64,000 bases of DNA from Loxodes magnus (lineage: Eukaryota; Ciliophora; Karyorelictea; Loxodida; Loxodidae): positions 248,001 through 312,000 of the forward strand of contig CAMPDV010000252.1 of assembly GCA_946699065.1 (NCBI GenBank). Direction: 5' to 3'. The notes beneath the pieces were generated by a model, which worked only from the letters and a program-made list of their open reading frames with translations, did not search any database and was not told the origin of the DNA. The position numbers were made by a program, and so were the translations under genes. Positions 1 to 64,000 of the stretch are shown here, piece after piece (positions within the stretch are counted from its first letter, which is position 1; each line of letters begins with the position of its first letter).

Positions 1-758
1 ATAAAATTATTTGTTTATAAATATCAGAATATAAATGAAAAACTTAAAAAGTACATTTTATATTTAAAATTTAAATACAAAAATAATTATAAATTTCCAT
101 CTAATTTAATTTATTCAAATTAATTTACATATAAAAAGATACCTCGGAGATTCTTTTATTAAAAATCTTCATGAATATTTTTTATGAAAAAAGAAAAATA
201 AAATAAATGTAAATTGAATAGTAATATAAATTAAATAAAAATTTAAAACAAAAAGTTAAAAATAAATTAAAATGCTTAATTTAAAGTGATTTTTATAATT
301 TTTAAAAGAGTAATAAGTAATAATTAATTATAAACTTTTAGGAATGAACTTCAAAATGGAAGAATAGGCTAGATGTGATCACTTAATAGGCTCACTAGAT
401 TTTTAAATCGCTATATAAGTTTGAAAACTCATAATTTATTGTTCAACCACCTTAGTCTGTTTGAATTACATGTTAAGAACTAGAAGAAATTATGTAAGTG
501 GGTTCAAAACCTGCTCTTTGATCAACACTAAATATCAATCAGTATAATAAATTGAATTGTATAAATTTTTAGAGTTTTAAGGAGTTAAAATTCCTTTCTA
601 TTATAAATAAAAGAATAAGCAAATCTAATATTTTAAATAGGAATTAAAAAGATTAATACTATTAAAATTTTATAATTTATAGTTATTTTAGCGATAAATC
701 TATTATTTTTGAAGGTGAAAATAATAATAAATTAGCTGTAAAATTATTTTAAATATGA
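1..758. other. AT-rich flank, no supported gene
   Basis: No sustained frame is visible under either code. On the plus strand at 371-410 a short stretch reads R-C-D-H-L-I-G-S-L, which could be the decayed SDH box that ends an apurinic-type retrotransposon endonuclease, and a reverse transcriptase follows downstream. It is too short to claim. Confidence 0.3.
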
Positions 759-1730
759 TATCTAATTACTAAGCTTTATCTACTTTAGTATCCATATTAA
801 TTATTAGAGAAAATAGAGATTCTTTGTAAAAGTTCCAGTTAGTAAATTGAAGTTACTTTTTTTATTCATACTAAAGTATATTAAATTTAAGCCAAAACTG
901 GATTTAATAAAAAATAACGCTCAAATATGAAAAAATTTCAATAACCAATTGATAAATATTTGAACTAAGATTTAGATTAGAAAGATGTGATTTATATCTA
1001 TTTAAGCTAAAATAATATTTAATTATTCTATAAATAAAAAGGAAAATATATTCAAAGTTTTAGTATATATAAACTTTAAAAGTGGGTATTAGATATAAAG
1101 TAAGATAATTATTTGTAATAATCATTAAAAAAAGCAAACTAAGAATAATATAAGGATATTAAGAAAAATAATAATCATTTTAAAACATAATTTAAGAAAT
1201 AAAAGAACAAACTACTTGCTGCGTTAATAGACACGGAAAAATGTTTGATTATATTTCTCATTATTTATTATTTTAGTTATTAAAAAGGCTTAAATTACCT
1301 GAAGATCTAATAAACACTCTATAAAATTAATATAAAAAACTTAATTACATTTTATAATAGATAATCAAATAACAAGGAGAATAAAATATTAAAATGGAGT
1401 ATTTTAAGAAAGCTCAAGTAGTTCAATGCTAGCTATAATTTTCTACGGTATTATATTAAAACATTTCTAATAGTATAAAAACTAGGATATAAAATTAGTA
1501 AAATTTATCATTTAAGAAATGCCTGAGCGGATGATTTAATATTATTTTAGATACAGAATAGAAAATGTAGCAAATAATTAATGAAAGTTGCCAAGTCTTT
1601 ATTATAATTAAATTTAAATTTAAATTTAATGATAACAAAAGTGAAATTTTATAAATCTTAAAAGAGTAATAAGAAAGATAAAAATTTATTTACTTATAGG
1701 GAACTAAGAAATGTAATAAAATAAAGTTGA
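759..1730 (+). pseudogene. Decayed non-LTR-type reverse transcriptase
   Basis: With TAA/TAG as Gln this is a single frame from just after a TGA (756-758) to a TGA at 1728-1730, broken only by a TGA at 1524-1526. Residues LLAALIDTEK at 1212-1241 fit RT motif A (usually FIDxEKAFD). ADDLILF at 1527-1547 fits the catalytic [FY]ADD box, with the TGA exactly where the residue before ADD should be. The motif A to ADD spacing is about 100 codons, normal for LINE-type enzymes. After it an N-D-N-K-S-E stretch near 1630 and Y-K-Y-L-G near 1735 in other frames match the later lN-x-K-S-e and YLG boxes, so frameshifts follow the catalytic box. The enzyme would copy element RNA at a nicked target. The match is by motif only, and no endonuclease is demonstrable. 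It lies at the outer end of the left inverted-repeat arm. Confidence 0.6.
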
Positions 1731-3650
1731 TATAAATACTTGGGAAATTCATGAGGTAGCTTAATGTTCCGAGAACGAACTGTTACATATAAATTTTAAT
1801 GATTAAAATTTGAATAGATGGCCGCTTTCAGGTATTTAATTTCTATTATAATCTATAGAAGCAATACGACTATTATAGCAACCTAAAAAATAAAAATAAG
1901 ACAGATAATTTAAAATAACTATATGAATTAAGTTAAAAGAAAAATTGATAATATAGGAAAAATTTAATAAAAATGTTAAAATATTAATAAGTATAATTCA
2001 ATTAAATATAAGAAAGTAAAAATTAAAGCATACAACATTACAAAAAATTCCTTAATGATAAAATTAAAATAACATTTTTTAAGAACAAAATGGAGAGAAT
2101 AAAATGCAACAATTAGAAACATTAAAAAGGAATTAAAAAGCATAAATAATCTATAAGCAATATTTCTAAGCAAAAAAATTTCCAATAATTCATAAATACT
2201 TAAAAAGTAATCATAAATAAAAGATTTTAAAAAAATTTTTAAAGATTAAACTTAAATACTATACTTTAAAAATAATGTAAGCAATAGACACATTGTATAA
2301 AAAGTGACAATACGTATTTGTAAACGTGAAGGAATCTACAAGTATATAAATAATTTTTTTTGCTATCAAAATAACCATAAAATTTTAAAGCAAAGTCAAA
2401 AAATTTTTCCTTAAAATATAAAAAAGATTAGTCTTATTTTCTTAGTATAAATTAATAAAAAATTTAAGAATTACTAGAATATAATTAAATCTAATTAAAA
2501 AAAAAAAAAAAAATAAGGATGAATTAGATTGAATAACATTGGCTTGCTGAAATTGTATAAAGTTTAAAAATAATTTATAAATATTTTAAGAAAAAAAAGA
2601 AACACAAAAAATATTTAAGAAATTTAAAAACAACAACAATTTAAAAATTACACAAAGGTCGCAAAATAGAGCGATTGGTGATGATTAATAAACATTTCAA
2701 AGCTCTTAAGAAAATTTATTTTTTAATTTAATTTATTTTAATTTAAAGTAAATAGTCTACTGATATAGTTTTACAAATTTTTTAAATACTTCTTATCTAA
2801 AATGATAAAATTTTTATTTTAAATTTGCAGAAAAATTGTCAATTTTCTACAAAACTTATCTAAAATTAAATATCTAAAACTTTACTTTTCGTGCAAAAAA
2901 CAATATTTAATATAAATATCTATTTTGAAATCTTTTATTTATGACTTAAATTCCATAATTTTATAATTTGAAATTTTAAGCTCATTCTTGAAATTACTTT
3001 AAGAAAATTTATATAAATATAAATTAATTTAATTTTTTGTGTAAAATTGTTTCATAAATCGTAAATTAAAATAATAAACTATTATTTTTCTCATAAAAAT
3101 ATTAACTTATTTTTTAAATCTTAATATTTTCTTACTTTTACTCATTATTGATTTTAATTAATTAAAAGTGAAAATACTACGTTTTTGAGAATATTTTTTT
3201 AGCTTTATTTTAGTTTTTTTAATTATTCTTTTCACTATTTTATATTTTAAATTATTTAAAATTTGTTTAACTAAAATAAATTTTTTATATGAACTTTTAA
3301 AAAATAGAGTTATATTATAGGTAATTTAAGCATTAAATAAAAATTTTATTTTATTATTGTCCAAAATTTGTTAAATATTTTAGTTTTTCTTATAAGAAAA
3401 TAAAAATTTAATTAATGTTTGGCTTCACAGTTAATTTTTTAAAGTTGGAAATTAAAATTTTATTCGTTGTAATTTTTATTATCTCAAATATTTTGAAATT
3501 TTGAAAAAAAGAAAAATTCAACTGATAAGAATAGTAAAGTTAAAAACTTTACCACATCCCTATTAAAAAACAATATACCTTTTAAAAGTAAGCTATCATA
3601 ACTTGATAATAATTGAATTTCTTCGAAATCTGAAGTTAGAATATGGTAAA
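1731..3650. other. Arm sequence without genes
   Basis: Very AT-rich inverted-repeat sequence. A run of about 17 A lies at 2497-2513. The only standard-code ORF (1976-2185, minus) has no family features and matches decayed sequence in the other arm, so I leave it out. No frame here stands out under the ciliate code. Confidence 0.5.
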
Positions 3651-3659
3651 AAAAAGAGT

Positions 3660-4330
3660 GTGAAAATCCTTAAACAGAGCAGAATGAAGTTTTGACTCGA
3701 AGTTCTACTTTCATTCTTAAGTTTCTTCCATTTTATTCTTTCTCATTTTTAGAACTAAATTTTAAGTTCATAAGCTTAAGTTAGTTTCGACTTAAAGCTC
3801 TACTTTTATTGTTTCATTTGCTTAAGCTTTATACTATTCATTTTTAGAACTAGATCAAAGCTCTCATGCTGAAACGAGTTCCAATTCAATGTTCTGATTT
3901 CTTTTTTCAGCTTCATCCCAAATGAAATTAAAAAATAGATCAAAGCTTTAATAAGAATGAAGTTTCGACTTAAAGCTCTACCTTTATTGTTTCATTTGCT
4001 TAAGCTTTATACTATTCATTTTTAGAACTAGATCAAAGTTCTCAGCTTAATGAAGTCTTTATTCATAGTTCTACTTACAATCTTCAAGTTTCTTCAGTTT
4101 TTCTCTACTAAGTCCTCAGGAAAATGAATTTTTTCTCGAAGTTCTTCTCTTTCAGTTTCTTCAGTTTTATACCTACTAAAGGGAACTATATCAAAACTCT
4201 CAGCAGAAATGAGTTTTAACTCAAAGTTCTACTTACAACTTTTCAGGTTCTTCAGTTTTATCCCTAATCATTTCTAGAACATGATCAAAGCTCATGACCT
4301 GAATGAAGTTTTTACCTAAATTAAATTTTT
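3660..4330 (-). repeat. Degenerate tandem repeat, possibly coding
   Basis: About six imperfect units of roughly 85-100 bp, with a higher-order period of 178 bp (the same phrase begins at 3784 and 3962). Units share the phrases aaagttctac, agtttcttcagtttta and agaactagatcaaag. On the minus strand with TAA/TAG as Gln the units read as a repeated peptide with the core E-S-F-D-[LIV]-V followed by a charged K-T-E-E-x-E-x-E-E-L stretch, broken by frameshifts. The right inverted-repeat arm lacks the block (its empty site is near 33.0 kb), so this is an insertion or local expansion in the left arm. Confidence 0.6.
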
Positions 4331-5172
4331 TTTCCTTTATAAAGATTTTTACGAACAAGCATTAGTTCTATGTTCTTATAATATAACATATTATTCACTT
4401 TTTTAGCCTTTTTTAATTTAAATAACTCGTAATTAAATTAAAAAATTATTCCTTCATAAATATACTATATCATTGCTCATTGCAGCCTGAAATGATTTAT
4501 CAAAGTTTTTCATTCATTAAAGCAAATAAATTTTGGAGTTGGCAAGACAAAATATATTAATTTCTTCGCAAGCCCATTTTAATAAAGGAAATAAAGCGAA
4601 TGAAACTTTTGAGGAAAAATGAAGTTAATTTCACCATCTCTAACTTGATTTATTAAAGAAATAGGGAGAAGAAAGAACTAGCTCCTTCTATTTATATTTA
4701 TATGATTAACTTACTTTAAAAGTAAAATTATAGTTTTTAAATATTTTATCTAATTAGAATTAGTTAGGCTTATTTTTACCTATGAAGAGTAATAATAATC
4801 TATTTGCATAGCTTTAAATTCTTTATTTTTTGATATATTTTTAATACAATTTATTGATTTTAACTTCAGTTATAATATACCTTTATCTATTTCTTTATTC
4901 AAAGTTATAAAGAACACATAAAAACATAAAATATGCCAATTAATTGAAAATCTATAATTTAAGAATTTTAAATAAAGTAAAATTAATAGTACTTAAATGC
5001 TTTTCATGTTGCTAAATAGGAAAATTACTATGATAGAACAAGTAAAAAATAAGAGAAGCAATATGATATGTGTCAAATGAATTTAGTGTTTAAAAATTAA
5101 GCAGAATAAATTGATTGATTGATAATATATTTTAAATTATCATAATGAAAAATATTTATTTATCTAATTCAG

Positions 5173-5967
5173 AAAAAACAATGGAGCAATCTATTTGCCT
5201 TTCCAAAAACCGATCTAAAAACGAAAAAAAAAGCGGCAAAACAATTATTGAAATAACATAAACTAGAAGAGAAATCAAGCTCTTCATCAGAAGGTAAAAT
5301 TATGATAGGAACATCTCAGAAGAATCCAGGTAAGATTGAAGAGAAATCAGAATTCTTTTTATAGCACGACTAAATGAAAAAAAATCTCTGGGTATCAAGA
5401 AATAGTTTATAACAAAGGAGAAAAAAGCAGGGAATTAAGAATTTCATAGATGATCAAAATCATGAATTTTTATAATTTGACGTCAGTTAATCCAGAATAA
5501 TTTAGTAACGGAATAATAATTATATTAATAGTCTCAAACGAATCTTAAACAAAACCATGACATGATCATTGAAAAGGAATTTATTTGAAAAAATGTTCAA
5601 GAAAAACAGAAAGATGAAAAGATTGACCAAGAATAAATAAAATGAATAAATCAGCTTGAAAAAAAGTATTTTTGAAAAAACCTTTGAAAATATAAATCAA
5701 ACAATGTTGGTATTGCAAATATAGCTGACATTTATTGGAAACTTGTGGTGGGTGAAACTAACGTAACTAAAATAACAATTAAGAACATGAAGGACGCTCA
5801 ATAGACTCTATATTACTGAAACAGTAATTTATAAAATAAAATCATTTGCAGGAAACTCCGAATATTTTTAGTGGTTACATCCACGTTAAAAAAATGGCAG
5901 TAAGAAACTGACTGAGATTTCAGGTATTGCAAGACTTTTAAATTTTAAGTTCATTATTACTATTATT
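5173..5967 (+). mobile_element. ZK-B Gag-like element with decayed ORF
   Basis: A GC-richer island absent from the right arm (empty site near 32.07-32.10 kb). It opens with an A-run and an ATG at 5181, like the 37.9-kb copy, and ends in attattactattatt. With TAA/TAG as Gln a Ser/Lys/Gln-rich frame containing S-S-S-S-E-G-K follows after an early shift and closely matches the N-terminus of the 37.9-kb copy. At 5705-5746 the knuckle CWYCKYS*HLLETC keeps all four ligands, with TGA in place of the residue before His. Beyond it V-I-Y-K-I-K and V-V-T blocks match the post-knuckle domain. Several frames are needed, so the copy is a pseudogene. Possible diverged target duplication: tatttatctaattcag and tattaatttatttaag. 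Confidence 0.7.
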
Positions 5968-6448
5968 AATTTATTTAAGCCAAATTATGAATTGAAATAA
6001 ATACTATAAGAAATTAACTAAAAAATAAAAGAAAATAATATTTTTGATTTAAAAAGTAGTATCCATTTTTTCCTTTAATTAATATTTCAACAAATTTATT
6101 AAAATAGCAATTCCCTTTCTAATATAAAATGTAAAAATTATATTTCATTAAATTTTCAATTTTTTTCTACATACTAAGTAGACTTAATATTCATCCAATT
6201 AAAAATGTATTTTTTTATTTAGGCTTATTTAAAATAATTTAGACTGATAATATATTCTTATCTAATTTTTATTAATTTTATATATCTTTGAATTTACTTT
6301 TTAAGCTTTTTTATATAAATATAAAATTTTTATGTTTGATGAGCTAACTTTATTAGAAATTTAAATATTCTAAATAGCATATAGTAATAAGTCGATACTT
6401 TTATAACTAATTAAAAAATATTAAATTTATAACTTTTTTAATTAAACT

Positions 6449-6463
6449 ATTAATAGCTAACTA
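6449..6463 (+). repeat. Target-site duplication, left copy
   Basis: The 15-mer attaatagctaacta recurs at 7340-7354, bracketing the 6.46-7.34 kb unit. The right inverted-repeat arm near 31.60 kb carries the corresponding uninterrupted site. The first few bases of the right copy merge with the TAT run, so the exact length is uncertain by about 4 bp. Confidence 0.8.
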
Positions 6464-7345
<882 letters not shown>

Positions 7346-8059
7346 AGCTAACTAAATTATTTCTGATTAGTTATAAAAATAGTTAATAAATAATTTAAGA
7401 TTAAAATTGCTAATCAGTTTTAAGATCTTCATAAAAGGTTACATTATGCTTTTATAATTTATAGAGTTAAAAAGACTTATCGTTTAAAAAATTAAAAAAT
7501 GCAAATTTAATTTCTTTTTGCTTATTTTATTAATATTTGACAGTTTTTAGATTGATTACTAAGATTATTTATTTAAAATTTAATAGTTTAAATTTATTAA
7601 ATTAATACTAATTAAAATAGTTTAGCTTCTTTCTGGATAATAAAAATAGAATCTATAAATTTAACTTGTTGACTCAATTACGTAAGTGAGTGAATAATAA
7701 GTTTTTAGAGAATAAATGTATTTTGAATAAATTCGAATCCGCATTAGTAAAGACTTCAATATGCCTATGAATTCTAAAACAAATTATCTGATACAAATTT
7801 TAATAGGATGTAAGATAAAATCAATAATAATAAACTAATTTGTAATTATTTAATCGTTCAAAATATAAAATTTAATTTTTAACTTATTTAAGTGTTTAAA
7901 ATTAATAAAACTTTCCAATAAGCTATAGTAAAATAGTTTAAATATTTTTTTATGCAATGAAAACAAAATAATAAATTATATATTAGAAAGATATATTAAA
8001 AATATTAAAGTATTATTTAACTTTAAAATTTCTATTTAAAAGGTTAAATAATAGTAAGT

Positions 8060-8069
8060 TATTTTTAAG
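8060..8069 (+). repeat. Target-site duplication of the 8.4-kb unit
   Basis: tatttttaag occurs here and again at 8741-8750. The right arm near 29.85 kb reads straight through this site (as reverse complement) with a single copy, which dates the 8.07-8.74 kb insertion after the inverted duplication or to only one arm. Confidence 0.85.
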
Positions 8070-8740
8070 TTTAACTTTATATTTAAATTTAACTTAAATA
8101 TGTTCGTCTTCCAGCTTTACAAATTATAAAGTTTATCATACAACTTGGCGTTTCTAAATATTCTTGGTTCCTTTCTTAAGTCGAATTGCAGTCTTCTTTA
8201 TTTAGGGTCTTACATTGCGCTTTTTTCATTTTTCCTCCACAGCTTTCCGTCACTTGAAGGTATGAAAGTTGTCTTTTTCTTCCAAAAGTCGTTTCACAAT
8301 TTTTCTTGATTTATTTTTATTCACGACATTTTCTTCATAAGTGCTTCGTGCTGCAGTAGATGTAACACTTCTTTTTAATTTTCTTGGGTCTTGTTACTTT
8401 AATTTATTCTATATCAATTGGATCTTGTTGCTGATACTAGTGATTTTTTTCTTCCATTTTTTTTTCAATTCTTTCTAGTCTCTCGTCTAGCTTGACCCAG
8501 TTCTTTTCGTCTTGTTGTTGCAAAGTTCAGATGTCGTTTTCAAGCTCTTGGACTTATTCGAAGACGCCTGCCTGCCTTGACTATTCTACCAACCATGTGC
8601 ATCTCATCGTCTTCTCCATAACCAATGAGATCTTGTCTTATTTTGAACGTTTCTTCTTCAAGCTCTGTTATAGTCTTTATTAGTCTGAAGATTAGTTTAA
8701 GGGTCTAATTTTAGTCCATGCTGCAGATTTATTCTAAGCT
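8070..8740 (-). mobile_element. Gag-like element, zinc-knuckle pseudogene
   Basis: 671 bp between perfect 10-bp duplications. Minus-strand reading with TAA/TAG as Gln gives an acidic stretch E-L-E-E-E-T-F-K-I-R-Q-D, then in a second frame a heptad-like coiled coil (V-Q-E-L-E-N-D, then L-D-E-R-L-E-R-I-E-K-K-M). The knuckle at 8367-8326 reads CYIYCSTKHL*RKC: first Cys, His and last Cys in place, the second Cys shifted one residue, TGA two codons after His. A Cys-containing tail follows. The frame switch sits at the slippery repeat GGCAGGCAGGC near 8,570. There is no obvious TTA tail at the left end. Base composition is clearly higher in G+C than the flanks. Confidence 0.75.
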
Positions 8741-9125
8741 ATTTTTAAGTAATTAAAAAATTTATTCAGTTAATTATCTTAAGAATAAGTTAAATTTTCT
8801 TTTAATTTATTAAATAAAAAGCCAATTCAAAAATTTATTTTGATGGTCTATAAATTATAATAGCTAAAAGAATATAAAAGATATAGATATCTTAAAATTA
8901 AAACATTTAATATTTAAAATTATGACTATTAGATGATTTTATTAATAGATTTATTTTAAAATTTATAAATATTGCTAATTAATCTAAATAATACTAAGTA
9001 AGATATATTATAATTTTTCCTAAGGATTTTAATCTATATATTAATATATAACTTAGAGATCTTTTTAATTTAATTTAATTCAAAAAATTAGCTTTATCAT
9101 CAGAAAAGAATTAGCAAATAATATT

Positions 9126-9127
9126 AA

Positions 9128-9176
<49 letters not shown>
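9126..9176. repeat. Poly(A)/(AT)n microsatellite
   Basis: A run of 20 A followed by about 15 AT units, inside the left inverted-repeat arm. The right arm has only a short A-rich stretch at the matching place (about 29,440), so this is a local expansion. Confidence 0.95.
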
Positions 9177-9179
<3 letters not shown>

Positions 9180-9239
9180 ATTAACAATTCACATTAAAAA
9201 TCTCAATATCATTATTTTCTGATATGGAATCTCTTATAT

Positions 9240-10419
9240 TGAAAGTTATTGTTATATATTCTTTGGTTTTTAAGTTATTAGAGTTGTTTTGACTTAGAAT
9301 TTCTGAAATTTTATTTTCTTTTATCATCTACTTCGCCTATGACTCCTTCTTAAATTTTTATTAATTTAATAAAATGTATGTTAAAATTCATTATTTTTTA
9401 ACTATTTACTCTTAAATAACAGTTTTTTTTAGGTAAAATTTCTTTTTATTTATATAAATAATATGTTTTTTTGAGCTTTTTCTGTTTTTAAATGTTTATA
9501 AAATTTTAAGAGAGATATGAATAAACAATTTTTTATGCACTTAAATAATTTCAACTTTGTTTCCTCTGTTTTCCATTGTATGAGGATTGAATATAAAAGT
9601 TAAAAAGTATGTGATTTTTAAATACAAATTTGAGTTTAAATAAATTTAAGATTATACTGTGATTATTAATAGGATTCTTTTTTCTATAAATTTTTCCTAA
9701 ATTATTTAGTAAAGCTTTTCTTAATTCATCCTAAAACTTATTTAGTATTTTCTTTTTAAATATATAATTTTTGCAACTTTTATGTATTATTAATTTTAAT
9801 TTAAATATCTTTATCATATTTTGTAAAAGTAATTTCTATTATTTGCGTTAATAAAATTATATCTTTCTTTCTTTTTATTTAAATTTTATTTTCTTCTATT
9901 TGCATTCAATCAGATTTTTAACAATAACTTTTAAGTCTGTAGACTATTTCTCTTTATTACTTACTATTTATACGTTTCGACGTTCTATTTCTGAAACTGG
10001 ATATTAGATTGGCTATTCTGGCTTTATTGCAAGCTTCAAAATATATTTAAATTTGATTTCTTAAGAAAAAATCATGTAGTTATTTTTTTCTACTCGTTGA
10101 AGTATTCCTAAGTTTGTTGTACTTTTCTTTCAATGCTTGATCTCTTCTTACAAGCTTAATACTACTTCAAACATCTATTTAAAAGCAATTTTTCCAAAAT
10201 TAGCATTTCATTAATTTCAATCTTTAAATTATCTTGATTTAAATAAAAATTTTCTTTCGAATTAGAAATTAACATTCCATCAATGTGCTTTTGCTTATAT
10301 TTGTTTACATTTTTTGAATCCGAATTATTGGAGCTTGTGGAAGTTCTTTCCATATTTCTTAATAAATTTTTTTTATTATTTAATAACATTTTAGTAAAAC
10401 TTTTTTCCGTTAAAACCAA
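9240..10419 (-). pseudogene. Unidentified repeat-family ORF (copy 1)
   Basis: The first 115 codons (ATG at 10,419 to TGA at 10,072, TAA/TAG as Gln) are open: a Ser/Asn-rich start (M-V-L-T-E-K-S-F-T-K), then a Leu/Ile helical stretch and a Gln-rich basic end. Coding then continues in another frame with Y-F-E-A-C-N-K-A-R-I-A-N-L to about 9,900, and near 9,700 with R-K-A-L-L-N-N-L-G-K-I-Y. Both blocks recur in the 56.3-57.0 kb copy, which is the reason to call it a real protein family. I do not recognise the family. It lies just inside the inner end of the left inverted-repeat arm. Confidence 0.5.
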
Positions 10420-10654
10420 TTCTATAATAAATTAAACTGGAATTATAAATAGCACATTTTAGAATAATTTCAATTAGCAATTTAATCTTTTAACTTCAAA
10501 GATTTACTTAGCAAAATTATTTATTATAAAAATTAGAATAATTTTTTATTTATTGCTTAAAAGTATATAATGTTAGATAATTTTGCTTATAATCAAAAAT
10601 TATTAAATTTATTATAAATATTTAAAATAATAAAAAAACTTAAATAAAAAAAAT

Positions 10655-11620
10655 AAAATAGTTGAAGGTTTCAAGTCAGGCTTCTATACCACCTCTTCCT
10701 AAGCCAAAAAGGAAGGGAGGAAGCAAGAAACCAAGTCTTAATGATCTTAGCAATCTTCTCTATCACAACCTTAACCAAAACTGAACTAAAAACTTGGAAT
10801 CTAACAAAATGAACGAAAGCCAACATTGAAGAATATACACACGGAAACTCCAACCTCAAGCGAGAAACCGAGGAAACAGATGAAGTCTGTTCTCCACCAG
10901 GAGGTATCAGAGTTCAACCCTTCTGGCCAGATGAGCATGGAGTAGCTCATCAAAGTGATACTGAACCTCCAGGAAGTGGTCAAGAGATTGAAGAAGGACA
11001 ATGATATGCTAATGGTAAAGGTAGACCTAACAGAAGGTATTGAATCAAGACTTATGTCCTAGGAAAGAGACCTTAACACCTTTTGGAATATCTCACAAAG
11101 TCAGACTAACGAATCCTAAAAATAACTTTAGAAACAGACTGAACTGGATAATAGACTCGGAAAAGTAGAAGAGAAATTGTAAACTTTTAAGAAAGAATAA
11201 AGCGAAACTGGAGCTAAACAAATAGAAATCGAAGCCTAGAAAGAGGAAAAAAATCAAGGAAAATAATTCAAAATAAAAAAGAAATATTTCCGCTGTGGAA
11301 GCGTATGAAATTTTTATCGGAAGTGTTATAATTCTAATAGAAATAAAGAAATTATTGGATAAAAGAACAACAAAAGAAGAAAAAAGAAGAAGCAAGAATG
11401 AAAAGAATATATTGCAACCTGGATGGTTCAATATACAAGATCAAGATGGAACCATATAAAAGGAAGGAAAACCTGGAGAAACCCCAGTTCCCAATCTCGC
11501 TAAAATTGGACGTCCCAAACATTTATATTTAGCAGCAGGGAGCATGAATTGTTGTCCTCCTGACGGGGTTGGAAATCCCTAAAACGGAAAACTCCAAATT
11601 AATATTATTGTTATTTTTTT
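10655..11620 (+). mobile_element. ZK-A Gag-like element
   Basis: A GC-rich island homologous from end to end with the minus-strand unit at 29,969-30,964. Both begin with a short A-rich leader, then a frame reading G-F-Y-x-T-S-S-Q-A-K-K-E; here the start ATG has become ATA. It ends in attaatattattgttatt, the TTA-type tail. I find no clear target duplication. The 3' 500 bp also match the 21.93-22.39 kb copy closely. Confidence 0.8.
10829..11401 (+). pseudogene. ZK-A Gag-like protein, knuckle broken
   Basis: One frame from 10,829 carries a basic Ser/Pro segment, the coiled coil beginning M-S-M-E-Q-L-I-K-V-I-L-N-L-Q-E (10,931 on), a second charged coil and the knuckle YFRCGSV*NFYRKC at 11,285-11,326. 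The first Cys is Tyr, His is Asn, and a TGA stands before the His position. After that TGA the same frame runs on to a second TGA at 11,399-11,401, which overlaps an ATG at 11,398. From that ATG another frame encodes the conserved block Y-C-N-L-D-G-S-I-Y-K-I-K and stays open for about 45 codons. The 30.5-kb copy is nearly identical over the N-terminal coil. The protein would package element RNA. This copy is dead unless TGA is suppressed. Confidence 0.75.
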
Positions 11621-14600
11621 AAAATAATTTAAATTTTTAATTTCCACAGCATTTACTTTCTTTTTATTATTTACATATTTTTTATTGCAATTTTTTTATT
11701 TTTAATTAAGTAAAATTATATTTTTAACTTTTCTTTCAAATTATATTAATAAATTGATTATCTTCATCATTTATCATTCTATGTTAAAGTCTTTAGAGTT
11801 TTTATATCAAGTTTTTCATTTTTACAGTATTAATTCAAATTTCACTTATTATTTTATTTTAACTTTATTTACGATATTTTTTAAGTTTTATTTATTCATC
11901 AATTTAGTTATTATTTTTAAAATTGCTTCTTTACTCTAAATTATTTAATGCTTCGAGCATTTAATTGTTTTTTACAAAATTAGCAATAAATTTTTATAAC
12001 AATTTTTAATTTTATTATATATCATATTAAATAGATTTAAAAATATTTATAAGAGTATTATGATTTCAGTTTTTTTTCTTATTTTTCTCAAATCTTTTTA
12101 TTATCTTTTTATATTTTTACTATTTTAGATTAAACAGGGTATATGATTTCAATTTTTTCACTTTTAATTATATTTTTTTAATTATTTTTGTTTATTTAGT
12201 AGATTTTTAATATTTTAGTTTTCTCTCTAATTTTTTTAATTTTTATTATTTTCAATAACTTTAGTACTTTCTACCTTTCTGTTTTTTTACATTTTTGAAT
12301 TCTAATCTTCTCGAAAATTTGGTTTTAACATTAAATATCATTTTTATATAAATTTAAACTTATTAAAATGTTCATAAAAAATTTATGTATTTTTCGGTTT
12401 ATGGTAAAAATAAAAATATAATTTTAACAATAACTGGATTATAAAAATTTATCCTTGTGAGCAAATAATTGATATCAATATAAAAATTTTTGAATAATTT
12501 AAATTCAATTTTATAATAAAATTTACTATTATATACGCTTATTTAAATAAAATATTATATTTAATAAAAAATTATTGAAGTTGTTTTTTTTAATTTTTTA
12601 TAACTTAATTTTTTTTCTAAAATGTATAATTTTTAATCTTTTACAAAAGTTCATATATTAAAAATGCATAATTAAATAATTTGAATTATAAGGAATAAAT
12701 TAATTTCAGTGATGTTTAACAAATAAAAAAGAGTAAAATATGTGGTTAAATTTATTAAAAATATGAGAAAATTTTATATTTATTAGCTTTTATAGTCTTA
12801 AGAGATGTAACTTATTTCTCTATTTTCAAATTTTATTTTTATAGCAGTATTTAACAGTTAAATTGTGGTTAAGCTAATAATGATAGAGCCACATTAATTA
12901 ATTATTGTTTTTATTTTTGCAAATTTTTTTATGAATATATACAAGAATATACTTTATTTTAATGTCAATTTCTTTTAAATCTTTAAGAGCATCATTTTTA
13001 TAAAAAATGTTTCATATATTGCATAAAAGTTTTCACCTTTGGATTTTTTACTGTAAAATTATATTTTTAATGCTACTTTTGCTTTGCATACTTTTTTAGA
13101 TTTTTTTAATTTTTTAGTAATATTTTTTAAGTTTTTTTACATTTTTAATCAGATATATTTTATATAAAGTTTAAATAAAATACCATAATAAAATTAAAAG
13201 CATAAAGAAAAGCCTATAAATAAAATACTTTTATTTTAAAGAGCTGCACATCAACGAGGTACTACGTGCTCTATAATCAAATTTATTTATTTAATGCAAA
13301 TAATAAATTTTTGAGATAATTATAGAAGTAATTTATTTAATTAAATTTTATTAGACGCAAAATTGAAGAAGCTAAACGTATGATCAATAATAAAATAAAT
13401 TCATTTTTAATTTAATAAATAAAAATAATAAAATTTGATAAAAATTAAAATTAACAGAGTAAATTGTATAAATTTAATTGATAAAGCTTTTTGAAAACTT
13501 GAAAGATTAAATAATTTTTTGCAAAATCGGATGTTTAAAATTTATTTCGAAATTTATTATCTTTTTAAACAACGATTAAGCTTTTAAATAAGAACGTGAA
13601 AAATTACAAAATATTTTAGCAAAACAATGGAAAAACATTAAAATTATTTAAAAATATAATCCAACATGCTTTGAAGTTATAAACAAATTAAACCACAATG
13701 CTAACATCTTTAATAAAATAAACGAGTAATTATTGTAATATAATAGTTAATTTTATTAAGCAATAAAAAGAAGATATTTAAAAAATTAAAAGGAATTAAT
13801 AGTTTCAAAAATTGTTCTTTATATCCAGTAATCTTGAAATCGTCTTTTCTTGAATTAAAGGATACTTTATGATCTCATTAGTTCGCCACCCTTGCTTATA
13901 GTTTGACTTTGCAGCTGAGCCTATTTCATCTAAAAACTATTTCTAAAATTGTTAAATTTACAATTATAAATTTGTTTATATATTAAGCTTGATTAAATTA
14001 TCATATTAAAAATAGGTCTTTCACCGTGATTCTTTTTTATTTTCAAAAATTAGGCTCATTACCAGCATATTTTAAAATGATACTCTTAGATATAAATATC
14101 TCGTAGTTTTTATCTTATGATTTATTACTATTTATTTCTATATTCATGGTATATTTCTAAATTATAAAATGATTATTTAAATAATTTCTTATCCTTGTGC
14201 TTATTTTTCTTAAGTTTCTTTTATTTTATATTGTTACTAAGATAAATAAAATTAAAATATTTGAGGGATTTAATTAAATTATTTGTACCATTCATCTAGT
14301 TTATATACCATTTACGATTATATGTTAATTTTTGCATCTTCTATAGACGTAAAATATAGATTTAATTCTTCGCCTATTTTTCATATATATATTCTAATTT
14401 TTCAATCTTTAATCTGTTTTTTTTAAATTCTCATTATAGATTTTATATCTTTAATCAAAAAATTCATGAGATTATTGTACTTTATTTTTTAAAGGCGATT
14501 ATTCATTTTAAATAGATGTTTATTCTTATTTTTTTAGATATTCATTGGGAGAGATATGTTTTTTCTAAGATGTCTTTTATATTATATATTTAATAAAATG

Positions 14601-14850
14601 AAAAAAAAGAGTAAAGATCTAATGCAAACAGAAAATATTAAAATTCAATATTTTAGAAATAGAAGAAAAAAAGCTATTAGTGCATTTTTTTAACATTTTT
14701 CCAAAAAACTCTTAACATTTTTTTTAATGGATGATAAAAAAATAAAGGAAAAATTAAAAAATTTTATAAAGATAAAAATATATATAAGTATATAAAAATA
14801 TCTTAATACTATAAAATAATTAAATGCAAATAAAAAAGGCTAAAAAATGA
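11621..14850. other. AT-rich spacer with a short shared coding relic
   Basis: 11,640-12,000 resembles 57,480-57,750 in the same orientation. At 13,239-13,330 the plus strand reads K-S-C-T-S-T-R-Y-Y-V-L-Y-N-Q-I, matching K-N-C-K-P-L-R-C-C-T-L-Y-Y-Q-I at about 52,365-52,415, so this is a tiny relic of the same unknown sequence. Otherwise nothing supportable is visible. Confidence 0.45.
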
Positions 14851-14857
14851 AACTATT

Positions 14858-15380
14858 CAAATGCAGACTGCTAGAATTAAACTAAACTCTATGGAGGATT
14901 GCTCCTCCCTTTTTAAATTTTCAATAATAAATAAATATGATTCCTCAATTGATATAACCTTCTCGTTTTGGTTGAATTTATTTTATTCTGCTTATAGAAA
15001 GTTTTTTGTTACTTCAAAATTTTTCATATATTTATTCCTATTTTTTCTATTAGCTCAATCCTTTTCTTGCTCTGTTCGTATTAATAGTTCTAAAGCTACT
15101 TCTAGCATTCTAATTTTTTATATATTGCTTCCTTTATTGATTCAGTAATTTAGACTCAATACAACTCCTTTCTATAAATTTAACTTTTTCACAAGCAATT
15201 AAATAACTTAATTTGCTCTAAATTCTATTTTCCTAAATTATTTTTTTGTTAAATAATCAATATTGTCTTAACAGATGTCTTACTTCCTACAGAATCAAAA
15301 TCTTAACATATTTCTCTGATTACAAGTATAAGCTAATTTGCTTCTCTCAATATGTAAAGTATCCCAATTGCTTATTTTAA
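14858..15380 (-). pseudogene. Unidentified coiled-coil coding relic
   Basis: Minus-strand frames (TAA/TAG as Gln) read Y-I-L-R-E-A-N-Q-L-I-L-V-I-R-E-I, then I-T-E-S-I-K-E-A-I-Y-K-K-L-E, then after a shift M-K-N-F-E-V-T-K-N-F-L-Q-A-E and I-E-E-S-Y-L-F-I-I-E-N-L-K-R-E-E. Composition is rich in Glu, Lys, Gln and Leu with heptad-like spacing, unlike the surrounding spacer. The plus-strand ORF at 14,861-15,148 is the reverse-complement shadow. No knuckle is visible, so I cannot place it in the ZK families. Confidence 0.4.
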
Positions 15381-16379
15381 ATGAATTGTTTTTTGACTTA
15401 TGAAAAGAAACTGACTAAATTTAATTTTTTTAATTTAAGTTGCTTATTTAAACTATAAATTTGTATTTACATAAAGAATTTATTATTATTTTTTACATTT
15501 AAATATATTGAATTATACTTTAAATTATCTAGTTTCTAAATTTAAATATTGTACAAATATTATCGATATATTATATACTAAAATTTTAATTTACTTTTTA
15601 TCAAATAGTTATTTTCTTTTTTCTGTTTCAATTTGTTCAGATAATATTAAAACCGTTTTTAGTTATTCAACATTAGAGCGAAAAAAGTTTTTAATAAGTT
15701 AACACTTAAATAAATAGATATATAGAAATTTATTTTCAGAATATTACTCTAAAAATAAATAAATAATTTCTATATTAAAGCGAAGTTTATAAATACTAGG
15801 TAATTTTTATGGAGAGTCTTATATATTATTTTAAGATATTTTATAAAGTTTACATGGACATTATATAATTTATTTTATTTTTGACTGATAAAAAATAATA
15901 TTTAATATACATTTTTTAATATTACAAATTATTATATTTTTTTAATTACTTATTAAATCAAAAGTTAATTATTATATTTAAATATTTTCTTTAAAATAAA
16001 AAAATAAAAATTCAAGTTTGTAACAACTAAAAAATTTGAATAAATGTTTTAATTTTTAAATACCTAAAAAATATTTAATAAATATGACTTATAAATTTAA
16101 TGCAAATTTTACATTTCTTTTGTAGTAAGTTCAAAAATAATTTTTAGAAAAACAGATGATTTTTAATGTAATTTTGAAATAGTAAAAAATAAAAGATAGT
16201 TTTAATAAATTTTTGAAAATTTTTGACAAAATAAATAGAAATATAGTTTAAAATATATGATTAAATTAAAAAATTCTATCAGATTTCATCAAAGATACAT
16301 CAAATAAAAACTGAAAGATATAAAGTTAAAATTAAAAAAATACAAAAATTATTTATCAAAGGTTTAAGCATTATCCATA

Positions 16380-17060
16380 GATAGATATTCATTTCCTTCT
16401 ATCATTTGTTCATTAAATGATTTATAATGTAATATTTGATTAAATTCAATCTTTTTCTTCTTAAATTTCTTTTTTTATTTAAGTTTACAGTAATTTTTTA
16501 AGTATAAGGAATTTTGATATCCTTTATTGTTTTTATGGATTGTAAAAAGGTAGAAAATTATTTATTTACTTTTTTTCTATTTAAGTTTCATTTTTTGATT
16601 TTTTTTCGCCTTTTTAATTTTGCAACTTATTTGATTTTACAGTTCTTTCTATTTCTATAGTCTTATTCCATTTTATAATATTGATTTTTTAGCAAAGTTT
16701 ATAAATAAATTTGTTTAATTATTTTGCATATTCCTAAAGACATTTTTATCTTTTTCATAAGGAATAGACTGGATAAATTTACCGATTTAATTGATTTTTC
16801 ATTGTCCTTTTTAAGTCTCTTAATCTCAACTTTAAGTTAGATTCTACTTGATTTAATTACTCGAAACTTATTTATTCAGTTGTGAAAAATTCTGAGAGCT
16901 CTTAATGAATATTGCTTTTTCTATTTTTTCGACTTTACTTCTTATATTAGAGTTGAAAATAATGGCAGTATTTTAGTGTTGATTTTTCTTTTTCCTATAA
17001 TTATTCGAAAGTTAAAAATCCTACTTTTTCTTTAGAGATTAGATAAAATATTTTGATTAA
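16380..17060 (-). pseudogene. Possible degraded ZK-B-like unit
   Basis: The minus strand reads a coil L-N-Q-V-E-S-N-L-K-L-R-L-R-D-L-K-R-T and, about 200 bp further on (near 16,640), a stretch that aligns to the knuckle half C-K-S-N of the 37.9-kb copy with an inserted base. Base composition is slightly elevated. Ligands cannot be confirmed and no tail or target duplication is seen, so this is only a candidate. Confidence 0.25.
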
Positions 17061-17969
17061 TATTTACAATATTAACTTACCGGTTTTGCACTTTACATTA
17101 CGTTATCATATTTAATTCTATCATTAAATAAAACTAAAGCTAATATTTTATCTTTTCTTCTTTCATTTTTAATATTTAAGTTTTATTTAATATTTTTATT
17201 TTTTTATCTTTCAATTTAAATATTTTTCAATAACATATACTTTTATATTTTTATTAATAGGCATTTTTTAATTTTTTTAATTGAATTCTTTTTACGATTA
17301 TTGTTGAAATATATCATTTTACTATCAGTTTTAAAATTTGACTTTAAATCTTTAATAATCTTTAATTAGCTATTTTTTTATATGCTAAACAAAAATTGCT
17401 TATTCTTTGTCTAATATTAAGCGTTTAATTTTTTAAGCTTTGAATATCTTTATAGATCAATATAAATATAATAAGAGTAAAAAAAGTGTAAAATAAAATT
17501 ACTAAATGAATTCTATATAAGTATTTAGAAATTGGACTTGTTAGTTACAAAGAAAATAAGTAGTATTTTTAATAAGTTATAAAGAAAGAAAAATAAATGA
17601 AAAGAAAGATGAAAATTATAAAATTTGAAATTGCTCTTTCTATGAAATAAATAAGTTAGTAGCGAATCTGATTAAAATTTTAAAATAATATAATCTGATG
17701 ATATTATAATAGTTTTTAAAAAAGCATAATACTTCTTAAAAATAAAAGAAATATCATTCTTTGAAATTCATAAAGAATATATAAGTTAAAAAATAGAATA
17801 AATTCACTACTTTAATGTAAAAGTTTAACACAAAAGTAAATAGAAGATAATAAATTTTAATATTATATACAAAGTAATGAAGAAAATGGAAAATTTTTAT
17901 TATTATAATTTACAAGTTGACAATTTACGTTTTAATGAAAAAATTTGCAAAAGTTTTAAATTATAATAA

Positions 17970-18290
17970 TATGTTTTAAAGAAATCTCAAAAACTCCAAG
18001 TGAGCAAGATTATGAAGCTTGAAAAAAAGCTTGATATTTTTTGTAAAATATTGAAATGAAGAAGAAAAATTCGGAAAAATAATTTGAAAATTTTCTTTAA
18101 AGAAGTCTATATAGCTTTGTGTAATAAACGTAAAGAAGTTTGAAAAATAAGCTGAATAAAATTTCTTAAAAAGTAAAATGAAGAAGAAAAATAAGAAAAA
18201 GAGTTAGAAAATCTGTTTTAAAGAAATCTATAATGCCTTGAGTTAACAACATTATGAAGTTTGGAAAAGTGAGCGTGTTAACATTTCTAA
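17970..18290 (+). repeat. Minisatellite, about 121-bp units
   Basis: About 2.7 units of a purine-rich repeat. The phrase agaagaaaaat begins at about 18,059 and 18,181, followed each time by a t/g-ttgaaaat-like end and t-ttaaagaaatct. The same unit recurs about 2.7 times at 46,030-46,340, and as a single unit at 26,280-26,330. Confidence 0.6.
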
Positions 18291-18299
18291 ATTTTAAAA

Positions 18300-19970
18300 T
18301 CAGAAAAATTCTAAAATTTATTCTTTCATAAAGAAAAGAAACTTTAAGAAATTAAAGATGCTATTTTATAATCTATATATTATGTAATTAAGATATTTAA
18401 ATTATTTCAACTTCAAAGCAAATTTCAATTATTGACTTAAGGAAAAAATAAATTAAGATTAAATATAAGAGGAGTAGAGCTTTATTAGTTTATTTAATTA
18501 AAAATGAACTGCTTATTTCTTGTTAAATAAAAGATAAAACATTTATTATGTTATTATATCTTTATTATAATAATATTATAAATAAAACTAAAGCACTATT
18601 AGTTTTGTATATTAACAGAAAATTTAAAAATGTAAATGAATTTTTTATAAAAAATAAAAATTAAATTTATTTGAAATAAATAAAAATCATAATAATAAAT
18701 AATCTTTTTAAAGACATATATGATAAATTTAATATAGAACAAAAAAAGTTTAAATAGTAAATATAGGGAATTTAGCAAAATTATAAAATAAAAAATAAGT
18801 TAATAGTATCTTACGCACGTATTTTTGATGAAAATTAAATTTTTTTTTAAGATGTATAAAAACATCATTAATTTTTTTAATTAAAAAATAGGATATAATT
18901 AAAATTTTTAAATATCTTTAATTATTTTAAATCTCTTGAAGCAAGTGATAAATCATTCGTTGGGCAAGAATTTATATCGTAATGATAAAACAAAAATCAG
19001 TAATACAATAATGAATATCATTAAAAAAAAAACTATAGTTAAAATTATATAAGTAATTGATTATATTTTCAAAATTTAAATTATATAATACGATTAAAAA
19101 GTATAAAAGTTATAAAAAATTAATCATTCGAATAGAATTCAAAATTTATTTTAAAACTTGTAAGTAATTAAGTTTGATTTAATTAAATATTAATAAATTT
19201 TATGCTTGCAATAATCAAAAATAAATAAAAAAAATGATTGAATTAAATAAAACCAACTGCATTAAAATTTATAAATTTAAAAATTAAAATAAATGCAAGC
19301 ATCATAAAAATATAACTAATAAAATTTATTATTTATAAAATTTAAGGCTGTAAGATTTTTTATAAACAAATTAATTTTAAAAACTAAAATTTTATAAGAG
19401 CAAGTTTTGCTAAGTAAAATGTTAGTCTTTAATATAAATTTATAAATATTTAAATATTTAAATATTTAGATAGCAATTAAATCTTCTATTTAGAAGGTAA
19501 ATATATTTTAATAATTATATTAATTTCATTATATTAATTGCATAAGTAAATTCAATTCATTTTTACATTAAACATTAAGAATTATTTAATTATGCATTTT
19601 TATTTTTCTGCCTAATATAATTTTTATTATTTTGTTATAAAAATATAAAAATTAATAATAAATCAGTATTTATGGAAATATCGCATTTACTAATGAATTG
19701 ATATTTTCTTAATTATTAGATGATTTTATATTTTAATAATCTTTATATTTTTATTACATTTAAGCTAAATTAAAATTAGATTCATTAATATTAATAAAAT
19801 AAATATTCATAAAATAATATTAAAAAATCTATTTCAAAATTATTTCTAAATATCTTCTGATCTATTTAAAGATATTAGAATTATTAAATTAAAAATAATC
19901 TATTTTAATAATTTAAAAACTTATCTGCTAATTAAAATAAATATTATTTTTCAAATTTATAAATTCAAAA
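18300..19970. other. AT-rich spacer
   Basis: Very high A+T with short direct and palindromic AT words. No frame under the ciliate code shows a protein-like composition, and I see no RNA gene. Confidence 0.5.
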
Positions 19971-19973
19971 AAA

Positions 19974-20597
19974 GATGTCAGGATTCAGATTAAGATTTTT
20001 TGCAACTCCAAGAAAACAGTAGTTAAAAACATTTTAGAAAAACTTGTAAAAGGATAAAAATACAAAAAAGTTCAATAAATTGAGCGTTTCACTTAGAAAG
20101 AGAAACCTAGGAAATAGAAAAAAACATTGAGCAAACGGAATTTCAAATTTTAGCACAGAAAAAAGAAAGACAAAATTAGTCTTATAAAATGGTGCTAGGA
20201 AAAGGTAAAAAATCTGAAGAAAGATAAGAAAGAGATTGATGGGAAAACATGAAATAACATAGGACATAAATTTCAGATTGAAATATATGAAAGAGGCCTT
20301 AGTTTTTTTCCAAAGCGATTAAAAAAATAATTACAGCCAATCTTAAAACTAGCAATAGATACAGAAATATTTTGGCAGAATAATTAAAATTATAAAAAAT
20401 AATAAATAAAATTGAATGAGAAAGATTATGTTGTAACTATTTTGAAAGCATTTACGAAAAAAATGATATCAAGTATTATCTAGGTGAAAGAAGAGATCAA
20501 ACACCGCATGCATAAGCAAGGAGAAGAGTTTTATAGATTTGTAAACTTTTATATTTAAGATCAAGAATGTTTTTTTAATTGGCAGGAAAGTTTTTGA
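19974..20597 (+). pseudogene. Unidentified basic ORF with one internal TGA
   Basis: One frame stays open for about 200 codons if TAA/TAG are Gln, interrupted by a single TGA at 20,250-20,252, and ends at TGA 20,595-20,597. No start is obvious. The frame is open upstream into AT-rich spacer, and I place the beginning at the composition change. The first third is very basic (K-R-N-F-K-F-Q-H-R-K-K-K). After the TGA comes N-N-I-G-H-K-F-Q-I-E-I-Y-E-R-G-L-S-F-F, then I-K-L-N-E-K-D-Y-V-V-T-I-L-K-A-F-T-K-K, ending G-E-E-F-Y-R-F-V-N-F. A similar ending, K-G-E-S-Y-R-L-L, closes the 23.4-23.85 kb relic, so the two may be distant copies. I do not recognise the family. Confidence 0.5.
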
Positions 20598-21155
20598 AAT
20601 ATCTCCAAAAAACGCCAAAATTTAATTTATCTTGTTTTATCAAATTTAAAATAATGAAGAGATTTTATTTGATAATATAAATTAATAAAAATTGATTAAT
20701 TCAATTCCATAACTTTAACGAAACTTTGAAAAAGCCATCTATTTATAATAAATTTATAAGCAATAAAAAACTTAATTTATTTGAATAAATAAAAAAGATA
20801 TAATCACTTAAAATAGTTGTGGGGCATAATTTTAAGAATAAATAAATATACGGATAAAATTTTCTGACTCTAAATATAAAATTTTCAAACAATTAAAAAA
20901 AATTAATAAATTTCTTATGCTTGTTATCATTTTAATTTTATGAAATAAGTTTAATGTATCTGCTTCTTTTTTATCTAATCTTTATAATTCCTTTAAGTTA
21001 GGATAATAATTTAATTAAATATATTTTATGAAAACAAACTTAATAATCTTCAGTTTATAAATTTAAAGAAATTTAGCAAAATAGAAAATAACTGTTATTT
21101 TTACTTTTATTTAAATAATTTAATTAATATTTTACGATTAGTATATCTTTAGGGA

Positions 21156-21207
21156 ATGAAAAGTTCAAAATTTATACGGTTATGAAAAGTTCAAAATTTA
21201 TACGGTT
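21156..21207 (+). repeat. Perfect 26-bp tandem duplication
   Basis: Two identical adjacent 26-bp copies, the unit starting atgaaaagttc and containing tatacggtt, followed by a partial third start (atgaa). It is isolated in AT-rich spacer and I can assign no function. Confidence 0.9.
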
Positions 21208-21926
21208 ATGAACAGGAATGCTCAGTTAATCTGAGTTTTTATATATTTATTCATTTTTAATCATTTTATTTATATGATTAGTAAAAATCCTAAAATTTTA
21301 CTTTATTTAAAATTAACTTTAAATGATGATTAATTATTTTAAAATTTAATTTTCTTTTTGTTCATTTTTTTATTTTTTTTTATTTAAAAAAAAGTTATTT
21401 TTTCTTTTTTAAATTTATTAAAAAAATTAATTAGTTTAATAAAATTGATTTTTACTATCTACAAGTTTAATGTATTATTTTTTTGCAAGATAGTCTTTAG
21501 GGAGTTAAATTTTTCTTTCAGCTCCAAGATTTTTTTCGCAATAAGTTAACATATTTTAGTTCAATTTTATATTAAAAAAAAATTTATATTTAATATTTAA
21601 AATCGATTTATTTTCTTTTTTTAGATTATTTTAATCTTTTATAACTCTTAGTTTTTTCTATATATTTGTTGTTTTTTGATAATTCATAAGAGTATAAATT
21701 TGTTTCTGATAGAAAAATTTTATATTAATGATTCTTTCTTGATTTTATTATATTTTACTGTTATTAAAAAAAATTTAAATCTTTTTGAGGTCGAATTTTT
21801 CAATTTAATCTCTTTCTTACATTTGATAGTAACTTAACTTATTTAGTAACTTTTAGACAATTACAGCTAAGTGTCACAAATCATGCTATTTTGATTATTA
21901 ATCTTATTTTAATAGTAAAATTAATA

Positions 21927-22390
21927 ATAATAATATTAATTTTGAGTTTTCCGTTTTAGGGATTTCCAACCCCGTCAGGACAGCAGTTCATGCTCCCTGC
22001 TATTAAATATAAATATTTGGGACGTCCAATTTTAGGGAGATTGGGAACTCGGGTTTCTCCAGCTTTTCCTTCCTTTTATATGGTTCTATCTTGATCTTGT
22101 ATATTGAACCATCTGGGTTGCAATACATTCTTTTCATCCTTGCTTCTTCTTTTTTCTTCTTTTGTTGTTCTTTTATCCAATAGTTTCTTTATTTTATTAG
22201 AATTTCTAACACTTCCGATAAAAATGTCATACGCTTCCACAGCAGAAACATTTCTTTTTTATTTTGAATTATTTTCCTTGATTTGTTTGTTCTTTCTAGG
22301 CTTCGATTTCCATTTGTATAAATCCAGTTTCGCTTTACTCTTTCTTAAAAGTTTACAATTTCTATTCTACTTTTCCGAGTCTATAGTAAA
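21927..22390 (-). mobile_element. ZK-A Gag-like element, 5' truncated
   Basis: Minus-strand copy matching the 3' half of the 10.7-kb unit. The TTA tail is at the left (aataataataatatt) and homology stops near 22,390, as expected for 5' truncation. The knuckle at 22,250-22,209 reads CFCCGSV*HFYRKC with all four ligands intact and TGA before His, at the same codon as in the 10.7-kb copy. The frame closes with a TGA (22,136-22,134) overlapping an ATG (22,137). From that ATG another frame encodes M-Y-C-N-P-D-G-S-I-Y-K-I-K-I-E-P-Y and F-P-I-S-L-K-L-D-V-P before a TGA near 22,000. The plus-strand ORF at 22,104-22,403 is a shadow. Confidence 0.8.
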
Positions 22391-23376
22391 ATTAAAAAAT
22401 TAATTTTTGATTTCGCTCTAAATAACATTTTTATTCGTTTATTTTTGGTTCTAATCCACAATAGTTAAATTAGTCTTGATCATAGAGATTATGAGTTTCT
22501 TTAACGAATTGATAAAAAGTTTTCCAAATTAAACTTTTTAAGATCTGTGCTCTGTTAATAAAATTGATAAAATAAATTTTTAACTTAAAAAAGTATTTCA
22601 AAGCTTTATCGATATTTATGACCTACAAAAAAAGAAATTATAATTTCCTTTTAATTTTAATTATTAAAATTACAAAGTAAGCAATTAGATTAAGAAATAT
22701 ATAAAAGTAATCTGATTTAGAGTTCTAAATTTTATGAAAACATGATTTTCTAATAAAAAACATATAAATATAGCAATAAATTTTATTTAATAGATACTTT
22801 ATTAAAACAATAAGTAAAGAAGAATTAAAAGTTATAATTATGATAAATAATAAACATATCATTACTATACACTTTTCATAATTTTATTAATTTATATTTA
22901 TTAATTAGCACAGTTTTTACTAAGATTGATACTTTAAGAGCATTTTAGTTCTAATAAAATATATAAATATTCTACTTCTCTATCCTACTATTTTATAATT
23001 TTGGAATTCTATCAATTTTAACTATTTAGAAGATTGTCTTAAGATGTTTTAATCATGTAGTCAAAAATAAATACATTATACAGACTTGCTAACTTAATTA
23101 AAGAATCTATTTAAAAGATAATTACTTTATTATTTACTATCAATAAAAGTATTCAATATTAAATTTTTATCATATATTAAAAAGTCAAGATTATGTGAAG
23201 ATTCTTTGATTCTAATATATCTTTAATAGTTAATTAATAATCTTCAATAAAATAAAAAATAAGAGAAAGCATTTTTATATTATTTATTAAGAAAGCTTCT
23301 AATAGAGTAATTAATTTTGACAACTGATATGAGAAAACAATACTTCGCATAAATAAAAAAATTAGTATGAAAAATT

Positions 23377-23727
23377 ATGAAACTCACTTCAGTTAAAATG
23401 TAGAAATATTAATGGATAGTAACTTATCAGAAAAAGAGGTCAAACAATGAAAAACATCATTTTAATTTTGCAAGAATAAGATAAAAAGAACTAGAAGAAC
23501 AAGAAAAAATTAATACAGAGAATAAAAGAAAACTGGAATAAGTCAGACACGAATCCTAATAGAGTGATTGTGTTCCAATTGAAATATATAAAAGAAAAGA
23601 ACTAAAACCAAAAAAAATTAGAGATCTATGCAAAATTTCGAAAATTGATGATACCTACGACGGAAATGTCCGTAGCAAGAGAAAATAAGAAGATTAATCG
23701 GGAGATCAATCTGATACAAAATAATGA
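23377..23727 (+). CDS. Unidentified 116-residue ORF (repeat copy 1)
   Basis: ATG at 23,377 to TGA at 23,725-23,727 with TAA/TAG as Gln and no interruption. The product is highly charged: a coil around K-E-L-E-E-Q-E-K-I-N-T-E-N-K-R-K-L-E, then P-I-E-I-Y-K-R-K-E-L-K-P-K-K and a hydrophilic end. An overlapping frame from ATG near 23,648 (E-M-S-V-A-R-E-N-K-K) runs through L-T-E-K-T-R-I-T-R-R-K-L to K-G-E-S-Y-R-L-L with one TGA shared by both direct-repeat copies, so the true frame of the 3' half is uncertain. The counterpart at 43.1-43.57 kb is frameshifted. I cannot assign a function. Confidence 0.4.
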
Positions 23728-23999
23728 CTTTCTTTCCATCGGATTATGAGAAGATCTGACGGAAAAAACGAGAATTACCAGACGGAAGCTAATATGCTTT
23801 TTAGAGAAAGGAGAATCTTACAGACTTTTAAAACTTTTAAAAATTTTAGTAAATAGGTTATTTTACTTTGAATTGAATATAAAAAATAATTAATTATTTA
23901 TAAAATTAATAGTGATATAGAAAACCTTTAAAGTTTTTAACTTAAAAAGTTTAAAAAATAGTTGAGCTTTCCTTTACTATATAATTTCTAAAAGTTATA

Positions 24000-26270
24000 G
24001 TAAAAATAATTAAAAAATTATGCAATATAAAAAAGAATGAAAATTTATTTTTAAAAGAATTTTAAATTAATTTGAAAATAAGAATAAAATATAAAATTAT
24101 ATAGATATATTAAAAATCTTTATTAAAATTATAAATATGAGAGTCAATAGCTATAGACGAAAAAATATTTAATTAATAATAATAATTCAATTTTTCTAAT
24201 GATAAATAAAAATAGTTTAAAGTTGTAATAAATAAATTAAATTGAGGGATAAAAGCGAAAATATATTTTTCTACAAAAAATTAAAAGATAAAATTTAAAT
24301 AATTTTAATCAAAAAGGCTAAAATAATTTTTTTTAATAATAGCGAAAATAAAAGAAAAATAAATTAAATTAAATATAAAAATATAAATTTATGTACGCTT
24401 TATTATATAAAATTTAAGTTAAATAAACTAAATTCATTTATTCAATTATTTATTTTTATGCATTTTCTGAATCTTTAAATTTAGTTTTAGAGATTATTAT
24501 TCTTATCAATTCCTTTTGCTCGAAAAGTAAATCTAAAGACGATGCAAACTAAATTAAGGTTACAAATAAAGATTATTTGAAACAGTTAAAAATTAAAATT
24601 TTAAATATAAAATTAGTTAAACTAATTAAATATTAGATAAAATAAGTTTAATACATTTTAAAAGTAAAAATTTATTACTATAACCGATAATAAATAATTT
24701 GCTTAAATTTGTAAAATAAAACTTCTATTATTCAATTTTTTCAGTTGAGCAACAAAAGAGAAAAAAGATTATATTTAACTTGAAAATATTTGTTATTAAA
24801 GAGATTTTTATTTGGAAATAGGATATTATTATATAGTTTATAAATCACAACATTTTTATTTATTATTAAATGTAAAATATAAAATTTAAATATTCTAAAC
24901 TTTTAAATATTTTTTATATTAAATATAAAAGTTTCTATTTTTTGAAAATTATTCTAATTATTTCATAAATTTATTTTATTTTACTAAACTATCATTATGC
25001 AATTATTGATATTTTACTTCTAATTTTAAATAAGATAGCTAATTTTCTAATAAATTTTATTTTTTTCTAAATTAACTAGAATAGATAAATTAAATATTTG
25101 TATTTTAACTCTTTATTATGAGATACTTTAAATCATTCAAATTACTGTTTTTAATTTTAATTATTAAATATTAAACAATTATGAAGAAATAAACTAGAAA
25201 TAATTTATTCTTTGCTTCTCTTCTTTATTTAAAGATAAGGAAGTTGTTTCTAAAAGGATTAACTTAGACAGGAATTGACTACATTAAAGGAATAGATTAA
25301 GTCTAAATTTAATTATAGTAATTTTAAGAAATTACGAACTTGTTAAGAAATTACAAGGCAAGGACTTCAAGTGGCCATATCGAAAGGTTTAAAATCCTGG
25401 ATATATAAATCTTTAATTTAGAGATATTTATGTGAATTTTAAATTTTCATAAGATAACAAGTTGATAATTAAAGTTCTGAATTAATTTATAAAAGAATTA
25501 CTAAACAGGTGACTTATTAATATTTTTAGATTACACTACCTTATTTCTTTTGCAATATAATCATTTTAGATAATTATAAAAGTTTTATGTTTGGAAAATT
25601 TATTTAACTAGAAATTTAAAATAAATAGAATTTTTTAAGACAAAATGTAGTTTGAAATGCTTTTTTCTTAAATTTTTTATTCCTAAAATGAATATTTTTC
25701 TAAATTTTTAAATTATCAATTTTTTATTTTACATTCAACTAGACAAACATCTACCTAAAGTATATTGCATATTTTACATATTTTTAATGAAAATTGTTTA
25801 AAAATTTTGAATAATTACTAATTTTTTTAATTATATTTAAAATATTTTATTATTTTGTTTGCTTTTAGTTAATTAAAAAACTTTAAAAATAATATTTGAT
25901 TTCTAAATTTAATAGTATTTAGTAATTTTAAAATATTTTACTCAGAAAGTAATTTATATTTTTCAAGAAAATTTTTAAGTTTTTACTTAAAATTTTATAA
26001 TTAAAGATAGAACTTTATTAAAAGAAGGATAAGAAGAGATAGTTACAATTAATGATAAGATAAAATTTCGAAAATTAAAATTAAAAATGAGAATATAAGT
26101 TTAATTTAATTATAAAATAATATTTCAAAAATTATACTAACATTTTTTAAATACTTTATTTTCTTTTAAACTTAATTCAAGTTAAAGAATATAAAATTTT
26201 AGATACCAATGATGATAAATGAAATAATCAAATACAAAAATTTTACATTATTGATTACCCGATTTTTTTG
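24000..26270. other. AT-rich interior of direct repeat copy 1
   Basis: No frame is supported. The only compositional feature is 25,345-25,400, a G+C-richer patch conserved in copy 2 near 45,125-45,170 that superficially resembles a decayed tRNA (see rejected items). Confidence 0.5.
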
Positions 26271-26280
26271 GAACAATAAA

Positions 26281-26790
26281 GTGAAAAGGAAAATTACGAA
26301 AAAGAAGTTAGAAAATCAGTTTTAAGGTCTTATAAAACTACTAAAAAGAATAAAACAGCCAAACTGGATCATAGATACAGCAGATGCAAGACTAAAAGGT
26401 CAGCTGAATCTTATAGTTACAAGCCAAAGACAACCTGAGCAGAATAGGAGATAAAAGAAATAGTAAAAAATTAGATAAAAATAAGATACATAGAAAAATA
26501 AATTAGAATTAAAAGAAAATGATACTACTGATTTTCGACAGAACACAAATTCAAGCAATGCAAAATATTTTATTAGTTCAAAAGAAGCTACTGAATCAAT
26601 AAAAAGAAGAAAATATTTTCTACAATTAAAAAGGAGAAATCTACAAACTGAGAGAAAATTAAAAATTTACAAGAATGAAAAGCCCAAGAACTAAGAAGGG
26701 AAAATTTTAAGACTTTTTTGAATAAGAATTACTAAGCTTACAAACTTATTTTGGTAGTGGGAATGATATAACTGCTGCTAAACATTTTTA
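26281..26790 (+). pseudogene. Unidentified basic coding relic (repeat copy 1)
   Basis: Frames with TAA/TAG as Gln read K-E-N-Y-E-K-E-V-R-K-S-V-L-R-S-Y-K to a TGA. In a second frame T-D-F-R-Q-N-T-N-S-S-N leads into a strongly basic helix R-R-N-L-Q-T-E-R-K-L-K-I-Y. The latter resembles R-N-R-L-Q-E-K-R-E-L-K-V at about 60,570. Copy 2 (46,270-46,790) keeps the same blocks. At least two lesions are present. Family unknown. Confidence 0.35.
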
Positions 26791-26861
26791 ATTATAGTTA
26801 TTATTTAGTTATTTGAGTTCTAATTAAATAAAATTATATTTTATAATTTAGAATAAACTAA

Positions 26862-28015
26862 TTTAAATATAACATATCGAGAGATCTTTATTTGTACCAC
26901 TTTTATTTAAAATATTTTTCTTAAATAACTGAAATTTATATTTCTTATTGAGAAAATTGTATAAAATCAAAAAATTTTACTTAAAAAGAAGCAGGTTTCT
27001 ATCTAGTTGAAATTTAGATATATTAAAAGCAAATCATATAGAAGGGAATTTATATATATTTACAAATTTCCTGCTAAAATATGGTATCAAAAATTTATTA
27101 CTAAAATATAAATGCCTAAAATTTAAATTTTGAAAACTAAAATTTATATCTCATATACAGAAGTAATTATGTAAATGGTAATTTTAGCTTATGAACTAAA
27201 TTATAAAATTTTTATCGATAAAATTTACAATATTTATATTCTCAAAAAATATTTAGTATAAATATTAGAAATTTTAAAGGTTATAAGTATGATTTTAAAA
27301 TTTAATCTAAAATTAAAAAAATTTAGCAGATAATAATGGGATATTATTAGAAACAAAATGTTATTACACAAAATTAAATATAATAGGGCAATATTTGAAC
27401 AACAATATTATTTAAAAAAAATTTGATTTAAATGAAAATTAAAAGATGTTGATTGCTAAAAATTAATATAAACGGAGTATAGAAAAAATATTAGATTTAT
27501 TTTTAAAAATTAAAGCTAGTAGAAAAAAACGAGTTATATTTTTTTTCAAAAAGATAGTTGAGAGAAATTTTTAGTTTTTAAGTTTTATTTTCTGAAAAGG
27601 TGTAATAAAAAGAGAAAAGTGAATATAGAGAAGTTGATAAGATTTATTTCTGAAAAAATAAAGTTAATTGAAAAATCGAGTGATAGTGTTTTGAAAAGAG
27701 TTAGTGGAGAGCATTTTTTTAGTTTTAAAACAAAACAAAAGTTATTTATAATATCTATAACAGAAGGTAATAATCAAAGCAATTATAATGTAAAAGAACA
27801 AATTATATTACCTAATTTAGTTGCTTGATAAAGATTTTATTGAGTTTTAGCATTAATATAATAAATGAACTAAAATCACATTTAAGAATCTAATAAATGC
27901 GAGTTCAATAGATAAAAATGCGATTGCTTTAGAAACTAAATTCAACTTTTAAAAATATTTATTTTTAAAAGCCAATAAAAAAGTTAATACAAATAAGCAT
28001 ATTTGTTGATACTTT
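26862..28015. mobile_element. Insertion present only in direct repeat copy 1
   Basis: About 1.15 kb absent from copy 2, where aataaactaatt is joined directly to gggatttaaattaaattt. Both junctions in copy 1 carry TTAA or TAATT-like words, compatible with a short target duplication, but the ends are not clearly inverted. A standard-code ORF lies at 27,619-27,828 (a Lys/Ser-rich product beginning N-I-E-K-L-I-R-F-I-S-E-K) with no recognised domain. The element class is undetermined. Confidence 0.4.
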
Positions 28016-28170
28016 TAATTGGAATTTAAATTAAATTTCAATAGTAATCATATATTCCTAAAAGGAAAATGAATAAATTATTATAGAGTACTACAACTAA
28101 TGGTAAGAGTAAAATAATAATAAAAAAGAGTATGAACAAATAATTGACTATTTATTCTATCTGTTTCTGA

Positions 28171-28723
28171 ATTTTAAATAGATTTTTTACAATTAATTTG
28201 GATAATTAATTCATAAAGTCTAGTAAAAAGTTAAGTAAAAACATAAAGATCTTAAAAAAATGCTTAAATAATGTTTAAGTAGGCTAAAAACCTAATAAAC
28301 CCAAAAATTCGTAATTAGATGAATTTAAATTTAATTAACAACAGCAATTTATTGAAAATTGGGAAAACAACATTTTTGATAAACATTCAAAACTAAGTAA
28401 GATAGAATTTGACTTCTCAAACAGAAAAAGAGATGGAATATTTAGAAATAAACTTTTATCTTTAATTAAGAATGAATTCATTTATAAAATATGCCTATTT
28501 TTACATGATTAGAAATAAAAAGATTATATCTTAATTTAAAAATAATAAAGCCACAGGTGATGATGGTCTAAAAGCTGAAATTATTAAATATGGAGATTAA
28601 GATTTCATTCCAAATTACTAAAAAAAGCGTTTTGAAATGTTTAAGCTAAAAGATGAGTTTTAGAAGAGTTTCTGGAAGAAAAAATAGAAATAGTTCACTA
28701 ATACAATAAATAAAAATATATGA
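28171..28723 (+). pseudogene. Reverse transcriptase N-terminal fragment
   Basis: Two overlapping frames. Frame one is open from 28,171 to TGA 28,558-28,560 and includes F-I-E-N-W-E-N-N-I-F-D-K and S-L-I-K-N-E-F. Frame two, from about 28,500, reads NNKATGDDGLKAEIIKYGDQ at 28,541-28,600, an excellent match to the first conserved box of LINE-type reverse transcriptases (K-[AS]-x-G-x-D-G-[IL]-x-x-E). It continues to K-S-F-W-K-K-K, like the usual W-K box that follows, and stops at TGA 28,721-28,723. The catalytic half is missing. It lies beside the inner end of the right inverted-repeat arm. It may belong to the same family as the 0.76-1.73 kb relic, which preserves the complementary half. Confidence 0.6.
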
Positions 28724-29955
28724 TGGTAAAAGAAAAAGAAGAGGCTTGATTGATATTTACAAACTTTTATTTTTCAACATGTTTGTAATATTTATATCCT
28801 AAACTATATCTATTGAACTATGTCACAGTGTTCTTACATATTGAAACTATATTATATTTTAATTAATTAATTAAAAAATTAACTAATTTTACATTAATCA
28901 ATTTTTTAATTTTTATAATATTAAACAAAAATTGTTTGAATAAGTGTTGTTATAATTTAATTTTAAGTAAATTCTTAACTAAAAATTTCAAGTTAATTCT
29001 AATAGGAAATAAAATTAATTTTAAACCAAAGCTAAAAGCAAATTATTTTTGCAGATTAAAAAAACAAATTAAAATTATATGCCTTTTTATAGATTATATT
29101 TAACTGAAATTATAAATTTAAATACTTAATTTAAATTTTAATTAAAATTGATTTTTTTACTTATAATAAATAAGTGCTTGAAAATTTTAGAATTAAAGAT
29201 TATGAATTAGATCGAGAATAAAAAAGTATGAAATATATGAAATATATGCAAAAAATGATAAAATAGGTTAAGATTGTACCATCTTAGAATGATTTATAGG
29301 TAGCGATGAAGTCAATAAAATAAATAAAAAACGTTATTAAAAACTTTAATAAATTAGATAATTAATTGAAAAAGATGCTATTAAACTATTGTTTCTCGTA
29401 ATATTGAGATTTTTAATGTGAATTGTTAATCAAAGACATGTATATTACATATTTTTTTAATATTATTCAGACATTCTTTTCGGATGATAAAGCTATTTTT
29501 TGAATCTTTTTAAAATTAAATTAAAAAGATCCCTAAGTTACATATTAATATATAGATTAAAATCCTAAAGGAAAAATTATAATATATCTTGCTTTATTAT
29601 TATTTTGATTGATTAGTAATATTTGAAAAAATTAAAAATAAATCTATTAATAAAAATAATATAATATTAATAATTTTAAAATATTAAATGTTTACACTTC
29701 TAAAATATCTCTTTTTTATTCTTTTTTAGCTATTAATAATTTATAGGCCTTAAAAATAAATTTATGAATTTTACTTTCCATTTAATAAATTAAAAGCAAA
29801 TTTAACTTCTCCTTGAGATAATTAACTGAATAAAATTATTTAATTACTTAAAAATAACTTACTATTATTTAACCTTTTAAATATAAATTTTAAAGTTAAA
29901 TAGCATTTTAATATTTTTAATATATCTTTCTAGTATATAATTTATTAAAATTTAA

Positions 29956-29968
29956 CTTATAACTTTAT
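29956..29968 (+). repeat. Target-site duplication of the 30.5-kb unit
   Basis: cttataactttat occurs here and at 30,965-30,977, exactly bounding the minus-strand ZK-A element. The left arm lacks the element at the matching site near 7,970. Confidence 0.85.
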
Positions 29969-30964
29969 AATAATTATAATAATTTTATTTAAATTGTTTT
30001 GTGGCACCAATTAGCCACACTAAAAAGAAGTTTTAAAGTTATCTTTATTTTGCTTGTTGCTAGTTCTAGGATCCTTGAGTCTTGCTCCTCTGATCTTTCA
30101 TCTCCCACTATATTTTATTTTAACTCTATCTCCAAATTCTTCCAGTTCAAGGTTACTTTTCAATCTGTAGACTTCTCCATTTGTTCTACATCAGATCTGG
30201 TTCTTGCTCTTTCTTATTCTTTGCTAGACTTGTTTTTTCCATGTAATTTCTTTTACTTTACGAAACTCACCACAGTTCTTCCATTTGTGCCATTTACTTT
30301 TACAATAGTAGCAAGTTTCACAATCCGAAGTTTTTGATTTGTTTTCATCTTAACTTAAGGATTCTTCTCGATCTCCATCTTATCAGATAGAATTTACTCC
30401 AATGGAATTTGCTAACTTTGGAAGCTTTTCTGACTTTGTAAGATATTTTCGATCTGCTAGCTCTAGTCTTGAATCTTTTGCACTTAGGAGTTCGTCTAAA
30501 TAAATTACTCTCGTTAGTAATTCCAAAGAGCGTCGAGTTCCCTCTCCTAATTGACCATTCTAAGATCAAGTGTATCTTAAATTTCATGAGAGATCAGCTC
30601 CGTCAACTTCGTGTTTTCCTTGCGAAGCTTTTTAACCTCTTCCTGGAGATTTAGTACTACTTTTATGAGCTATTCCATGCTCATCTGGCCAGAAGGATTA
30701 AATTAAGAGACCTTCTGGTGGAGAGTAGACTTCATCTGCTTCCTCGGTTTTTCACTTGAGGTTGGGGTCTCCATATGGGCTGTCTTTAAGGTTATCTTTT
30801 GTTAATCTTGTTAAGTTTCAGGTTTTTATTAAGAAGAAGATTAAGGTTATTATTAAGAAGACAGAGAAGAGATAGTTTCCTGCTTCCTCTCTTCCTTTTT
30901 GGCTTAGGAAGAGGTGATATAGAAGCCTTTCCTGAAACTTTATTCCATTTTCCTTTTTTTTATG
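29969..30964 (-). mobile_element. ZK-A Gag-like element, near full length
   Basis: 996 bp between 13-bp duplications. Minus-strand order: A-rich leader, ATG, long Gag-like frame, knuckle, post-knuckle domain, then a 3' end aaattattataattatt touching the duplication. It is absent from the left inverted-repeat arm. This is the most complete ZK-A copy and gives the length of the family as about 1 kb. Confidence 0.85.
30160..30948 (-). CDS. ZK-A Gag-like protein, 262-codon frame
   Basis: The longest frame in the window under the ciliate code: ATG at 30,948, no TGA until 30,162-30,160, with many TAA/TAG read as Gln. Start M-E-Q-S-F-R-K-G-F-Y, then a Ser/Gln-rich low-complexity segment, a Thr/Pro/Lys segment, and a long coiled coil from M-S-M-E-Q-L-I-K-V-V-L-N-L-Q-E with heptad leucines. 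L-D-L-R-M-V-N-Q-E-R-E-L-D and I-L-Q-S-Q-K-S follow. The knuckle CYYCKSKWHKWKNC at 30,313-30,272 has all four ligands but lies in another frame, so one frameshift near 30,390 separates coil and knuckle. Past the knuckle, after a TGA, C-R-T-N-G-E-V-Y-R-L-K fits the post-knuckle domain. The coil implies multimerisation and the knuckle RNA binding (known for Gag-type proteins). The frameshift makes this copy nearly, not fully, intact. Confidence 0.7.
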
Positions 30965-33480
30965 CTTATAACTTTATTATTTTGTTTTTATAGTATAAAC
31001 AAATATTTAAATTATTTTACTATAGCTTATTGGAAAGTTTTATTAATTTTAAACACTTAAATAAGTTAAAAATTAAATTTTATATTTTAACGATTAAATA
31101 ATTAAAAATTAGTTTATTATTATTGATTTTATCTTACATCCTATTAAAATTTGTATCATATACTTTGTTTTAGAATTCATAAGTCTATCGAAATCTTTAC
31201 TAACGTGGATTCGAATTTATTCAAAATTCATTTACTCTCTAAAAACCTATTATTCACTCACATACGTAATTGAGTCAGCAAGTTAAATTTATAGATTCTA
31301 TTTTTATTATCCAAATAGAAGCTAAACTATTTTAATTAGTATTAATTTAATAAATTTAAACTATTAAATTGTAAATAAATAATCTTAGTAATCAATCTAA
31401 AAACTGTCATAATATTAATAAAATAAGCAAAAAGCAATTAAATTAGCATTTTTTAATTTTTTAAACGATAAGTCTTTTTAACTCTATAAATAATAAAAGC
31501 ATAATGTAACCTTTTATGAAGATCTTAAAACTGATAAACTATTTTAATCTTAAATTATTTCCTTAACTATTTTTATAACTATTGGAAATAATTAATTTAG
31601 TTATTAATAGTTTAATTAAAAAAGTTATAAATTTAATATTTTTTTATTTATTATTACAGTATTAAACTTATTACTATATGTTATTTAGAATATTTAAATT
31701 TCTAGTAAAGTTAGCTCATCAAACATAAAAATTTAATATTTATATAAAAAAGCTTAAAAAGTAAATTAAAAGATATATAAAATTAATAAAAATTAGATAA
31801 GAATATATTATCAATTAATAATTACTTTAAATAAGCCTAAATTAAAAAATGCATTTTTAAATTGAATGAATATTAAGTTACTTAGTAACATAAAAAATTA
31901 GAAATTTAATAAAATATAAGTTTTGTATTTTATATTAGAAAGAAATTGCTAATTTAATAAATTTGTGGAAATATTAATTGTAAAAAAATTAGGATATTTC
32001 CTTTTTTAAATATGTAGATACTTTTCTTAGATCTTTTTAGTTAATTTCTGAGAGTATTTATTTCTATTCATAATTTTACTTAAATAGATTAATAAATATT
32101 ATTTTATTCATTATGAAAGTTTAAAATATATTATCTATCAATCATTTTGTTCTTTCTAATTTTTAAATATTAAATTGTTTGGTACATTTCATATTGATTT
32201 TCTTGCTTGATTATTTATTCTATCATATTAATTTTTCCTATTAGAAACATGAAAAGCAATAAGCACTATTAATTTTACTTTACTTAAAGTTCTTAAATTA
32301 TAAATTTTTACAGTTAATGGCATATTTAATTTTTAGTTATTCTTTATAATAATTAATAAAGAAATCTTTTAATGCTTTTAAGATATTAATTGTTAGATAT
32401 TGCTAAACTTTTTATTTGAATAATAAAAAGGTTAAAATTAGACAATATTAAATTGTATTAAAGAAGTTACTAAAGGTTATTATAAATAAAGCTTTACTAA
32501 GTAAATTGTATTAAAAGTATATAAATAATAAAGAATTTAAACTATGTAAATAGCTTATGCTTATTCTTCTTCATAGATAAAATAAGTTTAATTAATTTAA
32601 TTAATTAAAATATTTAAACAATATATCTTTACTTTTAAAATTAGTAAATCATATAAATATAACTAGATTAAGGATTTAGTTTGTTCTTTTCCCTATTTCT
32701 TTAATAAATCAAGGAGAAATTAACTTCACTTTTCCTCAAAAGTTTCATTCACTTTATTTCCTGTATTATAATGAGCTTGCGAAGAAATTATAATCTTGCC
32801 AATCCCAAAGTTTATTTGCCTTAATGAATGAAAACTTTGATAAATCATTTTAGGTTGACATGAAAAATGATAAAATATATTTATAAAGGAATAGATTTTT
32901 AATTTTATAGAGAGTAATTTAAGTTAAAAAACTAAAAAAGTTAAAAAACGTTATATTTTAAGAACAAAGAAGTAATGCTTACTTGTAAAAATCTTTACAA
33001 TGGAAAAGCTTGACTTTAAGTATAATAGATTACTTTGAAAGGATAATTATTTTTTAATATAGATGTGATAAATTTTTGAACTTGACTATGCTTATCAGTT
33101 AAAAATTTACTTTTAATAAAATTTTAAAATATTTGAGATGATAAAAGTTAAAAATAAACTACTTATTTAATTTATCATCTTTAAAAAATTAACTATAAAT
33201 CTAAACTTTAATTTAATTTCTATTTTTTAGAAAAACTAAAAATATAACATACTTTGGATATATAATAAATTAAAGTTTTTCATTTAATCTTTTAATTATT
33301 TATAATATAACTCTATTTTTTAAAGTTAATATAAAAAATTATATTTTAGTTAAACAAATTTTAAATAAAAAATTATGAAAAGCATAATTATAAAAATTAA
33401 AATAAAGCTAAAAATTATTATCAAAAAAGTAATATTTTCACTTTTAATTAATTTAAATCAATAATGAGTAAAAGTAAGAG

Positions 33481-34140
33481 AGAATTAAACTTTTTAGAAG
33501 CTTCGTAAAGAGAATGACAAACTATCACAATAAATCAAGCACGGACTGCAAGACACATTAGACCTCAGAATGTCTAACTAGGAAAGAGAGATCAATGCTC
33601 TATGGAAGTACTAACAAGAACAGTTCAGTCAGACAAATTTCCAAGTTCAGTAGATCCAAGCCCAGAGCTAGAAGTTTGAAAACATTTTGCAAAGTCAAAA
33701 GAGTCTACAAAGCTAGCAGATTCTATTAGAATAGAATTTCAGTTCCGATAAGATTGAAATAGAAAAGAATTCCAAGCTGGATCAATAAAAAGGACCTAAG
33801 ATAAGGAAACTATGCTACTACTACAAAAGTAAATATCATCTGTGGAAGAACTTTGGATAATTCGGAAAAGTAAAGAAAAATTCGTAGAAAAAGCAAGTTA
33901 TACAGTAGATAAAAAAAGGAAAAACTAAATCTGATGTAGACAGAATGGAAAAATTTATAGATTGAAAACGGACCTTGAATTGAAAATATTGGGAAAAACG
34001 ACAAGCGAATGAAATTACAAAAGATGGAAGACAAGAAATACAAGACTCGCGAGTTCTAGAGCTCGTTAAAAATAGGCTCAAACTTAAAAACTTCTTTTAA
34101 GCGGTGACTGGCTGGATCCGCTAAAAAATGTATTTAATAA
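33481..34140 (+). mobile_element. ZK-A element, 5' truncated
   Basis: Inserted in the right arm; the left arm reads through near 3,120. It begins within the coiled coil, so the first third of the gene is missing, as in 5'-truncated retroelement copies. The 3' end shares aaaacttctttt and tggct with the 30.5-kb copy. Flanks gtaagagagaattaa and taacttaatattaa may be a diverged target duplication. Confidence 0.75.
33489..33965 (+). pseudogene. ZK-A Gag-like protein fragment
   Basis: One frame of 158 codons without TGA (TAA/TAG as Gln). It starts L-R-K-E-N-D-K-L-S-Q-Q-I-K in the coil and runs through D-T-L-D-L-R-M-S-N-Q-E-R-E-I-N-A-L-W, Q-S-Q-K-S-L-Q-S-Q-Q-I and the knuckle CYYYKSKYHLWKNF at 33,813-33,854. 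Second and fourth Cys have become Tyr and Phe by single-base changes. The frame ends at TGA 33,963-33,965, while the post-knuckle block C-R-Q-N-G-K-I-Y-R-L-K-T-D lies in the next frame after a TGA. Long synonymous-looking similarity to the 30.5-kb copy shows that the frame is real. The minus-strand ORFs here are shadows. Confidence 0.7.
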
Positions 34141-35599
34141 CTTAATATTAAGCTTTTTAAATAAATTAATATTTTTATGAGAAAAGTAATACTTTATTAT
34201 TTTAATTTACAATTTATGAAATAACTTACATTAAAAAATTAAATTAATTTATATTTTTGTAATTTTTCTTAATTAATTTCAAGAATTAGCTTAAAATTTC
34301 AAGATATAAAATTATAAAATTTAAGTCTTAAATAAAAGGTTTAAGAAATAGATATTTATATTAAATATTGCTTTTGGCAAGAAAAGTATAGTTTTAGATA
34401 TTTAATTTTAGATAAATTTGGTAGAAAACTGAAAAATTTTATGCAAATTTAAAATAAAAAATTTTATAATTTTAGATAAGAAATACTTTTTAAATTTTTT
34501 AAACAATATAAGTAGACTATTTACTTTAAATTAAAAAACATACTTGATTAAGAGCTTTGAAATGCTTATTAATCATCATCCATTGCTCTAATTTGCAAGA
34601 TTAGTGCAATTTTTAAATTGAAGTCGTGTTTAAACTTCTTAAAGATTTTTTCGCGTCTCTTTATCTTCTTAAAATTTCTAAAAATTATTTTTTAAATTTA
34701 TACAATTTTAATAAATCAATATTATTCAATCTAATTCGTCCTTATTTTGTTTATTCTTTTTCATATTTGCTTATAAAGATCTAAATAATAGTAGATCTAA
34801 ATTTTTGTTAGTTTATAATAAGAAAATAAGACTAATAATTTGCCTTTTTAAGGAAATATTTCTAAATTTTACTATAATAATTTTAAGGTTATTTTGACAG
34901 TAGAAACAATCAAATATAAATTTGTTGCTTTCTTCATGTTGGCAAATACATATTGTCATTTTTTATACAATGTGTCTATTATTTTCATCATTTTTAAAGT
35001 ATAATATTTAAGTTTTATCTTTAAACATTATTTTTAATTCCTTTATTTATGTCTATTTTTAAGTATATATGTAATTATTAGAATTTTTTTATTAGCAATA
35101 TTGCTTATATATTATTTATGCTTTTTTAATTCCTTTTTAATGTTTCTAATTGTTGCATTTTATTCTTTCCATTTGTTCTTAAAAAGTTTTATTTTAACTT
35201 TATCAGTTATGAAATTTTTGTAATGTTGTATGCTTTAATTTACTTTATTCTATTAATTGATTTATATTTATCTAATATTTTAACATTTTTATTAAATTTT
35301 TCCTATTTTGACTGTTTTATCTTTTAACTAAGTTCATATAGTTACTTAATTTATCTGTCTTATTTTTATTTTTCTAGGTTTCTTTACTAATCGTATTACT
35401 TCTATAGTTAATAGTAGAAGTTGAAATATCTGAGAGTTGCCATCTATTCAAATTTTAATAATTAAAATCTATATTTAGCAATTAATACTATGAAAACTAA
35501 AATATTTTCATTAATTTCTTAAGTATTTAAATCTACGTAATTTTTATTACATTTCTTAATTCCCTATAAGAAGATAAATTTTTTATCTTTCTTGTTACC

Positions 35600-36000
35600 C
35601 TCTTAAGATTTATAAAAATTCACTTTTGTTAGCATTAATTATTTTTACTTGTGCATTTTTGCTGTATTTTTTTATTTTTGACATTTTTAAAAAGCTTAGT
35701 CTATATTTTCAGAGTTCATGATTCGCGTATTTTAATTTCTAATTTTATCTATTGCGTTTAAGTTTCTTAATTTAAAAGATTTATATTATTAATTTAAGCT
35801 ATTATTCAATAAATTTTATAAGGAAATCTGTTTGAGCAATTATCTCTTTAGAATTGACATTAGTTCATTATGCTGAATATTCAACAAATCAATCTTTCTT
35901 TTTGGATTAAAATGAAAACTAATTCCTCTCTAATTTTTGTTGAGATGATTCCTAAAGTAGCTATTAATTATGTTATAATATAGAAATTTATTATTTATAA
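35600..36000 (-). pseudogene. Reverse transcriptase relic in right arm
   Basis: Minus-strand partner of the 0.76-1.73 kb relic. K-Y-A-N-H-E-L at 35,729-35,712 occupies the YADD position with both Asp lost (GAT to AAT and to CAT), followed by TGA. In the same frame I-I-N-A-N-K-S-E-F-L (about 35,643-35,612) fits the later lN-x-K-S-e box. Upstream, near 35,960, A-T-L-G-I-I-S-T-K-I-R-E-E-L resembles S-T-L-V-S-I-L-I-I-R-E-N at about 783-820. Motif A is not found; the interval is shorter than in the left arm, so part is deleted. Catalytically dead. Confidence 0.5.
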
Positions 36001-36009
36001 GCAACATTC

Positions 36010-37560
36010 TTAATGAAAATTATTTAGCTTAAATTTCTATTTTAAATTATTTATAATTTATTTTTTATCTATTATAATTTTGATATTTTTAAAGTATCTT
36101 TTCCAACGGTATTGCATGCCAAATATCGTAGCTAATATTTACTTTTAATTATTTTGAATTCTAACGAATTTACTAATATATGTTTTATAATATGCTTTTG
36201 ATATTTCTTAGTTATTTATCAAGGTTTATATATCTAGTTAATATTTTATTCTATACTATCTAAATTTTAATTTAATAAATAGTTCTTATCTAGTAATCTT
36301 TATATGTTATATTTAAGATCTTTTATTTCTTAAATAAACTAGTATTCATTTAACTAGTTTTTAATCTTTTAATTTTATACTATAATTATATGGTCAACAG
36401 TTTAATATTAAAACTGTCTATTTTAATTCTAAAGTTAGATAAATAGTGTTAATGTGAATTATCAGAAATTATAATAGTTTTTTACTGAAGATTTTAAATA
36501 AAAATATTGCCTATAAATATGAGAAAATTAACTAGTAAACTGTATATTTTTTAAAGAACTAGGAGTATTAAATCTTAAATAAAAGAACTTACTACCAAAT
36601 AATTAGCAACTTAATACTGATAGTATAAAGCACATAATCAGTTTTGTATTGTGTGGCTGTTTAAAATTTGGCAAGCTCTATATAAAATTGACTATTTCTT
36701 TTATTGACATAAAAATACATTCTACATCAACACCTTAACAATAGGTTTGAGAAAGTCATCCTATGAACTATTTCTATAATTTATTTGGTAAATCAAGATC
36801 TGTCTTTTCCTCAGCCATTTACTTAATATAAAGATTTCATAAAAAAAGAAACTTTTCACTTTTTAGGAATTAAGAAATAATTCAAGCAATGACAATTTCT
36901 TATCAGAAAACTTGTAACTAAAGATCTATATTTTTAAATTATATTATAGCAATATTTTACTACAGTAAATCATTCTCTTTCTGTATATTAGATTACAAGT
37001 GTCAAAAAACTATAAAGCAGGAATCTTTTTACTTCTTCATAAATTAATTAAAGAAGAGTCACTAATTAAAACTAATGTACTCTAAATATTTTACATTTTT
37101 TGTGCATTTAATTCATTAATAATAATAAAAATTAAAGAAGTCAACAGATAAATATATTAAATATCTTACTAATCTCTTTTCTAAGTCATAAGTAATAAAA
37201 AATTTCTAAGATTCAGAAAAATAAAGAAAGCTAAAAATGATAAAAAGTAAGCAAAATATATAATTTCTAATATTATTTTTAATATTTTAGTATTTCTTAG
37301 TTCTGTTAGATTTATCACAAAAATATCTAATTAACTACTAAGAAATAGAAGTTACTAAATTTATAAAGGTAAAATTAGTATAATTTTAGCTTATTTTATA
37401 TTTGTATTTCCATGAATAAAATATTATTAATTAAGTTATATTCTGATATTAAACTTCATTTTAATGCAACTTTTTGCTTCTAAAAGTAATTGTTAATTTT
37501 GAATACTTATTTGTTTTTTAAAACATTAAGTTTATCAAACATTTTAAGAAGGTAAAATAT
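36010..37560. other. AT-rich spacer
   Basis: No supported gene. From about 37,130 it begins to match 62,040 onwards (second direct-repeat pair). Confidence 0.45.
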
Positions 37561-37565
37561 TCTAC

Positions 37566-37580
37566 TAAATTGTTCCTTAT
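37566..37580 (+). repeat. Target-site duplication of the 37.9-kb unit
   Basis: The 15-mer taaattgttccttat is repeated perfectly at 38,419-38,433, bounding the ZK-B element. Confidence 0.95.
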
Positions 37581-38418
37581 AATAATAATAATAGTATACT
37601 TAAAGTTAGTAGAGTTTTGCATTCTCTGGAATTGCAACCAGTTCCTGCGGACAGTTTTTTTAAATTGGGTGTGATCCACGACATTTTTATTAAGTGGAAG
37701 GTTACCACTGTAACCGTTCAAGTGGTCTTGCAAAAAGCTTTTATTTGTAGATCCCTGTTGGAGTTATTCATAGTTTATTGAGTTGTATCCATGTTCTTTT
37801 CTGCTCTTATTCGTTTATTTTCTTTCATTATCAACAGTTTTTTAAAATATGTTGATTTGATTTGCAACATCAACAAAGTTTGTATTATTGTCTTTATTTC
37901 GTTCTTTTTTATGATAATTTATTTTCTATATTTTCTAATCTTTTAATGAAACTTGTAGCAATCATTTCTTTTTCTGGATTCAATTCTGTTTTTAATTCTA
38001 TTGGTATTTTTTCTATTTCCATTTTTGTGTCGTATTTAAAATTTTATTATGATTAAGTTCAGAGTTATTCTTCCGTTATTAATTTGCTACAAATAAGTTA
38101 TCTTCTAAGTATTAGTAATTCGTTGTTCTAATCTTCTATATTACTCATTAGTTCCCGTATTTTTTCGCCTAAGTTGTAAGTTGTTTCTTCATAATTTGAG
38201 ATTACTTTTTACATTTGATCTAATTAAATTTAAAGTTTTTGATTAGTTTCGTTTTTAGGTTAACTTATCTCTATTTATCCTACCATAACTTTACCTTCTG
38301 AAGAAGAGCTTGACTCCTCCTATTGTTATTATTTTTTCTAAATTTCTTTTGCCGCTTTTCTCTTTAGGCTTCTAAGTTAATTTTTTGAGAGTCGAAGAGA
38401 TTAATCCATTTTTTTTCA
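37581..38418 (-). mobile_element. ZK-B element, complete, 838 bp
   Basis: Perfect 15-bp duplications on both sides fix its limits. The left edge is its 3' end, aataataataatagtatact, that is (TTA)n on the minus strand directly against the duplication. The right edge is an A-run followed 9 bp in by the start codon. The whole transposed unit is therefore one Gag-like gene plus a short tail, with no room for a reverse transcriptase. This is the clearest demonstration that ZK units are complete as they stand rather than random fragments. Confidence 0.9.
37600..38409 (-). pseudogene. ZK-B Gag-like protein with five TGA codons
   Basis: ATG at 38,409. The same frame reaches the knuckle and the post-knuckle domain about 210 codons later without any net frameshift, reading TAA/TAG as Gln. 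Segments: basic start M-D-Q-S-L-R-L-S-K-N-Q, Gln run, S-S-S-S-S-E-G-K, a long coil (L-Q-I-Q-L-D-Q-M-Q-K-V-I-S; I-R-E-L-M-S-N-I-E-D), a second coil F-I-K-R-L-E-N-I-E-N-K-L. The knuckle at 37,875-37,834 is C*CCKSNQHILKNC with four intact ligands. Then W-I-Q-L-N-K-L-*-I-T-P-T-G-I-Y-K. In-frame TGAs lie at 38,059, 37,870, 37,831, 37,825 and 37,768 (low coordinates). Two of them are TGG in sister copies. Either lesions or recoded codons; see findings. Plus-strand ORF 37,862-38,056 is a shadow. Confidence 0.75.
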
Positions 38419-38439
38419 TAAATTGTTCCTTATTTAAAA

Positions 38440-41400
38440 GATTAAAATATTTAATAAACTTAAATTATTATCTTAGCTAATTAAAAAGGAGACAAAGCTT
38501 TTTTAATACTTCACACATTGTATTATAAAGATCTTTATTAGGTTATCAATCATTACAAAAAAATGAATAAGTAAGTTAAATTATCTATTTTTCAGCTTTT
38601 CTCTTTTATTTCTTTATTTGTAATTTTTTAATTATTTATGTCGTATAGTATATCATTCGTTTTTATCTAATTATAGGATTAATTTTACTCTTTATAATAG
38701 TTTAATAAAGTCTATTTTTTCTTATAGAATTATCTTTTATATTTATCGAATGTTTTCGAATTTAAATTGTAATGTTAATCCTACTTGATCTAGGAAATGA
38801 ATTTCTCAATATATATTTAAAAAATGTAGTTTCTTTTTAAATTTTGATACGCTATAAGAACATAACTTGCCAAATTTCAAATTTGTTAATTTATAAAATG
38901 TAAGTCTAAACATTTTCTACTTTTATATTATCTAAATTTTTAGATAAGGTATTCGATCATAAATTCAGCTTTATTTTAAAGATTTAACAAAAAAAGTCAT
39001 AATTTCCTTAAAATTTTAGTTTACTTTACATATTGATTTGTTTTATCAGTTTAGAATAACCTAATTTCTAATCAACATATTTTGTTGAGATTCTATAATA
39101 AATGATAATAGAACTTAGTTTATCTTCTTTTAATAAAATAAGCAAAAAACGTAGCATAAATACTAAAGCATTATAAGTTAAAACTATAAATAAGAGCATT
39201 TTTTTATTTTACATAGTTAGAATTATATAGTAACTAAAATATTTTCCTAATCGTAAACTTTATATTTATTTAAGTAACATTAATTTGTTAAATGCTCTCT
39301 TCGTAGAAACAATATATACATTTAAAAAATAAAATAGCATAATTTTATTAAATGCTTGTATATTTAGAAATTTAGCTATGTTTTATTTAGTGAATTAAAA
39401 ATTTAGCTTGATTCTCTATTTAATTTTAGTGTAATAATCTAAAACTAATGACTTTTTAAAACTTTAAAATTCTAATTTAAGTCCTGCTTGCTAATTAAAT
39501 TTGAATCATCACTTTATTGTTCCATTCAAAATTTATAGTAATAAATATAATTGAAAATCTTTTAACTATTTATTAAATATATCATCTTAAAAATTATTTA
39601 CAAAATAATAATATTATTAAAAATATGAATCAAAATATAATTTAATTATAATTTAAATTAAATTAAATGTTAATTTTATTATAGTTGGGTAATTCATAAT
39701 CTTAAAACATTGATCTTTTAGTCTTCATAAAATTTTCTTTCTTTTGCATTATTTTGGTTTTTACTTTTATGATAAGCAAATAATTATTTTTTTAAACGAA
39801 ATAAGCAAAAATTAAAAAAAATTATTTTGATCTTTTTACGAAACTAATTTTATATATATGATTTATTACAATTATTATAGTAATTAGTAATATAATTATA
39901 TTCTTTTATTTAATTTATTAATTTAAACATTAAAATTGTAAAATGTTTTACTGTTTAATAATATTTTATTTTCCTACATTTTTCATTAATTAACTTAAAT
40001 TCATTTTTAATATGATAATTATCTACTTTAAATTTATTATTTTTGCTGATAAACTTATTTAATATTAAAAAATTGGATAAATTAAAAATTATCTCTTTAA
40101 GATCACTTTTCTTTTAGATTTTATTTTTTAATATTTATATTTCTTAATAATAAAAATTGCTTTTTACTATTTTATCTTTTTAATAAAGATTATCTTATAC
40201 AATATTTTAATTTTATACAATATATATATTTTTAATTACTTCAATAGAATACTAAATTACAATTATTTGCCTTCTCATTCTAAATTCTTTAATTTTCTTT
40301 TTAAAATTAATTTCTATTCAAAACTAATTAAAGCTAATTTTAATTATATTTTTAATTTTTGTACTAAATTTGTTCAAAAAGTATAATTTTTATTTTATTT
40401 ATCAGTTTATCAATATTCAATTTTTAGATTGCAGATTTCTTAATTTTCTTATTTAGAGTTACTACAAAAATATTTTAATTAATTACATTTTCTATTCTAT
40501 TATTTTACGATTGATAACTTTTCTTAAAAAATCCAAATCTATACTCTCTTAAAGAAGATGTGTTCTATTTTGTAAAAATATTTAGCTATCATCTTATTAA
40601 ATGAAAAGCGAGAGGCAATGATCTTTTAAATAAAAGTGTTTTCCACATAAAAAAATCGTTTTTTTAAACTCCACCAAACTATGCTTCTTTGATTATTTTA
40701 CGAATTACAAGCTTAAAATTTGAGTCTAAAAAGTCAAAATATAAAGTTTCAAGGTTTGAGTCATTTTTTATTATGTATATGATAAAATTAAAATTTGAAT
40801 ATAAATAATAAGTAAATAATATTTAAATATATCTATAAAATTTTAGTCTAAAAACCGAAGAAAATGAAAAAAGCTACTTTACAAAAAAAGCATAAATATT
40901 TAAATGAATAAATACAAGAACTAGTACTATAGTAATAAATTTAATAAACATATTATGCTAAAACTTAATAGAATTAGCAGAATTTATAAATCTTATTTTT
41001 TATTTAATTTTGAATTAATTACTATCAATTATTTTAATTTTCAATTATTTTTTATAATTAATCTTGTTCTAAACTAAACATGATATAAAAAATACTTAAT
41101 ACTTTTAATTTTTCTTTATTTTAAATAAATTACTAGATAATCCATTTACACTCATTGAAATGAAAAGGAAATTTATTAAATAAAATTATTTCAGATCCAT
41201 TTAAAGTAAATTTTTACCCTAAATTCATCAAAAAATGTTATTCTTTATTCAAATGCTTAACTATTTTCAATTTATTTTATTCTAAAATCTAAAAACTTTC
41301 ATTATATTGCTATGCTTATTGCGTCTAATATTAGTCTGAATAATACAATTATTATCATTTTTTATTTAGTTTTTCTTCATAAATAGGCTTATACTCATAA

Positions 41401-42420
41401 AAAATAGTAAATTGATATTATATTTCTAATTAAATTTTGCTAATTTCCTATAGTAAGACAAAATTTACTTAATTAAACAGAAAGTTTATTTATATCTTAA
41501 TGATTTATGTTTTCCCTGTCTTTGATGCTCCCATCAAAAGTAGTTAAAATTGCTTCTTAAGCTAAAAATTTAATAAATTTGTTATTAGATTTAAGTTTAG
41601 AGATTAAATAATTATTTTTCTATTTACATAAATAGTTTCATTTTCTAATTATTTTTTAATTTTATAAATTAATATGTTAGTAAAATAATTATTCTATAGT
41701 AACTTCTAGTCAATTATTTTAAGTTATCTTTTCTTAGCTTACTAATCAATTTTCTAGCAATATTTTCTTTTTTAAATTATTTATTTTAAGTTAATCTTTT
41801 AAAATAAACTTTAGATTTTCTCCTTAACTTAATAATGTCCAAACAATTACAATTTTTTTAATATTTGATTATAGAGATTTAATATTATTAAGATTACTAA
41901 TATCTATTTTAAGATTTGTTATTATATATAGAATTATTAATAACACATATTTTTCATTGTCATCTATATTTATCTGTTTATGTAGCATTAAATTAATCTC
42001 CGTTATTTTCCGGTAAAACATGTTTCTACTACTTCTGAATGCAAAGACTTTGTTTATCTCAAATTAGCTTTATAATCTCCTATTTTTGCATTATTTTTGA
42101 TTTAATATTTTTATGGATTAAAAAAAATAGAAAAGTTCTCTTGTAAATAATCAAAATCAACATAAAAAAATAATCTGAACAATCTTAAAAAGTAATTCTC
42201 TAAAAACCTTTAAGCATTCAATAAGTAAATTAATATATTGCATTACAAAAAATAAACACTTTAATTTCAGTTAAATACTTAAAATAAAGAAAGGTGAAAA
42301 CAGTATAAGTAGATTTGTTTTAATTTAACACAAAAATAAGGAATTTTGTGTAGCTTTCTACTAGGGAAATTACTTTCTACGACTTTGATCTTGATCAAGT
42401 GATAAAACTAATGAAATATG
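38440..42420. other. AT-rich spacer, no gene seen
   Basis: Apart from direct-repeat similarity up to about 39,710, no protein-like frame, tandem array or structured RNA stands out. Confidence 0.5.
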
Positions 42421-42429
42421 ATAACCTAT

Positions 42430-42860
42430 AATTCATTATTATTATAATAATTATAATTTAAACTAAATGTCAAATATAGATTTATGTATCTTTGGGGCTT
42501 CAAATTGGTATCTGTGTACAATTTTTTTCGGGGTTGTATATCTCGTGCTTTTTATAAATGGATGATTACCACAAAGGATGTTCCTAGTTTCTTATGGGTA
42601 TTTTTATTCATAGATGCCTAATATGTTATTCATAGTTTCTTTAGATTTTTTGTTTTTTTAAGATTTTTCAGGTTTTTTTAATTTCATTTTTCTTAAGTTG
42701 CCTTCATTCTTTAAAATGTCTTTGCAAGTGATATCTAGATTTTTATTACCAACATATTTTGATATTTTTTCTTTGAATAAACCTTTATCCAACATCACAA
42801 TTCTTTTGCTATGGCTTGTAAAAAAAATCATATTTTACTTTTCTTAATGCTGAAGTTTAT
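42430..42860 (-). mobile_element. ZK-B element, degraded
   Basis: Minus-strand unit with a left 3' tail attattattataataatt. The knuckle site at 42,754-42,713 is CWQQKSRYHLQRHF: first Cys, Trp, K-S and His retained, second Cys now TAA (Gln) and last Cys now Phe. Downstream G-I-Y-E-Q-K and, in another frame, V-V-I-I-H-L match G-I-Y-K-Q-K and V-V-T-F-H-L of the 37.7 and 54.3 kb copies. The 5' end is unclear and no target duplication was found. Confidence 0.65.
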
Positions 42861-43015
42861 ATAAATCTTCTTTTATAACCATTCTTTGCGATTATGTTGA
42901 TTGGTTTAAGACATTTTATAAAGATAATTTTTGTTAATAAAATATTTTTTATTAATTAAATTTTAAGAATTAATATTTCACTGTTTTGTCTTCTTTGTAG
43001 TTCATTAAATCCAGG

Positions 43016-46000
43016 ATTTATTAAGAAAGCTTCTAATAGAGTTATAAATTTTGACAAATGATATGAGAAAGCAATACTTTGCATAAATAAAAAAATTAGT
43101 ATGAAAAATTATGAAACTTACTTCGGTGCAAAATGTAGAAATATTACTGGATAATAAATGATCAGAAAAATAGAAAAAAAAAGAAAAAAAGCATTTTAAT
43201 TTTGCAAAAATAAGATAAAAAGAACTAGAAGAAACAAGGAAAAATTGATACAGAGAATAAAAGAAAACTGGAATAAACCAGACAAGAATCCTAATAGAGC
43301 GATTGTGTTCAATGGAAATATATAAAAGAAAATAACTAATATCAAAATAAATTAGAGATCTATAAAAAATTTCGAAAATTAATGATACCTACGAGGGAAA
43401 TGTCCGTAGCAAGAGAAAATAAGAAGAGCAATCGGGAGATCGATCTGATATAAAATAATGGCTTTCTTTCCATCAAGTTATGAGAAGATCTGACGGAGAA
43501 AACGAGAATTATCAGACAAAACTAATATACTGTTTAGAGAAAGGAGAATCTTACAGATTTTTAAAGTTTTTAAAACTTCTAACCGAAAATTTTACTCATT
43601 TTGAATTTAATATGAAAAATAATTAATTATTGATAAAACTCATAGTGATATAGAAAAACTTTAACATTCTTAAATTAAAAAGTTAAAAAAATATTAAAGA
43701 TTTTTTTTAATAAATAATTACTAAAAGTTATAGTAAAAATAATTAAAAATTTAACAATATAAAAGAGAATGAAAATTTACTTTTAAAGCATTTAATTAAT
43801 TTGAAAATAAGAATAAAATATAAAATTATATAATTATATAATTATATAATTATATCAAAATCTTAAATAAATAAAATTATAAAAATTATAATTATATAGA
43901 GATAATAATTATAAGCAGAAAATTATTAAACTAATAATAATACATCAATTTTTCTAATGATAAATAAAAATAGTTTAAAAAGTGTAATAAAAAAAAATTA
44001 AATTTAAGTTTAAAAATAAAAATGAAAACGTAGATATATTTTTCTACAAAAAATTAAAAGATAAAATATAAATAATTTTAAATAAAAGGCATTTTTTAAA
44101 TAATAGCGAAAGTTAAAGAAAAATAAATTTAATATAAAAATTTAAATTAACATAAATTAAAGATTCATTAAAAGCATATAAATAAATTACTGAGTATAAA
44201 AACTTAATTTATTTAACTTAAATTTCATTATAAGAAAAATATAGTTTTATAGATTATTTACTTATCAATTCCTTTTGCTTGAAAAGTAAATCTAAAGAAG
44301 ATGCAAACTAAATTAAGGTTACAAATAAAGATTATTTAAAAATAGTATAAAAATAATTTTTTAAATATAAAATTAGTTAAATTGATTAAATATTAGATAA
44401 AATAAGTTTAATAAAATTATAAAATTAATATATTATTACTATAACTGATAATAAATAATTTCCATAAATTTGTAAAATAAAACTTCTATTATTCAATTTT
44501 TTCAGTTTATCAACAAAAGAGAAAAAAGATTATATTTAACTTGAAAATATTTATTATTAAAGAGATTTTTATTTGGAAATAGGATATTATTATATAGTTT
44601 ATAAATCACAACACATTTATTTCTTATCAAATGAAAAATATAAAATTTAAATATTCTAAACTTTTAAATATTTTTTATATTAGATAAAAATTTTTATTTT
44701 TTATAAATTATTATAATAATTTCATAAATTTATTTTATTTTACTAAACTATCATTATGCAAAATAAAGATATTTTACTTCTAATTTTAAATAAGATAGCT
44801 GAATATTTAATAAATTTTGTTTTTTTCTAAATTAACTAGAATAGATAAATTAAATTAAATATTTGTATTTTAACTCTTTATTATGAGATACTTTAAATCC
44901 TTCAAATTACTGTTTTTAATTTTAATTATTAAATATTTAAAAATTATGAAGAAACAAACTAGAAATAATTTATTCTTTGCTTCTCTTCTTTATTTAAAAA
45001 TATACAAGTTTCTTTCTGAAAGGATTAATATTAGCAGAAGTTGACTACATTAAAAGAATAGCTTAAGTCTAGATTTACTTATAGAGATTTTTAAGAAATA
45101 ATGAACTTGTTAAGAAATTACAAGGCAAGAGCTCTACTCGGACATATCGAAACGTTTAAGTTCTTGGATATATAAATCTTTAATTTAGAGATATTTATGT
45201 GAGATTTAAATTTTCATAAGATAATAAGTTGATAGTTAAAGTTCTGAATTAATTTATAAAATAATTACTAAACAGGTGACTTATATTTATTTTTAGATTA
45301 CACTACCTTATTTCTTTTGCAATATAATCATTTTAGTTAATTATAAAATCTTTATGTTTGGAAAATTTATTTAACTATAAATTTAAAATAAATTAAATTT
45401 TTAAGAAAAAATGTAGTTTGAAATGTTTTTTTAATTTTTTTATTCCTAAAAAGAATATTTTTCTAAATTTTTAAATGATCAATTTTTTATTTTACATTCA
45501 ACTAAACCACTATTTACCTTATCATATAAAGTGAATTTCATCTTTAAATAATTTTTAATGAAATTTGTTCAATAAATTTTGAATAATTACTATTTTTTAA
45601 GTTATATTTAAATATTTTATTATTTTGTTTGCTTTTAGTTAATTAAAACACTTAAAAAATAACTTTTTATTTTTATTTCTATTTTTAATAAAGAACTTTA
45701 AAATATTTCACCCAGAAATTAATTTATGTTTTTCAAAAAAGTTTATATTTTTTACTTAAAATTTTATAAATTAAGATAAAATTTAACTAAAAGAAGGATA
45801 AGTGAGATAGTTAAGATTAATGATAAGATAAAATTTCTAAAATAAGATTAAATATGAGATTATAATCTTAATTTTATTATAAAATAATATTAAAAATTAT
45901 AATAATATTTTTGGAATATTTTTAATCCTCTTTAAACTGAATTTAAATTAGAACATCTAAAATTAAATACAAATTATGATAAATGAAATTGTCACATAAA

Positions 46001-47065
46001 AAAATTTCACATTATTGATTTTCATAAGATTTTTTGAATAGTAAAGTAAAGAAAAAAAGTAAGAAAAGAAGTAGAAAATCTGTTTTAAGAAAGTCTGAAC
46101 GACTTTGAGCTATCAAATTTAAAAAGTTAGAAAAAGAAAAATGCATTTACGCGAATAATAGAATGAAAAAGAAAAATACTAATAGAATTTAGAAAATTGT
46201 TTTAAAGAAATCTTAACAACTTTTAGTTATTAAATTTAAGAAGTTAGAAAAAGTAAGAAATGCATTTCCATGAATAGTAAAGTGAAGAAGAAAAGTACGA
46301 AAAGAAGTTAGAAAATCTGTTTTAAGGCCTTATAGAACTACTAAAAAGAATAAAACAACAAAACCAGATCTAAAATGTCAACTAGATCTTATAATTACAA
46401 GCTAAAGACAACCTGAGCAAAATATGGAGATTAAAAAATAGTAAAAAATTAATAAAAATAAGATCATAAAAAAAATAAATTAAAATTAAAAGAAAATTAA
46501 AAGAAAATGATACTACTGTTTCTCGACAGAACACAGATACAAGCAATGGAAAAGATTTTATTAGTTCAAAAAAACTATTAAATCAATGAAAAGAAAGAAA
46601 AAAGAAAATTATTCTGCAATTAAGAATGAGAAATTTACAAAATGAAAGAAAATTAGAAGTTTACAAGAATGAGAAGCACAATAACTAAGAAAGAAAAATT
46701 TACAGATTTTTTTTATAAAAATTAATAAAATTACAAACTTATTTTTAGCGATGGGAACGATATAACTGCTGTTAAACATTTTTAATTATAATTATTAGTC
46801 ATTTATTTAATTTAAGGAGTTCTACTTAGGTCCGATTATATTTTATAATCTAGAATAAACTAATTGGGATTTAAATTAAATTTGCAATAGTAATTATATA
46901 TTCCTAAAAAAGGAAAAATGAATAAAATCATAAAAGAATTTCTCCAACTAAGGATAAGAGTAAAATAATAATAAAAGAAGTGTGAAAAAAATATTTTAAT
47001 ACTTAATTTTATCTATTTACAAACTAAAAATCTATTTTTTTAATTAATTTTGATAATTAATTAAT
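43016..47065 (+). repeat. Long direct repeat, copy 2
   Basis: Partner of 23,281-28,215. It lacks the 1.15-kb insertion of copy 1 but has gained extra minisatellite units at 46,030-46,340. The ORF block at 43.1-43.57 kb is frameshifted relative to copy 1. A short (ataattat) tandem run at about 43,833-43,855 is specific to this copy. Confidence 0.85.
46030..46340 (+). repeat. Minisatellite, about 120-bp units
   Basis: About 2.7 units, each containing gaagaaaa-g-aagaagttagaaaat, then tgttttaa-gaa-tct, then a variable part ending aatgcattt-cg-gaata. The array matches 17,970-18,290. The other direct-repeat copy has one unit only (26,280), so the array expanded here after duplication. Confidence 0.65.
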
Positions 47066-47530
47066 AACATCTTGTTATATGCCTGATAGTGTAAAAAGTT
47101 AAGATTTTAAAGATTAAAGCATGAGTAATTTTAAGACATTTTAAAATTAATTTTTTTATAATTCACATTTGTTAATAAGAGATTACATAACACTTTTAAA
47201 GGGTTTAGGATATAATCATATAAGATTTAAGATAATTTGTATTATAAATGAGCTTGAAAACATCTATAAGAAGAAATTAGAACTGAATCAAAGATAAAAT
47301 TGAAAATAATAAGTTCACTAAGAGAGAAAAGAGAATGAACATTAAGACCTTTTTATTAAATCCTGAAGCAATCCGATTATTGAGCAGGAAGAGGCGAAAT
47401 ACCTCAAAATTGCCAAATTTAATTTTAATAATTAATAATTAAGTGATAATTTGAATAGAATTTTGTTGTAGGAGGTCTTGGGATGATAAATGATAGTATC
47501 GTTAATATTTGTATACAAAAAGAGATAGAA

Positions 47531-47567
47531 AAATGTACTATAATGATTATATCATTATAGTACATTT
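47531..47567. repeat. Perfect 16-bp hairpin
   Basis: aaatgtactataatga is followed by loop ttata and then its exact reverse complement. It is not in a terminator setting. It lies just past a short unassigned frame (47.28-47.45 kb, K-T-F-L-L-N-P-E-A-I-R-L-L) and before AT-rich spacer. It could be a palindromic fold-back end of a small element. Confidence 0.85.
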
Positions 47568-48341
47568 AAATGATAATTAATTTGTTAAGTTTACTTTTCT
47601 CAATTTTATCTTATTTAAGGATAATATTCCAATCACTGTTGTCTTTATCTTTATTTTATACATTATTGGAAAAAGATAACTCAAAGAAAATATAAGATTA
47701 GTAGATAAAAGATAAAATATATAAGTAAAAATATAAAGATTTTTCCCTACTAGTTTATTAAATTTTCTTTTAGATAGATAAAGATATCTTGAAGGTTAAT
47801 ATTAAGTCATTGAAGAAATATATAAGTCAATGTAAATTAAACATTATATTTGCTTATTCAGATTTAAGGTAAAGGAAAATTTTCTTAAAATCTTATTAAA
47901 ATTAAAGTGAGAATAAAAGTATTAATATAACAAATAGAAAGTTTATATTTTATTTAATTTGGAAAAATAAAATAATTAAAATAATTTTCATGAAGCATAA
48001 AAGACATCAAATCTAATCATTGGAAATTCAAAAAAATATACATTTTTTTTAAAGAGATGCTGAGGGATTTTTTCAAAATTTGAAAATTCTAAACCATAGA
48101 AAAATAAATCAAATGAAACTTAATTAAGAAATTAAAAATAAAAACATTGATTAATGAAAAAATGTGATAATAAAAAAATTCTATTAATTCTTTAATAGTT
48201 TAATTTTGAGTATTTAAAAATAAATATTTAAAATAGTTGATAATAAGTTGAATATTATTAACTCTCATATTTTTCATTAGTAACTGATAAAATAGATTAC
48301 GGTGTTGCTATTAAATTTTCCATTTATCTGACTTTATATTT

Positions 48342-48920
48342 TCAACTTATAGAATTTTTTAAATACATTTATTAAAGAAACCTTTAAACATATAGGTAAA
48401 AAAATAAGCATTATTTCTATAATACAGCTATATAAAAATTTAAAAGAAAGGAAGCAGCTAGAAATATACTAAGAAATTAGATTGTCTAATTTATTTCCTG
48501 AAATTACTTACGCCAACTTGAATAAATAACATAACATAATAAATTAACGTGGTTCTGCCCTTATTATGACATCCACGAAGTAATGTTTTAATTAAAAATT
48601 TCTGAATTTCCTTTCTCATTGCTTTAATTCAAAAATTTGAAACCCTTTTCCCTTAATTCTTGAGGATACTTTCGAAGGCCGTAGTTGAAGCTCTTAAAGA
48701 GTTCTCATTCTTATACAAACGTCAGTTTTGAGTAGTCTTCTATAATTAAAAATCTTAGAAATTAAATTTGTCCTCATCTATGTCTTGTTTTTACCCAAGC
48801 TTCTATCCAATTGACATCATAGAGAATAGAAGGGTTTCTGAGACGCGAACTACAGAATAATACTCGCTTGTTCTGATATTGAGTTTAAAGCTAAGGAATA
48901 GCTTGAGGCTCATCATCCAT
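48342..48920 (-). pseudogene. Unidentified protein, single frame with two TGAs
   Basis: ATG at 48,920, one frame to TGA 48,344-48,342, with TAA/TAG as Gln and internal TGAs at 48,776-48,774 and 48,707-48,705. Composition is that of a globular protein and G+C is clearly raised down to about 48,520. It reads M-D-D-E-P-Q-A-I-P-Q, then Y-D-V-N-W-I-E-A-W-V-K-T-R-H-R, F-L-R-F-L-I-I-E-D-Y-S-K-L-T-F, N-Y-G-L-R-K-Y-P-Q-E-L-R-E-K and I-T-S-W-M-S-Q-Q-G-Q-N-H. Aromatic residues and D/E-containing strands are reminiscent of a transposase or integrase core, but I cannot align it to a named family. The last 55 codons are AT-rich and may be run-on. No other copy is visible in the window. Confidence 0.5.
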
Positions 48921-49734
48921 ACTTTAAATCACAATAAATAATATAGATTAAAAATGATCAGTATATATAAGTTTAGAACTAAGGTTTTAATTTAAAAAGA
49001 ATCTTCATGTTAATCATTATCCTATTGATAATCCATATTTTATATGTGAATAATATAAGATTCTTGGAAATATGTTATAATTTACATATTATTACTATAA
49101 AAGGAAATTATTATCATAAAAGATTAGGAATTAGATAAAAGGTGCTTTAAATTTCTTAATAAGATCTTAAAAACTTTTTTAAAATTATTTTATTTGAGTA
49201 TTTATATTTAAAAATAAAAAAGTATCACAAAATGTTAATGTCAAGAAGACTTGAATTGCTTAAAATTTAGAAAATTAAAAAAAATGTAAAAGATTTAAAA
49301 CCCAAGAATGATTGAAATGTGAAAAGAAAAAGTTTAATTTAAAATTAAAAGACATTAATTAGCGATTTTTATTTAAAGAAAACAATTCTTGTAGTTAAAG
49401 GCGTCGATATACTCTTTTATTTAACAATAAAAAATAAAAAATAATTTGATTATTTAAAAATTTATTTGTTTATGTTAACAAAATTAATAATATATAATAT
49501 ATAAATTAAAAAATTATATTGTTATTTTCACTTTTTATTTCAAATTTTATTTCATAAAAATACTTCTTCAAGATTATTTCAAATTAGAAAAAAAAATTCA
49601 GTATTAAAAGTAATGAACCTTATAATTTTAATTTGTGTTTAAATAAATAAAAAATAGAAAAATCTAAATTTTTAGGTAATTGAAGCTTAAATTTTTTAAT
49701 TAAATTAAATTAAGGAAATGACCTATCATTTTTA

Positions 49735-50520
49735 TGATAAAGAGCTGAGAGGGATCTGTCTAAATATTTTTAAAAGTATGCTTCCTTTTGGATATATCAA
49801 TGTTCTTTTTAACTTTTTACTATAGAAATTTCCTCCTTAGTAGAATAATATTGACGCTTTTCTTCATAATTCTTATTATTTTCTTTTTGTTTCTCTTCAT
49901 AATTCATCTGTCTTTCTTTGTTTGAATTCTTTGTATTCCTTGAATTACCACAGAAGGTATCAAGTTGATTCGCAATAGAAACATTTTTTATTATGTTTTG
50001 GTCTTTGCTCATATTCTTTCCGCTTCTTCTCACAGCAAGTACATGTTGTTTTAACTGTATGCTCCAGAATCATTTCCACCTCAGGTATTGGAGGCTTAAA
50101 TCCAGTTGTAACTCCAGGAAATTCTATCTTGGTTTCTTTCAGTTTCAATATTTCTTCTCTTAAATAGTATATTAATGCATATCCTAAAAATCCAGCAATT
50201 CCTCTGCAATATTTGTTCTAACCTTTCCCTCATTTAGGCATTTTCATATCTTAGTGCTCCTTCGAGCTTCCGTAGTTCTTCAACATCTTCCATAACGTCT
50301 CATTCTTCAAAATCTTCTTAGTAATATTCAGCTTCATGTACCTAAAAGATCTAACTTTTGAAGGAGATCAGGTTTTATTAATTTTTTTTCAGGGCCATGA
50401 GTTAGGTTTGCCCTGATTCATATCCGTGTTTTTGTGACTTGTGAGGAAGAGTAATTTCAAGTTTCTCTTCGACTCTTATTTTTTTCTTTTTCTCCTCCAT
50501 TGCACTAAAGCTATTGCGGA
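49735..50520 (-). mobile_element. ZK-C Gag-like element
   Basis: A GC-rich minus-strand island with the ZK order: start codon near the right edge, coil, Cys-rich region and knuckle, and near the left edge Y-P-K-G-S-I-L-L-K-I, the post-knuckle motif. No TTA tail or target duplication is clear, so the limits are approximate. It is distinct in sequence from ZK-A and ZK-B. Confidence 0.65.
49897..50500 (-). pseudogene. ZK-C Gag-like protein, frameshifted
   Basis: ATG at 50,500, frame one to TGA 50,083-50,081 with one internal TGA at 50,302-50,300. It starts M-E-E-K-K-K-K-I-R-V-E-E-K and has acidic coil D-V-M-E-D-V-E-E-L-R-K-L-E-G-A-L. Near 50,200 the reading shifts to a second frame: Y-L-R-E-E-I-L-K-L-K-E-T-K, then F-K-P-P-I-P-E-V-E-M, then T-C-T-C-C-E-K-K-R-K and the knuckle CFYCEST*YLLWQF at 49,983-49,942. 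The first two ligands are present, a TGA precedes His, His has become Tyr and the last Cys Phe. Closing TGA at 49,899-49,897. An additional CxCC upstream of the knuckle is unusual for the family. Confidence 0.65.
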
Positions 50521-50529
50521 GATGTTCAA

Positions 50530-52030
50530 CCTTATTTTAATAGATTTTATTTATGAGTTTATTATTTATTAAATGAAATACTTTTTTAAATTAAGCAACA
50601 CACAAACCAAAATATTATCATTTTTTGTTATTGACGAAAATGTGGTAATTAATAATATTTTATTTCATTTTTTTAATTTACGATCTGTTTCAGATTTAAA
50701 TTTTTCACTGAATGTAATACTTATTTTAAAATTTAATTATCTTTACATATCTGCCTTCTTATATTGTTAAATTCCTAGTCAAATCATCTTCAATATTATC
50801 GTTTAATAAATGTTCTATAGTAAGAAAACATAAAATTATAGTAGCTTAATAATTATTATAAATTCTTCATACTTTATTAGCTTGTGAGCATTGTTAAGAA
50901 GATATATTATTATCATTTTCATAATTAAAAAAAAGAATTATTCTATTGGAAAAACATGTTATAATAAAATAATAGATTAAATATATTTTATTATACCCTT
51001 CTTATATCATTATGAGACAATAACTCCTGTAAATTAATTTATCTTTGTTTTAAATTTTCTAATATAAATACTACAACTAGTTATTAAATTTAAGTTTGTT
51101 TAGATAAAAAATTTTGAAATCTTAGGCTTCCAATCTTTTAGTTTGCAAATATATTAAAAGTTTAGAATTTGATTGCCACTTATTTCCAATTCCATAACTT
51201 AAAATTGCACTTTTATCTTTTTTTGATTTAATCCTAGATAGTACATTGCTAATATATACTTTTAAATTTTGATTTTAGGGTTCAATTTAAAAATTTAAAT
51301 TAAATAATCATCTTTTAATTCAAATAACCTTAAAATAGATATTATATATATTTATAAAAATAAAATTAGCGCAATTAGAATTATTTCTAAAAGCTACAAA
51401 TATTAGCTTATTGGAAATTTATTTTATTCTACTATTATATTATACTATTTTATATACTATTATTTTACAATTTATATAGCGAATTTATGATTCTTCATAT
51501 AAAAAGTCTACTATATTATCTAAATATTTTAGTTAATAAGAAAAATTTAACTTTTTTTTATATTCCTATTATTAATCATTCTTAATCGTTTATAACATTG
51601 AATTGATTAAAATTTAATATCAAGATTATACGTATATTAAAATTTAATAGCTAGGAATAATTTCATATTTTTTGGATTTTCTTATACTTTTATCTTATAT
51701 AAAATTTATTCTGAGTTATGTTGACTTATATGTTTTTAATTATGTATTAAGTATCTAAAGCTATTTTATAAGATTTTTTATTTCTTATTATCAAAGAAAT
51801 TTTTTTATATTAGATTTAGTATTTAAATTTAGTTGCTTTTGTTTTTTTCGTTTCTTACTTTTTTCTCTTTTCACATTAGAAATGTAGAATTTAGGTTTTC
51901 TTCTGGCTCTTTTATTTAATTTAATATTAAGTATTTTTTAAGTCTAATTTTTTTTAATTATTTACTTTTTAACCTATTTTCGCCATTTTTTACAAGATGC
52001 TAAACAAATTCTCTAATATTATATAATTAA
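50530..52030. other. AT-rich spacer
   Basis: The standard-code ORF at 50,573-50,770 has no family features and no raised G+C. Nothing is supported here. Confidence 0.45.
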
Positions 52031-52043
52031 ATTTTTAAATAAG

Positions 52044-52480
52044 AAGATTCAACTTTCAACTGAGAGTGACAAAAACTCTGGTACCTTTAAGTGTCTTTTT
52101 GTGAAGAAGCGAGCAAGAATCTCGGAAGAAATCAAGCAGGACTTGAAGTATTGATTAACGTTTAAGAAGTAAGATCCAAACATTAAGGTCTCTAAAAAGT
52201 AAGGAAAATTAATATAAAGCAATGTTGAACGAAAATAATTTTTTAAAGTAGCGCTTCAATCACGGCCTTATGCAAGACAAGAAATTCAAGAAAAGTCTAG
52301 CAATGAGGGAGTATTTCATTTAAGAGTTTTTTAAAAATGATAAACTTTACTAAAAAAACTGCAAGCCATTGAGATGCTGCACGCTCTATTATCAAATCGT
52401 TTTTAATACATAAATAAACTTCTTGATTTTTTAATTTTTTTCTTTACAATTAAATTTAAAGTTCTAAATTTATCATATTT
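52044..52480 (+). pseudogene. Unidentified coding relic, GC-rich island
   Basis: Frame one from 52,044 reads K-I-Q-L-S-T-E-S-D-K-N-S-G-T-F-K, I-S-E-E-I-K-Q-D-L-K-Y, a TGA at 52,152-52,154, then L-T-F-K-K-Q-D-P-N-I-K-V and A-L-Q-S-R-P-Y-A-R-Q-E-I-Q-E-K to TGA 52,338-52,340. A second frame continues with F-K-N-D-K-L-Y-Q-K-N-C-K-P-L-R-C-C-T-L-Y-Y-Q-I. The last part has a relic copy at 13,239-13,330. Four Cys in or near the last block could be a zinc site. I do not recognise the family. Confidence 0.45.
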
Positions 52481-52489
52481 GACTCTATA

Positions 52490-54200
52490 ATTACATTTTT
52501 TATATTTTTTCATTTATAAAAGAAATTAAGATATTTATCTTGCTATTTAAAAGATTAAAAAAGTATTATTTAATGAAGCAGAAAAATTACAATAATTAAA
52601 TAAATATAAATCTTAGTAGCTTATATATTTATTAAATATTTAATAAGATAACAAATTGCGAATAATGTAAGGTTTAAAATAGAATTATAAGCATGAAAAA
52701 TAGTAAATAAAACAATAAATGATATTTAAGAATATTTTTATAATGATCTTAAATATTAAAGCAACTAAAAATAAAAATACTGTATTAACAAATATAATAA
52801 GATTTTTATAAACATTTCAAACTTTATTTATATTAATAAGTATAAAATTATGCTTAAAAATTAGGTATTATAAAATAAAAAATATGAATAATAAGCTGAA
52901 ATTATTAATATTCCATAAGTTATTTTAAAACTTAATTATAAAAATTTAAATTCGCTTATAGCAAAAATGAATAGCTATTCAATATATTTCTAAATTAAAG
53001 ATTCAAAATAACTAATTTAAATAAAATTTATTGACTATATTATCTTTAGTTTCCTTTCATACTCTAATAAAATATAAATATATTAAAATGGACTAAAATT
53101 ATAAAGCTACATTATAAATAACTAAATTTTCTTATTTCTAAAGCAATTATATCTTATTTTTTTAAACTATAAGATAATTTTAAATTTATACTATTTAAAA
53201 AATGAATAATTTATGCCGAGTAAATAAAATGGGCCTTTTTTGTTAAACCAAAATTACATTTTCAAAAGTAAAAATTTTTAAATGAAAGTGATAGCCTTCT
53301 CAGAATTATAGATATTAATAGAAAAATTAATATCTTTTTGACAACTTTTTAAAAATAAAAAAGTGGAAAAACTTAATAAAATTTTTAAGTAATATAATCT
53401 GTTTTAATTATGTAAAAATGATAAACATGTATAATAATTTTATAAGCAATTTTAATCGTATAAAATACATAAAAGTTAATCTGCTTTATTTATCTAAATT
53501 ATAAATAGAATGAACAAATTTGAAGTTTGATTCCTTAAAATTATATAAATTTGAATCCAGAATATCTAAAATTATTTATTTTTTAAATAAACAAATTTCA
53601 ATTTAGTTCTCTTATAGGTAATATTTTAAATTTTAACTATTTTTTCCAAAAAAATTTTACTGAAATTAATTTGCTATTTCAGTTTAGGAAAAATTAATAA
53701 TTTCATTTTTTAAATCTAAATAGGATCAAATCCTTTTTTAATTGAGTTTATTTAATTTAAAAAATTGTTTTTGATAAATAATTTTTTCTAATGACATATT
53801 ATCAATTGAAGAATAATTATTTCAATTTTTTCGATTTTTCTGTTTGCTAATCATATAAGAATATTTTCGGTTAATTTTACAAGCATTTATAAATCTTTAA
53901 TGATGTAAAAATTCTTATAAAGATTTTTTGTAATATTTTTCTGAAATTTATACAATTATCATCCTTTTAATCATTTTAGAACTATTTACTGAGATATGAT
54001 TTTATATCAAAAACATATGAAAATTCGTCTTTCTTAACTTTTTTAATTTCAGACTTTTAATCTACTATAAACTCCATATCAACATCTATATTAGTATTAC
54101 AACTATCTCAAAAACTTAAGAATTTTTTTTATCTAATGTGATTTTTTTTTACATTTTTTAAAATATAAATAAAAGATAATCTATTAAAGTCTTTTGAGTA
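52490..54200. other. AT-rich spacer
   Basis: No protein-like frame or notable repeat is visible. Confidence 0.5.
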
Positions 54201-54211
54201 CAAGTAAATTT

Positions 54212-55050
54212 ATTATTATTATTATGAACTATATTAAAAAAAAGGTTTAGCATTCTCTGGGGTCTCAATCAGGTACTTACCTATTACTATTTTTGTAATA
54301 AAGATCAATACTACCTTCTTGATTAAGTGGAAGGTGACCACTGTTGATTCTTAATCTATCCAACAAATATTTTTCTCTTATAAATTTCTTTTTGATGTAA
54401 TCCATAGTTTATTAATCTAAGCCCATATTCTGTTTTGTTCTTTTTCGTTAATTTTTGCAAGTTATGCATTTCTTTAATAAATGAATCCTGATTTACAGTA
54501 TCAACATTGCTTGAGTTCTTATATTGATTAATTTTTTTTATAAATATCTTGTTTTCTATTTTTTCTAATCTTTTAATTATTCTGATTTTAAATTTATAAT
54601 TCTGGAATTTCTTCTTTTTTTATTTAAGGTGGAGTTTTTTCTAATTCCATTATTGATTATTGGGTAAATTTGATTAAGATTATCTTTATAATTATTCTTC
54701 CGTTACTAATAATCGATTTTAAATGAGTTATTTTCTTAAATTCGTTAATTTACTATCCTGAAAATCAATATTGCACATAAGTTCTCTCATTTATACAAAT
54801 TGATAATATATAATTTCTTTGTATCGGAAAATTTATTTCTTCATTTTTCGATTTAGTTTTAGATTATTTAACATATGTCATTTTTATTCTTCTACTTATT
54901 ACGTGCCAACAATCACTTTACATTGGAAAGAATAATTAGCCTCTGATGTAATCATCTATTTTGATTTTTCTTTGCCGCCTTTCTCTTGGCTTTCCTATTT
55001 TATTTTTTAGAAAAGTGAATAACTATTCCGTTTTTAACACGCAATTCTCA
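54212..55050 (-). mobile_element. ZK-B Gag-like element, about 840 bp
   Basis: Left edge tattattattattatgaac is the (TTA)n tail on the minus strand. The length equals that of the 37.9-kb copy, and the blocks K-R-K-A-A-K-K, R-E-L-M-C-N-I-D, T-E-E-Q-L-Q and L-N/I-N-K-L-W-I-T are shared with it. The knuckle region at 54,506-54,466 reads C*YCKSG, then after a compensated frameshift HLLKKC, so the ligands are recoverable only across two indels. Downstream N-K-L-W-I-T-S-K-R-N and T-V-V-T-F-H-L-I-K-K are in one clean frame to the tail, ending near E-T-P-E-N-A-K-P. A pseudogene, but second best preserved in ZK-B. Target duplication uncertain. Confidence 0.75.
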
Positions 55051-55772
55051 ATCTTTCTTGTAAATAAATATATAAATAGAATTTATAAGAATTTAGAACG
55101 ATTAAAAAAATAATCATCTATAATCTTTTAAAAGCAATCTTTTCCTCGAAGCATAAAAACTGAATTTACACTCGTAATTTAAAAAAATAATTAAAAAATG
55201 TAAACATTAAAACAATAATATAATATTCTTATCTATAAAATTAAATTTATTTACTTAGCAATATAAATATTTTTTTAATAAAAATATGAATAATTTTTTA
55301 CGTAAAAATGAACATTTTAAAGTTAATTTATTTTAATTGTAAAAATCTATGATTTTTTCTAAGTTAAAATATCAAAATTATATATTAATTAATTATATTC
55401 AAGTTTATAAAAAAATTTTGAATTAGTAAATGCTGTATAAAATTTTTAATTTTATACTTAATAAAAATGAAAAATAAATGATTTAATTCCTTTAATGAAG
55501 AAAAATAGAGAAAATAAAGTATATATAATTTTGATCAATTTGAATAAAAATTAATCAAAAGCCAAGTTTGATTCAAACTTTAGATAAACAAAATGAAAAA
55601 GTTAAATTTTCAAATTAAACGTTTTATAAGAGAAAAGATTCTATTAAAATATAAAGTATTTCAATTAATTTATAAATCAATTTAAAAAATAGTTTTCTTT
55701 ATTGAAATATTTCTTTACTGAATTAATATAATTTATAAAACAATCGGTAATATTTGTTAAAATCTTTTAACG

Positions 55773-55793
55773 CCTGTCTGTTTTTTCGACAGG
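55773..55793. other. Small GC-rich stem-loop
   Basis: CCTGTC, a 9-nt T-rich loop and GACAGG form a perfect 6-bp stem in otherwise very AT-rich DNA. A G+C-richer tail follows to about 55,860. It could be part of a small RNA or a relic, and nothing else supports either. Confidence 0.35.
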
Positions 55794-56279
55794 ATGTAAG
55801 GTTTTCCTTCAAGTAAGTTCTAAAAATCAAAGTAGTGTGATTCTTCTAGAAGTATACTGCATATATTAATTAATTTAAAATTAAAATTTTACTTCTAATA
55901 GTTAAAATAAATTGCTTGATTAGAGTTAATAAATATAAAAAAAAGCATTTCTTATTATTGAAAATTAAAAATCGTTAAAATTAAGGAAATCAAAAAAATA
56001 AAGAATGTCATCTAGTTATAATTTCAGATTTAAAATATCTTTTAAATTTAAGTATATATTACATCTATTTTATTATCCTAAGCTTCTAGCATAATTCAAT
56101 TATTTATATTAAAATAACATCAAATTATATATAAAATGTATAATTTTTGAATTATTTAATAATGTTTGTCTGGTTACGTTTTAACTACTTATAAACGAAA
56201 AATACTTTTTATACTCAATGATATTTATTTTACATATAAAACTATATCAATTTTTAATAACAACATATCTTGATTTCAA

Positions 56280-57030
56280 TTAAAATATTGTTTTTTTAGT
56301 TTAGTTTTTCGTAAGAGACCCTACCCTATTAATATCATTCATCATTATATGAATTTAATTAGAAAGGTTTTAATTTTTTTGATTTTTTTATTATTTTTTC
56401 CAAATATATTAAAGATTAAATTTATTTTATCAATATGATTCCTTTTACCTATAAATTTCTCTTAAGTTATTTAGTAAAGTTTTTCTTTATTTCTCCTGAT
56501 ACATCTTCAATATAAAATTTTCAGTTTTTATATTTTTTCCAACCATTTTTTTCTTGCTTTTTTAGACATTTCTCCTTTTGTGTAATATAATTGTTTCTTT
56601 CTCTTTATTTAAAATTTAATCTGATCCCCTTCTATTTACTTTCAATCAGAATTTTACTTATATTTTTCAAATTAGTAGGTTAATTTTCTATACTGATAAC
56701 TGTTTATTCTATTTTTTTATTTTGCTAATCTATTTTCTGAAATTTTTTTCTTGATTGGGTATTCTGGTTTTATTACAAACTTCGGAGGAAATTCGAACTA
56801 ATTTTCTTAATACAAAAGTTTTGAATTTTTTTCTTCCTATTGTTAAAGTGTTCCATAAATCTTTCATAGTAATTTTTAAAATGTTCAATCTCTACTTACC
56901 TACTTACAAGTCTAACTTTAATTATCTATTCCAACGCAATTTTTCTGTTTTTAAGTTACCATATTCGTCCTTTTTCGAAATTATTTCGCCTTATTTAATA
57001 TTTTTGCTTCTTAAGTAGGAGATTCCCGTT
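56280..57030 (-). pseudogene. Unidentified repeat-family ORF (copy 2)
   Basis: Minus-strand frames with TAA/TAG as Gln share blocks with the 9.24-10.42 kb copy: V-R-I-S-S-E-V-C-N-K-T-R-I-P-N against Y-F-E-A-C-N-K-A-R-I-A-N, and Q-R-K-T-L-L-N-N-L-R-E-I-Y against L-R-K-A-L-L-N-N-L-G-K-I-Y. Between them a basic stretch K-E-K-E-T-I-I-L-H-K-R-R-N-V is open. Several lesions are present. The plus-strand ORF at 56,755-57,018 is a shadow. Function unknown. Confidence 0.45.
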
Positions 57031-57879
57031 ACTAGCATAGTTTACAATATTAGTTCCTATTTCATTGATTTTTGAGAAAATTTTTAAGACATTTTATGAA
57101 ATTATTATTTTTATTTAAAAACATTCTAATACGATATTTTCATTTAATACGTTTTAAAAAATTCATTTAATATTGAGATTTATTGTCGAACATATAAAAT
57201 CACATATAAAATAGTTTGAAATAAAAGTTAGTATTTTAATGCTTAAATTAAGCAAATATTTAAAATAAAAATATTCATAAAAATAATTAAATATCTTTTT
57301 GATTTAGAGTTAAAAACGCGAAATTTTAGATATTTTAATTTTTGACAAAGATTTATTAAATTTATTATATTTATCAAAAATCATAAAAATGCTGGAGATA
57401 TTATTTCACATAACATTTTTTAATTTAATGAATCTATTTATTTAATTTTTCTGATTACGGTATGCCATATTTTTCTATGTTAATTGCTTAAAAATATATT
57501 TTAAGTTTTTTCTTTTCAAATTAGATAGTTGAAATGAATATCATTACCATTCTAGTAATGATTATTTTAATATTAACTTTCATTATAATTTCTTTATTAA
57601 AATTTTCAAATTTTTATAGTATTTATTCAAATTTCATTTATTATTTTAGCTTTATTATTATATCATTTTTATTTCATTAACAAAATTTTAATTGGAAATG
57701 CTTCATAATATATTTAAATTTTTTGTCTTTCACTTTATTTATTTAATATTAAAAAAATAATTTAAATTTTTAGCAAATTGAATAAGATTTGTTAATATCT
57801 TAAGAGTAATTTTAATTTTAATATTTTAATTATAATGATTCTAGCTATTAAAAATTAAGTCTTCATTATGAGTTATTTC

Positions 57880-58050
57880 GCTTCTTTAGGAAAACAGCAG
57901 TTCATACTCTCTACTGTTTATAAAAATGTTTGAAATCACAATTTTACGAGATTTGGAGTTTAGTTCATTTAGAAGAGGGTTAGTTAGAAGAGGAAATGTA
58001 ATGGAAATTCGAAGTTTCTTGCTTTTAGTCCTACTTTGATAAGATCGTAA
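57880..58050 (-). mobile_element. ZK-A 3' fragment
   Basis: cagcagttcat, ctc-ctg-t-tataaatatttg-like and agatttggga-like phrases match the 3' end of the 22.0-kb copy (21,980-22,070) in the same orientation. Only this terminal part is recognisable, the knuckle is absent and no tail is evident. Confidence 0.55.
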
Positions 58051-58059
58051 AAAATTATT

Positions 58060-60330
58060 TTCTGAAATTATATATATTTATTTTTTATTTTTTATTATTT
58101 ATCCAAATTTATGTTATTTTTTTTAAATCCAATTTATTACTTTTAAATTAATTTTGATAGTAATTTACATTTTTTTCTTATCATTTTATTTTTCTTATTT
58201 TTTTATTTAGTTTAACATTACATTTTTAGATTTCTCTCTAGCAATTTTTAATTATTTCATTTATCTCAGTTATAGATTTAATGTTTTCTATATTTTATTT
58301 TTATTTTTTTTGCAATTTATTATTTTAAGTTTTACGATAATAAATAAAAATGTACTATTCTATTTAAAGAGATATTAATATTTTTTGTTTACAAATTATA
58401 AATAAAGTTAAAAAATTGCTATAAGCTTGAAATATTTTCTTTAAGTATAAGTTTCAATAACAAAATTTTTACTTTTTAAGATTTTTTAATATCTCAAATA
58501 TTTTTTCAATTTTATTATTTATCATTTTATATCATACTTTTAAATAATAAAATATTTTTTCAACTGAGCAAATAGTAAAATATTGATTTCCATTTTTATT
58601 TTTAAACATAAAAATTAAGAAATTAGATTATAATCAATTTTAATTTCTATATGGCTGTCTTTTTAATTTATAATTGATCATATTTATTTTTATATTTTGT
58701 TGATATGAATTAACTATTTAACAATACAATTATTTTAATTAATTAATTAATTTTATAGAAATAATATAAATTTTATTTAATAATTAAAAAAATTTGAAGG
58801 TATGTCTTCGAAATTTTAGTAAATAAAATGATAATGTTAATTTATAATTAGATTCACTTACCTCTTATTTTTTATCTAATTAATAACTACCTAAAAATAA
58901 CTAAAATTATTAGTTAAGGAATAAGATTATAGAAATATTAATAATAAATCGATGAAAAAATACTAATTTAATTCGAATTATCTTCTTAAAATTAATTAAC
59001 TATTGCAAAAGCTTTTATGTAAAATAAAAAAATATTTGCTACAGATGTTAAAAAAAAATATTTAAAAAGGTAGAATAAGAAATTCTAAGAACTTGAGAGA
59101 AAAAATTAAATTAAATATAAAAATTTTATTTTTAAAAAATATCAAAAATTAAAAAATCTAATGATAAGAACTTATAAACTATAAATTATTTTGATTTTAA
59201 AAAAATTGAAATTTATTGAGCAAAATAAATTTTGGCAATAATATAAAGATATTCTTATATTCTCCTGTTATTTTTATTTTTATTTTTTTACATTTTTATT
59301 TTTCGTCTTTTTCAGTAATAACTTTTTAAAAAGTAATTTCTTACATCCTTTTGTCGAAAATTTACATAAAGATATTATATAAAAAAGTTTATCTCTTTTA
59401 AATTTGAAATTAAAACAATTCTTTAATTTTTAATTTTACTCTAATTATATTCTCAAATTTCAATTACCCTATTTTAAAGAATTCATATACTTCATAATGA
59501 GAAATTGATTTTATCTTCATTAAGAGGTCTTCCTTAATCAGTAGCAATTTTCGTGCTAAAATTTTCTTTTTGATATATTTTTATTCTAATTTCTCTTATA
59601 GAAATTATTTCATATTAGTTTTGATTTAATATCTTTTTTATATATTATGTTAAATATGAGAAAATGCATGAAATATATTATAAAATATTTGATTAATTAA
59701 AACTTCTATCTTCACTTTTTAAATGTTCAAACATTTTTATTTATAAATTTTATTTTATTTATTTTTTGTATTTAATAGTGATCTTAGTTAAATATTGATT
59801 ATTTATTTAAATACCCAATTTATAATAAATTAATTATTAAACGTTTTATACTTACACTTTATCGCTTTCATATTATAAAACTTAACTGAATAAATTACTT
59901 TCTTAGTTTTATCGCAAAATATTTAGTCTTTGCGTCAAATAAAAGTTTTAATTTAACGATTTTTACTTTTATACTTCCATTCCATCATTTTATTTTATAT
60001 AATTACCATTTAAATGCAAAATGTTTTTTTACTTATAAAAATGTGACTAAACAGTCAAAATTAAGATAAAAAATAAGTAAAACAAAAAATGTAGATTTAA
60101 GAACATAGTTTTTAAATTAATGTAAAAATTGCAAATTCTGCACAAAATAAGAGATTTTTATTCTTCTAAAAGATATGCTATTAATTTTTATGTAATTGCT
60201 TATTAAAATGTGTATATCTTTAAGCTTATTTAAATTTGTAAAAAATTGAAATTTCATAATAAATTTATCATAAAGGTGTTATTATGCTAATAAGTAAAAT
60301 AATAGTTTTTAACTTAATTCAATAACAACT
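58060..60330. other. AT-rich spacer
   Basis: Nothing supported. Very high A+T with no elevated-composition islands. Confidence 0.5.
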
Positions 60331-60339
60331 TAACTCTAG

Positions 60340-60740
60340 GATTACAGAAAGCAATTCAATGATAATAGAAGAAGTTGATTGAAAATCTGCAAGAAGTTAG
60401 AAAATGTGTTATTATTGTAATCCTTAAATGCATTTATGAAGAAGATGGTGGTAATTTCTAAATTTTATATAGATTTTTGGAAAATTAAAAAAACAGAAAG
60501 GAAAATCGAGAATTAGGAACAACTGAAGTTAAAAAAGATAGAAAATCTATACATGAACGTAATAGGAATCGTTTACAAGAAAAAAGAGAATTAAAAGTAA
60601 TAGAGGAACTAAAAATCATAAGAATAGAAAATGAAATAGGGAAAAGAAACCAGGAATTTTTAAATATAGCTTGTAGAACAATCCGGAGACAGGAGAGAAA
60701 GAGGTTGAAAATCCTTCAAGAACTTCAACATTTAATTTAA
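60340..60740 (+). pseudogene. ZK-type knuckle followed by basic coil
   Basis: At 60,407-60,448 the plus strand reads CYYCNPQMHL*RRW: first three ligands present, the last Cys changed to Trp, TGA two codons after His as in the 8.3-kb copy. A frame from about 60,531 then encodes a charged coil (S-I-H-E-R-N-R-N-R-L-Q-E-K-R-E-L-K-V-I), which continues without TGA past 60,740. The coil resembles the 26.6-kb relic. It is unusual for the coil to follow the knuckle, so two different relics may be abutted here. Confidence 0.5.
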
Positions 60741-60744
60741 TATA

Positions 60745-61620
60745 AAATATTAACTTTATTAATATAAAAAAATGGTTCCTAAGAAATAATTGAATAAAAA
60801 CAAACAGGATATCGACTAATAAAACTATCTAATCGAAATATACTTCCCAGGAGCTGATAATAAAAAATTATAATAATCACTTCTAAACTTGATTTAACGA
60901 TTAGATTATCTAACTTTTACTGTGCAAAAACTATAAAAAGAAAATCAATGAAAAAAATGAAAAAAAAAATAGAAATCAACACTAAAGCATCCAATTCTTA
61001 ACTTATCTAATAACTGGAAAAATGGAGTTAAAATTTAAAGATATTAACAAGCAAAATAATTCTAAATAACTTATTTCTCCTCATAATGATACTATGTGTA
61101 GTGGAATAGCAGTATTCTAAAACTTTTTCTAATAGGTAAAAAATTAAAAATTGAAAAAATGTTGGAAATGTCAAAAATTAGGACATATCTCCAAAAAATG
61201 CACAAAAATGATGTTTCTTTTGTTAAAGAATGAACATATATATAAAAATGCTGGTACGTTAAGAGAAAACAGAAATAAACAAGTCAAAAGTTATGAAATT
61301 ACATATCTTAGTTATACTGTTCCCCAGAAGGAATATTTTATAAGAAAAGGAATACGGTGGAGATTAATCACAATTGGATATAGTAAACGCTCAAAAAAGA
61401 AGAACGTTACAAATGTTTGGGCCTAATTGAGACTGAAACAAGATTCCTACAGTCAAGAAGGGATAAATGAGCTTGAGTCGATACGTATTAAAAGAATGCG
61501 AGTCTATTAATTCGAGAGAAGAATAAAGTGACTCCATGAACATTTGAGAAAACTTATAAAATGATTCTGTGACTAACTTAACAAAGGAAAAAGTCACGTA
61601 AATAGATTATTATTGTTATT
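60745..61620 (+). mobile_element. ZK-C Gag-like element with intact knuckle
   Basis: About 0.88 kb, ending in attattattgttattattat. An A-rich stretch precedes the ATG at 60,772. This is the copy with the most canonical knuckle in the window. Limits are taken from the start codon and the tail, because no target duplication was identified. Confidence 0.7.
60772..61531 (+). CDS. Gag-like protein with canonical CCHC knuckle
   Basis: The first frame starts at ATG 60,772 (M-V-P-K-K-Q-L-N-K-N-K-Q) and carries the coil L-L-N-L-I-Q-R-L-D-Y-L-T-F-T-V-Q-K-L-Q. The second frame is open from 60,893 to TGA 61,529-61,531 without interruption, so one shift near 60,945 joins them. The knuckle CWKCQKLGHISKKC at 61,160-61,201 has all ligands plus the Gly before His seen in retroviral and retrotransposon nucleocapsids. 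After it, F-I-R-K-G-I-R-W-R-L fits the post-knuckle motif (G-x-x-[YW]-[KR]-[IL]), then a basic K-R-S-K-K-K-N-V. Known knuckle chemistry implies zinc and single-stranded nucleic acid binding. Apart from the one shift the gene looks usable. The minus-strand ORF at 61,391-61,597 is a shadow. Confidence 0.7.
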
Positions 61621-62039
61621 ATTATAATTGAAATTTATAAAAAATTTTCTTTTTATTGCACTATTTAAAATTTTACTACAAGATATTTTTGTGTAAAAAT
61701 ATTTAATAATAGATTCTTATTTAATTAAATTAGCTATATTATAAAACTACATTTTTGCTAATATAATAATTTTATTTAAATGGTTTTATGTTTTATTTTA
61801 TATATATTTATAATTATAAGATACTAAAATTAAAGAAATTTATGTAACTTATTTAAATCTATTAAATGCTTTTGATTTAAGTTTATATCAAGGTCTGGAA
61901 AAAATTTAAATGTAAAATGATAAAAAAATTTCTTAATTCCTAATAAGATTTAAATATTTAATTAAAATTAAATTTTATTGGTAAAAATTTATCTAAGCAA
62001 TCATATCTAAATTAAATATAATATAAAAGTGTATATAAA

Positions 62040-64000
62040 ATGCTAATAATATAATAAATTTCAAGAAACAGAAGAAATAAAGATATTAAAAGCAATTAAA
62101 AGTAAAACTAAACTTTTGTTTATCTTATTTTATTATTTAATATTCCTTAGTTCTAATTGAATTATTAAGAAATATCCAATTACTTATTAGAAAATAGAAG
62201 TTTATAAATTAAGAAGTAAAAATATTATAACTATAGCTCCTTTAACTTTGCATTTTATGAATAAAATGTAATTAATTTAAAATAATATTTTGGGAAATAT
62301 TAAAATAAATTGCATGTTTAGTGCTATTTTGGTTATAATAATTAATTGATAAATAACGGCTCATTTTTTTTAAAAACTTTAAGTTTATTAAGAATTTTAG
62401 AAAATAAAGATAGAAGTTAAGCAGGAGCTGATATTGCAATTCTTTCCAACATCTAATAAAGTGCTACTATAGCTACAAAATATTAAAAAAGACAAGAAGG
62501 TAATAAAATTCAAATAGAGCTTAAAAGACTGTTTAGTAATAACTTTAGAATTTATAAGAAAAAAATTGGATACAGAATAAGCCTTATTTAGATGGAGAGA
62601 AAGTAATCATCCAAATAAAAAATAGTAGAGAAATCCTACCTCGATAAAAATGGATAGCCTGACTGGATGAAAATCCAAGGAAAGCAAGTATTACTTAAAT
62701 TTTTAGGTAATAATTAAGCTTTTTAAGAAGGTAAAATTTTTAAGTAGCATAAATCACTAATTATAAATTAATAAAATTAAATCTTTATCTTAGTTAATTA
62801 GTTTAAAAATATGGAATACTTTATTAATATTTCACTCATTACTTATAAATTTATTTATTTATAAATTTTGATCTGAGAATTAAATTATTAAATGATATTA
62901 TATAGTTATCAATTAAATTATTTTTTCTTATTTTAATTTTTTTAAATATTTATGTTATAGAATATGTTCTTCAAAATTTTGAAATTGATTCGTTTATTAT
63001 CTAATTAAATTGTTTATTTTACACTTTATAGTTGTGGATTAAAATCTTTTATTCTTCAATTTTATCAAACATTTTTATTAAATATTTACGATTTTATCTT
63101 TGATCCTTTTCCTGCTTCAAGCTATAAGATAAATGCCTTGACTAAAATTAGAAAATTTAATCTTAATTTCTAAAATTTTTAAGAAACATTATAAGAGCTT
63201 AATTTGCAAAAATGCAAATTTTTTATTTTTTAAATGTATTTCTAAAGGTTTTTTTACATTATTTAAATTTTAATAAAATACCTTATATTACAAATTAAAA
63301 AGACAAATTCAACATTATTTAAAATTGTTTAACATATTTTTAAGAATTTAGGATTTATTTACATATTTGTACATTTTATATATCTACAGTCCCCTATTTA
63401 TATTCTAATTATTTTTTGAAATTCTATATTGAAGAATAATAAAAAATCTAGGTTTATCTTGGAAAATAAGAAAAAAGTTAAATATATCTATTGAAGAGCT
63501 ATAAATTAAAAACTATAATAAGAATAGTTTTAATATATTAAAATATAGAATATATACACTAACTAAAATACTTTTCTAATCGTAAATTTTATATTTATTA
63601 GCGAAATCTTTATTTTTATTGCTTCAATTAATAGAAATTATCTTTTAGTTAGAAATTTATTTAACTATTATATTTTATTCTATATAAAATAATTATTTTT
63701 TAAAACCTGATAAAAAATATTATTAAAATATGTGCTTTTTTATATGATTTAAATTAGCATTTTAACTAAATTTTTTGTTTAATTTTTTTACTTTAAATAA
63801 AAATTGAGATATTTAGGTTATCTAATAGAAAGTTTAATTAAAAAAAGTAGTTAAATACTATATCTAACAGATTTTTATAAAAATATAGCATTATTAAAAA
63901 GTATAAAGTAAAACTAATCAATCTTAAATTTATTTTAAATTAAAAAACATAACTAGTTACTTTTTATTACGATTGGATAATTTATAATCTTTAAAAAAAT
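62040..64000 (+). repeat. Second direct repeat, copy 2 (runs off window)
   Basis: Partner of 37,130-39,710, in the same orientation and order, reaching the window end. Substitution and indel divergence is considerable. It contains a short ZK-B insertion at 62.41-62.72 kb. Confidence 0.7.
62411..62720 (+). mobile_element. ZK-B element, 5' truncated and degraded
   Basis: Plus-strand fragment. C-Y-Y at 62,452-62,460 followed by I-L-K-K looks like a knuckle with an internal deletion. S-N-H-P-N-K-K near 62,600 matches the C-terminal S-G-N-[LH]-P block of other ZK-B copies. Flanking ttttagaaaataaag and ttttaagaaggtaaaat may be diverged target duplications. In the other direct-repeat copy the same flank (ttttaagaaggtaaaat at about 37,540) lies left of a different ZK-B insertion. 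Confidence 0.5.

Follow-up and report, generated by a model that had tools for sequence, protein, structure and literature searches.

A dense family of compact Gag-only units in a 64-kb window, probably non-LTR retroelements mobilised by another element's enzyme

The window, meaning the whole 64-kb stretch of DNA that was analysed, contains 14 related units between 5.16 and 61.6 kb (X5, X6, X8, X10, X22, X26, X30, X33, X37, X42, X46, X50, X54 and X61), a density of about 17% of its length. The first-pass annotation had counted about 14 copies of 0.7-1.0 kb; the number stands, and the measured sizes range more widely, from 0.45 to 1.1 kb. The units have a GC content of 0.22-0.35, compared with 0.176 elsewhere in the window. 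Their Gag-like protein has a coiled coil at its N terminus, followed by a CCHC zinc knuckle and then, at the C terminus, by a short basic domain with the motif C-x2-[DN]-G-x-[IV]-Y-[KR]. The features are as follows.

1615..9209 (arm 1) and 29401-35647 (arm 2): large interrupted inverted repeat, the basis of the empty-site test.
X5, 5163..5968, plus strand: 5′ junction about 18 nt ahead of the ATG; carries the coil, a knuckle (CWYC...) containing an in-frame TGA, and a TTA-like tail; the corresponding position in arm 2 (~32.09-32.10 kb) is empty; candidate 9-bp duplication (5154/5969) not significant (P 0.41).
X6, 6464..7338, plus strand: 5′-truncated, 186 codons open through the knuckle and C-terminal domain, the ORF running into a perfect ATT repeat (324-325 bp); 16-bp duplication (6448/7339) whose initial bases run together with those of the tail; empty site at ~31.61 kb.
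X8, 8071..8739, minus strand: 5′-truncated, no clear TTA tail; 11-bp duplication (8740-8750/8060-8070); clean empty site at ~29.85 kb.
X10, 10632..11617, plus strand: nearly full length but without its start codon; an 11-bp candidate duplication has P 0.087.
X22, 21925..22382, minus strand: 5′-truncated, ~92% identical to X10 across 408 bp; 13-bp duplication (22383-22395/21912-21924); 12-nt TTA-type tail.
X26, 26200..26810 (approximate limits), plus strand: degenerate, in a segmental duplication with X46 as partner.
X30, 29969..30964, minus strand: full length, with its ATG 16 nt from the 5′ junction and an N-terminal half that stays open over 218 codons; the exact knuckle is in a different frame; flanked by a 13-bp duplication; the empty site lies at ~7.97 kb of arm 1, where the arms also differ by a further small length.
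X33, 33490..34140, plus strand: 5′-truncated, no exact duplication of at least 8 bp, no clear TTA tail; empty site in arm 1 at ~3.11 kb.
X37, 37581..38418, minus strand: full length, ATG 9 nt inside, single frame with five TGA, (TAT)5 tail; exact 15-bp duplications (38419-38433/37566-37580).
X42, 42415..43000 (approximate limits), minus strand: degenerate, profile match E 2.1e-4, TAA-type tail.
X46, 46300..46800 (approximate limits), plus strand: duplication partner of X26.
X50, 49700..50530 (approximate limits), minus strand: degenerate, with ATGGA start, coil and knuckle-like CFYCESTQY.
X54, 54210..55050 (approximate 5′ limit), minus strand: X37 subfamily, 15-nt TAA-type tail.
X61, 60550..61625 (approximate 5′ limit), plus strand: candidate for membership whose zinc knuckle is recognised by Pfam; also has a YCSPEGIFYKK stretch and a TTA-like tail.
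X62, 62380..62800, plus strand: weak C-terminal fragment (DKNGQPDWMK) missed by the profile, membership uncertain.

About nine of the units are well supported, while X26/X46, X42, X50 and X61 have weaker support. X26 and X46 lie within one segmental duplication of the window and are therefore counted as a single insertion; alongside the 14 units there are weaker fragments (X62, X17, X10b). Profile searches in which one locus at a time was held out covered 14 loci (the family list minus X42 plus X62). Held-out recovery at E<1e-3 was obtained for six of them (X6, X8, X10, X22, X30, X33) and was weak for two (X37, 0.024; X46, 0.018), and the remaining six (X5, X26, X50, X54, X61, X62) were not recovered by the leave-one-out profile. 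The profile gave no matches in five shuffled windows and the reversed window. X42, which was never part of the profile, scored 2.1e-4. Pairwise phmmer matches join X54 to X37 (2.5e-19) and X5 to X37 (2.7e-8), and the X30-type and X37-type subfamilies are linked solely by a 32-column match in the coil. X61 is included because of a Pfam zf-CCHC match (3.4e-5) in a 183-aa piece together with weak family matches; in its long frame the same domain falls below the cut-off (E 9.6e-4).

The evidence for insertion is direct. All five copies lying within the inverted-repeat arms (X5, X6, X8, X30, X33) have an empty site in the opposite arm; the first-pass annotation had noted empty sites in the arms. 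Flanking duplications of 11-16 bp were found at five of the 14 loci tested (X6, X8, X22, X30, X37; P at most 0.027). None of 300 random pairs reached the length seen at X6, one did so for each of X37 and X30, two for X8 and eight for X22. The duplications previously claimed at 6.46, 8.07 and 29.97 kb are thus real (16, 11 and 13 bp), as is the exact one of 15 bp that bounds X37; the search zones for X6, X8, X30 and X37 were chosen after their junctions had already been seen. At the other nine loci (X5, X10, X26, X33, X42, X46, X50, X54, X62) duplications were not significant, and X61 lies outside the 14 loci given these random-pair controls.

The ends of the copies are equally informative. Three copies (X37, X30, X5) start 9-18 nt upstream of the ATG and four (X6, X8, X22, X33) start within the ORF, which is a TPRT signature, and all seven end soon after the ORF. 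Perfect A/T trinucleotide runs of at least 12 nt occur at six places in the window, four of them at the 3′ ends of copies (X6, X22, X37, X54). Imperfect tails are present at six further copies (X5, X10, X26, X30, X42, X61), and X8 and X33 are without a clear one. Ten 3′ ends were examined for a shared hairpin, and none was better than shuffles (z -1.41 to 1.29). Duplications of variable length, real insertions demonstrated by empty sites, and 5′ truncation combined with a simple-repeat tail are the marks of non-LTR elements, and the family has them all.

The ORF1 product carries a CCHC zinc finger. Five strict zinc knuckles were found in the six frames of the window, compared with none in 100 shuffles. 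They belong to X5, X22, X30, X37 and X61, and the motif is degenerate at the other loci; the statement that each copy carries a CX2CX4HX4C knuckle was therefore overstated, holding for five of 14 loci. Among the members scanned, Pfam recognises the knuckle in X61 only. No copy at the 14 loci has an intact full-length ORF: X37 contains five in-frame TGA codons, frame changes occur in X30, X33, X10, X22 and X8, and X6 is open across its 186 codons yet truncated. In X5, X22 and X37 a TGA lies in frame within the knuckle motif itself. By eye, TGA codons are often aligned with W, Y or F of other copies, and a reading of TGA as W was considered possible; decay from TGG to TGA fits equally, and the pairwise count gave 0 of 7 TGA codons facing TGG. 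An AlphaFold model of X6 built without an alignment (pLDDT 65) was not used, the single match of a PDB profile search (E 0.11) was taken as noise, and the N-terminal half of X30 had no match among plasmids.

Despite this decay, differences between copies retain a coding pattern. In the X30/X33 coil they fall 28/13/58 over the three codon positions (97 codons), with synonymous sites saturated and the protein conserved, whereas control stretches show no preference among the phases (85/76/71, 95/97/105, 20/22/27 and 14/10/11). This bias shows that the coil was once under purifying selection. The C-terminal part of X10/X22 shows 3/2/10 differences and a dN/dS of 0.19; the N-terminal part of the same pair shows no constraint (dN/dS 1.12, 12 changes), and the bias in X37/X54 is weak (59/51/68). 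The count for the X30/X33 C-terminal part was left out because unlike frames had been compared.

Among the ten lineages in which both anchors survive (11 loci; the count leaves out X26 and X50, each of which has lost an anchor), six have the C-terminal part in frame -1 with respect to the knuckle. Six -1 lineages against one +1 lineage is not a significant excess (two-sided binomial 0.125), and in X6, X30 and X37 the two share one frame. Programmed frameshifting into the C-terminal part was rejected on this ground and because six of seven -1 loci are without an in-phase canonical heptamer among those with a last base other than G, the X10 heptamer is missing from its sister X22, and the frames of X5 do not overlap.

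No significant Pfam match to an RT was found across about half of the strand space of the window, and window scans revealed no RT-bearing partner sharing the 3′ end. A sub-threshold RVT_3 match at 35989-36138 (E 0.005, 17.2 bits against a cut-off of 21.6) lies beyond the duplications of X37, at a distance of 1.4 kb downstream on its strand, and was judged to be noise. The R56/X10b region, considered as an RT linker, had no Pfam match.

We propose that the units are a compact, LINE-derived non-LTR family whose RNA carries one ORF1/Gag-like gene and is mobilised via TPRT, a reading that we regard as likely. The mobility of Gag-only units, as first suspected, is supported by the duplications, empty sites, 5′ truncation and tails. 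Between their ends X37 and X30 (bounded by duplications) and X5 (bounded by empty-site junctions) hold ORF1 alone, although these ORFs have decayed. The copies were probably made by the enzyme of another element, and an RT acting in trans is the natural reading. The element RNA would have a leader of 9-18 nt and stop a little way past the ORF, in most cases with a TTA-type repeat; the Gag-like protein may bind its own RNA, and the endonuclease/RT borrowed from a separate LINE would recognise the RNA 3′ end and start reverse transcription from a nick in the germline target DNA.

Other explanations were weighed against these data. That the units are ordinary LINE copies, each truncated or internally deleted after insertion, is very improbable, because X6, X8, X22, X30 and X37 hold Gag sequence alone between duplications. 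LINEs may exist in the window, as a possible RT motif (KNNKATGDDGLKAEIIKYG) occurs at 28.5-28.7 kb; it was rejected as a candidate, being a motif alone that is unrecognised by Pfam, PDB or the protein database. In some LINEs the CCHC motif is located after the RT. A parent with the knuckle ORF 3′ of its RT, of which every copy is a 5′ truncation, nevertheless has very little probability here, since three copies in two subfamilies start within ~18 nt of the same ATG instead of being scattered. The very short leader directly before the ATG, which makes the copies resemble full mRNAs, would suit an origin in which a LINE had made processed retrocopies of the mRNA of a host zinc-knuckle gene. We consider this unlikely: the tails are of TTA/TAA type instead of poly(A), divergent lineages share their start and selection history, and searches of 5.8 billion proteins gave no host-gene homologue, only a 79-aa fragment.

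More credible, though somewhat short of an even chance, is a HAL1-like origin, in which an internal deletion removed ORF2 from a single ORF1-ORF2 LINE (e.g. REP-like) whose descendants then spread. It concerns origin only and is compatible with the trans-TPRT mechanism. The C-terminal domain may then be a remnant of ORF2, and its -1 frame in six of ten lineages is what an overlapping second ORF would give; conversely, it is unlike any Pfam EN or RT domain, three copies have it in the frame of the knuckle, and the frame excess is not significant. As described, Tt.REP places an ORF1 "potential zinc finger" ahead of ORF2 (PMC6564038), and Paramecium groups 1-3 have a similar zinc finger ORF1 before ORF2 (PMC5405496). 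More tentatively, we suggest that the Gag-only elements may be long-lived lineages whose own Gag is under selection, instead of recent deletion products that arose repeatedly from one LINE, with a borrowed RT and possibly a second overlapping frame for the C-terminal domain. If so, the RNA on which Gag acts would chiefly be its own, and the family would be a stable LINE parasite in ciliate germlines.

The Pfam L1 ORF1 domain is absent from the members scanned (seven pieces, five members). HAL1 has the mammalian L1 ORF1p fold and a poly(A) tail, from which the window family differs, and the Gag of HeT-A carries zinc knuckles. Mammalian HAL1 (half-L1) is described as a non-autonomous LINE derivative with ORF1p as sole product (PMC5753468), and by this description HAL1 and the window family are alike in coding for ORF1 only and in being non-autonomous. 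Drosophila HeT-A is without enzymatic activities, with RT likely supplied by TART/TAHRE (PMC5537684). It is telomere-specific, unlike the interspersed window family with its target duplications. Tt.REP of Tetrahymena thermophila is described as a germline-limited non-LTR element with a conserved 54-bp 3′ tail and an ORF2 with RT and endonuclease (PMC6564038); the window family has ORF1 only. By description the window family also resembles the seven "solo ORF1" elements (A-G) of the Paramecium tetraurelia germline. According to Guerin et al. 2017 these consist of a lone ORF1 with a C-terminal zinc finger, three of the seven have a (TAAA)n 3′ end, and their mobilisation probably occurs in trans (PMC5405496). 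Both groups combine a ciliate germline setting, a zinc-finger ORF1 alone, simple-repeat 3′ ends and probable trans mobilisation; the window family differs in its TTA-type tails and in an extra stretch with its own conserved motif after the knuckle.

By analogy, these units appear to be a new family of an already known Gag-only kind. The first-pass annotation, which thought them unusual and possibly undescribed, is corrected on this point by Paramecium solo ORF1 and by two older precedents, HAL1 and HeT-A; its underlying observation largely holds and is partly confirmed. In the literature searched, solo-ORF1 elements were reported from Paramecium, and the present family extends them to another very AT-rich ciliate-like germline, adding high density, direct insertion evidence and signs of selection on the Gag protein. 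Why an RT-borrowing parasite retains its own Gag (cis preference) thereby becomes testable. The units are not SINEs, being protein-coding with codon-position constraint and having no Rfam or tRNA match. The Tetrahymena chromosome-breakage 15-mer is absent from the window. An 18-mer of the X10/X22 3′ end is shared with a viral contig that is GC-rich and phage-like, and this match is attributed to chance.

Fourteen related Gag-only units (named by approximate kb position, X5 to X61) were found on both strands by translating knuckle-like ORFs and by a code 6 window search, and their loci, whose limits are approximate, make up ~17% of the window. An alignment of nine copies gives the order coil, '[ME]IE', zinc knuckle (K-x-K-I-R-K-C-x2-C-x-S-x2-H-x4-C), Lys/Gln-rich spacer and C-terminal motif (C-x2-[DN]-G-x-[IV]-Y-[KR]). 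The strict CX2CX4HX4C pattern occurs 5 times in the six frames of the window versus 0 in 100 dinucleotide shuffles. Held-out profile searches of 14 loci, including the weak C-terminal fragment X62 and excluding X42, recovered six at E<1e-3 and two weakly, and missed six. Among those missed, X54 and X5 both match X37, X26 matches its duplicate X46, X50 is placed by the alignment alone, and the membership of X62 is uncertain. X61 was assigned from a Pfam knuckle and pairwise matches of its knuckle (best non-self matches X22, E 0.007, and X6, E 0.064) and C-part, for which X22 (E 0.05) is second-best behind an unrelated stretch at 860-934 (E 0.007). The X30-type and X37-type subfamilies are linked at profile level by 32 coil columns only.

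Larger repeats that carry copies, and a pair of tandem repeats, were noted in the window:
1615-9209 versus 29401-35647, long interrupted inverted repeat whose arms share about 73-94% identity, depending on the stretch
23282-26819 and 43016-46813, segmental duplication in direct orientation, ~3.5 kb long and with blocks of 76-92% identity, carrying X26/X46
18005-18300 and 46036-46325, two widely separated 117-121 bp tandem repeats that are related

The insertion of these units, already claimed in the first-pass annotation, is now better supported, by empty sites and by duplications at five loci. All five copies inside the inverted-repeat arms (arm 1 holds X5, X6 and X8, arm 2 holds X30 and X33) face an opposite arm that continues without the copy, with a small additional length difference between the arms at X30. 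Exact flanking duplications measure 16 bp (X6), 11 bp (X8), 13 bp (X30), 15 bp (X37) and 13 bp (X22); among 300 random window pairs, no more than 8 equalled any of these, the search zones for X6, X8, X30 and X37 having been chosen after the junctions had been seen. The 11-bp duplication of X10 is borderline (26/300), and the other eight tested loci were not significant against random window pairs. The start of X22 coincides with the start of its 92% similarity to X10; X22 is therefore a 5'-truncated insertion.

The ends of the copies bear on how Gag-only units arose. Separate deletion of each copy, the alternative raised in that annotation, would give scattered ends, but X37, X30 and X5 start 9, 16 and ~18 nt before the ATG, and this origin is disfavored. 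The mobile RNA therefore began just upstream of the Gag ATG; it ended shortly past the Gag ORF, in most cases with a TTA-type repeat. At its 3' end X6 has 108 perfect ATT units (324-325 bp, 7019-7343), a tract far longer than the other tails.

Pfam scans with stops read through, covering the 3' flank of each of the 14 loci except X8, several 5' flanks and other stretches, gave no significant match to an RT or endonuclease in about half of the window strand space. A sub-threshold RVT_3 (RNase H-like) match (35989-36138, minus strand, E 0.005) sits on the X37 strand, 1.4 kb downstream of that copy. The stretch KNNKATGDDGLKAEIIKYGDQDFI (28450-28720, plus strand) resembles the first RT motif of LINEs; this candidate at 28.5-28.7 kb was confirmed by no tool. 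One protein search matched P0001, a 79-aa piece from a 639-bp ENA contig that is 90% identical to X10, so near relatives are present elsewhere. No match came from two further protein searches or from the collections of bacterial/archaeal genomes, viruses and plasmids.

The suggestion that such elements were possibly undescribed is not borne out by earlier reports. Guerin et al. 2017 (PMC5405496) describe seven 'solo ORF1' elements in the Paramecium germline that encode a C-terminal zinc finger, three of them with a (TAAA)n 3' end, and consider mobilization in trans likely; HAL1 (PMC5753468) and HeT-A (PMC5537684) are animal precedents. The units of the window are therefore a new family of a kind already described, probably in a different ciliate. 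In Tetrahymena thermophila, REP has a zinc-finger ORF1 followed by an RT ORF2, with a conserved 54-bp tail (PMC6564038), and non-LTR elements account for 4.75% of repeated germline DNA (PMC5182062).

No copy in the window retains an intact full-length ORF. Differences at first/second/third codon positions are 28/13/58 in the X30/X33 coil (97 codons; synonymous sites saturated, dN 0.19), 72/55/94 for X30/X10 (dN/dS 0.31) and 3/2/10 in the X10/X22 C-part (dN/dS 0.19); the bias is weak for X37/X54 (59/51/68), and the X10/X22 N-part reveals no constraint (dN/dS 1.12). In four duplicated stretches of the window that served as controls, changes are spread evenly over the three phases; one of these stretches has only 35 changes. 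Gag was therefore under selection while the lineages were active.

Across the window, GC is 15-26% in 2-kb steps, and we infer that the DNA is ciliate germline. Family-relevant frames use TAA/TAG as sense codons. When stop codons are masked in the alignment and codons are counted from both sides, TAA/TAG of paired copies stand opposite TAA/TAG in 34 of 84 cases and opposite CAA/CAG in 11, a pattern that fits code 6, used by most ciliates. Neither a tRNA search with the bacterial code nor Rfam gave a match in the window. By eye, in-frame TGA in X5, X10, X22, X30, X33, X37 and X54 often stands opposite W, Y or F of other copies, at positions before the knuckle H, inside CX2C and before CxxNG; either TGG has decayed there or TGA is translated as W.

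Relative to the knuckle, the frame of the C-terminal domain in 10 lineages is -1 in six (X5, X8, X10/X22, X33, X46, X61), 0 in three and +1 in one, and this domain may be encoded by an overlapping second ORF. Two further minus-strand stretches, X10b (9600-10240) and R56 (56300-57050), share homology, with a best E of 2e-6 among several matches. The C-terminal part of X10b differs from the family, with no knuckle seen there; the coil at the start of X10b bears a weak resemblance to X30 (E 0.002). Directly upstream of X61, the stretch YMNVIGIVYKKK (60538-60678, plus strand) is possibly the end of another copy.
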